Source: Dichotomocladium elegans
Taxonomy: Eukaryota > Mucoromycota > Mucoromycetes > Mucorales > Lichtheimiaceae
NCBI GenBank assembly: GCA_025716815.1
Contig: JAIXMN010000039.1
Location: 1-64,000, forward strand
Direction of reading: 5' to 3'
Length of the DNA: 64,000 bases
Notes under the pieces: model-generated
The model's input: only the letters and a program-made list of their open reading frames with translations
What the model was told of the DNA's origin: nothing
Databases searched by the model: none
Program-made: the position numbers and the translations under genes
Part shown: piece after piece, positions 1 to 64,000 of the stretch
Numbering within the stretch: the first letter of the stretch is position 1
Layout: each line of letters opens with the position of its first letter

Positions 1-1027
1 TCAAGTGTAAAAAATGACTTGGACGTTTTGAGGAAAAGTCCTTGAAGTGACCCCAGTCAAGTGTAAAATGACTTGGACGTTTTGAGGAAAAGTCCTTGAA
101 GTGACCCCAGTCAAGTCCCAAAATGACCTAGGATGATTGGAAGTCAAGTCTAAAAAGACCTAGGATGATTCCCATTCAAGTCTAAAAAAGACCTAGGATG
201 AGTCCAAGTCAAGTCTGAAAAAGACCTAGGGTGAGTCCAAGTCAAGTCTAAAAAAGACCAAGGATCAGTCCAAGTCAAGTCTAAAAAAGACCTAGAGTAA
301 GTCCTAGTCAAGTCTAAAAAAGACCTAGGACGATTCCCATTCAAGTCTAAAAAGACCTAGGATGATTAGAAGTCAGTCTAAAAAAGACCTTAGGATGATA
401 TTCCAAGTCTAAAAAAAGACCTAGGATCAGTCCAAGTCATGTCTAAAAAGACCTAGGCCAAGTCCAAGTCAAGTCTAAAATAGACCTAGGATGATTGGAA
501 GTCAAGTGTAAAAAAGACCTAGGATGATTAGAAGTCAAGTCTAAAAAGACCTAGGATCAGTCCAAGTCAAGTCTAAAAGACCTAGGATCAGTCCAAGTCA
601 AGTCTAAAAAAGACCTAGGATGAGTCCAAGTCAAGTCTAAAAAAAGACCTAGGCCAAGTCCAAGTCAAGTCTAAAATAGACCTAGGATGATTAGAAGTCA
701 AGTCTAAAAAAGACCTAGGATCAGTCCAAGTCAAGTCTAAAAAAGACCTAGGATGATTGCAAGTCAAGTCTAAAAAAGACCTAGGATCAGTCCAAGTCAA
801 GTCTAAAAAGACCTAGGATGATTCCCATTCAAGTCTAAAAAAGACCTAGGATGATTCCAGGTCAAGTCTAAAAAAGACCTAGGCCAAGTCCAAGTCAAGT
901 CTAAAAAAGACCTAGGATGAATCCAAGTCAAGTCGAAAAAAGACCTAGGATCTGCCAAGTCAAGTCTAAAAAGACCTAGGATGAGTCCAAGTCAAGTCTA
1001 AAAAAGATCTAGGGTATGTCCTAGTCA
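1..1027. repeat. Partial first satellite unit (33-bp and 55-bp repeats)
   Basis: Left-truncated unit without a core of its own. It has 55-bp type repeats at 1-125, then 33-bp repeats. Small single-base deletions (for example near 370-410 and 540-580) break the 33-bp phase more often than in the later units, so this copy is less regular. Confidence 0.9.
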
Positions 1028-2822
1028 ATCATTTCGGCCTTGAAGGTTTTTCATTACTTGCAGGTCGTAATGTGGTCCGTTTGGGCTCAACGTTGGATCA
1101 TTCGAAAGCTCTCGACGCGCCCGTTCGAATGGTGGTACTCCGGAGGCCCTCCGGGCACGAAATCGGGGTCAAAAAGCCCCTCGCGCGTCGTGAATGAATT
1201 TTCGTGCAGGTGCTTTTGTGTGTTTCTCAACGCGTTCTGGTCCGTTTGGCATGAAACTTGGTTTATTCGATGCGCCGAAATTTTGCGCACAAGAAACCAT
1301 CGCGGCATTTGCATGAGAAGAATGCAAATGCGCGGTTATTACGAAAAAACATGAGGTGAAAATTTTATTTTCAGGTTTCTGTTTGTTTTCATGACGCACA
1401 TGCTTTTGCCATTCATTTTATTGCGGTTTTAAATTTTTTATGTTTTTTTGTATTTTTTTGCGATAAAGGATGCTGCGATTCACTACAGAAAACACCTAGA
1501 GAGTGTCTCAAAGATGTCCGAAAATGTCCCACATGTGTTGCAGAAAAGTCCTAAGATGGGTCCCAGTCAAGTGTAAAAATGACCTAGACGTATTGGGGAA
1601 AAGACCTAGGATGGGTCCCAGTCAAGTGTAAAAATGACTTGGACGTTTTGAGGAAAAGTCCTTGAAGTGACCCCAGTCAAGTGTAAAAATGACTTGGACG
1701 TTTTGAGGAAAAGTCCTTGAAGTGACCCCAGTCAAGTCCCAAAATGACTTGGACGTTTTGAGGAAAAGACCTAGGATGGGTCCCAGTCAAGTGTAAAAAT
1801 GACTTGGACGTTTTGAGGAAAAGTCCTTGAAGTGACCCCAGTCAAGTGTAAAAATGACTTGGACGTTTTGAGGAAAAGTCCTTGAAGTGACCCCAGTCAA
1901 GTCCCAAAATGACCTAGGATGATTGGAAGTCAAGTCTAAAAAAGACCTAGGATGATTCCCATTCAAGTCTAAAAAAGACCTAGGATGAGTCCAAGTCAAG
2001 TCTGAAAAAGACCTAGGGTGAGTCCAAGTCAAGTCTAAAAAAGACCAAGGATCAGTCCAAGTCAAGTCTAAAAAAGACCTAGAGTAAGTCCTAGTCAAGT
2101 CTAAAAAAGACCTAGGACGATTCCCATTCAAGTCTAAAAAAGACCTAGGATGATTAGAAGTCAAGTCTAAAAAAGACCTAGGATGATTCCAAGTCAAGTC
2201 TAAAAAAGACCTAGGATCAGTCCAAGTCATGTCTAAAAAAGACCTAGGCCAAGTCCAAGTCAAGTCTAAAATAGACCTAGGATGATTGGAAGTCAAGTGT
2301 AAAAAAGACCTAGGATGATTAGAAGTCAAGTCTAAAAAAGACCTAGGATCAGTCCAAGTCAAGTCTAAAAAAGACCTAGGATCAGTCCAAGTCAAGTCTA
2401 AAAAAGACCTAGGATGAGTCCAAGTCAAGTCTAAAAAAAGACCTAGGCCAAGTCCAAGTCAAGTCTAAAATAGACCTAGGATGATTAGAAGTCAAGTCTA
2501 AAAAAGACCTAGGATCAGTCCAAGTCAAGTCTAAAAAAGACCTAGGATGATTGCAAGTCAAGTCTAAAAAAGACCTAGGATCAGTCCAAGTCAAGTCTAA
2601 AAAAGACCTAGGATGATTCCCATTCAAGTCTAAAAAAGACCTAGGATGATTCCAGGTCAAGTCTAAAAAAGACCTAGGCCAAGTCCAAGTCAAGTCTAAA
2701 AAAGACCTAGGATGAATCCAAGTCAAGTCGAAAAAAGACCTAGGATCTGCCAAGTCAAGTCTAAAAAGACCTAGGATGAGTCCAAGTCAAGTCTAAAAAA
2801 GATCTAGGGTATGTCCTAGTCA
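1028..2822. repeat. Satellite unit 1 (type unit, 1795 bp)
   Basis: Order within the unit: core at about 1028-1550, 55-bp repeats at about 1550-1915, 33-bp repeats at about 1915-2822. The core contains a near-palindrome CCGGAG-GCC-CTCCGG at about 1140-1154. The string GGTCCGTTTGG occurs twice, 165 bp apart (1074 and 1239), hinting that the core arose from two diverged monomers of about 150-165 bp. Confidence 0.9.
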
Positions 2823-4564
2823 ATCATTTCGGCCTTGAAGGTTTTTCATTACTTGCAGGTCGTAATGTGGTCCGTTTGGGCTCAACGTTGGATCATTCGA
2901 AAGCTCTCGACGCGCCCGTTCGAATGGTGGTACTCCGGAGGCCCTCCGGGCACGAAATCGGGGTCAAAAAGCCCCTCGCGCGTCGTGAATGAATTTTCGT
3001 GCAGGTGCTTTTGTGTGTTTCTCAACGCGTTCTGGTCCGTTTGGCATGAAACTTGGTTTATTCGATGCGCCGAAATTTTGCGCACAAGAAACCATCGCGG
3101 CATTTGCATGAGAAGAATGCAAATGCGCGGTTATTACGAAAAAACATGAGGTGAAAATTTTATTTTCAGGTTTCTGTTTGTTTTCATGACGCACATGCTT
3201 TTGCCATTCATTTTATTGCGGTTTTAAATTTTTTATGTTTTTTTGTATTTTTTTGCGATAAAGGATGCTGCGATTCACTACAGAAAACACCTAGAGAGTG
3301 TCTCAAAGATGTCCGAAAATGTCCCACATGTGTTGCAGAAAAGTCCTAAGATGGGTCCCAGTCAAGTGTAAAAATGACCTAGACGTATTGGGGAAAAGAC
3401 CTAGGATGGGTCCCAGTCAAGTGTAAAAATGACTTGGACGTTTTGAGGAAAAGTCCTTGAAGTGACCCAGTCAAAAAAGACAGTTAAAAGTCTTGAAGTG
3501 ACCCCAGTCAAGTCCCAAAATGACTTGGACGTTTTGAGGAAAAGACCTAGGATGGGTCCCAGTCAAGTGTAAAAATGACTTGGACGTTTTGAGGAAAAGT
3601 CCTTGAAGTGACCCCAGTCAAGTGTAAAAATGACTTGGACGTTTTGAGGAAAAGTCCTTGAAGTGACCCCAGTCAAGTCCCAAAATGACCTAGGATGATT
3701 GGAAGTCAAGTCTAAAAAAGACCTAGGATGATTCCCATTCAAGTCTAAAAAAGACCTAGGATGAGTCCAAGTCAAGTCTGAAAAAGACCTAGGGTGAGTC
3801 CAAGTCAAGTCTAAAAAAGACCAAGGATCAGTCCAAGTCAAGTCTAAAAAAGACCTAGAGTAAGTCCTAGTCAAGTCTAAAAAAGACCTAGGACGATTCC
3901 CATTCAAGTCTAAAAAAGACCTAGGATGATTAGAAGTCAAGTCTAAAAAAGACCTAGGATGATTCCAAGTCAAGTCTAAAAAAGACCTAGGATCAGTCCA
4001 AGTCATGTCTAAAAAAGACCTAGGCCAAGTCCAAGTCAAGTCTAAAATAGACCTAGGATGATTGGAAGTCAAGTGTAAAAAAGACCTAGGATGATTAGAA
4101 GTCAAGTCTAAAAAAGACCTAGGATCAGTCCAAGTCAAGTCTAAAAAAGACCTAGGATGAGTCCAAGTCAAGTCTAAAAAAGACCTAGGCCAAGTCCAAG
4201 TCAAGTCTAAAATAGACCTAGGATGATTAGAAGTCAAGTCTAAAAAAGACCTAGGATCAGTCCAAGTCAAGTCTAAAAAAGACCTAGGATGATTGCAAGT
4301 CAAGTCTAAAAAAGACCTAGGATCAGTCCAAGTCAAGTCTAAAAAAGACCTAGGATGATTCCCATTCAAGTCTAAAAAAGACCTAGGATGATTCCAGGTC
4401 AAGTCTAAAAAAGACCTAGGCCAAGTCCAAGTCAAGTCTAAAAAAGACCTAGGATGAATCCAAGTCAAGTCGAAAAAAGACCTAGGATCTGCCAAGTCAA
4501 GTCTAAAAAGACCTAGGATGAGTCCAAGTCAAGTCTAAAAAAGATCTAGGGTATGTCCTAGTCA
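2823..4564. repeat. Satellite unit 2 (1742 bp, deleted variant)
   Basis: Same architecture as unit 1 but about 52 bp shorter. It lacks some 33/55-bp subunits and has a scrambled junction near 3460-3500, where a 55-bp repeat is interrupted by a short A-rich string. Confidence 0.9.
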
Positions 4565-6357
4565 ATCATTTCGGCCTTGAAGGTTTTTCATTACTTGCAG
4601 GTCGTAATGTGGTCCGTTTGGGCTCAACGTTGGATCATTCGAAAGCTCTCGACGCGCCCGTTCGAATGGTGGTACTCCGGAGGCCCTCCGGGCACGAAAT
4701 CGGGGTCAAAAAGCCCCTCGCGCGTCGTGAATGAATTTTCGTGCAGGTGCTTTTGTGTGTTTCTCAACGCGTTCTGGTCCGTTTGGCATGAAACTTGGTT
4801 TATTCGATGCGCCGAAATTTTGCGCACAAGAAACCATCGCGGCATTTGCATGAGAAGAATGCAAATGCGCGGTTATTACGAAAAAACATGAGGTGAAAAT
4901 TTTATTTTCAGGTTTCTGTTTGTTTTCATGACGCACATGCTTTTGCCATTCATTTTATTGCGGTTTTAAATTTTTTATGTTTTTTTGTATTTTTTTGCGA
5001 TAAAGGATGCTGCGATTCACTACAGAAAACACCTAGAGAGTGTCTCAAAGATGTCCGAAAATGTCCCACATGTGTTGCAGAAAAGTCCTAAGATGGGTCC
5101 CAGTCAAGTGTAAAAATGACCTAGACGTATTGGGGAAAAGACCTAGGATGGGTCCCAGTCAAGTGTAAAAATGACTTGGACGTTTTGAGGAAAAGTCCTT
5201 GAAGTGACCCCAGTCAAGTGTAAAAATGACTTGGACGTTTTGAGGAAAAGTCCTTGAAGTGACCCCAGTCAAGTCCCAAAATGACTTGGACGTTTTGAGG
5301 AAAAGACCTAGGATGGGTCCCAGTCAAGTGTAAAAATGACTTGGACGTTTTGAGGAAAAGTCCTTGAAGTGACCCCAGTCAAGTGTAAAAATGACTTGGA
5401 CGTTTTGAGGAAAAGTCCTTGAAGTGACCCCAGTCAAGTCCCAAAATGACCTAGGATGATTGGAAGTCAAGTCTAAAAAAGACCTAGGATGATTCCCATT
5501 CAAGTCTAAAAAAGACCTAGGATGAGTCCAAGTCAAGTCTGAAAAAGACCTAGGGTGAGTCCAAGTCAAGTCTAAAAAAGACCAAGGATCAGTCCAAGTC
5601 AAGTCTAAAAAAGACCTAGAGTAAGTCCTAGTCAAGTCTAAAAAAGACCTAGGACGATTCCCATTCAAGTCTAAAAAAGACCTAGGATGATTAGAAGTCA
5701 AGTCTAAAAAAGACCTAGGATGATTCCAAGTCAAGTCTAAAAAAGACCTAGGATCAGTCCAAGTCAGTCTAAAAAAGACCTAGGCCAAGTCCAAGTCAAG
5801 TCTAAAATAGACCTAGGATGATTGGAAGTCAAGTGTAAAAAAGACCTAGGATGATTAGAAGTCAAGTCTAAAAAAGACCTAGGATCAGTCCAAGTCAAGT
5901 CTAAAAAAGACCTAGGATCAGTCCAAGTCAAGTCTAAAAAAGACCTAGGATGAGTCCAAGTCAAGTCTAAAAAAGACCTAGGCCAAGTCCAAGTCAAGTC
6001 TAAAATAGACCTAGGATGATTAGAAGTCAAGTCTAAAAAAGACCTAGGATCAGTCCAAGTCAAGTCTAAAAAAGACCTAGGATGATTGCAAGTCAAGTCT
6101 AAAAAAGACCTAGGATCAGTCCAAGTCAAGTCTAAAAAAGACCTAGGATGATTCCCATTCAAGTCTAAAAAAGACCTAGGATGATTCCAGGTCAAGTCTA
6201 AAAAAGACCTAGGCCAAGTCCAAGTCAAGTCTAAAAAAGACCTAGGATGAATCCAAGTCAAGTCGAAAAAAGACCTAGGATCTGCCAAGTCAAGTCTAAA
6301 AAGACCTAGGATGAGTCCAAGTCAAGTCTAAAAAAGATCTAGGGTATGTCCTAGTCA
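4565..6357. repeat. Satellite unit 3 (1793 bp)
   Basis: Same core and subrepeat order as unit 1. A 2-bp loss near 5764 breaks the 33-bp phase once. Confidence 0.9.
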
Positions 6358-8151
6358 ATCATTTCGGCCTTGAAGGTTTTTCATTACTTGCAGGTCGTAA
6401 TGTGGTCCGTTTGGGCTCAACGTTGGATCATTCGAAAGCTCTCGACGCGCCCGTTCGAATGGTGGTACTCCGGAGGCCCTCCGGGCACGAAATCGGGGTC
6501 AAAAAGCCCCTCGCGCGTCGTGAATGAATTTTCGTGCAGGTGCTTTTGTGTGTTTCTCAACGCGTTCTGGTCCGTTTGGCATGAAACTTGGTTTATTCGA
6601 TGCGCCGAAATTTTGCGCACAAGAAACCATCGCGGCATTTGCATGAGAAGAATGCAAATGCGCGGTTATTACGAAAAAACATGAGGTGAAAATTTTATTT
6701 TCAGGTTTCTGTTTGTTTTCATGACGCACATGCTTTTGCCATTCATTTTATTGCGGTTTTAAATTTTTTATGTTTTTTTGTATTTTTTTGCGATAAAGGA
6801 TGCTGCGATTCACTACAGAAAACACCTAGAGAGTGTCTCAAAGATGTCCGAAAATGTCCCACATGTGTTGCAGAAAAGTCCTAAGATGGGTCCCAGTCAA
6901 GTGTAAAAATGACCTAGACGTATTGGGGAAAAGACCTAGGATGGGTCCCAGTCAAGTGTAAAAATGACTTGGACGTTTTGAGGAAAAGTCCTTGAAGTGA
7001 CCCCAGTCAAGTGTAAAAATGACTTGGACGTTTTGAGGAAAAGTCCTTGAAGTGACCCCAGTCAAGTCCCAAAATGACTTGGACGTTTTGAGGAAAAGAC
7101 CTAGGATGGGTCCCAGTCAAGTGTAAAAATGACTTGGACGTTTTGAGGAAAAGTCCTTGAAGTGACCCCAGTCAAGTGTAAAAATGACTTGGACGTTTTG
7201 AGGAAAAGTCCTTGAAGTGACCCCAGTCAAGTCCCAAAATGACCTAGGATGATTGGAAGTCAAGTCTAAAAAAGACCTAGGATGATTCCCATTCAAGTCT
7301 AAAAAAGACCTAGGATGAGTCCAAGTCAAGTCTGAAAAAGACCTAGGGTGAGTCCAAGTCAAGTCTAAAAAAGACCAAGGATCAGTCCAAGTCAAGTCTA
7401 AAAAAGACCTAGAGTAAGTCCTAGTCAAGTCTAAAAAAGACCTAGGACGATTCCCATTCAAGTCTAAAAAAGACCTAGGATGATTAGAAGTCAAGTCTAA
7501 AAAAGACCTAGGATGATTCCAAGTCAAGTCTAAAAAAGACCTAGGATCAGTCCAAGTCAAGTCTAAAAAAGACCTAGGCCAAGTCCAAGTCAAGTCTAAA
7601 ATAGACCTAGGATGATTGGAAGTCAAGTGTAAAAAAGACCTAGGATGATTAGAAGTCAAGTCTAAAAAAGACCTAGGATCAGTCCAAGTCAAGTCTAAAA
7701 AAGACCTAGGATCAGTCCAAGTCAAGTCTAAAAAAGACCTAGGATGAGTCCAAGTCAAGTCTAAAAAAGACCTAGGCCAAGTCCAAGTCAAGTCTAAAAT
7801 AGACCTAGGATGATTAGAAGTCAAGTCTAAAAAAGACCTAGGATCAGTCCAAGTCAAGTCTAAAAAAGACCTAGGATGATTGCAAGTCAAGTCTAAAAAA
7901 GACCTAGGATCAGTCCAAGTCAAGTCTAAAAAAGACCTAGGATGATTCCCATTCAAGTCTAAAAAAGACCTAGGATGATTCCAGGTCAAGTCTAAAAAAG
8001 ACCTAGGCCAAGTCCAAGTCAAGTCTAAAAAAGACCTAGGATGAATCCAAGTCAAGTCGAAAAAAGACCTAGGATCTGCCAAGTCAAGTCTAAAAAGACC
8101 TAGGATGAGTCCAAGTCAAGTCTAAAAAAGATCTAGGGTATGTCCTAGTCA
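6358..8151. repeat. Satellite unit 4 (1794 bp)
   Basis: Nearly identical to unit 3 with the 33-bp phase intact throughout, so the minus strand is open for 321 codons (7117-8082). Confidence 0.9.
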
Positions 8152-9945
8152 ATCATTTCGGCCTTGAAGGTTTTTCATTACTTGCAGGTCGTAATGTGGT
8201 CCGTTTGGGCTCAACGTTGGATCATTCGAAAGCTCTCGACGCGCCCGTTCGAATGGTGGTACTCCGGAGGCCCTCCGGGCACGAAATCGGGGTCAAAAAG
8301 CCCCTCGCGCGTCGTGAATGAATTTTCGTGCAGGTGCTTTTGTGTGTTTCTCAACGCGTTCTGGTCCGTTTGGCATGAAACTTGGTTTATTCGATGCGCC
8401 GAAATTTTGCGCACAAGAAACCATCGCGGCATTTGCATGAGAAGAATGCAAATGCGCGGTTATTACGAAAAAACATGAGGTGAAAATTTTATTTTCAGGT
8501 TTCTGTTTGTTTTCATGACGCACATGCTTTTGCCATTCATTTTATTGCGGTTTTAAATTTTTTATGTTTTTTTGTATTTTTTTGCGATAAAGGATGCTGC
8601 GATTCACTACAGAAAACACCTAGAGAGTGTCTCAAAGATGTCCGAAAATGTCCCACATGTGTTGCAGAAAAGTCCTAAGATGGGTCCCAGTCAAGTGTAA
8701 AAATGACCTAGACGTATTGGGGAAAAGACCTAGGATGGGTCCCAGTCAAGTGTAAAAATGACTTGGACGTTTTGAGGAAAAGTCCTTGAAGTGACCCCAG
8801 TCAAGTGTAAAAATGACTTGGACGTTTTGAGGAAAAGTCCTTGAAGTGACCCCAGTCAAGTCCCAAAATGACTTGGACGTTTTGAGGAAAAGACCTAGGA
8901 TGGGTCCCAGTCAAGTGTAAAAATGACTTGGACGTTTTGAGGAAAAGTCCTTGAAGTGACCCCAGTCAAGTGTAAAAATGACTTGGACGTTTTGAGGAAA
9001 AGTCCTTGAAGTGACCCCAGTCAAGTCCCAAAATGACCTAGGATGATTGGAAGTCAAGTCTAAAAAAGACCTAGGATGATTCCCATTCAAGTCTAAAAAA
9101 GACCTAGGATGAGTCCAAGTCAAGTCTGAAAAAGACCTAGGGTGAGTCCAAGTCAAGTCTAAAAAAGACCAAGGATCAGTCCAAGTCAAGTCTAAAAAAG
9201 ACCTAGAGTAAGTCCTAGTCAAGTCTAAAAAAGACCTAGGACGATTCCCATTCAAGTCTAAAAAAGACCTAGGATGATTAGAAGTCAAGTCTAAAAAAGA
9301 CCTAGGATGATTCCAAGTCAAGTCTAAAAAAGACCTAGGATCAGTCCAAGTCATGTCTAAAAAAGACCTAGGCCAAGTCCAAGTCAAGTCTAAAATAGAC
9401 CTAGGATGATTGGAAGTCAAGTGTAAAAAAGACCTAGGATGATTAGAAGTCAAGTCTAAAAAAGACCTAGGATCAGTCCAAGTCAAGTCTAAAAAAGACC
9501 TAGGATCAGTCCAAGTCAAGTCTAAAAAAGACCTAGGATGAGTCCAAGTCAAGTCTAAAAAAGACCTAGGCCAAGTCCAAGTCAAGTCTAAAATAGACCT
9601 AGGATGATTAGAAGTCAAGTCTAAAAAAGACCTAGGATCAGTCCAAGTCAAGTCTAAAAAAGACCTAGGATGATTGCAAGTCAAGTCTAAAAAAGACCTA
9701 GGATCAGTCCAAGTCAAGTCTAAAAAAGACCTAGGATGATTCCCATTCAAGTCTAAAAAAGACCTAGGATGATTCCAGGTCAAGTCTAAAAAAGACCTAG
9801 GCCAAGTCCAAGTCAAGTCTAAAAAAGACCTAGGATGAATCCAAGTCAAGTCGAAAAAAGACCTAGGATCTGCCAAGTCAAGTCTAAAAAGACCTAGGAT
9901 GAGTCCAAGTCAAGTCTAAAAAAGATCTAGGGTATGTCCTAGTCA
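8152..9945. repeat. Satellite unit 5 (1794 bp)
   Basis: Nearly identical to unit 4. It differs by single bases within the 33-bp section. Confidence 0.9.
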
Positions 9946-10480
9946 ATCATTTCGGCCTTGAAGGTTTTTCATTACTTGCAGGTCGTAATGTGGTCCGTTT
10001 GGGCTCAACGTTGGATCATTCGAAAGCTCTCGACGCGCCCGTTCGAATGGTGGTACTCCGGAGGCCCTCCGGGCACGAAATATGGGTCAAAAAGCCCCAC
10101 GCGCGTCGAGAATGCATTTTCGTGAAGGTGCTTTTGTGTGTTTCTCAACGCGTTCTGGTCCGTTTGGCATGAAACTTGGTTTATTCGATGCGCCGAAATT
10201 TTGCGCACAAGAAACCATCGCGGCATTTGCATGAGAAGAATGCAAATGCGCGGTTATTACGAAAAAACATGAGGTGAAAATTTTATTTTCAGGTTTCTGT
10301 TTGTTTTCATGACGCACATGCTTTTGCCATTCATTTTATTGCGGTTTTAAATTTTTTATGTTTTTTTGTATTTTTTTGCGATAAAGGATGCTGCGATTCA
10401 CTACAGAAAACACCTAGAGAGTGTCTCAAAGATGTCCGAAAATGTCCCACATGTGTTGCAGAAAAGTCCTAAGATGGGTC
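9946..10480. repeat. Sixth satellite core, diverged edge copy
   Basis: Last copy of the unique core. Several substitutions cluster at 10080-10130 where the other five cores agree with one another. Edge copies of satellites are expected to escape homogenisation. Confidence 0.9.
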
Positions 10481-11880
10481 CCAGTCAAGTGTAAAAATGA
10501 CCTAGACGTATTGGGGAAAAGACCTAGGATGGGTCCCAGTCAAGTGTAAAAATGACTTGGACGTTTTGAGGAAAAGTCCTTGAAGTAACCTCAGTCAAGT
10601 GTAAAAATGACCTAGACGTTTTGAGGAAAAGACCTAGGATGGGTCCCAGTCAAGTGTAAAAATGACTTGGACGTTTTGAGGAAAAGTCCTTGAAGTGACC
10701 CCAGTCAAGTCCCAAAATGACTTGGACGTTTTGAGGAAAAGTCCTTGAAGTGACCCCAGTCAAGTCCCAAAATGACCTAGACGTTTTGAGGAAAAGACCT
10801 AGGATGGGTCCCAGTCAAGTGTAAAAATGACTTGGACGTTTTGAGGAAAAGTCCTTGAAGTGACCCCAGTCAAGTGTAAAAATGACTTGGACGTTTTGAG
10901 GAAAAGTCCTTGAAGTGACCCCAGTCAAGTGTAAAAATGACTTGGACGTTTTGAGGAAAAGTCCTTGAAGTGACCCCAGTCAAGTCCCAAAATGACCTAG
11001 ACGTTTTGAGGAAAAGACCTAGGATGGGTCCCAGTCAAGTGTAAAAATGACTTGGACGTTTTGAGGAAAAGTCCTTGAAGTGACCCCAGTCAAGTGTAAA
11101 AATGACTTGGACGTTTTGAGGAAAAGTCCTTGAAGTGACCCCAGTCAAGTGTAAAAATGACTTGGACGTTTTGAGGAAAAGTCCTTGAAGTGACCCCAGT
11201 CAAGTGTAAAAATGACTTGGACGTTTTGAGGAAAAGTCCTTGAAGTGACCCCAGTCAAGTCCCAAAATGACCTAGACGTTTTGAGGAAAAGACCTAGGAT
11301 GGGTCCCAGTCAAGTGTAAAAATGACTTGGACGTTTTGAGGAAAAGTCCTTGAAGTGACCCCAGTCAAGTGTAAAAATGACTTGGACGTTTTGAGGAAAA
11401 GTCCTTGAAGTGACCCCATTCAAGTGTAAAAATGACTTGGACGTTTTGAGGAAAAGTCCTTGAAGTGACCCCAGTCAAGTCCCAAAATGACCTAGACGTT
11501 TTGAGGAAAAGACCTAGGATGGGTCCCAGTCAAGTGTAAAAATGACTTGGACGTTTTGAGGAAAAGTCCTTGAAGTGACCCCAGTCAAGTCCCAAAATGA
11601 CTTGGACGTTTTGAGGAAAAGTCCTTGAAGTGACCCCAGTCAAGTGTAAAAATGACTTGGACGTTTTGAGGAAAAGTCCTTGAAGTGACCCCAGTCAAGT
11701 CCCAAAATGACCTAGACGTTTTGAGGAAAAGACCTAGGATGGGTCCCAGTCAAGTGTAAAAATGACTTGGACGTTTTGAGGAAAAGTCCTTGAAGTGACC
11801 CCAGTCAAGTCCCAAAATGACCTAGACGTTCTGAGGAAAAGACCTAGGAGACACCCCAGTCAAGTCCCAAAAAGACCTAG
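10481..11880. repeat. Pure 55-bp minisatellite array
   Basis: About 25 tandem copies of the 55-bp repeat. The exact 55-bp spacing can be read between the CAAGTGTAAA strings at 10871 and 10926. Two variants alternate (GTGTAAAAATGACTTGG and CCCAAAATGACCTAG), so there is also a higher-order pattern of about 165-220 bp. Confidence 0.9.
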
Positions 11881-12300
11881 GATGATTGGAAGTCAAGTGT
11901 AAAAAAGACCTAGGATGATTCCCATTCAAGTCTAAAAAAGACCTAGGATGAGTCCAAGTCAAGTCTGAAAAAGACCTAGGATGATTCCCATTCAAGTCTA
12001 AGAAAGTCCTAGGATGAGTTCAAGTCAAGTCTAGAAAAGACCTAGGATGATTCCAAGTCAAGTCTATAAAAGACCTAGAGTAAGTCCTAGTCAAGTCTAA
12101 AAAAGACCTAGGATGATTCCAAGTCAAGTCTATAAAAGACCTAGAGTAAGTCCTAGTCAAGTCTAAAAAAGACGTAGGATGAGTCCAAGTCAAGTCTAAA
12201 AAAGACCTAGAGTAAGTCCTAGTCAAGTCTAAAAAAGACCTAGGCCAAGTCCAAGTCAAGTCTAGAAAAGATCTAGGGTGAGTCCAAGTCAAGTCTAAAA
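11881..12300. repeat. Terminal block of diverged 33-bp repeats
   Basis: Right edge of the satellite. The 33-bp units carry private changes (for example TCTATAAAAGACC and TCTAGAAAAGACC). The array ends abruptly at about 12300 in non-repetitive sequence. Confidence 0.85.
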
Positions 12301-12644
12301 GATGTGCTCCGCTACCCCTCTTTCTGCTTCATCAATATTTCGTTGCAAATCCGTAACTATGACGAGCTGGTATTGAACGAGCAACCGTCGCTGTTTTTTT
12401 CGCAACACCCTGCCTTCACACTCCCCCCAACCCGTTATATCACCTTGACAACAGTATTTTTTTTTTAAAAAAAAGGGTCATTCAGACTCCACGATTTGTT
12501 CCCACGTCTCCATTGCAAAATTCAGATTCCAACTTCCTCGATCTCATGCTCATATCCATTGTCTTATTCCCTTCACACTATACCTAATAAATACAACATT
12601 TACACACATGCCGCGCAGCATTCTACATTCTCATTATTTTCCAT
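12301..12644. other. Non-repetitive gap next to the satellite
   Basis: No gene recognised. A run of T then A at about 12459-12475 may be a poly(A)-like or hairpin tract. The minus strand is open for about 40 codons next to the satellite edge (about 12300-12420), too little to call a gene. Confidence 0.5.
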
Positions 12645-13354
12645 TTATTCAACGTCAAAAACCTCTACCTCCTCCTTTTCCTCTTCGCAGGCGACCTTAT
12701 TACTCCCCATCATTCTGTCGTCCATGTCGTCGCCCTTATGCTCCCAAAATTTCATGCGGCCCACTGCTTCTCCTGCTAGTTGCCGACGAAATTCGCCTTT
12801 CACCAGATTGTACTTTATGGGCCAATCGTACAAGGCTGCCGCTTGGAATTTCGCCCATTCGAGTCTTTCTTTCGCTTCAGCTGATGCGTCGATATCATCA
12901 TAAATTCGCGACACCAACAGCGTCTTCCTGCTGGTGACAACTCGCATGCTTCTCTTGCCCTTCTCCAGTGATGCCTTCTCAAAGTCATACTGGGGCCACA
13001 CCAGTCCACACATGAATACCGCCTTCGCCGTGCGCCGCTTCATTTCCATCCAGCCTTTCTTCATCAGCAGCGCCCCAGGTATGTGCAACACTACTGAAAC
13101 GTTCAAACTACTTCCCATTAACCTTTTACCGGCACGATCATCATTCTTTCTCCACGACCTTACCTTGTTCCATCAAACAGTACTAGCTCGTACAGATGGT
13201 CTGAACCTTCCACCAACTTCTTCTGCCCTGGAAAGATCGTTCCTGAAAACACCATCTCTTCGATGGGCACTGCGGGTAAGTACTTTTGCTTTGTCATTTT
13301 CAAATAATAATAATCATCGCGCACAACACCATTTCCCCTGTTTTTATACTTCAT
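12645..13354 (-). CDS. Hypothetical protein, two exons
   Basis: Proposed exons are 13354-13164 and 13110-12645, with a 53-bp intron at 13111-13163 (donor GTAAGG, acceptor after GGGAAG). Removing the intron joins two open frames in phase and reads through HLYELVLFDGT into SSLNVSVVLHIPG, a natural-looking protein stretch. The product is about 219 aa, mostly soluble, with charged segments and an acidic tail (EEEKEEVEVFDVE). I do not recognise the family. The start is uncertain: other 5' exons could lie at 13355-13490, where short open stretches exist but do not splice in phase. The decayed Tc1-like gene begins about 145 bp beyond the proposed start, so this may be a small host gene or a transposon-derived one. 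Confidence 0.5.
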
Positions 13355-13497
13355 CTGCTACTGTTGTCACAGTACCAATCCTTCTCCTCATTGTTACCCT
13401 CCCTTCAATCAAACTTTCACCTATCCGCCGCTTGACAACCATCTGCTACTCCATTCTCTTTTTCTTTTTCTAGTTAGTTTCAACGATAGATTGACAA

Positions 13498-13671
13498 CTA
13501 CATGACATGTTTCACTTTCGATTTTTTTTTGCGTTTACACGTATTATCCCAATTCGCAATCCTTTTTATCGCAGTCTCGACTTGCGCAATCTTACAAATC
13601 TCCATCCATTTAACATCCAGCTTGTACGTAACATATGCCCACTTATGCTCAACTGCATTGATACAGGATTT
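13498..13671 (-). pseudogene. Tc1-like transposase remnant, C-terminal part
   Basis: The minus strand reads INAVEHKWAYVTYKLDVK, which matches the LNPIEHLW region carrying the third catalytic acidic residue of Tc1/mariner-type DDE transposases. It runs to a stop at 13498-13500. It is separated from the middle part of the same gene by a MITE at 13674-14028; joining across the MITE, with one TA kept, gives WSAGINAVEHKW in one frame. Confidence 0.75.
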
Positions 13672-13673
13672 TC

Positions 13674-14028
13674 AAGAAGAACTTTGCCACAAATTTTAGT
13701 TGTTCGTATAGATGGTCTAGATTCTTCTTTTTTTTTGCTTCAAAATCGAATACAAATTTTAGTATTTCGTTTCTCTTCTTCCTTCGAAATTAGAATGAAA
13801 CATAAATGGTTGGCCTCCCAAAACTATTCTGGTGTAAAAAGAGGAGAAGGAAGACTCATCTATAGCCTTGATTGAAATGTTCTTGCTGCTATTGCCTTTA
13901 AATTTGACGAAAGGGTAGCAACGAAATACTAAAATTTGTATTCGAATTTGAAGCAAAAAAAAACGAAAAACCTAGACCGTCTATATGAACAACTAAAATT
14001 TGTGGCAAAGTTCTTCTTGAAAATCCTG
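13674..14028. mobile_element. MITE copy 1 (355 bp, TA target)
   Basis: Terminal inverted repeats start CAGGATTTTCAAGAAGAA and end with the reverse complement. TA lies on both sides (13672-13673 and 14029-14030). There is no coding capacity. The TIR continues inward as GCCACAAATTTTAGTTGTTC and CTAGAC, about 60 bp in total. Homologous copies lie at 28185-28549 and 58799-59161, and a truncated one at 60964-61281. The TA duplication and CAGG ends fit a Tc1/mariner-superfamily MITE. It sits inside a Tc1-like transposase pseudogene. Confidence 0.9.
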
Positions 14029-14030
14029 TA

Positions 14031-14366
14031 CCTGCGCTCCATACCCGTCAGTACTCGAAGCCATCCACTACATCCCTCTTCGTCATGTACCACTGCCATC
14101 TGCGTCAACATGACAAGGACCACCCTCTCTTTGATACAAAAAATACACTCCTTTCCATTCACCATCGAGCATTCTTGGTGCCAATCAACAATCTTCAAAC
14201 CCAAGCAATTGATATCCGCGTTTTCATTGACCTTTGCTTTCAGGATCACTCCAGACCATATCCAAAATGTGTTGTTCCAGCCTTCATTCGCCCTCTTTGG
14301 CCGTCTTTGCATATGACTCTAAATCCGTCATCATTACCCATTAGCATATACCTCGATTCATCAGAC
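14031..14366 (-). pseudogene. Tc1-like transposase remnant, middle part
   Basis: The minus strand begins at the catalytic WSDESRY motif at the Mutator-like insertion site and continues through MLMGNDDGFRVICKDG. It ends before the MITE with an equivalent of the second catalytic region (YQREGGPCH, where the family usually has QQDGGPCH, so the aspartate appears replaced by glutamate). Several frameshifts and stops separate these blocks, so the gene is dead. Confidence 0.75.
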
Positions 14367-14376
14367 CAAATAATAG

Positions 14377-15178
14377 GCAAAAATTGAATTTTGTGTCCGT
14401 AAAGCGTGGAGTTCGAAAAATTGGGTGTGTCCCCAAAAAAATTTCACTAACATCTGTGACCACATAGCCTGCGTTCATTTTTTTTCTGAAGTAGCAATCT
14501 GCCCCATTCTTTTACCAGCTGCTAATGCCGCGACATTGTCAACAGAGGACAGCTTTAGTAATGGCTCGCGCAGAGACTAATAAGTTTGAAATTAGTAGCG
14601 TGTCATTTCCACATCATGCGTGCATCTCTGTCCAATTCAGTAATTTCGGTCTTACGCCTTTTCTAATTACGAACCGCCTGCCATCTGTAGTGGAATGGGT
14701 GGATTCCCCTTCAAGATTCAGCATCAAGAATATTCCTGCAAGCAAATGTCTATCATCTTGACGAGTGCTTTCTCATAATCACGTTATTTCGCATAATTCA
14801 GGCCTGCAGTTTTGTACAATTGGCATTAGCTTCACCGCCTCCCGCAAAGCAAACAAAGATTGCCATGTGCACAAAGAACGAGCAATGTTCCCCGAAGATT
14901 CGGTGTCAGTAGCATCACGCTCTGTAGATGTCGGCATTGCAGTTGATCGATCTGGAATTGTTACTTATTTCTTGTAAGTCTTGCGCAGACTTTGTAAAAT
15001 CAGATTGCATGTACTCCAAACTAATTAGAACAACTGAACAGTTGTAAAAGAGTAATGGAACTTCGCACATTTGTAATTGACGCAAGGATTGGAAGAAAAT
15101 GTCAGGAATGTAAGGAATGTAACGGAATGCCAGATGTGCCAGGAGTGCGATCTTGGACTGCGTTATCACCGGCAAGTA
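14377..15178 (+). repeat. MULE left terminal inverted repeat (802 bp)
   Basis: Inverted match to 18044-18845 over its whole length with only scattered mismatches near the inner end. Short open frames inside it (such as 14525-14761) recur mirrored in the other arm and are not considered genes. Confidence 0.95.
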
Positions 15179-15303
15179 GGGTGGTTAAACAATGCGTTCA
15201 ATGTGGTTTGTATGATCGAATTACGCCAATGAGCAAGCTGTCGCTTCATACTGAGGATATTTTTATTATATGTAGGATATTGCTTTCCTTGGAGATGCTG
15301 CAT

Positions 15304-17825
15304 TTACGTTCTGCGTTGACGTCCATGCAAACTGCGAATTTGGTTTTGTGCATCTTTCAAGTTTGAGAAAACTTGATTGATTTGTGTAGCAGCTGCGTTG
15401 AGAAGTGCAATATCTGAGTGGTTATACATGCTGCCTCTGCTATTATGTATCGCGAGAGTTTCCTGATCTAGTTGTTGTGCTGCGCTCCTCAATCTATGAC
15501 AGAAGAATCCACTGAGTATGACAGCTATATGTCTGCATGAGAAGTAATTCACCTTTCCAAAGCCTCAAGGAATTCAACATTGTTATCTGCAAGAACATTT
15601 GCATTGGCTTCTTCGAAAGTCGTTGGATTTGAAGGTCTGGAAGTGGAAGGTGGTGATGGCTGTCGGATAGCACGAATACTTTCTGGGAACAGGATTCCCT
15701 CGACGCGGTTTACAAGATACATGTGCTTGCATATCGATCCAGACACCTGGAAATCTTGACAAGAGCATGACAGCATTGTATTTGAGTCGTCAATTGCAAG
15801 AGTAATGGTATATTCCCTTTCTGGATCTGTGAATGACTGTACAACAACGTTGTTGCCTTGTCGATTCACTAGCTGCTGAGCAGTATGATCTATTTATCAC
15901 TGGATGTAAGTGTTCAGCGTCGAATAGAGGTATAAGAACGTGCCTGGTATTTGTTGTGCAGCGTTGTATCGCCTTTGATCGGCTTGGTTCCTGTGAATTA
16001 ACTGAAATTGAAACTCGCAGCGGACGTGGTCTGTTTTAAAGTCAGGCAATACCATATCCCATAGGATATGTACTAATACATCCGCGCGTTGTCCAGCCAT
16101 CCTCCCCAGATAGCCTTCTTTCAAAAGTCGGTGCCAACTTTCAACATAGTTATTTGTATCAGTATGATAATGACCCTAAATGCAGAAGCTAAATGAGATC
16201 GTGAGAAGTTAAGCAATGGACTTAAATTACCGATCTCCAAGCACGGCTCCATTGTTCTTTGTTGCATAAGTAATGCTCATCAAAATAGACTAAGATCCCG
16301 GCAACATCCCATTGGCCTTCATTCTCTTGAACCCAGTGACAAAAACAATCATACTTCGCCTCGAAAAGTGATGGTGATTCTGCAAACATCATTGCAACTA
16401 GATGCTCAAATCCGCGTTCGCGCTTCGCTTTCACTTCTTCTGCTGGGCGACGCATGCCTTCTAAGACTCTGATCTTTGTTCTGATCTGCTTTCTCCACGC
16501 GCGAAGGATATGCCAGTGACAAATCAAAACATCCACATCATTAGTCCCATAGGCCCCATGGATGCCAGCCATTTCTGTTCTCGAATTGTCGATCATAATC
16601 TTCCTTGGCAAAAAAGAGTGTGTATCCTTCAGCCACTTAAGCCAATGCTTAATAGGATGTTGTGATTCGGTGTTTGTGATCATCCAGCAAATTGGCACGC
16701 CTTTCCCAGTGATGTGCGACTGGCTAACCAAGGTATACAAAAAGCATGCTTCTCCGTTCCGCCCAACACATGTTTTATGGGTGGAATCCATGCAAACAAG
16801 ATCGCCACACTCCCTACCAATCTTATACCACAGGTGAGAAAGAATAATGTGTTCAAGTAGAAAGCACTCACCTGAATTTGCCATTCAGACATAAAACCGA
16901 ATAGGAATGCCCCTTCCTCAATATCGTCAAGCTGTTCATGCAGGTATAGACCACGAGAACCAGCAATTTTCGTGCCCCATTGTTGTAGGCTGCGGGTCAT
17001 TTCTTGATCAAGAAACGCCCGGCAGCGGAGTCTCTTGTCAATCGCATATTTTACAACATTGTATGTAATCCGCACTGACTGCGGCAGGTCTTGACATTCT
17101 CGGAGGAGTATTTCGTCCAATTGCATATTGTCGATCCTCAGCATTGCTTTGATAGACTTCCAATCAAGATGGGACTCCACTAAATCATGAACTAAACGAC
17201 GTAGACTACGCTGAAGCGGGGCGGTGCGCATGTCTTCGATTGATCCTGGGTTATGACCATCATGCTGCCAATGATATTCAATGATAGCTTCATCAGGATT
17301 ACTTTCATGGGCGCGAATATAAATTTTCGATTTGCAACCACAAGGCAATGGGGCAGCCTTGCGTCGTTTTGGCGGATTTGTGCCGTTTAGAGTCGTAGTC
17401 TTCGGGGTACCTGCTCTGTGGCAAATATACACCTTGAGGCAAATTATTTATTAGAGTGTTTTCTAACTACACTTCCATTGGGGTACCTCGTGAAAACTGA
17501 TATCATGAGGTCGCCCCCTGCGAACTTGGCTCTCAGGTCGGGTTGTTTCCCCCTCCCTTTGAATAACCATGGGCGTTCCGTCATGATTCCCGAAGCGTGA
17601 TAAGAATCTCGCATTGCTGGTACGTGAATGCGACGAAGTGCGATTGTAAAAAGTACAGCCAAAAAGTACTTCTTGGCCTTCCAGCCACGCCTTGATTTCG
17701 TTGCGCCGAATCGAAACCATAGCTGGATGCTCATCAGAGAATCGTGGCATCTGATCGCGATTGCCGATAGATCGCAAACTCGCGATCGCACGAGAAATGG
17801 CAGATGAGTTGTTGATTGCTGACAT
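15304..17825 (-). CDS. MULE transposase (MULE DDE + SWIM zinc finger), six exon blocks
   Basis: Catalyses cut-and-paste transposition of the surrounding element. Proposed exons: 17825-17487, 17432-16872, 16821-16231, 16175-about 15900, about 15872-15553 and 15511-15304. Introns are 54, 50, 55 and 41 bp, all GT-AG and in phase, with one unresolved junction. The N-terminal part has a C/H-rich DNA-binding module (VYICHRAG ... CGCKSKIYIRAH ... YHWQHDGH). Catalytic residues: D in CMDSTHKT, D in IMIDNSRTEM, E in TNNYVESWHR. The SWIM finger is CSCQDFQVSGSICKH. The start is the ATG at 17825, 113 codons before intron 1. Problem: after NTYIQ, at 15897-15899, the frame hits TGA and TAA before resuming 24 nt later in the same frame (LVNRQGNNVVV); no GT-AG intron removes these in phase. 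The gene is therefore either recently disabled or spliced unusually. Confidence 0.85.
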
Positions 17826-18043
17826 TGTAATTAGACACGTAATGCAAACGGAGTGGAAAGAGGACAGAGAAATGAAAGCCAGGCACAACACCGTTCATAC
17901 ATACGTTCTATTGAGGAAGCACATATTTGAAAGCATTTTGTACTGTAATAATACAAATACCTTCTATTACAATTTATTTCTTTTGAGCATACCACAGAGA
18001 AATACAACTATGACCAATTCCTCAATTTTATGCTAGCAATTCA

Positions 18044-18845
18044 TACTTGCCGGTGATTACGCATTCCAAGATCGCACTCCTGGCACATCTGGCATTCCGT
18101 TACATTCCTTACATTCCTGACATTTTCTTCCAATCCTTGCGTCAATTACAAATGTGCGAAGTTCCATTACTCTTTTACAACTGTTCAGTTGTTCTAATTA
18201 GTTTGGAGTACATGCAATCTGATTTTACAAAGTCTGCGCAAGACTTACAAGAAATAAGTAACAATTCCAGATCGATCAACTGCAATGCCGACATCTACAG
18301 AGCGTGATGCTACTGACACCGAATCTTCGGGGAACATTGCTCGTTCTTTGTGCACATGGCAATCTTTGTTTGCTTTGCGGGAGGCGGTGAAGCTAATGCC
18401 AATTGTACAAAACTGCAGGCCTGAATTATGCGAAATAACGTGATTATGAGAAAGCACTCGTCAAGATGATAGACATTTGCTTGCAGGAATATTCTTGATG
18501 CTGAATCTTGAAGGGGAATCCACCCATTCCACTACAGATGGCAGGCGGTTCGTAATTAGAAAAGGCGTAAGACCGAAATTACTGAATTGGACAGAGATGC
18601 ACGCATGATGTGGAAATGACACGCTACTAATTTCAAACTTATTAGTCTCTGCGCGAGCCATTACTAAAGCTGTCCTCTGTTGACAATGTCGCGGCATTAG
18701 CAGCTGGTAAAAGAATGGGGCAGATTGCTACTTCAGAAAAAAAATGAACGCAGGCTATGTGGTCACAGATGTTAGTGAAATTTTTTTGGGGACACACCCA
18801 ATTTTTCGAACTCCACGCTTTACGGACACAAAATTCAATTTTTGC
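18044..18845 (-). repeat. MULE right terminal inverted repeat (802 bp)
   Basis: Mirror of 14377-15178. Outside it lies the second TSD copy at 18846-18855. Confidence 0.95.
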
Positions 18846-18855
18846 CAAATAATAG

Positions 18856-18925
18856 ATTTCCACTTTCCATCCTCCAATCGATGTTGTCCTAACACCATTT
18901 CACTGCGCCTGGGAGGAGGAATAAG
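18856..18925 (-). pseudogene. Tc1-like transposase remnant, N-terminal side of the DES motif
   Basis: The minus strand reads HRLEDGKWKS directly into the MULE target site. Together with 14031-14366 it gives EDGKWKSIIWSDESRY, the region of the first catalytic aspartate. The DNA-binding N-terminus expected upstream is not visible. Confidence 0.65.
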
Positions 18926-19045
18926 GTAGTAAAAAAGTACCTTATTCCCTCACTTATTCCTGGGAATAAGGTAGAGAATAAGGTAGTACCTTATTCCTGA
19001 AGTGAACTTCTGTTCTGCAGGAATAAAGTACCTTATTCCTCTCAA
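18913..19045. repeat. Cluster of palindromic GGAATAAGGTA repeats
   Basis: About seven copies of GGAATAAGGTA or its inverse TACCTTATTCC lie within 130 bp in alternating orientation, so the stretch can fold into nested hairpins. It lies just beyond the Tc1-like remnant. No function is recognised; it could be a terminal hairpin of a small element. Confidence 0.7.
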
Positions 19046-19950
19046 AATTGTCAATGGGGAGAGCATGGCGCAGCTGCCGTCTCATCTATTTTTGAAAAAA
19101 GTGGGACCGTTACACCAGTTATAAATGGTAGGTCCATGTTTTATTTTATACAACTTTTTACAGTAACAGGTCGGCAATCCCGTTTGTTTATGGTGCTGAT
19201 CAATAACCGTTGGCAAACAATTATATACTGACGATGAAACAGATAGAAGTATCAATTGAAACGCGACCTTTTTTATTATTTCAAAATGAAATGGTTGACA
19301 ATTTTTAGCTACACTACTGTGATAAAAGCTACTATAATGATAAATGGGATTCTAAAGAGCTAGTGAGGCAGATGCTTCTGTTGAAGTGCAGGTTGTGCAA
19401 CAGGATGGAATGTAGATGAGGAAAGATGCCAGAGGCACACCGGAATAACAGTTCGTCATAACAGAAAGTATAGTGGTCTTCTTTATCTAAAAAAGGTGTG
19501 ATACCAGTTAGCACCCATATAAATCAGTGGATGCAGCAACATATGTAAACCTACCTGTGATTAATCGAACAGTCAGAAATGAACCTAATAAAATAATTGA
19601 CCTTTGGGTAAGGATTCATATATCTGTTCCATAAGAAAACTTACCTCATCGTTCATAGGAGAAAATATGCAATGGAAACAAATCGCCTGTAGCCGTTTAT
19701 AAGTTAAAGAGCATTAGGAAGAACGAAGCCTTACATGAACACGCGTTGTCGTCCAAAGATCCCGGTATGAAGGAAGTGAAAAGAAAGGGAAAGAAATGAT
19801 GAAACAAATAAACATACCAGACACCCGCTTTAAATACTGTCTTCACTGCATATGTGCACCCATCTTCCATCTCTGCTCCAAACAATAAATTTCAGAAGTA
19901 AGCAAAAAAAAAAGGTTGCATGCGAAATTGGCCCCTTCATCTTTGTGTAG
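19046..19950. other. Stretch with no recognised gene
   Basis: AT-rich, with no convincing open frame, TIR or LTR. It probably contains the 5' region of the gene that starts at about 19951. Confidence 0.5.
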
Positions 19951-20934
19951 ATGTTTTCCAATAGCAATACCACCCAGCGCCGCCAAGAACACGGCGAAAG
20001 CATAGAACAGTCCAATATGCTCTTGCATATTCGCCGTCTGGAGGACGAACAGGTCAGGTTGAAGGCCAAGAACCAGGCCATTGAGCAGCAGCTCCTCAAC
20101 TTGTCGTCTGCGCTCATGGCCAGAGAGCAACCAGTCGCTGCTGCATCGTCTGTATCTCGCGAACCTGGGTTGAATGGGTTGTGGTGCGTTTATTATTTGA
20201 TGTACTTAACTTTTGTAACATGTCTAATATCTGTTGGCTAGCAAACATCCATGACCGGCATGCTCTCTTTTCTGCTGGTCAAGGTTACGATTTCAATCGC
20301 TCGTTTCGATGTGCGCACAATGAGGAGGTGACGGCAACGATCGCCGCATACTGCGTTGGACATGTCGGCGGCTGTGTGCTTGGTGCACGGGAGCTATGCT
20401 CCCAGATACACACTTTTTTTCTGGGCAGAAAGATGCTCTCAAGCTGTCTCCAGCACAGAAGAAAGCCGTTGCCGAGACGCGCAAACGCAACAAACGAGTG
20501 TGGAAGGTCATTAACCACTATGTTGGCCCTTTATAAGTTAAAATACTCATAGGTTACATACAGAAACTCGTGGGCCGCAAAGAAGCCTGTGAGAAGTATG
20601 CTGCCACGTTGGAGGCTGACTTCCCTGGTGGCTCGCGTCTTCTTGTGCGCGAATGCATGTCGCCAGAGATTTCTGACGACGATGGGAATGTGGAGGTCAA
20701 AAAACCTGCGCACAGAACTGTTAAGGTATTCTTAGTTTGGGTGACATTAGACGTTTGCGCTGAAAGAATGCGGTAATGTTGTAGGCAGCAGAGTTCTTTG
20801 AAAAGTTGGACTTGCTGGTAAAGCAAGGGAAAAAGAGGGAGTCGCGGGAAAGTCTTAAGAGGAAGAGAGTTGAGGACGACCAGGCCGTACTCCCTGAAGA
20901 AGTGCTGGCTGTTTTGCCCGATTGGGCCAAGTAA
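19951..20934 (+). CDS. Unrecognised multi-exon protein with N-terminal coiled coil
   Basis: Plus-strand blocks: from the ATG at 19951 (a heptad-rich segment, IEQSNMLLHIRRLEDEQVRL, likely a coiled coil); a block ending at 20509 (KLSPAQKKAVAETRKRNKR, basic); 20558-20724 (GYIQKLVGRKEACEKYAATL to AHRTVK); and 20785-20934 (AAEFFEKLDLLVKQGKKRES to VLPDWAK, stop 20932-20934). The last two introns have GT-AG ends (20510-20557 and 20725-20784) and join in phase. The region 20180-20437 is not resolved. The gene converges on the tnp2-type transposase, 44 bp between stops, so it could be the accessory protein of that transposon or a neighbouring host gene. I know no family for it. Confidence 0.45.
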
Positions 20935-20978
20935 AAAAAATAGTGACTATTCCCCATTCATACTTTTCTCTTTCTTTA

Positions 20979-22829
20979 TTACGCTGTGATTCTGCATGCT
21001 AATGGAATAACCAGGATCTTTGAAGTTGCAGAGTTTTGCTGCTGACCATATGCAACAATGGCAACTTGGGAAAAGATTCTGTGTATGGGTAAGATGCAAT
21101 CGCGGTCTTCACTCATAAATCTGTTGCGCCATTCCTCGAGACCTTCGTCGGCAAAGCGCTGTGTTGAAGCATGGGTATGATACCAACGGACAAATGCGAA
21201 GTAGTGGATGGTCGGAATGCAGTTCACAACAAGGACATGACGAAAGTAAAATTGTACTTGACCAGTCCAGGCAACAACACGGTTACTTGTGTCAAGAAAC
21301 AATGCCTGTATGTGCAAACCATGGATTGAGCAAGCTGTTGCTGATCGGTATGTTTGCCCGAAGATCTCGATGGTTCTAAATTTCTCAATCTCAGGCAAAA
21401 CGTATGACGCCGGCCTGCGTGTTGCATTGTTCAGATGGTGAACTTCTTCCTCTCCATAGCTGGCCTGGTAAAACTGGACCAGCAGTTCGTAGGTAATGGT
21501 GCCGAGTAAGTTCGCTTTTTTGCCATCACGCATTGACACAGCTGTATCCGGTGGGATTGGTTCCGATCCAAAGACATTGACTGCTGGGTCTGTGGATAAA
21601 GCCGCAAACGTAAGTGGCTCGAAATGGGGATGGACTGCTTGCTGCTGGAGTGTGCGAGATTGACCAGCAATCTTCAAGAGTAAGTGCAACTCAAGATTCC
21701 TACCAGAAAAGCGCCTGGCCTCACGATGAACGAAGTCGACTGCGCTGGTCTTCTCGATAAAGCGCTTCATAAAAGTAAGCTCTAAAGAGTCCTTTTGGTT
21801 CGTTGCTGCGGCTTTCATGAACCCATTATATCGTTCGAAGCTGAATAGCCAGAACGCATAGACAGGCCCAAAATCCTCGATCACTTCGCGTAAGTGCAGA
21901 TGTAGATGCATATTAGGCGTGATGATCTCAGGACCATATATCTGCTCGCAGCCGCGCACAAAATGCTCGAGGAACCCATGCGCCTCGTCAATATCGGCGT
22001 ATGTGATCGTCGTTTTCGCGAGGATTTGGCAGGCAGAAACAAAGTCCATCCAGTTCTTGAACTCGGCTCGAGGCAGGAAATTCTTCAAAACGAATGGTGA
22101 ATATACCAGACACCATGCTTTCCAGTCGTCAGCTGTCATGAAACCAAATTTGCGATCGATTTTGCGTTGCAGCGAAGGGATACCCGGTGGCAGCACGACA
22201 CCATCAGCCAATTTCTGCATTTGGGCTCCAATGGTGTCATTCAGTAGCCCGCGCGTCCTCCATACTCACACCATCCGGTCAGCAGTTCCCAGGAAGCAAT
22301 TGTGCATAACATCGATGACTGTGCCTTGTACTGGATCGAAATAGGCAAGCCTGTGAATTTCCGACCATCGCGTTCCTGTTGATCGTTCGATGTCATAGCG
22401 CTCTGAAGGCGATGTCGCTGTACGCCAACGCTCGGCAGCGTATGCATTATCAGCCTTGGTCCTTAATGGGTCGAGGACTTGGTACCCAGAATAGTCAAGC
22501 TTTGTAGTGTCAGGGAAAACACAGAACTCGCGCGTACATTTATGACATGCTCGCGTGCTGGCATGCGAAGTAAATCCACCAACCTTTCGCCCAGCAGGAA
22601 TGTCACAAGCGATGTTGAACAAAGCTGCTCGAATGATTGCGCCATTGGGTTGTTGGAATGTTGGGATCATAATGCCGCGAAAGAGTGGGAGAAGATCGTC
22701 AATGAGCGGTTTCAGGTAGTGGTTCACCTCGTATGTACTCGGCTCTTTTGGTCCAGGCATCACACCAACAAGGATTACATTCTCTGTTTTATAGCGGTTG
22801 GCATGAGGCAATTTGTTTACCATAAGGTA
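20979..22829 (-). pseudogene. tnp2/CACTA-like (Plavaka-type) transposase, N-truncated, one nonsense codon
   Basis: One minus-strand frame runs from 22829 to 20979, about 616 codons, broken only by TGA at 22266-22268. Before the stop: NVILVGVMPGPKEP, a hydrophobic PLIDDLLPLFRG stretch, GRKVGGFTSHASTRACHKC, and VIDVMHNCFLG, the tnp2 signature with the aspartate before MHN. After it: FTADDWKAW-like (MTADDWKAW), then DFGPVYAFWLFSFERYNG, the conserved C-terminal motif. The protein would use a DDE-type cut-and-paste mechanism. It lacks the usual N-terminal few hundred residues: the frame is cut at 22829 by the TA target of the Tc1/IS630-like element, and the missing part is not found on the other side of that insertion. 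Confidence 0.8.
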
Positions 22830-23860
22830 CAGGATTTTTACTTTCCTCTCGTACAGTAGTGGGGAAATAAAACCAAGGTGTAAGTAATTTTAAAAGCAGG
22901 AAGGTTGGTTTCAACATGTTTCATTTTAAATCCACAAAAAAAATAAGGGAAGGGACAAGGTCCACCACTGAAAAGACATAGGGAGAGTAAGTAAAGGTCA
23001 AAGTCTAAGTAGAAGACACAAGGCGCAGGATAAAAAGATTAATCGGAAAGTAACAAATAAAAGGTGTAATTTTCGAGGCACAACACAGTGCGTGGATAAT
23101 ACCAGATATTAAGTGGAAGTAGCAAAGTGTGAATAATATTAAACGCTAGAGTGACACACACGCACTCAGATATTTTTTGGGTGGCACGGGAGCAATACCA
23201 AAGTGAGTGTTTATTAGTGCTGAGCAACATACTGTATAATCGGTCAAAGGAAAGTCAGAACACAAGCTACCATTAATATTTAATAAGGTATGGGACTTTG
23301 AACAAGTATTTGCTATTACGCACGTTGAGGCCGGCCAGCTTTTACTATAAAAGGAGAAGCAAAGAAGAGTACTCTAGTGAAGGGAAGTTCCATTATAAAA
23401 GAAACTAAAGACAGCTGGCTGGGACTTCCACAAGAAAATTTTTATTGCTCTTCTTCCACGCTTTTTTTTTCCTGTGCGCATTCAAACGCAAAATCGGAAA
23501 ATCGTCATGCTTCCTAAGCTGAGATTGGCGCCGAACACCCCGCAGACAACTCAAGGAAAGACGAATGCCCCACTTTGACGCGTAAGATTGTAAAGCTCGC
23601 TTTTATGGTCACTGCCATCGTCAGGTTCTTTAAGATGCTTTGTAAATCCGCGTGATTGGCTCTTGCAAGATTACAAAGCACAATTCAGTTCTGCCGAAAA
23701 AACGAATAAAGTACGAGGCCGTCGTCTTCAACACTTCGGCCGTGTGCAAACAGCTGTTGATTTTGCCAACAAACTTATATTTATATACCACAAACAAACG
23801 CTCGCAGGCTAGCGAAGGAACACGGAAAGGAAGGAATAATCAGTGAGGCTCTGCTGCAAT
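22830..23860 (+). repeat. Left long TIR of the Tc1/IS630-like element (about 1031 bp)
   Basis: Inverted match to 25392-26427, ending in TCAGTGAGGCTCTGCTGCAAT. The arms differ by occasional substitutions and small indels (1031 against 1036 bp), so they are older or less corrected than the MULE arms. Confidence 0.9.
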
Positions 23861-23870
23861 TAACCATCTT

Positions 23871-24338
23871 TTATTGTGCATTAGACACAGGAATGCTGAG
23901 ACCTAATGTGTTGCAAATGGCCTCGTGGAAAACCTGCGGAGGCAAGTCGTTTGCTATGGTGACGAAGCGACAGGCAACCCTATCCCGGTTTTCAATCTCT
24001 TTACCCCTCGGAAGTGTCACTTGGATCGTGGCAAAGATTGCGTCAGTTGGGATTAATGTGCCCGACCGAAGTGGAGGAAGGAAAAACGCCAGAAAGCCGT
24101 TTTGGTTCGCCAAAGTGGTGATACTCGACTCAAAGCGAGCTGGCATTGCGTCGAACATCAGTCGAGGCTTCTCACATGGGATCTCCCTGTAATGGGAGAT
24201 GATTTTGCTCACAAATGCGAGCAAATCCTCTTCGGTTGTCTTCGCTGCTGGGCAGCGTACCGTCATCACCGTCGCGTTGTAGCTATTCATGGCAAGTAAT
24301 AACGAGTGGGAGGGGAAAGGTATGGGCTTTTCGGCCAT
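23871..24338 (-). CDS. Hypothetical 155-aa frame downstream of the transposase
   Basis: Open frame following the transposase remnant in the same direction, lying between the transposase and the left TIR. It includes segments such as PRLMFDAMPARFESSITTLA and FLAFFLPPLRSGTLIPTD. It overlaps the 3' part of the transposase in another frame. It is either a second element-encoded protein or an out-of-frame remnant of the transposase C-terminus; I cannot tell which. Confidence 0.35.
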   Translation of the reverse strand: MAEKPIPFPSHSLLLAMNSYNATVMTVRCPAAKTTEEDLLAFVSKIISHYREIPCEKPRLMFDAMPARFESSITTLANQNGFLAFFLPPLRSGTLIPTDAIFATIQVTLPRGKEIENRDRVACRFVTIANDLPPQVFHEAICNTLGLSIPVSNAQ

Positions 24339-25065
24339 CGACGTCCACCGCCACTCGTCGAAAAACGGTCTTCACTTTTGAGAAGAATTCCTCAATTGGG
24401 TTAAGGAACGGTAAGTATGTAAGTACACCATATGGTGCCCCCGGCCCTCCACTGCCTCACGGACGGCCTTGGTCTTGTGTATTGCCGCATTATCACAAAC
24501 CAGGTACCAACCTCGACGTCCATCGCGGTCCATGTCGTCCATCACCTCTGCAGGAAGGCGAGAAAGTCAGAGCTCTTGGTGCCACCTTTACCTTCCTTAA
24601 TGGAAGCACCTATCAACCCTTCATGGGAGATTGCAGCTAGTAATGTGCGGGGTCGCGTGTGCATCTTCTTAACCATGCCTCGAGCTGGCTCACCAACCAG
24701 AGACCACGCATAGTTGCGGCTCATCGAGAGGTTGTAAGATGCCTCAACAATGAAAACGCAATTCTTCTCGTAATCCAGTGCTCCTGATGAGATCCATTCC
24801 TGGACGTACGCCAAACGCTTGTCTTTGGTTTCGTCAGCATTCCTTTTCTCCAGGTAAAAAATGGCACGCTTAAGAGACAGTCGACACTGCCTCGTCAAAT
24901 ACTTGTATATGGTGGACAAGCCGAGTTGGACATCAAGTTTTGTGAGTTAAGCGGTCTGGATTTGTACCAAAGTCGCAGAATTGTATTTGGCGATAAAATC
25001 ATCAATGAAGGCACGTCCCTCCTCTGTAATCTTCTGCATGCGTCCAGATTTTCTTTTTTCTCTTG
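24314..25065 (-). pseudogene. DDE_3 (IS630/Tc1-like) transposase, inactivated
   Basis: N-terminal helix-turn-helix part (RMQKITEEGRAFIDDFIAKY, LGLSTIYKYLTRQC), then the catalytic core: CVFIVEASYNLSMSRNYAWS, where the family has a D before EA, so the first catalytic aspartate appears to be valine; LVCDNAAIHKT with the second aspartate; and FLNPIEEFFSKVKT with the glutamate. An in-frame TAA lies near 24947, and frameshifts lie near 24545 and near 24408. The element therefore cannot move itself, although its long TIRs could be acted on by a related transposase. Confidence 0.85.
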
Positions 25066-25391
25066 AGTTGACAGCTCAGACCTATATGTGATCTACTAAA
25101 TTGATGGATGGTGCAGATTGTGCATCAACGCGGGGCTGAAGAACAGTAGCTTGCAAATGAGGCCACCATGAGTAGATAGGACCATCTATGCACACACACA
25201 GTCGTAATGCAACACACTTTTTGGTTTTCGCAACTCAATGGATCCCGATTCAACCTTTTAATTACCTCTTGCGTCGAGTAATGAAACCTCACAAGCACTG
25301 ACAACCTGCGCCAGTCTACTCTCAGTCAGCTGCCGCAACTCTCGACATCCTTTCTCAGATCTCATACTCATTTCCAGCAAGCACTCGACTG
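25066..25391. other. Non-coding spacer between transposase and right TIR
   Basis: No open frame or recognised signal. It presumably holds the promoter of the former transposase gene. Confidence 0.5.
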
Positions 25392-26427
25392 ATTGCAACA
25401 GAGCCTCACTGATTATTCCTTCCTTTCCGTGTTTCCTTCGCTAGCCTGCGAGCGTTGTTTGTGATATATAAATATAAGTTTGTTGGCAAAATCAACAAGC
25501 TCTTTGCACCACGTCCGAAGTGTTGAAGACGACGGCCTCGTACTTTATTCGTTTTTCGGCAGAACTGAATGTGCTTTGTAATCTTTGCAAGAGCCAATCA
25601 CTTGCGGATTTACAAAGCATCTTAAAGAACCTGACGATGGCAGTTACCACAAAAGCGAGCTTTACAATCTTACGCGTCAAAAGTGGGGCATTCGGCTTTC
25701 CTTGAGTTGTCTGCGGGGTGTTCAGCGTCAATCTCAGCGTGAGCAGCGGAAGCATCACAGTTTTCTGATTTTGCGTTTGAATGCGTACAGTAAAAAAAAA
25801 GCGTGGAAGAAGAGCAATAAAAATTTTCTTGTGGGAGTCCCAGCCAGCTGTCTTTAGTTTCTTTTATAACGGAACTTCTCTTCACTAGAGTACTCTTCTT
25901 TGCTTCTCCTTTTATAGTAAAAGCTGGCCAGCCTCAACGTGCATAATAGCAAATACTTGTTCAAAGTCCCATACCTTATTAAATATTAATGGTAGCTTGT
26001 GTTCTGACTCTCCTTTGACCGATTATATGTTGCTCAGCACTAATAAACACTCACTTTGGTATTGCTCCCGTGCCACCAAAAAAAATATCCGAGTGCGTGT
26101 GTGTCACTCTAGCGTTTAATATTATTTACACTTTGCTACTTCCACTTAATATCTGGTATTATCCACGCACTGTGTTGTGCCTCGAAAATCACACCTTTTA
26201 TTTGTTACTTTCCGATTAATCTTTTTATCCTGCGCCTTGTGTCTTCTACTTAGACTTTGACCTTTACTTACTCTCCCTACGTCTTTTCAGCGGCGGACCT
26301 TGTCCCTTCCCTTATTTTTTCGTGGATTTAAAATGAAACATGTTGAGACCAACCTTCCTGCTTTTAAAATTACTTACACCTTGGTTTTATTTCCCCACTA
26401 CTGTACGAGAGGAAAGTAAAAATCCTG
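25392..26427 (-). repeat. Right long TIR of the Tc1/IS630-like element (about 1036 bp)
   Basis: Mirror of 22830-23860, ending AAAATCCTG followed by TA. Confidence 0.9.
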
Positions 26428-26484
26428 TACTGGCGCAATAACCAAAAGCGTATCCGGAATTTGCTTGAAGCTGAACGCGAAGAA

Positions 26485-27719
26485 ATGGAATATCCATCTA
26501 AGAGAGGCAGATCTGTACCAGGACGCCGCACTATTCACCGCGATCGTGTTCAGAGCGGTGAAAGGCTTTATCAGGATTACTTTGCTGAATACCCAAGGTA
26601 TCCAGCCAACCGCTTCCGGCGCCGTTTTCGGATGGGCCGAGACCTTTTCCTCCGAATTGTAAACGCTTTGGAGGACCATGACGAATATTTTCGTCAGAAA
26701 ACTGATGCAGCAGGAAAGCTCGGTCATTCGGCTCTCCAGAAAGCGACGATGGCCATGAGGCAGCTGGCTTATGGCACGAGCTCTGATATGTTTGACGAGT
26801 ACTTTGACATGGCAGAAAGTACCGGGTTGGAGGCTATGAAGCGGTTCTGTTCTGGCGTTATCAACGTATTTGGTGCCCAGTACCTTCGCTCCCCGGATGC
26901 ATCCGACCTGGAGAAGATACTGGCAGCGAATGCCAAACGTGGCTTTCCAGGAATGCTTGGCTCGCTAGATTCCATGCATTGGGTATGGAAAAATTGCCCA
27001 ACGGCATGGCACGGCCAATTTTCCGGCAAGGAGAAAGCGCCAACAGTAATCCTTGAAGCAGTTGCTTCAAGCGATTTATGGATTTGGCATGCCTTTTTTG
27101 GGCAACCTGGAACTCTGAATGATATCAATGTCTTGAATAGGTCCAATTTAATGGATAACATCGCGTCTGGACGTCTCCCTCCTGTCGAATTCAGTATCAA
27201 CAACAACAAGTATTCGATGGGATACTATTTGGCGGATGGAATATATCCAAAATGGTCGACTATTGTTCAGGCGTACGCTGAACCAAGAGGACAGCGCGAA
27301 CAGGTATGTAGCTACACTATTTTTGTATATCTGTTTCTAATATGGGGTTGTTTTCTTTATAGTATTTTACTACCGTCCATGAAAGCGTACGTAAAGATAT
27401 CGAGAGAGCTTTCGGGGTTCTTCAAGGCCGCTTCCAGATCATTTCCAGACCAGCAAGATTGTGGAAGCATTCCGACCTTGAAAAGGTCATGAAGGCATGC
27501 ATTATCATGCATAACATGATCGTCGAGGATGAGCGCGACGATGATGACCCGCAATATCTTCACGAAGAAGATCCTATTGCCCTGGTTTCCCGTCAAGATA
27601 ACAATAATCTTGAAGAGTTGACTGGCCGCGACAGGATGATCAAGGATCGGAATATCTCCATGCAACTACGAACAGACCTTTCGCATCATCTGTGGCAAAT
27701 GCGGGGGAATCAAGAATAA
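26485..27719 (+). CDS. PIF/Harbinger DDE transposase, two exons, intact
   Basis: Exons 26485-27303 and 27363-27719; the intron at 27304-27362 (59 bp, GTATGT...TATAG) joins in phase. The start given is the first ATG in frame, but the frame is open upstream to the insertion point at 26430 (YWRNNQKRIRNLLEAEREE), so the native start may have been cut off. Catalytic residues are all present: D in LGSLDSMHWVW, D in GTLNDINVLN, E in ERAFGVLQGRF. Other superfamily motifs are RFRRRFRM near the start and CIIMHNMIVEDE near the end. About 391 residues from this ATG, close to the usual size. It would excise and insert Harbinger copies with the help of the Myb-like partner on the opposite strand. Confidence 0.9.
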
Positions 27720-27727
27720 ACATTTTT

Positions 27728-28951
27728 TTATTGTGCGATGTTTCGCTTCTCCATTATTTCCTTTTGCATATGCTCATAATATGCACGTTGCATGTCTGTC
27801 AAAGTCGACATGTTGACAGACATGATCGCGTTCTCCTTCAATTCCTGAAGGAGCATATTCTTCCTGCGCATCTCCACGAGAAAAGCATCGTTTTGCTCGA
27901 TGTTCTTCTCGTGGATCTCGTCCCACTTGCGCTTTCGCTCCTCCAGCAGCTTCTGCTGCTTGCGGCCAGCAGGACGGGCATCAGAACTTTCGGCCCCATC
28001 ATTTCCAGACTCAGCACTAGACGCCTTGCCCTTTCCTTTGGCCGACCAGTCTTGCCAGCATGGCTGATCACACACGATCGGCCACACATACTCGAAGTCG
28101 AGACTTCGTTCTTCCGCCGCCAGGAACAAGTCTTTGGCGACATTATACTTCCAGCATAATTTAGTTATTACCATTATCATATTACAGGATTTTCAAGAAG
28201 AACTTTGCCACAAATTTTAGTTGTTCATATAGACAGTCTAGGTTTTTCGTTTTTTTTGCTTCAAAATCGAATACAAATTTTAGTATTTCGTTTCTCTTCT
28301 TCCTTCGAAATTAGAATGAGACATAAATGGTTGGCCTCCCAAAACTATTCTGGTGTAAAAAGAGGAGAAGGAGAACTTATCTATAGCCTTGATTGAAATG
28401 TTCTTGCTGCTATTGCCTTTTAATTTGACAAAAGGGTAGCAACGAAATACTAAAATTTGTATTCGAATTTGAAGCCAAAAAAAACGAAAAACCTAGACGG
28501 TCTATATGAACGACTAAATTTTGTGGCAAACTTCTTCTTGAAAATCCTGTATATACCGCTACACCTAGGATCAAGTACTTACGACGTCGCCATCGTTCTG
28601 TCCACTGCCCCGTTCGCGCTCGGCTCTGGCCTTGTAGCCGGCAAACTTCAGGAGCTCCTTCTTTATTTTTTGCCAGCGGCTGGCCAGACCGCCCACCTCT
28701 TGCTGGGAATATCCTCCTCCCCACTTCGACAGTCTGGTGGATTCATAATCGTCCAGTACGCGTCTCCAGAATTCCTTCTCAGTTTGGCTGTTGCCGCTGA
28801 TTCCATCCGTGGAGACGCGGACCCAAGCATGCGCCAGCATCTTGTCCTCATCTGGCTTATAGCCAGTGCTTCGATTGCCTTTTCTCACAGGCCCCGATGA
28901 AACGTTGGAGATAGCGTTGTCAATGGCGGTGGTGATAGCAGGGTTGGACAT
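27728..28951 (-). CDS. Myb/SANT-like accessory protein of the Harbinger element, intron interrupted by a MITE
   Basis: Exon 1 is 28951-28583 (ATG at 28951) and exon 2 is 28147-27728. Exon 1 holds a trihelix Myb/SANT-like domain (YKPDEDKMLAHAWVRVSTDG ... FWRRVLDDYE ... RWQKIKKELLKF). Exon 2 continues with YNVAKDLFLAAEERSLDFEY, WPIVCDQPCWQDW, then a long charged coiled-coil tail (LLEERKRKWDEIHEKNIEQN). In this superfamily such a protein brings the transposase to the TIRs and the nucleus. The intron at 28148-28582 (435 bp, GTAAGT ... GGAAG) is in phase 0 at both ends; without the 365-bp MITE and one TA it would be about 68 bp, like other introns here, so the gene may still work. Confidence 0.8.
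28185..28549. mobile_element. MITE copy 2 (365 bp) in an intron
   Basis: Same ends and interior as copy 1, TA on both sides (28183-28184 and 28550-28551). It lies wholly inside the intron of the Myb/SANT-like gene. Confidence 0.92.
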
Positions 28952-29190
28952 GTTTAAAAAAAAAGGGACGAGTAAAAAGAAGTATCCAAAGTTACAGGTT
29001 ATCGGGGAAACTGAAATATAGAAAAACGGTAGGGAGCCTTGCTATCTTTAGCAAGCGGGGACCTTGGCACGAAGCAAATTTTTGAAAATAGCAATCGTTT
29101 AGAAAAACCGCTGGGGATGCACATTTCTATTTCTATTTCTAAATATAGGGAAGTCACTATGTTTTAGAAATACTGCTGGGGTTGCTCTAA

Positions 29191-29886
29191 GGGGAGGAAA
29201 GGCACGTCGATATTTCGACAACTGCAGCGTGCCCTTTTTATTTTCCTACTCTATCGTTCTCTCCGTTTGATTTTAAGCTTGAAAAGCTTTCCAGCAGCCC
29301 CTTCGTTCGCCTTCCCATTGGTGTCGTCCACCCACCTTTATGCTCACACTGCAATGGACTGGTCAACAGACATCTTTCCGGTCTAGCTGCACAGAAATGG
29401 CGACGGATGACAAGGAAAGAATAGCGGATGCCGAGTCTGGTGCATTTCAGTAATTGCTCGTTGCCCAGCGTTCACCGTTTTTGCTCTTAATCATGCAAAT
29501 GCGCGAGTTATGTGTGCAAAGATAGATTGCGAAAAATGTAGTGATGCTATATGAACAAAATAAAAGTGCGTTCCAACAGTGATTTTGCAGTAACCAAATG
29601 GGATTACTGAAACCAATCACTTACACTAATTGCGCGATTATCTTTGTCAACCAAATCCATAAAAACGAATTGTCTTGACGATAAAATAATATTTCAATTT
29701 CGAACAACCTCTCTTTGGCATCGACCTTCGAAATGATGGCGAACAACTAAGCTGGGGAAGACGAATTCAACTGCCGCTGGCGGCCAAATTCGGCGCTGCA
29801 GGTTGCCAACAACCAAAGCTTCTATGCCCAATTCCCTTTCAACAATGGCCAACTAAAAAACACGGTGACGAACAACTAATCCTTAA
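29191..29886. other. Stretch with no recognised gene
   Basis: No convincing open frame. A short palindrome TTAAGCTTGAAAAGCTT lies near 29272. Nothing else can be supported. Confidence 0.5.
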
Positions 29887-29911
29887 GGCAAAATTCTTCT
29901 TGAAAATCCTG
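29887..29911. mobile_element. Isolated right end of a CAGGATTTTC-type element
   Basis: GCAAAATTCTTCTTGAAAATCCTG followed by TA matches the right terminus of the MITE family with small changes. No left partner is found next to it. It directly abuts the truncated gypsy B and may mark what removed the 5' part of B. Confidence 0.6.
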
Positions 29912-30437
29912 TAACTCCACCCCATTGTCGCCTAACCCTATGCCCACGTCGGTTCATATTCTGGAAGTCCATCGATTACAAGAAACTCGGGAGCTCGCCA
30001 CACAACGTCTTCACGACAATGCCGCAAAAGACAAAGCTTGCTGGGATGCACTTATCCAGCCGCAGCAGTTCTCCATAGGTGACCACGTGCTTCTACGCCA
30101 TGAAAACAAATTGAGTCTCGAATATAATTGGAAGGGCCCCTTTCGAGTTCTCGCTTGCAACTATGACACCAACATATATAAGCTCAGTGACCTCCAAGGC
30201 CGCGGATATTCCTCCTGGGTCCACACCGATCGCCTCCGACCTATCCACACTGGTTCTCCAGTCACCCAAGACCCTTGGTATGACCCGACTGCTGCTCGAG
30301 CTGCTGAACGACGCCATCTGGAAGCTGCCGCTGCCGCCAATGCCCAGTTATCCATGTTGTCCGAGGACGACCAACCTTCTGCGGAGGGGGTATTGTTGTG
30401 TATGAATTCTGGAGCCAATCAGATCGACTTGCTGTAG
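29912..30437 (+). pseudogene. Gypsy B remnant: integrase C-terminus
   Basis: Only the C-terminal part of a Ty3/gypsy Pol remains: a helical segment (LQETRELATQRLHDNAAKDK), the GPY/F-like block SLEYNWKGPFRVL, SSWVHTDRLRPIH and the tail PWYDPTAARAAERRHLEAA shared with elements C, D and F. The frame runs on into the LTR, which starts at 30394 after the purine-rich GCGGAGGGGGTAT. The 5' part of the element is missing. Confidence 0.85.
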
Positions 30438-30693
30438 GGACCCAAAAAGGGGATTATTGGAGAACATCTACCCATGACTCCATCGACGTCCCTGTCGACT
30501 GCATTTATTGTACGGGTTGCATTTATTAACCCATCTACATTTATTAATTCGTTAAGCCATGGCAATGAGTATGAAGATACCAGACTGGCCCTTCCACTTT
30601 AACTAATATAAATACCTGGGTGTTTGTCGTAAATAAAACGGGGACACTACTAAATTAATTATCACTGCCCATCACTATCGCTGGCTAAGGTTT
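30394..30693 (+). mobile_element. Gypsy B 3' LTR, left portion
   Basis: Starts TGTTGTG after a polypurine tract; TATA-like TATAAATA near 30609. It is interrupted at 30693 by gypsy A and resumes at 36404-36424 and 36817-36825 (end CGACA). The reassembled LTR is about 326 bp. Confidence 0.8.
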
Positions 30694-31169
30694 TGTCATG
30701 ATTCAACCCGACGTGCCTGCCACAACACACGCAACAACGATCGACACTGCGATTCCAATACGCACCAAATACCCACTCCACCTGTTCTTTACATACATAC
30801 TCCTTCTTCTCTTATTAAGTACATTATCTATACCTTACTCACGATCCAGAACACAATATATATATCCACCCTATCCTTAGTCAAAATAAAATCAATCAGT
30901 TATCTTGTTTCTTCGTTTCCATACGAATCCATCTGGTTCACCTCTTGTCTTGGCCTCCGTGCTTCTTGTCCCTTCCATCCTTGTATCGTTCCAATCCAGC
31001 TCGATACTTCTTCCTTCCTCTTGGCCTCCGCGCTTCTGTCTTCTTTCTCTTGTTCTATTTTCTTGTTCTGTCTTGTCTTGTTGGAAAGCGCTTAGCACCT
31101 TCCTGCCCTTTCTTCCATCTTCCTCCTATTCCAACCCAATCCCAGTAAAACCTCACCAAAACCTTTACA
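30694..31169 (+). repeat. Gypsy A 5' LTR
   Basis: 476 bp, TG...CA. AATATATATATCC near 30855 is a candidate TATA region, and pyrimidine-rich R/U5 sequence follows. Confidence 0.92.
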
Positions 31170-31330
31170 CTATAACTGATTCATTTTGTGCTACCCGCTT
31201 TCTTCTTCCCTGCATCATTGTTCTGTCAAAACCCCTTTTTGGAATCTTCCCTCCCTTTTTCATTTAATTTCTGCATTGACTTATATTAACTTCTGCACTC
31301 TTACTATCTTCACTATTTATTTTTTATTTC

Positions 31331-32176
31331 ATGCCGGAATCCAACACTCAGACCACTGGAGCCACCGAGGTTACCGCCGCCATGGCAAACCTGTCATTAG
31401 CTGCGAATCAACTCACTGTGCCTGTCAACCAGCCAATGTTTTTTACGGGTAAGTCATCTGACATCCGCAGGTTCCTGTCACAGGTGAATCTGTACATCCA
31501 TGCAAACCCGCAACGCTTCACGTCCGACTTTGCGAAGGTCTCGTTTATGATCTCGTACCTGTCGGAGGTAGCATTCGAATGGGCCCAACCGTATCTCGAA
31601 AACCTTGGCACAGACGACATGGACCCATGCTTGAACAACTTCGCCGAATTCCTGGCAACATTCCGTCTTGCATTTGGTGAGGCTAACGAGCAGGAGGCTC
31701 TAGAACGTGAGCTCCTTACTTTGCGCCAGGGCTCCAAGGCAGCCAACGAGCACGCTGCCACCTTCCGCCGCCTTGCCATGCGCTCCGGTTTTGACGTTGT
31801 TGCCTTGCGCGCCATTTTCCGTGAATCATTGTCCGATCGACTCAAGGATAGCTTGGCAACCCGCGACATGCCAAGTGATCTGTGGGAGTATGTGGGAAAG
31901 GTAATCGAGCTCGACAATCGCCTGCGCGAAAGAAACGGCGAGCGTCGCAACAACCAGCGACAGCCCAGATTTGTGCCATTCAGGGCCCCGCCACCAACCA
32001 ATAATGACGTGCAACCTATGGACCTGGACGCCGCCAAGGCTCAGTACAAGCCGCTCTCTGCTGAGGAGAAGAGCCGCCGCCGCAACCTTGGCTTGTGTAT
32101 GTACTGTGCTGCTGAGGGACACACCGCCGCCGTATGCCCTAACAAGAAGGGAAAAGGCAAATCCCAAGGGCTGTAA
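31331..32176 (+). CDS. Gypsy A Gag (capsid + one CCHC zinc knuckle)
   Basis: 281 aa, intact. A Ty3/gypsy capsid-type region lies at roughly residues 35-200 (FFTGKSSDIRRFLSQVNLYI, EWAQPYLENL), followed by a basic linker and one CCHC knuckle, CMYCAAEGHTAAVC, near the C-terminus. It would package the element RNA into particles. The start is the ATG at 31331, 162 bp after the LTR; a second ATG lies 17 codons further on. Pol follows in another frame 11 bp after the stop. Confidence 0.88.
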   Translation: MPESNTQTTGATEVTAAMANLSLAANQLTVPVNQPMFFTGKSSDIRRFLSQVNLYIHANPQRFTSDFAKVSFMISYLSEVAFEWAQPYLENLGTDDMDPCLNNFAEFLATFRLAFGEANEQEALERELLTLRQGSKAANEHAATFRRLAMRSGFDVVALRAIFRESLSDRLKDSLATRDMPSDLWEYVGKVIELDNRLRERNGERRNNQRQPRFVPFRAPPPTNNDVQPMDLDAAKAQYKPLSAEEKSRRRNLGLCMYCAAEGHTAAVCPNKKGKGKSQGL

Positions 32177-32187
32177 GAGAGTATCCC

Positions 32188-35100
32188 TTGGGTTGGCACT
32201 ATATTTTTTTCAATAAACCCACCTCTATTGAAACCAAACCTCTCGCCTCACACACTCTGTGTTCCTCGTCCTCCTGTGCACCCACAACATCTCCTCCAAT
32301 TCACATGCCTCTACAAATCCCTGTAACTTTGAAAATTGGCGACATAACACTCGACACCACAGCCATGATCGACTCGGGGTCAATGGAGAATTTTATTGAC
32401 CAGAGTTTCGTCCAGCAGCATCGATTACCACTCGCCGAGAACAGGAACCCCTTACATGTCCGCACCGTCGATGGCCGTTCAATATTGTCCGGTCTTATAA
32501 TGCATAATTGCCCAGCACACATGGCTAGTGGTCAGCACCAAGAACACGTCGCCTTACATGTAACCTCCTTGGGCCAATACTCAGTCATCCTTGGTATGCC
32601 TTGGTTACAGAAACACAACCCAACAATCAATTGGCATACAGGGCGAGTCCTCTTTGTCTCTGAGACATGCTCAGAATCCTGTCTACCAGCAGCCCCAGCT
32701 GTTCAAGCAATGTCACCACCGACCTCAGCAACAAGCGCATCAGTGGCCAACATCCAACTAGTGGGTGCCACCACGATGAAGAAGCTAATCGAGCAAGAAC
32801 ACGAAGCCTTTGCCCTCCGACTTGATCTTAAAGGCTGCCCCATGACGATTGCCAGCCTGACTAGTAGCGAGCCAATATCCACTACGCCTAGTATTCCCAG
32901 GAAGTATAACGCATTTTCTGACGTTTTCGATGAAGAACAGGCAAACTCCCTACCAAGTCGTCGACCTGGAGTAGATCATACTATCACACTCACCGAAGGA
33001 AGCCAGTACCATATGGACCGATCTATTCTCTGTCGCAGGAAGAGCTCGACGTTCTGGCTGACTACATCAAGACTAACCTCGAGAATGGCATCATCAGCCC
33101 ATCAACGAGTCCAGCTGGCGCGCCGATCTTGTTTGTCAAGAAGAAAGACGGGTCGCTTCGTCTTTGCGCCGACTATCGAGGATTAAACAAGATCACAGTC
33201 AAGAATCGCTACCCCTTGCCACTTATTAACGAGATGCTAGATCGATTATCCTCCGCCACAATCTTCACTAAGCTTGATATCCGCAACGCCTACCATCGTA
33301 TCCGCATTGCTGAGGGTGATGAGTGGAAAACGGCCTTCCGCACACGATATGGCCACTTCCAGTATAACGTAATGCCATTCGGTCTGACCAATGCACCAGC
33401 TTCATTCCAGGCTCTGATTAATGATGTTCTCCGTGAATATCTTGATCATTTCGTTGTGGTCTACCTCGACGACATCCTAATATTCAGCGACGATCAGGAA
33501 AAACACGACAAGCATGTCCAACTTGTTCTCGAGAAGCTCCGTATTGCTGGGTTATACGCCAAAGCCGAGAAGTGCGAATTCGACGTCAGTGAGGTTGAAT
33601 TTTTGGGTTTTCGCGTAGGTCGCTCCGGCGTCGCCATGGATCCAGCTAAAGTCGCCTGCGTCATTGACTGGCCAACGCCCCAAAACGCACACGACATTCA
33701 GGTCTTCCTTGGGTTTGCCAACTTCTACCGTCGCTTCATCCCGGATTACTCACGCATTGTAACCCCACTCACCTCGTTGCTCAAGAAAAATGTTGCTTTT
33801 GCATGGTCTACTGTCCAGGAACATGCGTTCAAAACCCTCAAACAACGCTTCACGTCCGCGCCGATTTTACAGCATTTTAACCCGTATGCCCGGTATTCAT
33901 AGAAACAGATGCCTCCGATTTTGCTCTAGCCGGCGTCCTGAACCAAAAAGGCCCCGATGGTAACCTTCATCCTGTCGCATTCCATAGCCGGAAACTCCAC
34001 CCTGCCGAAGTCAACTACGATATATTTGACAAAGAGCTGCTCGCGATTATTGACAGTTTCCGGATGTGGCGCCACTATGTCCAAGGCGCGCGCCACCCTG
34101 TCACTGTGTACACAGATCACAAAAATCTCGAGCACTTCTTGGAGTTGAAAGGCCCAATGTTGAGTCGCCGACACGCTCGTTGGGCTCAATTACTTAGCCA
34201 GATCGACGATCTCCAGATCACGTATCGTCCAGGCTCAAAGAATCCAAAGGCCGATGCCCTCTCTCGACGCTCTGACATGGCCTTTCTGAAGGGGGAGGGC
34301 AGCAGCAAGCAACCAGTCCAGTCAGTCTTCAAGCCGGGTCAAATATCACTCGGCGCTCTCTCTAGTTGCCCCATGGATGTCATGCTGCAAGACAAGATCC
34401 GTGATGGCTACGAATCCGACTCCAAATGTGCACGACTGATCGACCTGACCCGACACCCCCTGAGCATCCCACCACGCCTCCGCCAACAGATGGAGCAATA
34501 TAGCTTTGACAGTGACTCTGGTTTTCTTCTCCGGGATGGTCGCGTATATGTCCCCGATAACAACGATATCAAGCTCCACTTGCTGCGCACCCACCATGAT
34601 ATCCGGACAGCAGGGCATTTCGGTCGTGCAAAGACGTGTGAACTCTTGTCTCGGTCGTTCTACTGGCCTGGCATGCGTCGCTTCATCAATCGCTACGTGT
34701 CCAATTGTGCAGTATGCAAGCGTGCTAAACCATCTCACCAGGCACCTGTCGGCTATCTTAAGCCCCTGCCAATTCCACCACGGCCTTGGTCTTCCATCAG
34801 CATGGATTTCATCACCGGCTACCACGGTCGCTGGGATACAATTCCATATGGGTTGTAGTCGATCGACTTACGAAAATGGCACACTTCATCCCGTGCTCGG
34901 ACACCATTACTGCCAAGGATCTCGCCAAACTCTTCATCAAAGAGGTTTTCCGCCTCCATGGCCTCCCTGATGATATTGTATCAGACCGCGGTGCAGTATT
35001 CACATCGAGTTTTTGGCGCTCCCTTCTCAGACTTTTGGGTATCAAGGCGAATATGTCCACAGCATTTCACCCGCAGACAGATGGACAAACAGAACGCACT

Positions 35101-35910
35101 AATTCAATCCTCGAACAGTATCTACGAATATACGTCAATTACCAGCAGGATGACTGGTGTTCACTCCTGCCTATGGCCGAGTTCACCTACAATAACACCA
35201 AGCAAATGAGCACTCAGCATACGCCGTTCGAGTCAACTTTTGGATTCCACCCTCGCTTCTCCTTGCTCCCTGCTCCTGTCGGTTCCAGTATCTCAGCTTC
35301 TTCTGAAGAGTTCTGCCAGAATTTACGCGACCTCCACGAAACAATCAAGGACGAGATTCGCCTAGCACAGCAGCAACAGGCAGCATACTATAATGAACAT
35401 CGTCGGGCCACTCCAGAATTCAAGACCGGCGATTTAGTCTTTCTTTCAGCTAAAAACATCAAGTCTTCACGCCCCTCTGCCAAGTTGGACCATCGACACC
35501 TCGGGCCGTTCAAAATCCTTGCTCCAGTAGGTACACATGCATACAGGCTGGAACTCCCTGCAACCATGAAGGTACATCCAGTGTTCCATGTTAGCCTGCT
35601 GTCACCAAGTCAAAATCCCACGTTGCCCGACATTCCAAACCGCGTGCCTGAACCGTTGCCGCCGATCGAAGTGCAAGGCGAAGAACACTACGAGGTTAGG
35701 GAGATACTAGACAGTCGCATTCGTCACCGGCGTCTTGAATATTTGGTGGCGTGGAAAGGGTATGATGACCCGTCGGAAAACACCTGGGAGCCTTCTGAAA
35801 ATCTTTGGAATGCAGCCGACGCAGTGCGTGACTTCCACCTTCGTTTTCCCACGAAGCCTGCGCCTCAGCCATCTCGGGACTCTCACCGCTCTCGTATGCC
35901 TCGACCCTAG
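32188..35910 (+). pseudogene. Gypsy A Pol (PR-RT-RH-IN-chromodomain), three frameshifts
   Basis: Protease TAMIDSGSMENFID; RT from about 33115 with LRLCADYRGLNKI, FGLTNAPASFQ and VVVYLDDILIF; RNase H with ETDASDFALAG and TDHKNLEHF; integrase with the HHCC finger (HHDIRTAGHFG ... CAVCKRA), [10 protein letters not shown] and [12 protein letters not shown] region; and a C-terminal chromodomain ([19 protein letters not shown]) that in this clade reads histone marks. Single-base frameshifts at about 33010, 33895 and 34840 break the frame; the residues on either side fit the family once the frame is changed. The catalytic residues themselves look intact. Confidence 0.9.
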
Positions 35911-35922
35911 ACGGGGAGGTAA

Positions 35923-36398
35923 TGTCATGATCCAACCCGACGTGCCTGCCACAACACACGCAGCAACGATCAACACTGCGATTCCAATACGCACCAAATA
36001 CCCACTCCACCTGTTCTTTACATACATACTCCTTCTTCTCTTATTAAGTACATTATCTATACCTTACTCACGATCCAGAACACAATATATATATCCACCC
36101 TATCCTTAGTCAAAATAAAATCAATCAGTTATCTTGTTTCTTCGTTTCCATACGAATCCATCTGGTTCACCTCTTGTCTTGGCCTCCGTGCTTCTTGTCC
36201 CTTCCATCCTTGTATCGTTCCAATCCAGCTCGATACTTCTTCCTTCCTCTTGGCCTCCGCGCTTCTGTCTTCTTTCTCTTGTTCTATTTTCTTGTTCTGT
36301 CTTGTCTTGTTGGAAAGCGCTTAGCACCTTCCTGCCCTTTCTTCCATCTTCCTCCTATTCCAACCCAATCCCAGTAAAACCTCACCAAAACCTTTACA
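35923..36398 (+). repeat. Gypsy A 3' LTR
   Basis: 476 bp, preceded by the polypurine tract ACGGGGAGGTAA. It is followed by the second GGTTT copy. Confidence 0.92.
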
Positions 36399-36403
36399 GG
36401 TTT

Positions 36404-36424
36404 ATCCGCCAAAAATAGTCGACA
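36404..36424 (+). mobile_element. Gypsy B LTR, middle fragment
   Basis: ATCCGCCAAAAATAGTCGACA continues the LTR of B after gypsy A. CCGCCAAAA is shared with the LTR ends of D, F and G. It ends at the GACA target of solo LTR C'. Confidence 0.7.
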
Positions 36425-36816
36425 TGTCGTAGTCCAATTACTCGGTTATTATAATTCCCGGCCGTGTCTATTTTTGTACTGATCCCTGACGTAATGCTCG
36501 TCATACTGCTTCTTTTGGATACTATGACGACATACACATCACTACTTCTTTAGATACATCGTCCGTTCCCCATTACGACATCACAATATTATATGTATAG
36601 TCAGCATTAGAAAATGAATATAAATACGCGAGTAGTTTACAGGAATAAAGAGGATCATCGATTCGTTATCATATTCCTTCGTGGTTTACATCCTCTTCGT
36701 GGTTCTCCTTTGTGGTTCTCCTTCGTGGTAATACTCTTCGTGGTTATACTCTCTCCATGGTTATACTCTCTTCGTGGTCGTCGTCGCCTGTGTTCAAACA
36801 AAAAACAAAGACGACA
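36425..36816 (+). mobile_element. Solo LTR C' (gypsy C family, 392 bp)
   Basis: Homologous to the 405-bp LTRs of gypsy C but in plus orientation: TGTCGTAG ... GACGACA. The 4-bp target duplication is GACA (36421-36424 and 36817-36820). TATA-like TATAAATA near 36620. The transcribed half carries about eight spaced copies of TCGTGGT. A solo LTR forms by recombination between the two LTRs of a full element. Confidence 0.88.
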
Positions 36817-36825
36817 GACACGACA
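36817..36825 (+). mobile_element. Gypsy B LTR, terminal fragment
   Basis: GACA (target copy of C') plus CGACA, the end of the LTR of B. It is directly followed by ACAT, the target duplication of gypsy D. Confidence 0.65.
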
Positions 36826-36829
36826 ACAT

Positions 36830-37116
36830 TGTCGTAACACATATTACTCAACCAATCAGCGTTGCCATTTAGTTTATCCTTTTCTGAACACTTCTCCAGC
36901 AATTGTACAAACGGCCATTGTTCCTTCTTTGTAACCAACACTGACCTTTCCCTTTTCTCTCTCTTCTCCATGTATTATTATTAGATAGCAAAACAGTATA
37001 AATATCCAAACAGCTCCATGCAATAAACATCATCTATCCGTTACCCTTCTTCTTCTACTGTTACGCTTGGTCGTTGCTATTGGCTACGGTGTAACCGCCA
37101 AAATATACGCACGACA
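36830..37116 (+). repeat. Gypsy D 5' LTR
   Basis: 287 bp; TATA-like AGTATAAATATCC near 37002. It is followed by ATTGGTAGCTGATG, a primer-binding-site-like string overlapping the start codon. Confidence 0.9.
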
Positions 37117-37127
37117 ATTGGTAGCTG

Positions 37128-40100
37128 ATGAACTTCGATCTGCCGATGGACAACCCAGAACTCTATAATGACCGTTGCTCCAACTGCGGGGGCTATGGCC
37201 ATGGCGCGGATGTCTGTGTTTCCAAACTACCAAAGCGATGCTACAACTGTGGAGGCCATGGTCACGACGAATATGACTGTACGTCTGAACAAACCTTGCG
37301 ATGTTACAACTGCGGGAACGAATATCATTTTGCCTGAGATTGTATGCTACCTACATTACTGAATGAGTACCGGTTCCGACCTATTGTGCAATTACGTCGA
37401 CAAAGGGCCCAAAATCAACGCATAAATACGACATTGACACAGCGAGGGCTACAGCACGAAGAACCTTACAAATCGAAACAAGACGAACAAGTACCCAGGC
37501 TCTTAGCCGACACCAATATGGACGATTTTATTGCAATACAGTACGATGGACAACTCGATGACGATATTCAGTACTTCAACAAATTATATACTGCTAGTGA
37601 AACCAACCTACCCCTCTACGACCTACTGTGCAATGGGCGTCGGTGCGAGACCCTTTTGGACAGTGGTGCATCCGCAACTTATGTATCACCTCGTGTGGTG
37701 GAGGGTATGCCTTGCACTCGTATCACTAGCCGTCAAGTCCAGACTGCAGGTGGCCACACCCTTAGCATTACAGCAAAAGTTACCTTGACACTCGACATCG
37801 ACGGCCTAGTTCACCAGATCCCTGCATATGTACTTGACACCAAGTTCGACTTAATCCTAGGTCGCGATTGGATCAAACGCATGATGCCCATACCTGACTG
37901 GGAGCTTGACCAGTGGCGTATTTCTACCGGTAACAAAACGTATCTCTTACGTCCAAAGTATAACCGTGATATTCCCGAACTCGCATATCTCATTTCCAGC
38001 CGCCAGCTCGAGCGCTTTGAACGCGACAAACAACTCTCAGCCACTTACCTTTGCTATATCCGCTCAGAGGACAGTGAAGCTAGGGCGTCGGAAGAGAATG
38101 CGCACGTCAAGACCCTGCTCAGCGAGTATGCCGACGTATTCCAAGACAAGCTCCCAGGGTTACCGCCACAGCATGATGTTGCCCACGTCATTGATACTAG
38201 TGACGCCGCACCAATTAGCCGACCTCCCTTCAAAATGAGCCCTCGTGAGTTGGACGAATTACGCAAGCAACTCAAGGAGCTGCTTGACCTTCGACTTATC
38301 TGCCCTTCCACGTCGCCATGGGGTGCACCTGTTCTTTTCGTCCGAAAGAAGAATGGTGAAATGCATATGTGTGTCGACTATTGTGCTATTAATCGAGTGA
38401 CCCGACACAATACCCATCCACTGCCACGGGTCGATGAGTGCTTGGAGCGTCTTGGCGGAGCTAAGTATTTCTCGAGCATCGATCTTAAGAGCGGATACCA
38501 CCAGGTCCGAATTCACAACGACGATGTACCGAAGACCACATTCAATACTCGTTACGGCTCATACGAGTTCCTTGTCCTCCATTTGGCCTGACAAATGCGC
38601 CACCTACATTCCAGAAGCTGATGAACTCAGTGCTCGGTGAGTATCTCGATGATTTTGCCCTCGTATATCTCAATGATATTCTTGTATACAGCAAGACCGC
38701 CGAGGAACACCGCAAACATGTCTGTCAGATTTTGGATCGTCTCCGTTCTGCACGCCTAGTAGCTAACCCGAAGAAGTGTGAGTTTTAAAAGACCGAGCTC
38801 GAGTTCGTTGGGTACCAAGTAACGGTGCGTGGTATTCTTCCGTCACCAGCGAAGGTAAAAGCGATTCAAGACTGGCCTGTACCGAAGAATGTCCAAGAGG
38901 TGCAACAGTTTATTGGTCTTGGATCTTATTATCGACGATTCATCCGCGACTTTGCGGCTATTGCTTCTCCATTGACGGACTTGACAAAAGGTACGGGTAC
39001 GAAACAAAGAGCAATAGAATGGACACCAACATGCCAAGCCGCATTTGACTAACTCAAACGCCGTCTCGTTGATGCCCCGATCCTGCTGCCACCTAATACA
39101 GACTTACCTTTTGTGATCGAGACGGATGCCTCCGATTACGGCGTGGGCGCCGTTCTTCTTCAAGAGGGGGAGGATGGGGCGATGCACCCCATCGCGTTTG
39201 AATCCAAGAAGCTATCATCAGCCGAACGCAACTACCCGGCGCAAGAACGCGAACTGCTAGGTATTTTGCACGCATTGCGATCATGGTGCTGCTTCATCGA
39301 AGGTCGGCCATATACGATCTACTCTGACCACCTCCCTCTAAAGTACTTCTGAGAGAAAGGCACACCGACTCCTCGTTTAACCCGATGGATTGCAGAAATT
39401 GAGTTGTACGATCCAGATATACGCTATAAGCCTGGAACTGATAATCACGTACCTGACCTGTTATCGCGCCGGGAGGGTGTCACAAGTACACCCGCCGATC
39501 AAACAATGGAGCCGGAGTACCTTTATGCTGTAAAGTCCTTACAAGAGACCGACTGGCTGAAATTCTATGCAAGACCCAAAAACTCATGGCCAGCCACATA
39601 CCACGATTTACTCATTAAGCACCGAGATAAGTTTTCTGTAAACAACGATTGTGTATTTCGTAAGGTCAGAATTGGAAAAGATGTCCAAGAAGTTCGTTAT
39701 GTTCTTTTTGTTCGCTGCGCTGACCTCATACAAGAATCCCACAAGTCCTTTGGTCATGCTGGCAACAGTACACTTTATGATCTACTACGCAAGCGATACT
39801 GGTGGCCCGACATGCGAAATGACATAGCAGAGTGGATCGCTGAATGCAAGGAATGCCAACTGGCGGCTAACGCAGACAAGCACATACACCATGCGCCAAT
39901 GAAACCTCTTGAAGTCCCCCCGCCATTCTCCCATTGGCACCTCGATTTTATCGGCGAGCTTCCTACGACAGCGAATGGAAACCAGTGGATTCTCGTGGCC
40001 GTCGACTCTGCCACTAGCTGGCCTATTGCAAGATCAGTTCAAGATGCCACAGGAGAAGTTATTGCTAAGTTCCTCTACGAGGAGATTGTACTTCGTTTTG

Positions 40101-40926
40101 GGTGCCCAGACGAAATTGTCACAGACAGAGGCGCCAACTTCATGTCGCAGGTCCTTGCGCATTACACTGGTCGGATCAAGGTACGACATGTTTTTACTTC
40201 GGCATTCCATCCTCGTACCAATGGTAAGGCCAAACGGACCAACGGTATCCTAAAGCAAATGATACAGAAGTATGTGAATGGCAAGATACATCATTGGGAT
40301 GACTTTTTGGAACCTGCCCTATTTGCTTCCTGTGTACGCAAACATCGGACAACTGGAATTAGTCCATTTTACATGGTTTATGGCCAAGAACCTAAACTTC
40401 CTGGCGATCACCTCTGACTGTACATAACTATAGAGAAGAATGGTAGCACACTCACCGACGCTGACGCATCCAAGACCCAAATTGATGCTCTGCGTAAGCT
40501 ACGAACTGCCCGAATTTCTGCTGAAGACCGTGTCTGGGCGAACGCCGCTCAAGACAAAGCAAGATGGGATGCAGCGCTAAAACCCCAATTTTTTCTGTGG
40601 GCGACCATGCTCTCATGCGTCACGAGAATAAGTTCAGTTTAGAGTATAACTGGAAAGGCCCATTCCATGTACTCAAGACAAACCCCGAGACTGATATATA
40701 CCAGCTCGAAGATATGAATGGTAAAACATACAGCTCTTGGGTACACACCGACCACCTCCACCCCATTTCCACCAAGAAAAGCACCCCGCCTACTGACACA
40801 TGGTATGACCCCACCGCCGCCTGGGCTGCTGAACGCCGCCATCTCGAAGCTGCTGCTGCTGCATGCTCCCAACTGTCTTTCTTGTTCGAGGACGAACAAC
40901 ATTCTAGAGAGGGGATATTGTCGTAA
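37128..40926 (+). pseudogene. Gypsy D zinc-knuckle/Pol polyprotein, multiply disabled
   Basis: Domain order as in F: three CCHC knuckles (CSNCGGYGHGADVC and CYNCGGHGHDEYDC, then a third broken by TGA), protease [15 protein letters not shown], RNase H, integrase, C-terminal tail. Lesions compared with F: stop in the third knuckle (about 37336), 1-nt deletion at about 38578, RT YLDD changed to YLND, stops at about 38787, 39049, 39351 and 40416, and a frameshift at about 40590. Most substitutions are C to T or G to A. It cannot encode a working enzyme. Confidence 0.9.
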
Positions 40927-41204
40927 CACATATTACTCAACCAATCAGTGTTGCCATTTAGTTTATCCTTTTCTGAACACTTCTCCAGCAATTGTACAAA
41001 CGGCCATTGTTCCTTCTTTGTAACCAACACTGACCTTTCCCTTTTCTCTCTCTTCTCCATGTATTATTATTAGATAGCAAAACAGTATAAATATCCAAAC
41101 AGCTCCATGCAATAAACATCATCTATCCGTTACCCTTCTTCTTCTACTGTTACGCTTGGTCGCTGCTATTGGCTACGTGTAACCGCCAAAATATACGCAC
41201 GACA
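40919..41204 (+). repeat. Gypsy D 3' LTR
   Basis: 286 bp, preceded by the purine tract AGAGAGGGGATAT. Confidence 0.9.
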
Positions 41205-41209
41205 ACATA

Positions 41210-41551
41210 TGTCGGATTAGATTTGGTGGCCAATTGAAATACTAGCAACACCAACTATGCTCACGGTCATCACCTCCTGTTTTTGTGCGGATTACCAATG
41301 CCTCCTTACTGTCAATTATTACCAATGGATTGTCTGCCTGCTTCCTTCCATCCTTCACGGCTGCATCTCTCACATAGTTATATTCATTCTATTATTATTA
41401 TTATCCTCCCGTATCTTTTCTTTAGTAACCATCAAAGTAGTAGTATATATAGGCTCATCAATTCATACATTAAAAAGGGAATAATCATCTTCTTCTCTAA
41501 ATTCAGTTGTCTCTACATTTGGCCAAGGTCTATCCGCCAAAAACAACGACA
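41210..41551 (+). mobile_element. Solo LTR G (342 bp)
   Basis: TGTCGGATT ... CAACGACA with 4-bp direct repeats CATA at 41206-41209 and 41552-41555. TATA-like GTATATATAGG near 41441. The 3' part contains TATCCGCCAAAAACAACGACA, like the ends of the other gypsy LTRs here. No internal region remains. Confidence 0.82.
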
Positions 41552-41561
41552 CATAAGCACT

Positions 41562-41768
41562 TGTCGTATTCGTAATCTGTGCTGGTAATCCAATGGCCAG
41601 AATATGGAATAGACGTATAGCCTTTTTGCTGATAGAAGATAAAATATGATCTGTCGTTTATTCATACAAGAGCGAGGGATATTTATACTATTCTAGAGGT
41701 ATGCGCAGCATGCGCAGTAAAAGATGTGCGTAGCCAAGATGCTGCGGCGTAGCGATGCCTGATGAAAG
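41562..41768 (-). mobile_element. Solo LTR H, first part
   Basis: TGTCGTATTC ... up to the AAAG target of gypsy C. On the minus strand it holds AGTATAAATATCCC and AATAAAC, suggesting minus orientation. It resumes at 47488-47521 (end GCTACGACA); together 241 bp. Direct repeat CACT at 41558-41561 and 47522-47525. Confidence 0.75.
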
Positions 41769-42173
41769 TGTCGTCTTTGTTTTTGTTTGAACACAGGCGA
41801 CGACGACCACGAAGAGAGTATAACCACGGAGAGAGTATAACCACGAAGAGTATTACCACGAAGGAGAACCACGAAGGAGAACCACGAAGGAGAACCACGA
41901 AGAGGATGTAAACCACGAAGGAATATGATAACGAATCGATAATCCTCTTTATTGCCTGTAAACTACTCGCGTATTTATATTCATTTTCTAATGCTGACTA
42001 TACATATAATATTGTGATGTCGTAATGGGGAACGGACGATGTATCTAAAGAAGTAGTGATGTGTATGTCGTCATAGCATCCAAAAGAAGCAGTATGACGA
42101 GCATTACGTCAGGGATCAGTACAAAAATAGACACGGCCGGGAATTATAATAACCGAGTGATTGGACTACGACA
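41769..42173 (-). repeat. Gypsy C 3' LTR
   Basis: 405 bp. Spaced repeats of ACCACGAAG (minus: CTTCGTGGT) at about 41800-41925 lie in the transcribed part. Confidence 0.92.
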
Positions 42174-45100
42174 TTATCTTCCCCCCAAACTGTTGGGCGT
42201 CCTCGACCAACAACAAGGATTGAGCATCATGTATTTCGAGGCGTGTCGCGGCGCGGGCGGCAGTGGGGTCGTACCAGGGGGTGGTAGGCGGAGATCGAGC
42301 ATGGATTGGGCGAAGACGATCCGTGTGTACCCATGAAGTGTAAGTCTTGCCATTCAAGTCCTTGAGTTTGTATGTGTCTGAATCCAAATTGCGGGCAACG
42401 ATGATGAACGGCCCTACCCAATTGTACTCCAAACTTAAACGTTGTTCATGTCGCATAAGTACTTGGTCTCCTACGGAAAAAACTTGGTGGATCATGGTGT
42501 GGTAAATAAGGTTTGTAGAGACTGTCAAAGTACAATGAGACTCTTGGAGGTGTTTTTAATAGAAAGAAAAATTCTTCTGTCTGTTTACTCCTACACTACA
42601 TAGTTGTTTATATATTGTTATGGATAAAATAGATTCCGCCCGATTGACATGGGTCAATTGTCCTGGAAATTTCCATAAGAGGAGTTGTTGGGGTGCGGTA
42701 CTTGACAAGTCATAGAAAAACTTTTCGTTCGTTCCTGTAGCTGAATCCCAGACCATCCTCACGTCGGTAAAACCTCAAAAAACCCAGTGGGAAAAAATAG
42801 AGGAGAAAAGACTGTGGATATGGATCTAGTGGCTATGTATGATCGTGTTTCCCTTGGCTGAGTCGTGTTTCTGTATTGCGGTTGTTCCAGTTCTTTACAT
42901 CATTGCCATGGATATTCACTTCATTGGTGCTCTTGCAATCACCTATGCGACACATGGTAGCATCCCAAATGGCCTTGTCTCAGGCTGCATTGGCCTTTAG
43001 GCGCTCTGCTGCATCAGCACGAATTTCGCGAAGGCGTAAGAGTGATGGGTTGCGGACGCGGTCAATGACGGTGTCGTCGCGAGTAGGTTCTTGGATCACT
43101 GAGGGACGGAAAAGATCTCCTGGGAGGCAGGGCTCAACCCCGTAAACCATGAAAAATGGGCTCTTGCCAGTGGTACGATGTTTTCGGATGCGACAAGCAA
43201 ATACTGAAGGCTCGACAAAATCATCCCAGCGATGTATAGCACCGTCGACATACTTGCGAAGCATTTGTTTTAAAATACCGTTAGTGCACTCAGCCTTGCC
43301 ATTGGTTCGTGGGTGAAAGGCTGAGGTTAGCTTGTGGTGGACCTTAGTGCGACCGAGGTAGAGATTTAAGACTTTGGACATGAAGTTGGCACCGCGGTCC
43401 GTCAGGATTTCTTCCAGGCAACCGAAACGCATGACAATCTCCTCGTAAATAAACTCGGCAATAGCGTGTCCAGTAGCATCAGGGACAGCGCGAGCAATGG
43501 TCCAGTTGGTGGCATAATCAACGGCCACAAGAAGCCAGCGATTACCCTTTAATGTGGTCGGAAGCTCGCCAATAAAATCCAAGTGCCATCGCGCAAATGG
43601 GGCCGGTACATCGAGAGGTCGCATCGGGGCATGGTGTGTACCACGGTCCGCATTAGCGGCTAGTTGACACTGTTGGCAATCGTGGAGCCAGTCTTGGATA
43701 TCAGCTTTCATGTGGGGCCACCACCAGCGCTTCTTGATCAAGTCATATACCGTCTCCTTGCCTGCATGCCCAAAACTTGTATGGAAATGTTGCACCAAAT
43801 CTGCCCGTCGGGCAAATAATGCATAGCGAATCTCCTGGACTGTATCGCCGCTCTTGACTTTTCGATATACTTGGTCCGCCTTGACCACAAACTTGTCTTT
43901 ATGCTGTCGCAACAAGTCCTTGAACGTCGTTGGCCACTTGTCCTCGGCCATTGTGTAAAATTTTGGCCAGTCGGAATCCACGATGGACTTGAGAGCGTAG
44001 ATGTAGTCAGGTTCTAGTGATGTGGGATTCGGAACACAACCAGGACCATCCCTGCGAGACAGTAGGTCAGGTACATGATTTTCCTTTCCACTCTTGTACT
44101 GAATCTCGGGATCATACAGCTCCAGTTCGGCCATCCATCGGATCAGTCGAGGTGGTGGTGGCTTGCGGCGATTGCGAAAATATAGTAGTGGATGATGGTC
44201 TGTGCGTACTACGTAGGGACGTCCTTCGACAAAGCAGCGCCAAGAGCGAAGGGCGTGGAGGATTCCTAGTAACTCGCGTTCCTGGGCCGGGTAGTTTCGT
44301 TCCGCGGTAGAGAGCTTCTTGGACTCGAATGCGAGAGGATGCATCTTGCCATCCTCGCCCTCTTGTAGTAGCACGGCGCCTACTCCAAAATCAGATGCAT
44401 CCGTCTCGATCGTATAAGGTAACGCGGGGTTTGGGGGCAACAAGATCGTAGCCTGAGTCATGAGGGTCTTGATTTTGTCGAATGCGTCCTGGCACTGTGG
44501 CGTCCAATTAATTTCGCGTTTCTTTGCACCTGTACCTTGCGTCAAATCCGTTAATGGAGCGGCAATCGTGGAGAAGTTGCGAATGAATCGCCGATAATGT
44601 GATGCCAAACCCAAAAATTGATGGACTTCTTGGACGTTGGTTGGTTGCGGCCACTCTTGGATTGCCTTAACCTTGGATCGCGAAGGTAGAATACCCGCAG
44701 CCGAGACTTGAAAACCCACAAACTCGAGTTCAGTTTTGAAAAACTCACATTTTTTTCGGCTGGCAATAAGGCTGGCGTTACGTAGACAATTGAGTACTTG
44801 ACGGACATGTTGATAATGGTCTGTTTCGGTCTTGCTGTAAATTAAAATATCGTCAAGGTACACCAACGCAAATTTATCCAGAGAATCTCCCAACACCGAA
44901 TTCATGAGTCGTTGAAAAGTTGGTGGCGCATTGGTCAAACCGAAAGGCAAGACCAGAAACTCGTAAGATCTGTAACGGGTGTTGAACGCCGTCTTGGGTA
45001 CGTCGTCGTCTCTGATTCGAACCTGATGGTAGCCACTGCGCAAATCAATGCTTGAAAAATACCTAGCGCCGCTGAGTCGTTCCAGACATTCGTCAATGCG

Positions 45101-46228
45101 AGGTAGTGGATGAGAGTTACGTAGAGTGACTTGGTTGATAGCACAGTAATCGACACATAGACGCATCGATCCATCCTTCTTCCGAACGAAGAGCACCGGC
45201 GCACCCCATGGCGAGGCACTAGGACGGATCAGGCGGAGATCGAGGAGTTCTTTGAGTTGTTTGTGTAGTTCATCCAGCTCGAGAGGGCTCATCTTGTATG
45301 GTGGGCGATTTATGGGTGCAGCATCCCCCGTGTCGATAACGTGGCTGACCTCTCTTTCAGGCGGTAGACCAGGAAGCTTGTCCCTGAATACGTCCAGATA
45401 GTCCATGAGGAGTTGTTGTAGGCTGTCTGGCTGTGGTCCCTCCTCTCCTTTGTGATCAGGACGGACATAACACAGAAACAGCTCTGCAACTTGATGCCGT
45501 TGGGTTAAACGTTCGACTTGTCGGTGTGATATCAGGTAGGCGAGATCGGGGATAGGACGGTCAAACTTGGGGCGGAGCGTATAAGTCGTTTGGTCTACTG
45601 TAATTCGCCAGGTGTCTTTATCCCAATCAGGTACAGGATGTACGCGTTTGATCCAATCACGGCCGAGTATGAGGTCGAATTTGGTATCCAGTACATATGC
45701 GAAAATCTCGTGGGTAAAACCAGCGGCATTTAACGACAATGTGACAGCGCGATTGATTGCAAACTTGTGACCGCCTGCAGTCTCGACTTGTCGGTTGGAT
45801 ACTGGATAGACCGGGCAACCCGCAGCCAGATGGGGTGAGACGTAAGTGCAGGTGGCGCCACTATCCAGTAGGACATCGACCGACTTCCCGTTGCAGATCA
45901 TGGAGTACAGTGGTAAGGAAGTATGGTTTATTGCATTCAATGATTCAATATGTCTAACATTGTTTTGGTGCGTGCTGTCATCGTTCTCTACGTCGAAAAG
46001 GACCTCCTCAGAGAGATCGATCAACGGGGTGTCCAGTGGGGCAGACACTGGGACAGCGGATCCATGGGTAACCGGTTCTGGGGGACATTTGTCTTGTAGA
46101 GCATTGAGGGATGGGGTCGAGCGCGCAGGGACTCCCTTTAATCCCGACGCGCTGTGCCTTTTAAATCCTTGCGAGGTGATGGGGTAGCGGAAATAGGACC
46201 AGAGGTGCCTTGTGGGGGTGACGAGCAA
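42166..46228 (-). pseudogene. Gypsy C Pol (PR-RT-RH-IN), split by a solo LTR
   Basis: Main frame 46228-42980 is 1082 codons without a stop: protease [26 protein letters not shown] and LVYLDDILIYSKT, RNase H ETDASDFGVGAVLLQ and RTDHHPLLYF, integrase HHCC finger (HTSFGHAGKE ... CQQCQLAANA), LDFIGELPTT, LTDRGANFMS, GKAECTNGILKQM. The GPY region and tail (SLEYNWVGPFIIV, YDPTAARAATRLE) follow at 42497-42166 after a 455-bp solo LTR; removing it with one CCATG copy restores WDATMIHQVFSVGD. It lacks an ATG at the position where E pol begins. Otherwise it is very well preserved, so the loss is recent. Confidence 0.9.
42498..42952 (-). mobile_element. Copia-like solo LTR (455 bp) inside gypsy C integrase
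   Basis: Minus strand TGTCGCATAGG ... TTTACCACA with 5-bp direct repeats (CATGG on plus) at 42493-42497 and 42953-42957. It contains TTTTTCCCACTGGGTTTTTT, a string typical of Ty1/copia LTRs near the polyadenylation region. No internal region is present. The class assignment rests on that string and on the 5-bp duplication. Confidence 0.8.
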
Positions 46229-47067
46229 TCACGCGCCAAGTGACCATGGCCATCACAGTTGTAGCATCGTCGAGGCCGATACTGTTGCCGACGTTGCGGA
46301 AAGGATCGTTGATGGATAGCATCCAATTCCATCGGTACTGGTCCTTCTGCTGCAGTTGGTGTTGATCATGGGCCATTTGCCCCCGGGCGCTGAAATGTGT
46401 CGCGGATGCCGGCAGCATACTCGTGGACTGCCTCGAACGCTTCTGCCGAATTATAGGCATCTCGTAGCGACGTTGGTTCCTTGAGAAGCACCTGGATACG
46501 GGCGTCGTACGATAACCCACGGATGAACTCGTGCATCGCGTCGTCACCAAACATATCCGGAAGGTCGAGCATGATGTTGCGGAACTCGGTGACATATTCA
46601 CGGATGGTACCAGAGGTCGTTGATGCTTGCGATAAAGCGCGAAGTTTGTTGCGCGCCATTTCTTTTGCGTTTCTCGGCTTGAACTCGGCACGGAAGGCGA
46701 CTTGGAATTCTTGCCATGTCTTGGGTGTCATATCACTGTGGGTGTCGTCCAGGTTGGTAGACATCTCCAAATGTCGCCACCAAGTCGTGGCACCATCACG
46801 TAGCAATGTCGATGCGTATGTTACACGTTCGGAGTCTGAGAGCGAGGCACACTCACTGTATTTGTCAACCGTATGTAACCATGCCTCCACTGCCGAGGAC
46901 GAGCGCCCCCCTCGGAAAAGATCTGGCTGGACCGGTTTAATTCTTGGACTAGGTTTTGTATTTAGCTGTTCGCGTAGGGCTCGAATTTCTTGTTGTTGTG
47001 CCTGCATTTGCACTAGCATTCCGTGCATGAGGTCCATAGGGTTCGGATGTTGTTGTTGATCAGTCAT
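46138..47067 (-). pseudogene. Gypsy C Gag, one nonsense codon
   Basis: Frame 47067-46138 (about 309 codons), broken only by TGA at 46366-46368. N-terminal coiled coil (MQAQQQEIRALREQL), retrotransposon gag/capsid region (VEAWLHTVDKYSECASLSD, EFKPRNAKEMARNKLRAL, IREYVTEFRNIMLDLPDM) and, beyond the stop, one CCHC knuckle CYNCDGHGHLARDC. The start is the ATG 11 nt after the 5' LTR. The close relative in E has no stop here. Confidence 0.88.
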
Positions 47068-47078
47068 CAGCTACCAAA

Positions 47079-47483
47079 TGTCGTCTTTGTTTTTGTTTGA
47101 ACACAGGCGACGACGACCACGAAGAGAGTATAACCACGGAGAGAGTATAACCACGAAGAGTATTACCATGAAGGAGAACCATGAAGGAGAACCACGAAGG
47201 AGAACCACGAAGAGGAAGTAAACCACGAAGGAATATGATAACGAATCGATAATCCTCTTTATTGCCTGTAAACTACTCGCGTATTTATATTCATTTTCTA
47301 ATGCTGACTATACATATAATATTGTGATGTCGTAATGGGGAACGGACGATGTATCTAAAGAAGTAGTGATGTGTATGTCGTCATAGCATCCAAAAGAAGC
47401 AGTATGACGAGCATTACGTCAGGGATCAGTACAAAAATAGACACGGCCGGGAATTATAATAACCGAGTGATTGGACTACGACA
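47079..47483 (-). repeat. Gypsy C 5' LTR
   Basis: 405 bp. It is followed on the minus strand by TTTGGTAGCTGATG (PBS-like, overlapping the gag start). Confidence 0.92.
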
Positions 47484-47487
47484 AAAG

Positions 47488-47521
47488 TCCGATCATGTGG
47501 AACCAAGGAATTGCTACGACA
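47488..47521 (-). mobile_element. Solo LTR H, second part
   Basis: Continues 41562-41768 after gypsy C and ends GCTACGACA, followed by CACT, the second copy of its target duplication. Confidence 0.7.
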
Positions 47522-47527
47522 CACTAA

Positions 47528-47923
47528 TGTCGTCGCACAATATTCACATGTTCGATGAAGCATCCCTGCTGCGGCAACAAGACGTCCTTGACGTAATGCG
47601 CAGCAACTTACGCATTATACACTTTTACTACGCCATCACCACAGCTGTCATTGTAATCACCTTCATCATCATCATATCCGCAGCAATACTCTCGCACAGT
47701 TTTACCATTAGAAAATAGTATAAATATAACCCAACCTCCTTATCTAATAAAGATATCTACTCTCTCGTTTCCCATTGTCACCTTTGTGGTCTCATCCTCT
47801 TCGTGGTTCTCCTTCGTGGTAATACTCTCTTCGTGGTTATACACTCTCCGTGGTTACACTCTCTCCGTGGTTATTCTTTGTGGTCGTCTTTCTACCGAAC
47901 TCAAGCAAAAGATAAAGACGACA
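47528..47923 (+). repeat. Gypsy E 5' LTR
   Basis: 396 bp, TGTCGTCG ... GACGACA. TATA-like AGTATAAATATAACC near 47717. Spaced TCGTGGTT/CCGTGGTT motifs at about 47800-47885. TTTGGTAGCTGATG follows. Confidence 0.93.
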
Positions 47924-47934
47924 TTTGGTAGCTG

Positions 47935-48975
47935 ATGTCCAGTGATCGGTCCCAAGCAAATTTTCAACAAGCAGCTTTCCAACGATATCGATCTCAAGAC
48001 AATAACTTCCCTGATTCAGACGAGGAGCAAAATACAATGGCGGACTCGAAAACAATGCTAGAAGCAATCCATGTGATGATGCAACAGATGCAGGCGCAAC
48101 AACAAGAAATCAAGGCCCTCCGCGAAGAAGCGAGGAACCGTCCCACCCCTACCATGAGAATTAAACCGGTCCAACCTGATCTCTTCCATGGTGTACGCTC
48201 CTCATCGGCAGTAGAGGCCTGGCTACACACCGTGGATAAATATGGCGAATGTGCCGACCTGATGGACCATGAACGCGTTGTCTACGCTTCGACATTGCTG
48301 CGCGACGGTGCCGCCACGTGGTGGCGACACTTGGAAATGACGATACACCCAGATGATGGATCAAATCAAACACCAAAAACCTGGCGTGAATTTCAAGAAG
48401 CTTTTCGTCGAGAATTCAAACCAAGAAATGCCGAGCAAATGGCCCGCAACAAGCTCCGTGCTCTCACTCAAGGTTCCACCAACACTGGTGCCATTCGCGA
48501 ATACGTGACTGAGTTCCGGAATATCATGCTTGACCTGCCTAATATGCTTGAAGAAGATGCCATCCACGAGTTTATTCGCGGCCTGTCCTATGACGCGCGT
48601 GTACAGGTGTTGCTTCGCGAACCCATCTCACTGGTAGCTGCATATAACGCTGCTGAGACATTCGAGGCCATACATGAATATGCTGCTGGCATCCGCGATC
48701 CACTACACTCGGTACGCAGCAAACCGAGTCACCCGGTGCTTCCATCCCCCGTAAAATCCACTCACGAGGATCCGATGCCTATGGAATTGGATGCTATTGA
48801 CAGTCGTCCTAACTACCTGAATGCCCGTAGCTACCAACGTCGCCCTCGTCGATGCTATAACTGCGACGGCCGCGAGCACATTGCTCGAGACTGCCCGTCA
48901 CCTCCACAGGGCAAGACAAGCCCTGGTTCATCTTCGCTTCGCAAGGATTTAAAAGGCAACGCGCGGCGGGCTTAA
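47935..48975 (+). CDS. Gypsy E Gag (coiled coil, capsid, one CCHC knuckle)
   Basis: 346 aa, uninterrupted. A short polar N-terminus, then a coiled coil (MQQMQAQQQEIKALREEA, around residue 50), a capsid-type region (AVEAWLHTVDKYGECADLM, WRHLEMTIHPDD, REFQEAFRREFKPRNAEQMA, IREYVTEFRNIMLDLPNML, EFIRGLSYDARVQVLL) and a C-terminal knuckle CYNCDGREHIARDC preceded by the basic QRRPRRCY. It would form the virus-like particle shell and bind element RNA. The ATG lies 11 nt after the LTR within the PBS-like string. Pol begins 17 nt after the stop in a different frame, so Pol must come from re-initiation, frameshifting or a spliced message. Confidence 0.92.
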   Translation: MSSDRSQANFQQAAFQRYRSQDNNFPDSDEEQNTMADSKTMLEAIHVMMQQMQAQQQEIKALREEARNRPTPTMRIKPVQPDLFHGVRSSSAVEAWLHTVDKYGECADLMDHERVVYASTLLRDGAATWWRHLEMTIHPDDGSNQTPKTWREFQEAFRREFKPRNAEQMARNKLRALTQGSTNTGAIREYVTEFRNIMLDLPNMLEEDAIHEFIRGLSYDARVQVLLREPISLVAAYNAAETFEAIHEYAAGIRDPLHSVRSKPSHPVLPSPVKSTHEDPMPMELDAIDSRPNYLNARSYQRRPRRCYNCDGREHIARDCPSPPQGKTSPGSSSLRKDLKGNARRA

Positions 48976-48992
48976 AGGGAGGCTCTCCGCGC

Positions 48993-51900
48993 ATGTATCC
49001 ATCCCTTAATGTGGTTACCGAATCCGACAGAGGTCCTTCTGGCGCTACCACTTCTGGCCCCACCTCCGACCCACCTCCGGCTCAAGAATACGAATCACCA
49101 TTGATTGACCTTTCGGATGATCTTCTACTTGCAGAGGAGGAGGAGGAACAAAAGGCGTTTGAGGCAGATATGCGACACATTGAATCCTTACACTCAATAA
49201 AACACACCAGTTTACCTCTGTACAAAATGGTCTGCAATGGGAAGCCGATCGATGTGTTATTGGATAGCGGAGCATCCTCATCGTATGTCTCCCCTCAGTT
49301 GGCCGCTGGTTGCCCGGTCCGTTCTGTTTTCGGTCAAGAAGTGGAAACCGCAGGAGGTCATAAGTTCTCCATCGATCGTGCTGTGACACTGTCACTAGAT
49401 GCCGCTGGTTTTCAACACAATATATCAGCCTTTGTGTTGGACACGAAATTCGATTTGATTCTAGGACGCGACTGGATCAAACGTATGAAACCGGTACCTA
49501 ACTGGGATCAAGACACTTGGCAGTTCTCAGTCAACAACAAGCAATATGTACTTCGGCCAAGATCCCCACGTACTATGCCTGAATTAGCTTACCTCATTTC
49601 GCACCGCCAAGTCACTCGCCTGACGAAACGCAACCAAGTGGAAGAGCTATTTTTGTGCTTCTTCTCTACAGACCGGCAGGACAGACAAGACCAACCCAAT
49701 AATGACAAACTGCATCACCTCTATCAAACATACCCGGAGGTCTTCCAAGACAAGCTCCCTGGTTTACCTCCAATCCGAGACATTAACCATGTGATTGATA
49801 CAGGAGATGCCAAACCCATCAATCGCCCACCGTACAAAATGAGCCCGCTGGAACTTGATGAGTTACGCAAACAGCTTGACGAGTTACTCGCCCTAGGCCT
49901 GATCCGTCCAACCGCTTCACCTTGGGGCGCTCCAGTCCTGTTCGTTCGAAAAAAGGATGGCTCGTTACGCCTTTGTGTGGACTATCGCGCTATTAATCAA
50001 GTCACCAAGCGTAACTCGCACCCGTTACCACGTATCGATGAATGTCTCGAAAGGCTATCCAAGGCACGCTATTTCTCAACGATTGACCTGAAATCGGGTT
50101 ACCACCAACTGCGTATCCGTGAGGAGGACATCCCCAAGACCGCTTTCAATACCCGTTATGGTTCCTTTGCCTGGACTGTCCTACCGTTTGGACTGCGTAA
50201 TTCGCCACCGGTATTCCAAGCAATGCTCAATGGAGTTCTTCGCGACTGCATCGATAAGTGCTGCTTATTATATTTGGACGATATTCTCATATATAGCAAA
50301 ACCAAGCAAGATCATGACCGTGATGTCGCACAGGTATTAAGTCTGCTGCGTGATGCCAAGCTCGTTGCGAACAAAAAGAAGTGCGAATTCTACAAGACCG
50401 AACTGGAGTTCGTGGGTTTCCGAGTCTCTGCCGCTGGTATTTTACCATCACAATCGAAGGTCAAAGCGATTCAAGAATGGCCTGTCCCCACGAATGTCCA
50501 AGAAGTGCGTCAGTTTATTGGTTTGGCATCTCACTACCGTCGCTTCATTCGTGATTTCTCGTTGCTCGCCGCTCCTTTGACAGACTTAACGAAAGGCACC
50601 GGAGCGAAGAAACGTGCAATTACGTGGACCCCTGAGTGCCAAGAGGCGTTTGAGCAAGTCAAGTCCCGAATGTCAACTGCCCCGGTTCTGGTGCCGCCTG
50701 ACCCCGACAAACCCTATGTGATTGAGGTGGATAGTTCCGACTACTCTCTTGGTGGAGTCCTCTTACAAGATGGGGATGACGGTAAAATGCACCCTATTGC
50801 CTACGAGTCAAAAAAATTATCGTCTGCCGAACGCAACATGCCTGCTCAAGAACGAGAACTTTTAGCAATATTACATGCCTTGCGCACCTGGCGCTGTTTC
50901 GTCGAAGGCCGCAATTTCGTTGTCCGCACGGATCACCACCCATTAGTGTATTTCCGGTCTCGTCGCAAACCACCACCCCCACGCCTCATCCGTTGGATGG
51001 CCGAGTTAGAACTATATGACCCCGAAATACAGTACAAGAAAGGACAGGATAACATTGTTCCTGACCTGCTGTCTCGCCGAGATGGGCCGGATTGTACGCC
51101 CGCTCCAACCTCCATTGAACCCGACTACTTGTATGCTATGAAGTCCATCGAGGAGTCCGATTGGCCAAAATTTTATACGTTCGATGAGTCCAAGTGGCCA
51201 ACCATCTATAAGGACATCCTCAGCAAACATCGTGACAAGTTCGTGGTCAGAAACAACCAGATATTCCGCAAGGTCAAGATTGGATCTGAGGTTCAAGAAA
51301 TCCGGTTTGCCTTGTTCGCGCGTCGAGCCGATCTCGTCCACCATTTCCATCTTAGTTTTGGACATGCAGGCAGGGAAACCATATACGATCTTATCAAGAA
51401 GCGTTGGTGGTGGCCAAACATGAAGGACGACATTCAAGACTGGCTCCTCGACTGCCCCCAGTGTCAGCTCAGCGCCAATGCTGACCGTGGCACCCATCAT
51501 GCCCCCATGCGACCTTTAGATATTCCCCCGCCTTTTGCTCGTTGGCACCTCGACTTTGTTGGTGAGTTACCACGCACGTTGAAAGGTAATCGCTGGCTCC
51601 TTGTCGCCGTCGACTATGCCACCAATTGGACGATCGCACGCGCAGTACTGGACGCCACCGGCCAAGCTATTGCAGACTTCATCTACGAGACTATTCTCAT
51701 GCAGTTCGCAAGTCCTGTCGAAATCTGTACCGACCGTGGCAGCAATTTTATGTCCAAGGTGCTCAATTTTTACCTAGGCCGCGTTAAGGTACATCACAAG
51801 CTGACCTCTGCCTTCCATCCACGAACCAACTCCAAGGTCGAACGCACTAATGGCATTTTAAAACAAATGCTTCGAAAATATGTCAATGGCGAAATACACC

Positions 51901-52487
51901 GATGGGACGAATTCTTATCACAAGCAGTTTTCTCCAGCAACATCCGCAAACACCGAACCACTGGAGTTAGTCCCTACTTTATGGTATACGGTGTTGAACC
52001 ACGTCTTCCTGGTGATATCTTACCTCCTTCGGTTACGCACGCTTTGGAACCCGATCGATCCATAGAAAACCTGGTGAAGATCTGCAAACCTGCCCTCATC
52101 CGACTCCGAGAAGCCCGTATTGACGCTGCCGCTCGCTTAAAAGCTAACGCCGAACGTGACAAGGCCACCTGGGACTCACTTTTAAAACATCAAACTTTCG
52201 CCGTCGGTGACCACGTCCTTATGCGCCACGAGCAAAAACTGAGTCTTGAATATAACTGGAAAGGGCCATACATCATCATCGACCGTCGCTTAAACACAGA
52301 TACCTACAAAGTCAAGGACCTTAATGGCAAGGAATATGGATCGTGGGTCCATACCGATCGACTTCGTCCAATACACAACAAAGTGCCACCTACCTCGCCC
52401 TGGTTTGACCCTGTCGCCGCCCATGCTGCCGCCCGCGCTTTGGCCCAAGAACAAGGTGCTCCTGACTTGGTCGCGGACGACCAATAG
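48993..52487 (+). CDS. Gypsy E Pol (protease-RT-RNase H-integrase), intact
   Basis: 1164 aa without interruption. Protease IDVLLDSGASSSYVS (near residue 85); RT with LRLCVDYRAINQV, FGLRNSPPVFQ and CLLYLDDILIYSKT (YLDD centre); RNase H with VIEVDSSDYSLGGVLL, QERELLAILHALRTW and RTDHHPLVYF; integrase with the HHCC finger (HLSFGHAGRE ... CPQCQLSANA) and catalytic D, D, E in WHLDFVGEL, CTDRGSNFM and SKVERTNGIL; a C-terminal GPY-type module (SLEYNWKGPYIII, SWVHTDRLRPIH) and the tail PWFDPVAAHAAARALAQ. No chromodomain. All catalytic residues I can place are present. The ATG at 48993 follows the gag stop closely. Confidence 0.93.
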   Translation: MYPSLNVVTESDRGPSGATTSGPTSDPPPAQEYESPLIDLSDDLLLAEEEEEQKAFEADMRHIESLHSIKHTSLPLYKMVCNGKPIDVLLDSGASSSYVSPQLAAGCPVRSVFGQEVETAGGHKFSIDRAVTLSLDAAGFQHNISAFVLDTKFDLILGRDWIKRMKPVPNWDQDTWQFSVNNKQYVLRPRSPRTMPELAYLISHRQVTRLTKRNQVEELFLCFFSTDRQDRQDQPNNDKLHHLYQTYPEVFQDKLPGLPPIRDINHVIDTGDAKPINRPPYKMSPLELDELRKQLDELLALGLIRPTASPWGAPVLFVRKKDGSLRLCVDYRAINQVTKRNSHPLPRIDECLERLSKARYFSTIDLKSGYHQLRIREEDIPKTAFNTRYGSFAWTVLPFGLRNSPPVFQAMLNGVLRDCIDKCCLLYLDDILIYSKTKQDHDRDVAQVLSLLRDAKLVANKKKCEFYKTELEFVGFRVSAAGILPSQSKVKAIQEWPVPTNVQEVRQFIGLASHYRRFIRDFSLLAAPLTDLTKGTGAKKRAITWTPECQEAFEQVKSRMSTAPVLVPPDPDKPYVIEVDSSDYSLGGVLLQDGDDGKMHPIAYESKKLSSAERNMPAQERELLAILHALRTWRCFVEGRNFVVRTDHHPLVYFRSRRKPPPPRLIRWMAELELYDPEIQYKKGQDNIVPDLLSRRDGPDCTPAPTSIEPDYLYAMKSIEESDWPKFYTFDESKWPTIYKDILSKHRDKFVVRNNQIFRKVKIGSEVQEIRFALFARRADLVHHFHLSFGHAGRETIYDLIKKRWWWPNMKDDIQDWLLDCPQCQLSANADRGTHHAPMRPLDIPPPFARWHLDFVGELPRTLKGNRWLLVAVDYATNWTIARAVLDATGQAIADFIYETILMQFASPVEICTDRGSNFMSKVLNFYLGRVKVHHKLTSAFHPRTNSKVERTNGILKQMLRKYVNGEIHRWDEFLSQAVFSSNIRKHRTTGVSPYFMVYGVEPRLPGDILPPSVTHALEPDRSIENLVKICKPALIRLREARIDAAARLKANAERDKATWDSLLKHQTFAVGDHVLMRHEQKLSLEYNWKGPYIIIDRRLNTDTYKVKDLNGKEYGSWVHTDRLRPIHNKVPPTSPWFDPVAAHAAARALAQEQGAPDLVADDQ

Positions 52488-52490
52488 TTT

Positions 52491-52503
52491 GGAGGGGGGG
52501 TAA
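52491..52503 (+). promoter_or_regulatory. Polypurine tract of gypsy E
   Basis: GGAGGGGGGGTAA directly before the 3' LTR, the expected primer site for plus-strand DNA synthesis. Equivalent purine runs precede the 3' LTRs of A, B, C, D and F. Confidence 0.75.
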
Positions 52504-52895
52504 TGTCGTCGCACAATATTCACATGTTCGATGAAGCATCCCTGCTGTGGCAACAAGACGTCCTTGACGTAATGCGCAGCAACTTACGCATTATACACTT
52601 TTACTACGCCATCACCGCAGCTGTCATTGTAATCACCTTCATCATCATCATATCCGCAGCAATACTCTCGCACAGTTTTACCATTAGAAAATAGTATAAA
52701 TATAACCCAACCTCCTTATCTAATAAAGATATCTACTCTCTCGTTTCCCATTGTCACCTTTGTGGTCTCATCCTCTTCGTGGTTCTCCTTCGTGGTAATA
52801 CTCTCTTCGTGGTTATACACTCTCCGTGGTTACACTCTCTCTGTGGTTATTCTTTGTGGTCGTCTTTCTACCGAACTCAAGCAAAAGATAAAGAC
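52504..52895 (+). repeat. Gypsy E 3' LTR, main part
   Basis: Matches 47528-47919 with about three substitutions. The last bases (GACA) lie at 57294-57297 beyond gypsy F; AGAC at 52892-52895 and 57290-57293 is the duplication made by F. Confidence 0.93.
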
Positions 52896-53190
52896 TGTCG
52901 TAGCACATATTGCTCGACCAATCAACGTCATTCATTATTTTATCCTTTTCTGTCTTCTTCCCCAGTGAAAGCACAGCCGGTCGTAATTCCCTCTTTGGAC
53001 GCATCGCCGAATGCCTTTTCTCTCTTGTCTCCATATATTATTATTAGATATCAAAATAGTATAAATATCCAAGTAGTCCCTATACAATAAAGATCATCTA
53101 TCTATCTATCTGCGACTCTTATTCTCCCCACTGTTACTCTTGCGTCGTTGCTATTGGCCACGGTGTAACCGCCAAAATACAAGCACGACA
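52896..53190 (+). repeat. Gypsy F 5' LTR
   Basis: 295 bp, TGTCGTAGC ... GCACGACA. TATA-like AGTATAAATATCC near 53058, (CTAT)n run at about 53097-53111. Confidence 0.93.
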
Positions 53191-53201
53191 ATTGGTAGCT
53201 G

Positions 53202-56200
53202 ATGAACTTCGATTCCCCGATGGACGACCAAGAACCGTACAATAACTACTGTCGCAATTGTGGAGGCTGCGGTCACGATGAAGATATCTGTACTTCCGAG
53301 ATCCCAGATCGTTGTTACAACTGTGGAGGACATGGTCACGATGAATATGCCTGCACTTCCGAAAGAATGTCACGATGTTATAACTGTGGTAATGAATACC
53401 ATTTTGCCCGGAATTGCATGTTGCCGACACTGCCAAACGCGTACCGATTTCGACCGATAGTAAAGCGACATCAACGAGAAAAACGACAAAGACACAAACA
53501 TACAACATTACAGCGACATGTTATACAACAAGACAACCAAGACACGAACACGCAATATGAAGAACTATCCGAAAATCTAATCGACATCGACATGGACGAT
53601 TTTACTGCGACACAGTACGAGGGACAACTCGACGACGACGTACACTACCTTGACAAATTATACACCGATAATGAAACCGACCTACCACTTTATGACTTGC
53701 TATGTAACGGACGCATGTGTGAGACCCTTTTGGACAGTGGCGCATCCGCGACATATGTGTCACCCCATATTGTAGAAGGCTTACCACGCACACGTGTCAC
53801 TAGTCGCCAAGTCCAAACCGCCGGCGGGCACATTCTCAGTATCACAGCAAAAGTCACCTTGATGCTCGACATTGATGGCCTTATCCACCAGGTCCCTGCG
53901 TATATCCTTGACACCAAATTCGACTTAATCCTCGGCCGTGATTGGATAAAACGCATGAAGCCCGTGCCTGACTGGGAACTTGACCAGTGGCATATTGTCC
54001 ATAACGACGTAATGCATGTTTTACGTCCTAAGTACAACCGTGTCATCCCAGATCTTGCCTACCTGATTTCCAACCGCCAGCTCGAGCGTTTTGAACGTGA
54101 CCGTCACATCGCTTCCATGTATCTCTGCCTTGTTCGACCAGAGGATGTTCCTTCTGGAGCATCGGAGGATGATGTTCACGTCAAGCCCTTGCTCACAGAG
54201 TATGCTGATGTATTTCGCGACAAGCTCCCAGGACTACCGCCTCAGCGCGATGTTTACCATGTCATTGATACTGGTGATGCTGCACCCATCAGTCGACCGC
54301 CCTTCAAGATGAGCCCTCGTGAGTTGGATGAATTGCGAAAACAACTAAAAGAGTTACTCGACCTCCGCCTCATCCGGCCGTCCACATCTCCATGGGGTGC
54401 CCCTGTACTTTTCGTCCGCAAAAAGAATGGTGATATGCGTATGTGCGTAGACTATCGTGTGATCAATCGGGTGACGCGACGAAATACACATCCGTTGCCG
54501 CGTATCGATGAATGCCTGGAACGCCTCGGTGGAGCAAAGTATTTCTCAAGTATCGACCTCAAAAGTGGTTACCACCAAGTAAGGATTCATGAAGATGATG
54601 TACCGAAAACCGCATTCAACACTCGATATGGATCATACGAATTCCTTGTACTTCCATTTGGTCTGACAAACGCCCCACCTACGTTCCAACGATTGATGAA
54701 CTCAGTACTGGGTGAATATCTCGATAACTTTGCCCTCGTCTATCTCGATGACATCCTCGTGTACAGCAAGACTATCGAAGAACACCACATGCACGTCCGT
54801 CAGGTTTTAGAGCAACTTCGCTCTGCAAAACTGATAGCCAACCCGAAGAAGTGCGAGTTTTACAAGACCGAGCTGGAATTTGTAGGTTATCAAATAACGT
54901 CGCGTGGTATCCTGCCATCCCCGACAAAGGTGAAAGCAATTCAAGATTGGCCGATACCAAAGAATGTCCAGGAGGTGCGACAGTTCGTTGGTCTTGCTTC
55001 TTATTATCGACGATTTATCCGGGACTTCGCTGCCATTGCTGCTCCGCTAACAGACCTGACGAAGGGTACTGGCGCGAAACAAAGAGCGATCGAATGGACC
55101 CCTATATGTCAAGCCGCATTTGACCAACTCAAAAGCCGTCTCACAGATGCCCCGATCTTATTACCGCCCAATATGGACTTGCCTTTTGTGATCGAAACGG
55201 ATGCCTCGGACTACGGCGTTGGCGCCGTTCTTCTCCAAGAGGGGGAAGATGGATTAATGCATCCCATAGCATTCGAATCCAAGAAATTATCGTCCGCTGA
55301 GCGCAACTATCCAGCGCAAGAACGAGAGCTGCTGGGCATCTTGCATGCATTACGGTCATGGCGTTGTTTCATTGAAGGCCGCTCATATACGATCTACTCC
55401 GACCATCTTCCTCTCAAGTACTTCCGAGAAAAGGGTACACCAACTCCCCGTCTGACCCGATGGATTGCTGAAATAGAATTGTACGACCCTGATATCCGCT
55501 ACAAGCCTGGTGCCGAAAACAACGTCCCTGACCTGCTATCTCGCCGCGATGGTGTTACCAGTACCCCTGTCAATCACGCAATGGAACCCGAATATCTCTA
55601 TGCCGTAAAATCCTTACAAGAAACAGACTGGCCGAAATTCTATGCAAAACCAGAAGACAAATGGCCGATCACATACCGCGACTTACTCCAAAAACACCGG
55701 GACAAGTTTGTTGTGCGCAACGATTGCGTATATCGTAAGGTCAAGATTGGAAAAGATATTCACGAGGTTCGGTATGTTCTCCTTGCTCGCCGCGCCGATC
55801 TAGTGCAAGAAGCCCACAAGTCCTTTGGTCACGCAGGTAATGGTACACTATACGACCTGTTACGAAAACGTTACTGGTGGCCCGATATGCGAACCGATAT
55901 TGCCGAATGGATCACCGTATGCAAGGAATGTCAACTTGCCGCCAATGCAGATAAGCATGTGCATCACGCGCCAATGAAGCCTCTCGAAGTCCCCCCGCCG
56001 TTTTCTCGTTGGCATCTCGATTTTATCGGTGAGTTACCGACAACAGCAAATGGAAATCGATGGATCCTTGTTGCCGTCGACTCTGCCACCAACTGGCCCA
56101 TCGCAAGATCAGTTCAAGATGCTACTGGTGAAGTCATTGCTAAGTTCCTGTACGAGGAGATTGTGCTGCGCTTTGGTTGCCCGGATGAAATTGTTACCGA

Positions 56201-56957
56201 TCGAGGCGCGAATTTTATGTCACAGATCCTCGCGCACTACACCGGCCGGATCAAGATACGACATGTTTTCACCTCGGCATTCCATCCTCGAACAAATGGC
56301 AAGGCTGAAAGAACCAACGGTATTCTGAAGCAAATGATACGCAAGTATGTCAATGGGCAGATCCATCGCTGGGACGATTTTGTAGAGCCTGCAGTATTTG
56401 CAGCCCGCGTTCGCAAGCACCGGACTACGGGGTTGAGCCCATTCTATATGGTTTATGGTCAAGAACCCAAGCTGCCTGGCGACCATCTTCGACCACACAT
56501 TATCATTGCCGAGAAAGGCACTAACCTCACTGATGCCGACGCATCTAAGTCTCGAATCGAAGCGCTGCGTGAGCTACGCGCTGCCCGAGCTTCCGCTGAA
56601 GAACGTGTTCGTCTCAATGCTGCTCAAGACAAGGCTCGGTGGGATGCTGTGCTGAAGCCTCAAGTCTTCTCTGTGGGTGATCTTGTTCTTATGCGTCACG
56701 AAAACAAGTTTGGCCTAGAATACAACTGGAAAGGCCCATTCCGCGTACTCAAGACCAACCATGACACGGACATCTACCAGTTAGCGGATATGAACGGAAA
56801 AACTTACAACTCGTGGGTGCACACAGATCGTCTTCGGCCCATTGCTATGCGAAATGGTACCACACCCACCGACCCATGGTATGACCCAACTGCTGCTCGC
56901 GCCGCAGAGCGTCGCCACCTTGAAGCCGCAGCCGAAGCCCGCGCACAATTGTCATAG
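53202..56957 (+). CDS. Gypsy F polyprotein: three zinc knuckles + protease-RT-RNase H-integrase, no capsid
   Basis: 1251 aa, uninterrupted. It begins almost at once with three CCHC knuckles in a row (CRNCGGCGHDEDIC, CYNCGGHGHDEYAC, CYNCGNEYHFARNC, residues about 11-75), then a linker, protease [13 protein letters not shown] (about 170), RT ([35 protein letters not shown]), RNase H (ETDASDYGVGAVLL, YSDHLPLKYF), integrase (HKSFGHAGNG ... CKECQLAANA; LDFIGELPTT, VTDRGANFM, GKAERTNGIL), GPY-type module (GLEYNWKGPFRVL, SWVHTDRLRPI) and the tail PWYDPTAARAAERRHLEAA. Normal Ty3/gypsy elements encode matrix/capsid sequence before the knuckles; here the ATG is 11 nt after the LTR, so none is possible. 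It presumably needs Gag from another element; that is inference. Confidence 0.94.
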   Translation: MNFDSPMDDQEPYNNYCRNCGGCGHDEDICTSEIPDRCYNCGGHGHDEYACTSERMSRCYNCGNEYHFARNCMLPTLPNAYRFRPIVKRHQREKRQRHKHTTLQRHVIQQDNQDTNTQYEELSENLIDIDMDDFTATQYEGQLDDDVHYLDKLYTDNETDLPLYDLLCNGRMCETLLDSGASATYVSPHIVEGLPRTRVTSRQVQTAGGHILSITAKVTLMLDIDGLIHQVPAYILDTKFDLILGRDWIKRMKPVPDWELDQWHIVHNDVMHVLRPKYNRVIPDLAYLISNRQLERFERDRHIASMYLCLVRPEDVPSGASEDDVHVKPLLTEYADVFRDKLPGLPPQRDVYHVIDTGDAAPISRPPFKMSPRELDELRKQLKELLDLRLIRPSTSPWGAPVLFVRKKNGDMRMCVDYRVINRVTRRNTHPLPRIDECLERLGGAKYFSSIDLKSGYHQVRIHEDDVPKTAFNTRYGSYEFLVLPFGLTNAPPTFQRLMNSVLGEYLDNFALVYLDDILVYSKTIEEHHMHVRQVLEQLRSAKLIANPKKCEFYKTELEFVGYQITSRGILPSPTKVKAIQDWPIPKNVQEVRQFVGLASYYRRFIRDFAAIAAPLTDLTKGTGAKQRAIEWTPICQAAFDQLKSRLTDAPILLPPNMDLPFVIETDASDYGVGAVLLQEGEDGLMHPIAFESKKLSSAERNYPAQERELLGILHALRSWRCFIEGRSYTIYSDHLPLKYFREKGTPTPRLTRWIAEIELYDPDIRYKPGAENNVPDLLSRRDGVTSTPVNHAMEPEYLYAVKSLQETDWPKFYAKPEDKWPITYRDLLQKHRDKFVVRNDCVYRKVKIGKDIHEVRYVLLARRADLVQEAHKSFGHAGNGTLYDLLRKRYWWPDMRTDIAEWITVCKECQLAANADKHVHHAPMKPLEVPPPFSRWHLDFIGELPTTANGNRWILVAVDSATNWPIARSVQDATGEVIAKFLYEEIVLRFGCPDEIVTDRGANFMSQILAHYTGRIKIRHVFTSAFHPRTNGKAERTNGILKQMIRKYVNGQIHRWDDFVEPAVFAARVRKHRTTGLSPFYMVYGQEPKLPGDHLRPHIIIAEKGTNLTDADASKSRIEALRELRAARASAEERVRLNAAQDKARWDAVLKPQVFSVGDLVLMRHENKFGLEYNWKGPFRVLKTNHDTDIYQLADMNGKTYNSWVHTDRLRPIAMRNGTTPTDPWYDPTAARAAERRHLEAAAEARAQLS

Positions 56958-56994
56958 TTGTTCGAGGACGACCAACATTCTGAGGAGGGGATAT

Positions 56995-57289
56995 TGTCGT
57001 AGCACATATTGCTCGACCAATCAACGTCATTCATTATTTTATCCTTTTCTGTCTTCTTCCCCAGTGAAAGCACAGCCGGTCGTAATTCCCTCTTTGGACG
57101 CATCGCCGAATGCCTTTTCTATCTTGTCTCCATATATTATTATTAGATATCAAAATAGTATAAATATCCAAGTAGTCCCTATACAATAAAGATCATCTAT
57201 CTATCTATCTGCGACTCTTATTCTCCCCACTGTTACTCTTGCGTCGTTGCTATTGGCCACGGTGTAACCGCCAAAATACAAGCACGACA
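56995..57289 (+). repeat. Gypsy F 3' LTR
   Basis: 295 bp, preceded by GAGGAGGGGATAT. It is followed by the second AGAC. Confidence 0.93.
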
Positions 57290-57313
57290 AGACGACACAC
57301 TAAACAAAATAGG

Positions 57314-57317
57314 AAAA
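57314..57317 (-). terminator. Pol III terminator of the tRNA gene
   Basis: TTTT on the minus strand, 4 nt past the discriminator base of the tRNA; a second TTTT lies 4 nt further on (57306-57309). The LTR stack begins about 16 bp beyond the first T-run. Confidence 0.75.
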
Positions 57318-57321
57318 GGGA

Positions 57322-57394
57322 GGGGTCAACCGGGATTTGAACCCGGGACCTCACGCATCCGAAGCGTGAATGATAGCCACTACACCATTGACCC
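57322..57394 (-). tRNA. tRNA, anticodon CGG (proline by the code)
   Basis: 73 nt without an intron. Acceptor stem GGGTCAA/TTGACCC, 7 bp. The A box TGGTGTAGTGG and B box GGTTCAAATCC match the Pol III promoter consensus. Anticodon stem CACGC/GCGTG with loop TTCGGAT gives anticodon CGG; T stem CCGGG/CCCGG. The D stem is weak (3 pairs). Position 37 is A, where tRNA-Pro usually has G, so the identity is less certain than the tRNA call itself. CCA is not encoded, as usual in eukaryotes. Confidence 0.88.
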
Positions 57395-57600
57395 ACTCGC
57401 TTGGTTACGCTGGTTTCTAGAGATCTTGTCCCGTTTCGCTTTCAATATCTTTATCCAGCCCAATGGGTACTCAAACTAGCAGTAAACAAGAGGAAATGCG
57501 CCGAGGAAGCCTTGATTTCAGGAGGAAGCGGAATATAAAGATAGGAGTCAGATAGATAGACTCCCCTTTTATTGTAGCAAAGGATACAGCTGATATTTAT
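57395..57600. other. Upstream flank of the tRNA gene
   Basis: No gene or repeat recognised apart from short GATA-rich sequence near 57540-57565. Confidence 0.5.
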
Positions 57601-57727
57601 ACTAACTAGCCTCCAGCTTCTTTCACCTATCTATTGGCTGGGCCCCTCCACTATACTACATGTCAGTCACCTCCTGGACTTCAGAGAATTCAGCTAGCTG
57701 GGGGAGGTAAACCCCCTTAGACCCCCG
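57601..57727 (+). repeat. Left 127-bp inverted repeat around the Pif1-like remnant
   Basis: Inverted, imperfect match to 60262-60388; both contain TAAACCCCC and TAGACCCCC. This arm has TA/CA where the other has CG in many positions. Confidence 0.8.
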
Positions 57728-58439
57728 CTGAATCCTGTGGAAAAAGCTAGAGTTGGATTTCGCTTTAAGTATGTCATGAAAGAATAACAATCCTAGCCTT
57801 TTTATTTAAGGATGGTAGTTAGCTAGCTAATTATGACGTAATAAAACCAATATATGGTAATTCCAGCGGGGTTTAGCTTACTTTTTGACTGATCTGATTC
57901 GCCAATTGTTCGGGCCGATTTGGTTGTGTTACGTGGTCCTGACGGAGTCTGAGGTTTTGCTTTTTGTTGCTTTTTGTTGGATTAGCATTGAGATTCCGCG
58001 AGCATTTTGGTTTTCCCATTGGCCAAAATGGTCCTTTTCTTGGAGTTGCCTGTGGTGGGTATTTTCTTTAGTCCCATGATCATCCCCTTTGACCAATAGC
58101 CTTTTCTTTTGCAACCTTCACATGTGCCTCCACAAGTGCAGCTGAAGGGGTTACACGTCAGGAAACGTGGCAAAGACGTGAATGGCATGCATCAAAATGA
58201 TATTATCTATTCTTTTGACCCATTGAAGCTCTGGAATAAATGTTCGCCAACAAATGGCGGATAATTACTTCTTCGAGTTCCGACAATCCATAGTATGCCC
58301 AATAACCAGGACCTTCAGCAGCAAGATCTAGATGCCATCTATCAGCGCCATTAATTCGATCATGCAAGCATCAGGCCACCGATTGTCAGATTTTCCGACC
58401 CTGCCCCAGGAATGCTGAGACACTCTCAAAGATACTGTG
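57728..58439. other. No recognised gene
   Basis: Lies between the left inverted repeat and the helicase remnant. If this was a Helitron-type element, a Rep/HUH domain would be expected here, but I see none. Confidence 0.5.
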
Positions 58440-60127
58440 CCACCAACCCACATTCTGATCCATGCTGAATATACGCAGTATCGCCAATAATGAACAAGCT
58501 TTCCAAATACCGAATTGGTCCACACTCTCAATGATCACCAGAGAGTTGTGTATAATGCACATTATCGCGTCAATTGCCGAGCAATCCAGCGACCCCCATG
58601 TACCCCAGCTATTCCTCATCAATGGCCATGGTGGTACTGGAAAGTCTCAAGTATTCAAGGCTCTCCTGACGCATGTGCTCTCTCAACAGTAGATTGCTTT
58701 GCCTGTCGCCTCTTCTGGCATTGCCGTGATCCTGCTTCCTGGTGGCTGCACGGCTCACAGCCGCTTCAAGGTCCCACTGGACCCTGACGAAACAAGTACA
58801 GGATTTTCAAGAAGAAGTTTGCCAAAAAATCTGGTTATTGGTATAGACCGTCTAGGTTTTTCGTTTTTTTTGCTTCAAATTCGAATGCAAATTTTAGTAT
58901 TTCGTTTCTCTTCTTCTTTTGAAATTAGAATGAAACATAAATGGTTGGCCTCCCAAAACTATTCTGGTGTAAAAAGCGGAGAAGGAAGACTAACCTACAG
59001 CCTTGATTGGAATGTTCTTGCTGCTATTGCCTTTAAATTTGACAAAAGCGTAGCAACGAAATACTAAAATTTGTATTCGAATTTGAAGCAAAAAAACGAA
59101 AAACCTAGACAGTCTATACCAATAACCAAATTTTATGGCAAACTTCTTCTTGAAAATCCTGTACCTGCAGCACCAGCCTGACCAGTGCAGACGCCCAGAG
59201 GTCGTCTCAAAAACCATCCAGTGCATTATGCTTTGGCCCGATGTTCGCGTTCTGCATCTGGACATCAACATGCGAGTGCAGAATGCAGGGCCTCAAGCCG
59301 TTTTCCTTTGCTGACCTGCTTCTTGCTGTTGTTGACGTCCGACCACCTTACCAGGAAAGTTTCGAGATTCCCGCAACAGTGGCGTATTGATGCAAATGAC
59401 AGCATGGATCTCATCGATGCCATTTACCCATCAATTCGCCTCTCCAGTCAGCCGTCTGCCCAATTCCGCGATGGTGCTATCCTTGCCACGAAGAATGCCG
59501 ATGTTGACGATATTAACAACAAGGCTTTCAGTATCTTTCCTGGCGGAAGCAGAGAGTACCATTTGCACAACCGCATCATCGACGCTGACAACCCCAATGT
59601 AGCCGCTGCAAGTTACCCTCCCGAGTTCCTCGACAGCCTTAATTCTGCAGGGGTTCCTCCACACTGCGTGAGGTTAAACGTCGGTATGTCTTTGGTATTG
59701 TTGCGAAGTCTCGATCCTGGAGTAGGCCTCTGCAATAGTACCAAGGTCATCCTCACAAGGCTTATGGATCATTCAATTGCTGTCAGAGCGATTGCTCACA
59801 GACCGCAGGGCATGGAGCACATTCTGCCTCGGATCAACCTATGCACTAAAGACAGCGAGATGCCATTTGTCCAGTGTCGTCGCCAATTGCCTGTTCGTCC
59901 TGCATTCGCCATGACCATCCATAAAGCGCAAGGCCAAACACTGTTCCGTGTCGGTATCCACCTTCGCGAACCAGTATTTCGCACACGGGCAGTTATATGT
60001 CGCGCTGTCACGAGCAACAAACCCTGACAACCTGCGCGTGGCAGTATATGGTGATATGACAGCTACCCACCCCGCAACAGTGAATGTGGTGTATCCCGAG
60101 GTTCTTCTCCGCCAGTCGTCCTCTATA
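58440..60127 (+). pseudogene. Pif1-like helicase fragment (Helitron-type), broken
   Basis: Pieces in several frames: TLNDHQRVVYNAHYRV, then LFLINGHGGTGKSQVFKALL (Walker A), a TAG, IALPVASSGIAVILLPGGCT and AHSRFKVPLDPDE. A MITE follows. Then PEVVSKTIQCIMLWPDVRVL, LDINMRVQNAG, MDLIDAIYPSI, ILATKNADVDDINN, SYPPEFLDSLNSAGVPPHC, NVGMSLVLLRSLDPGVGLCN, RPAFAMTIHKAQGQTLFRVG and, after a frameshift, AHGQLYVALSRATNPDNLRV (final helicase motif). The order matches the C-terminal helicase of Helitron-encoded proteins or free Pif1-like genes. The section with the DEAD-like motif II is missing around the MITE. No Rep domain or Helitron ends were found. Confidence 0.8.
58799..59161. mobile_element. MITE copy 3 (363 bp)
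   Basis: Same family as copies 1 and 2; TA on both sides (58797-58798 and 59162-59163). It is inserted in the helicase remnant. Confidence 0.92.
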
Positions 60128-60261
60128 TAAACATTAACTATGCCCATACGATTCCTTTTTAGTTATGACGCCAACTTTTTTCTCCATTCATTAAAAACCA
60201 AGACCTGTCCCGTGTAACCAACTTGCGCCACAAAGCAAAAATCTATTCTCCACGACACGTA

Positions 60262-60388
60262 CGGGGGGTCTAGGGGGGTTTACCCCCCAGCGAGCCGAAT
60301 TCTCTGTAGCCCAGGAAGCGACTGACACGAAGCGCAGCGCAGGGGCTCAGTCAGCAGACGGGCGAAAGAGGCTGGAGGCTCGTCAGTA
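60262..60388 (-). repeat. Right 127-bp inverted repeat
   Basis: Mirror of 57601-57727, richer in CpG. It contains the near-palindromic GGGGGGTCTAGGGGGGTTTA. Confidence 0.8.
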
Positions 60389-60963
60389 TTAGAATAGACT
60401 ATTGGTCTGTATGCAAGTTAATTTACAAATATGGTCAGCCCGATTTTCTTAAAATTTGATTTGGTTAATTTTCTAACGAGGCTAAGGTCTGCGGCCGATG
60501 ATTGGGCACAGATTAGAAAGTTGCCTGTGGTAGCATGGTTTTTATTTCTGAGGCTGTTAGAAAAGTATCATATTGGTGGTGGTTTTTGAGTATTTTACCA
60601 CACGTTTATGCTATGAGAAGGGTAGCTGTGATGGATTTAGAGCAGCGAAAATCATATGTTAACTTGCGATGCAGATATTACTAATACCTTTTTCACATGT
60701 TAATTTTCCACACAGTGCTTCTTGCCGCAGCAAGAGCAGAAACAGTTGGACCAATCATCACAGCAGAGTTGACCTTCTTAGATGAAACATCCAAACAGAA
60801 GCCTTGGCGTTCTTAAGTGAAGCATCCACATAGAAGCCTTGGTCTTCTAACACATGTACATAGCTCACAATAGAGGAACCGATCCTGTATATCCTAACAT
60901 ATGAAACTGTTTGCATCTGTGGATGTCTTACTTCTCTAAATCGAAGCTTGATCTGAATTCATA
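60389..60963. other. No gene; short imperfect tandem repeat
   Basis: The only structure seen is a two-copy repeat of about 40 bp at about 60776-60855, with AGAAGCCTTGG in both copies. Confidence 0.5.
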
Positions 60964-61281
60964 CAGGGTTTTCAACAAGAAGTTTGCCACAAAATTTAGT
61001 TGTTCGTATAGACCGTCTAGGTTTTTCGTTTTTTTTTGCTTCAAATTCGAATACAAATTTTAGTATTTCGTTGCTACCCTTTCGTCAAATTTAAAGGCAA
61101 TAGCAGCAAGAACATTTCAATCAAGGCTATAGGTGAGTCCTCCTTCTCCTCTTTTTAAACCATAATAGATTTGGGAGGCCAACCATTTATGTTTTATTCT
61201 AATTTCAAAGGAAGAAGAGAAACGAAATACTAAAATTTCTATTCGAATTTGAAGCAAAAAAAAACGAAAAACCTAGACAGT
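60964..61281. mobile_element. MITE copy 4, truncated, interior reversed
   Basis: Left end CAGGGTTTTCAACAAGAAG preceded by TA. The interior runs in the opposite direction to copies 1-3 (TTTCGTTGCTACCC comes first). The right end stops within CTAGACAG, lacking about the last 48 bp and the terminal CCTG. Confidence 0.85.
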
Positions 61282-61411
61282 ATCTGAACCATGAAACTCA
61301 TCCGAGACTCAAAATTACCCAGCGGAATATGAAAATTTTGGCTTGAAAAAAAAGGTATTTTTTGGTCCCCAGCGAAAAAGTGGGAAAATACCTTCAAAAT
61401 ACCTAAAGTAT
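61282..61411. other. Short non-coding stretch
   Basis: No gene recognised; poly(A)-like run near 61346. The duplicated GGGACTCATCT is at about 61421-61442, at the edge of the next feature. Confidence 0.4.
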
Positions 61412-61618
61412 TTACCCTCTGGGACTCATCTGGGACTCATCTGGTTCCACGAACGATTGGCCCAATAGAAGAGTTGCCTTGGTATCGCAATCCCAAATAC
61501 AGGCATTGTTTTTACACTCCACCACGATATGCTTCCCTCTGTTGAATAATGCATAGTGGAAGCACTTTGGTGCAGCTTGTTGCCGCCGTAGATAATTTTT
61601 ACGCTTGACAGCATACAT
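61412..61618 (-). CDS. Hypothetical 68-aa frame, possible 3' exon
   Basis: The minus frame reads YAVKRKNYLRRQQAAPKC and later IVVECKNNACIWDCDTKATL, with three cysteines in the second stretch. The composition looks protein-like, but it is short and the start is not secure. It could be the last exon of a decayed transposon gene. No family recognised. Confidence 0.3.
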   Translation of the reverse strand: MYAVKRKNYLRRQQAAPKCFHYALFNRGKHIVVECKNNACIWDCDTKATLLLGQSFVEPDESQMSPRG

Positions 61619-62014
61619 ATCTACTGTTCTACTGAACGTATTATAGCAATACGTAGCATATTCATATATTCATTTATCACATAGTGCCTGAAAAGCAACG
61701 TGCCCTGGGAGAACTTTCATGATCTGAAACTTATTAAAGAGTAAATAGTTTTTGATGATCACTTTGCCCGGTTTTAAATATATGAATATGTATTTGCCCA
61801 CACGAGACTTCTCGGATAATCTTGAGCGTTGATTACTAACGTAGTTACACCAACAGAATATGTATTTTCTTATAAATATGAGCGAAATATGTATCTACGT
61901 AAGGATGCAATATCCATTTCCTTGTTTACCTGTAAGTGTTGCAATTTATAAATCGCGTTCGGCGGCATTGTCATTTTGTTGATTTGCTTCTTACCAAGGT
62001 CTGACCCTTTATCG
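61619..62014. promoter_or_regulatory. AT-rich upstream region of the Crypton-type gene
   Basis: No open frame. It presumably contains the promoter; TATAAATCG near 61946 is a candidate TATA element about 65 bp before the ATG. Confidence 0.35.
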
Positions 62015-64000
62015 ATGAACAATACGCAAGCAGCCAACAATCCAACGACAGTCGATGACGAAGGACTTCAGCGCATGATCGACAATAATGCAGTCATGTA
62101 CCGCAGCAATCAGATGATTATCGCTCAGAACATGGCTGCCCGGCCGTCGAACACATCTAAGGCGTATATGGCAAAGCAAGAAGAATGGAAGGTAGCAAGT
62201 TGTACAGCTTAAAGCAAAAAAACAAAATGATGCTAATAACATTGTCGGCATAGAGAGATGGTGTCTTGAGCAAAACTTCAGCGATGGGGAAACAGTTACC
62301 AATCAAAAGCTGAGCTATTTCCTTGCGGAATTCGTGATGAAGCGTGGAAGAAAGCTGAAGAGAAATGCCGACGACACCCCGATCGCATTAAGCAGGGAAT
62401 CTATCCTTGGATACGTCAAAGCTGCCGTGGATCTGTACAACAAGCAGAAAACTTTGGGTGCCAATCCGCATGGTCATGCAAGAGGTCCACTTGTTCAAAC
62501 TTTTTTGAAGACAATTGACATACAAAAGGCCAAAGACAAGCGAAAATATTTTGAAGACCGGGGAAAGAATACTCTTAACGATGGCTATACAAAGCAAGAG
62601 CTCCAACAAGTCAGCGAATATTTTCTTGTGCGAAAAAATAATCCAAGTGGCTGCAGAGATCGACTATGCTTCCTACTGAGCCATGCAATGCTGTGCAGAA
62701 GCCAGACTACCCTTGGCATGCAATTTGCGGATCTTTTCTCTCTCGAGATCGATAATCAAGGCGCCTCACAATGTGTGGCATTGGTCGCAACAATCACGTT
62801 CGGGAAGACAAACCAGCACGGAAAAATCGAGTACGGGTCTTCAATAAGGAGCAAAGAAGTCGAGTTATGCTCAGTTGGCGCACTGGCCATGTATCTTTTT
62901 TCTCGCTTCCACTTTGAAAACGAACCTTTTCTGGACTTCACCAGGCGCGAGAATTGGTACGAAACCGTCCTTTTCAAGGGAGCAGATAAATCCACGCCAA
63001 TAAGCTATCGAGCTCAGCACAAGGTTTACCTCGAGGCTTTCAAAACTCTGGGGATCCATACGTCCAAAGTAACACATGCGAACAGAAAAAGTGCACTCAA
63101 CATGATCGCACAAGAGAATGTCTCCGGAGATCAACAGCGGATGGTAGGACGGTGGGGAACTGATCGAATGGTCGGCTGCTATGTTTCAAGTTTACCGGTC
63201 GAGGCGATGAAAAGCTTAGCTGGGTTCCCCAATCATCCTGGCAACTACTTCCTGCCTCGCGCCCTGGTGATCCCGCCAAACGAGCTACAGGCGATGATCT
63301 TTCCTGAGCTCGACCAATGGAAGGAGAAGTTCGACAAGCATGACGGCTCAGTACAAGAACATATCGCTGGACCTAACGTCTTGTCGCTGCTTCGGTACCT
63401 CAGACTTGTACTTCTTCAGGTACTTAAGGCTAACGTTTTACTGCACTGCTGAAATTGCAAAAAGAGTCTAATTCGTTATATTGTATTCAATAATTGACAG
63501 GACGCCGTGTTGTTAAAGAAGAAATTCCCCGACTTCTATCTCTGGTCCTGTAACATATTCTCGCACGAGCTATTTCAACAATTTGAAACAGAACTGCTCG
63601 CATCGCTCCAAGAAGATGAAGTCGCGCTCACTGCCTCACAAAGGCTACAAGCAGCCTTGCCGGAGCTCATTTCAAGCTTGAATGACGGCTTCGAATCCAT
63701 CCACTCCTCCCTCGCAGCCATTCGATCTAACCAGGCAACCGAGTTCCGTAATATGAACCAAGGGTTTAAAGATTTCTTTGCCCTTGGCAACGCCTGCTTC
63801 AATAACAACAGCTCAACAGCTCAATTGTCTGCCTTGACATCGATTGGTACTGGCATTAGCTCGACTCCCAGTGTCAACTTGGCGACTCCAACACCTGACA
63901 ACAGTCCCCTTCAGGGTGGTATCCCCTTATACCATCTTAACCGAAGTCTTATTACCATTACAGACGTATGGCGGGAGTATGTTAATGGTATTGCTGGCGG
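62015..64000 (+). CDS. Crypton-type tyrosine recombinase with GCR1_C-like C-terminus (3' end outside window)
   Basis: Exons 62015-62191, 62256-63419 and 63501 to the window end; introns of 64 and 81 bp, GT-AG, all phase 0. The N-terminus has YMAKQEEWK joined to RWCLEQNFSDGETVTNQKLS (SAM-like DNA-binding part). The catalytic domain is tyrosine-recombinase-like and resembles Ndc10 domain II: R in SHAMLCRSQTTLGM, then CSVGALAMYLFSRFHFE, HxxR in THANRKSALNM, and W and Y in VGRWGTDRMVGCYVSSLP. Exon 3 begins DAVLLKKKFPDFYLW and ends in YHLNRSLITITDVWREYVNG, the beginning of a GCR1_C-type domain. Cryptons move by cutting out a circle and reinserting it by recombination without DDE chemistry. No stop or frameshift is seen in more than 610 codons. 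Confidence 0.88.

What the first reader, a model, noticed from the sequence alone, without database searches (positions are those of the whole stretch)
29912..57394. Nine gypsy-type LTR insertions stacked 24-62 nt downstream of one tRNA gene
The LTR stack ends 24 bp from the 3' end of the tRNA at 57322-57394. Each element has a readable target duplication, so the stack can be peeled back. E (CACTAA), H (CACT), G (CATA), D (ACAT) and the end of B then all fall in one original stretch, ACATAAGCACTAAACAAAAT, just past the Pol III terminator. Distances from the tRNA 3' end to the right flank are E 24, H 24, G 30, D 31 and B 31 nt. Insertions made inside LTR ends give F 32, C' 40, A 62 and C 62 nt, if each occurred while its host LTR was the closest to the tRNA. 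Repeated integration at one spot, each newcomer pushing older copies outward, is what tRNA-directed integration predicts. Ty3 in yeast goes to the tRNA 5' side; Dictyostelium TRE3-type elements go downstream but are not LTR elements. A downstream-of-terminator habit for gypsy LTR elements would be unusual.
Basis: partly seen in the sequence, partly recalled or inferred. Interest (0 to 1): 0.92.

Follow-up and report, generated by a model that had tools for sequence, protein, structure and literature searches.

The report
Retrotransposons aimed downstream of tRNA genes
In this fungal genome, several families of virus-like jumping genes keep landing just past the end of transfer-RNA genes, while close relatives land just before the start, giving a natural comparison for how such elements choose a safe landing side.

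Summary
The stack is real, and the tRNA-directed reading holds across the genome. tRNA-Pro(CGG) at 57322-57394 is called by two programs. Eight insertions have matching target duplications: 4 bp in six, 6 bp in one, 5 bp in an unrelated chromovirus.

Genome-wide, LTR tips (TGTCGT) follow tRNA-type B boxes 73 times in the window 8-68 nt past the tRNA end; the backwards pattern gives 7, the mirrored upstream window 7, a far-downstream window 7. Of 59 tRNAs listed without regard to LTRs, 18 carry such a tip (0.9 expected), none an upstream one. Of 59 LTR clusters, 25 have a known tRNA within 1.2 kb, all on its 3' side; 15 have none though both flanks were read; 19 could not be judged.

A sister family, U3, sits upstream: 15 of 30 pieces have a tRNA in reach, all upstream, ten at 9-20 nt. 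Integrase motifs separate the groups.

Precedents: dictyostelid Skipper-2 (downstream, with chromodomain) and a 2009 note that Rhizopus Ty3/gypsy elements co-localize with tRNA genes. New here: downstream placement in a fungus, no chromodomain detected, beside an upstream sister group. The protein tether is inferred.

The parts
57322..57394 (-). tRNA-Pro (anticodon CGG), the target gene; its 3' end faces the stack
   Evidence: ARAGORN; Rfam RF00005 58.1 bits
57298..57321 (.). 24 nt between tRNA 3' end and the first LTR tip; holds two T4 runs (likely Pol III terminator) on the tRNA strand
   Evidence: sequence; T4 positions
52896..57289 (+). family-E element, nearest to the tRNA (LTRs differ at 1 of 295 positions); TSD AGAC; one ORF 53202-56957 with zinc knuckle, protease, RT, RNase H and integrase, no capsid gag found
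47528..52895 (+). family-D element (its right LTR tip continues at 57294-57297 beyond the family-E insertion); flanks CACTAA; gag 47935-48975, pol 48993-52487
41769..47483 (-). family-G element inserted in a solo LTR; TSD AAAG; gag with Ty3_capsid, pol frame broken after the integrase core
41562..41768 (.). solo LTR H, left part; continues at 47488-47521; TSD CACT
47488..47521 (.). solo LTR H, right tip
41210..41551 (.). solo LTR, TSD CATA
36830..41204 (+). family-C element (76.7% to family E over 4.6 kb), TSD ACAT, pol in pieces
36425..36816 (+). solo LTR of the family-G group (inverted relative to 41769-42173), TSD GACA, inside the tip of remnant B
30694..36398 (+). chromovirus A (Chromo + SH3_Tf2-1 domains, LTR TGTCAT..TTTACA, TSD GGTTT), inserted in remnant B's LTR; not one of the tRNA-directed families
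29925..30693 (+). remnant B: integrase C-terminal end (ORF 29925-30437) and part of its right LTR; further pieces at 36399-36424 and 36821-36825
57411..57604 (.). relic of an upstream-family LTR (86.5% over 200 nt to the L045 and L076 flanks) ending 16 nt upstream of the tRNA 5' end

Best explanation
Several related Ty3/gypsy LTR retrotransposon families (E, C, D, G and others whose LTRs end TGTCGT..ACGACA) of a Mucorales fungus integrate preferentially about 10-75 nt past the 3' end of tRNA genes, nearly always beyond the first T4 run, in either orientation, mostly with a 4-bp stagger. Because the target is set by distance from the tRNA gene and not by sequence, a newcomer often lands in the tip of the previous LTR and pushes older copies outward, which builds the stack (shown: position, side, duplications, nesting). 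The integrase is probably tethered by its C-terminal domain to a protein at the 3' part of the tRNA gene, either the B-box side of TFIIIC or terminating RNA polymerase III (inferred). A sister family with a different integrase C-terminal motif sits 9-20 nt upstream, as Ty3 does (side and distance shown for family U3; tether inferred).
For: Pattern B-box-N19-79-TGTCGT: 73 matches at 49 B boxes, backwards control 7; 26 of the 49 B boxes lie in a tRNA known. Mirrored upstream window: 7 matches, control 4. Far downstream: 7, control 1. Of 59 RF00005 tRNAs listed without LTR information, 18 have a tip 8-68 nt downstream, 0 upstream, 0 far downstream; 0.9 expected. LTR clusters: 25 of 59 have a known tRNA within 1.2 kb, 17 of 59 within 200 nt, all on the 3' side. 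On the same 59 tRNAs, 20 have an LTR hit within 8 kb, 19 of them downstream; the one upstream is chromovirus family A. tRNAs for 13 amino acids are involved. 4-bp duplications outside the window: 5 of 11 LTR pairs by script and a sixth (C43) on re-reading its ends, and 4 solo LTRs. T4 lies wholly before the first tip in 21 of 22 contexts. Upstream sister family U3: 15 of 30 pieces have a tRNA within 6 kb, all 15 upstream, ten at 9-20 nt. Integrase motif LEP...GP(Y/F/H): 50 of 52 such sequences form one clade with U3 and U1, which holds none of the 59 LE(Y/F/H).W.GP(Y/F) sequences such as D and E. Model of the family-D integrase end: long helix, one small beta barrel, short helix, no second barrel; best PDB match Ty3 integrase 7q5b.
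Against: 34 of 59 clusters show no known tRNA within 1.2 kb; in 15 of them both flanks were read. At least four of those 15 (C43, C74, C75, C83) adjoin older LTR tips, so may be outer members of stacks, but that is not shown. Pairs C29 and C93 show no duplication. The tRNA list is incomplete: 63 of 1319 candidates were scored and 59 listed; 23 of 49 B boxes are unconfirmed as tRNAs. Fixed copies cannot fully separate targeting from selection. Clade support is only 0.62 and the fold model is weak overall (mean pLDDT 61.7, pTM 0.43). 0 of 20 listed 5S genes have an LTR hit within 1 kb, so the habit is not shown for Pol III genes in general.
Confidence: 0.88

Rival explanations
1. Integration is broad around genes and intergenic space; purifying selection removes all copies except those in harmless places just past tRNA terminators.
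For: Only copies that persisted are seen; T4 precedes the first tip in 21 of 22 contexts, as selection for termination would also give; 15 clusters read on both sides have no tRNA.
Against: Window elements whose LTRs differ at only 1-3 positions show the same 24-62 nt spacing. Selection alone does not explain why sister families take opposite sides nor 73 near matches against 7 far downstream.
Confidence: 0.08
2. The stacks grow by homologous recombination of cDNA or gene conversion with a resident LTR, not by integrase-directed insertion.
For: Copies sit inside older LTRs of related families.
Against: All eight window insertions with both ends readable have their own duplication at different nick positions, and host and guest LTRs differ in family (for example E in D, G in H); recombination would give neither.
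Confidence: 0.03
3. The tRNA genes travel with the elements (as Helenus LTRs carry tRNA-like sequence), so proximity is passive.
For: Nearly identical 1.35 kb flanks (99.9%) upstream of two different tRNAs (L065, L067).
Against: Different tRNAs with different flanks share only the element; first tips vary from 10 to 75 nt apart from one at 134; tRNAs lie outside the LTRs. The L065/L067 match ends at the tRNA boundary and the tRNAs differ.
Confidence: 0.02
4. Within the targeted reading: the tether is terminating or recycling Pol III (a terminator-coupled window) rather than TFIIIC at the B box.
For: Where the first tip is under 50 nt away, T4 is early: 15 of 16 contexts against 5.7 expected from T4 positions of nine contexts with a distant tip or none.
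Against: The reference set is only nine contexts; selection to keep termination would give the same pattern; the shuffle is biased because T4 was sought from the tRNA outward.
Confidence: 0.4

Closest known systems
Skipper-2 of dictyostelids (Ty3/gypsy chromovirus; PMC5006619: abstract, section 6 part 1, section 10 part 1 and section 13 seen)
   [quoted passage not shown] coexists with an upstream group (DGLT-A)
   [quoted passage not shown] host is an amoeba. Here no chromodomain was detected, TTGGTAGC follows the LTR (primer-site reading is mine, from recall), the host is a fungus and the upstream group is close by integrase (47-53% to D and E)
Ty3 of yeast, with Tj1, Tyl3, Tyl6, Ylt1, Tca8 (PMC5911963, PMC4600332, PMC8632968: passages seen)
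   Same: Ty3 integrase is the best solved relative; long helix before the C-terminal barrel; insertion close to tRNA genes
   Different: Those go upstream, Ty3 by contacts of the C-terminal domain and a vestigial chromodomain with TFIIIB; the families here go downstream and the family-D model shows no second barrel
Ty3/gypsy LTR elements of Rhizopus oryzae (PMC2699053: passages seen; Figure S1 not held)
   Same: Same fungal order and element type, reported as often co-localizing with tRNA genes
   Different: No side or distance in the passages seen
TRE3 of Dictyostelium (PMC5006619, PMC5911963: passages seen)
   Same: Downstream of tRNA genes
   Different: Non-LTR element, different integration chemistry

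Membership tests
Ty3/gypsy (Metaviridae) LTR retrotransposon | LTR pairs with TG..CA ends and target duplication | tested here: met
Ty3/gypsy (Metaviridae) LTR retrotransposon | domain order PR-RT-RH-IN | tested here: met
Ty3/gypsy (Metaviridae) LTR retrotransposon | capsid gag | tested here: inconclusive
   found in D and G; not found in the family-E ORF of the window
tRNA-gene-targeted retrotransposon | genome-wide excess next to tRNA genes over controls | tested here: met
tRNA-gene-targeted retrotransposon | new integration events at tRNA genes | not testable with these tools
   needs isolates or an integration assay
Skipper / chromovirus | chromodomain at the integrase C-terminus | tested here: not met
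   no Chromo hit at E<=0.1 for D, E and G pol pieces (G's frame is broken before its end); family-D model lacks a second barrel. Met for element A
Skipper-2-like behaviour | position downstream of tRNA genes | tested here: met
Ty3-like behaviour | insertion just upstream of tRNA genes | tested here: not met
   0 of 59 tRNAs have the ACGACA end 5-65 nt upstream; met by sister family U3
Helenus (tRNA-derived LTR TRIM; PMC10886601 passages seen) | tRNA-like sequence inside the LTR | tested here: not met
   ARAGORN and Rfam find one tRNA in the window, outside the LTRs; degenerate tRNA-like relics could be missed

The most novel reading that the evidence does not exclude
In Mucorales an old split of one Ty3/gypsy lineage sets the landing side: integrases with LE(Y/F)NW.GP(Y/F) send elements past the terminator, those with LEP...GP(Y/F) to the start site. 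The side is then a property of the integrase C-terminal barrel without a chromodomain, and the downstream group reads the termination end of the Pol III machinery. tRNA genes are commonly flanked on both sides by the two guilds.
Probability: 0.42. Interest if true: 0.86.

Novelty: new variant of a known kind. Interest (0 to 1): 0.74.

Why it matters
A 2018 review says that retrotransposon insertion downstream of tRNA genes is found only in dictyostelid genomes, in contrast with budding yeast (PMC5911963, passages). A fungal set would show that this niche arose again, without a detected chromodomain. Two sister groups on opposite sides in one genome make a long-standing question testable: which integrase surface chooses the side of a tRNA gene. 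The stacks also act as an ordered record of insertions at one site.

Tried and rejected
Rejected: counting element A with the others (chromovirus, 5-bp duplication). Rejected: tRNA hitch-hiking and cDNA recombination (see rivals). 5S genes as a second target: 0 of 20 listed have an LTR hit within 1 kb. Host species: only Mucorales, by element proteins (Circinella, Lichtheimia, Mucor, Rhizopus, Absidia among the named hits; best named match to the U3 piece is Lichtheimia corymbifera, 81%); a host-gene check was located but failed for lack of letters. Pfam on three ORFs upstream of tRNAs gave no convincing family. The first shuffle of terminator against tip is biased by how T4 was found; one search is better but rests on nine contexts. 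In one search I placed some loci in reversed orientation by mistake; one search uses the corrected placement.

Dropped rows and limits: the LTR place lists typed into leave out some short secondary pieces; one search used only pieces of 150 nt or more of families E, G, D, C. In one search, 11 LTR pairs were tested: 5 matched by script; window pair C56 and C43 match once their ends are set by eye; C29 and C93 do not match; C69 and C36 lack a right LTR end. Of its 50 single-LTR rows (most are LTRs of full elements with one inner flank), 6 showed a match; I kept 4 and dropped L009 (inner edge) and L034 (ends wrongly set). Motif counts include a few overlapping or serial tips. A tally made by hand (11 clusters with the 5' LTR facing the tRNA, 6 with the 3' LTR) shows no strong orientation bias. 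The tRNA B-box consensus, and the names primer site and Pol III terminator, come from recall. Library searches were made; no fungal report of downstream placement was seen in their listings; most subscription journals and all preprints are not held.
Full report
What was checked. Named relatives of the element proteins are Mucorales fungi almost throughout: Circinella, Lichtheimia, Mucor, Rhizopus, Absidia and others (one hit is labelled as a bacterial MAG). tRNA-Pro(CGG) at 57322-57394, minus strand, is found by ARAGORN and by Rfam (58.1 bits, the only Rfam match in the window at gathering score).

The stack. Self-comparison gives five LTR pairs between 30688 and 57290; three solo LTRs were delimited. 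Eight insertions have flanks that match as target duplications: ACAT, CATA, CACT, CACTAA, AGAC, GACA, AAAG and GGTTT. Four of them, and the right end of remnant B, fall in one 20-nt stretch 24-31 nt past the tRNA 3' end. The others sit inside older LTRs, at 32, 40, 62 and 62 nt if the older LTR was then nearest. The nearest element has the fewest LTR differences (1 in 295, against 3 in 392, 3 in 405, 2 plus a gap in 287, 3 in 476), but such small counts do not rank ages. The element at 30694-36398 is different: a chromovirus with Chromo and SH3_Tf2-1 domains, other LTR ends and a 5-bp duplication.

Genome-wide test from the LTR side. LTRs of the window were used as probes (each scored at most 40 candidates, so copy counts are lower bounds). 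Pieces of 150 nt or more of families E, G, D and C merge into 109 places and 59 clusters. Within 1.2 kb, 25 of 59 clusters have a known tRNA, 17 of 59 within 200 nt, and in all 25 the LTRs lie on the 3' side. Against this: 34 of 59 have no known tRNA in that range; for 15 of them 1.2 kb on both sides was read and no tRNA found, and 19 could not be judged. For at least four of the 15 (C43, C74, C75, C83) older LTR tips adjoin the element, so they may be outer members of stacks; this is not shown. Twelve of the 34 have a tRNA or B-box-plus-tip within 12 kb; of those pairs 13 are on the downstream side and 1 on the upstream side.

Genome-wide test from the tRNA side. The LTR ends are inverted repeats, so whichever end faces the tRNA reads TGTCGT outward. 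The pattern GGTTCRANTCC-N19-79-TGTCGT has 73 matches at 49 B boxes; the same pattern read backwards has 7. The gap range limits distances to about 8-68 nt from the tRNA end; counts per 10 nt are 1, 13, 15, 22, 9, 9, 4, and the median first tip is 30 nt. 26 of the 49 B boxes lie in a tRNA found by ARAGORN or Rfam; 23 are not confirmed. The mirrored upstream pattern has 7 matches (control 4), at least two of them at tRNAs that carry an upstream-family end (L003, L074); the far-downstream pattern has 7 (control 1). Of 59 tRNAs listed by Rfam without regard to LTRs (63 of 1319 candidates scored), 18 carry a tip in the near-downstream window, 0 in the upstream window, 0 far downstream; 0.9 would be expected. 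This is the least biased figure.

Several insertions per tRNA. In 25 tRNA contexts within fetched loci, 22 have at least one tip motif within 150 nt, 38 in all (a few overlapping), against 0.9 expected; 36 of 38 lie at 10-79 nt. Serial tips 8-17 nt apart, as at L003, L009 and L045, are the same nesting seen in the window. The contexts came mostly from LTR searches, so this count is not independent.

Duplications elsewhere. 4-bp duplications were read in 5 of 11 LTR pairs by script (AAAG, GCCG, GTTG, CAGT, ACGG), in C43 (TCGT) on re-reading its ends, and in 4 solo LTRs (TCGT, CAAA, CTGT, CCGA); pairs C29 and C93 show none.

Terminator. In 21 of 22 contexts a T4 run lies wholly between the tRNA and the first tip. 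Where the tip is near, T4 is early: 15 of 16 contexts against 5.7 expected if T4 positions were drawn from nine contexts with a distant tip or none. This suggests either a terminator-coupled window or selection to keep termination; the reference set is small.

The upstream sister group. The 5' flanks of many of the same tRNAs carry other repeats that end about 8-13 nt before the mature tRNA in unrelated loci; one group (L065, L067, L091, L022) runs to within 0-4 nt. One repeat, U3 (L015:967-1364, LTR TGTCATGG..CCTGACA), has 30 pieces genome-wide; 15 have a tRNA within 6 kb, all 15 on the upstream side, ten at 9-20 nt (two of these with tRNA ends inferred from the B box; two pairs are the two LTRs of one element), and 15 have none in the lists held. 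Its integrase piece is 47-53% identical to those of D and E. D and E carry LE(Y/F)NW.GP(Y/F), U3 and U1 carry LEP...GP(Y/F); the pieces of C and G used lack that end. In a tree of 121 integrase ends (59 with the first motif, 52 with the second, 10 with neither) one clade of 52 holds 50 of the 52 LEP sequences, 2 with neither motif and none of the first kind; its support is 0.62. For families of other species only the motif is known, not the side.

How it may work. Shown: position, side, target duplications, nesting, opposite side of the sister family. Inferred: the integrase is tethered to a 3' component of the tRNA transcription complex. A model of the family-D integrase end has a long helix (125-164), one small beta barrel (block pLDDT 83-91 but for one block at 56) and a short helix, without a second barrel (mean pLDDT 61.7, pTM 0.43); its best solved match is Ty3 integrase bound to TFIIIB (7q5b, TM-score 0.36 on the query). 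In Ty3 the C-terminal domain and a vestigial chromodomain contact TFIIIB (PMC8632968, passages). Pfam finds no chromodomain at E<=0.1 in D, E or G pol pieces, though the G frame is broken before its end.

Relation to what is known. Spaller et al. 2016 (PMC5006619; abstract, section 6 part 1, section 10 part 1, section 13) describe Skipper-2, a Ty3/gypsy chromovirus, 7-136 bp downstream of tRNA genes in dictyostelids, beside DGLT-A upstream. The 2018 review (PMC5911963, passages) says downstream insertion is found only in dictyostelid genomes. The Rhizopus oryzae genome paper (PMC2699053, passages) reports that Ty3/gypsy elements often co-localize with tRNA genes, without side or distance in the passages seen. 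Passages of the Lichtheimia corymbifera paper (PMC4133162) and of a Mucoromycotina survey (PMC7928374) showed no such statement. So the kind is known and this is a new variant: fungal, without a detected chromodomain, in several families, with an upstream sister group. No report of it was seen in the listings of searches.

Verdict.

Noticed in passing
L065:3-1409, L010:1-1383, L042:2-1438 (minus), L022:2216-3265 (plus): Long ORFs reading away from a tRNA gene on the opposite strand, with coiled-coil and an RRM-like end by eye; perhaps ORF1 of non-LTR elements inserted upstream of tRNA genes. Pfam on three of the four gave nothing convincing.
   Followed up: partly
window 53202-56957; G000 contigs C34, C43, C29, C79, C69, C36, C58, C76: Family-E/C copies have about 4.1 kb between LTR starts; the one ORF read has a zinc knuckle and PR-RT-RH-IN but no capsid gag found, so the group may borrow capsid from D or G elements.
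   Followed up: partly
window 1-12300: Satellite of 33- and 55-bp units in higher-order repeats of about 1.79 kb, 96-98% alike.
   Followed up: no
L005:1832-3289 (minus), L004:2060-2800 (plus): ORFs with FtsJ (below cut-off) and mRNA cap guanine-N7 methyltransferase matches next to family-E LTRs on C28; origin unknown.
   Followed up: no
G000 contig C12: 558, 3612, 6990, 10042: Four tRNA genes in a mirror-image arrangement within 10 kb.
   Followed up: no
window 62334-63452 and 59185-60027: NDC10-domain ORF (Crypton-like by recall) and a Pif1-type helicase fragment right of the tRNA.
   Followed up: no
G000 contig C73:2359-2839 (L091): A family-A chromovirus LTR lies 213 nt upstream of a tRNA-Thr, so at that site this family is not on the downstream side.
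   Followed up: partly
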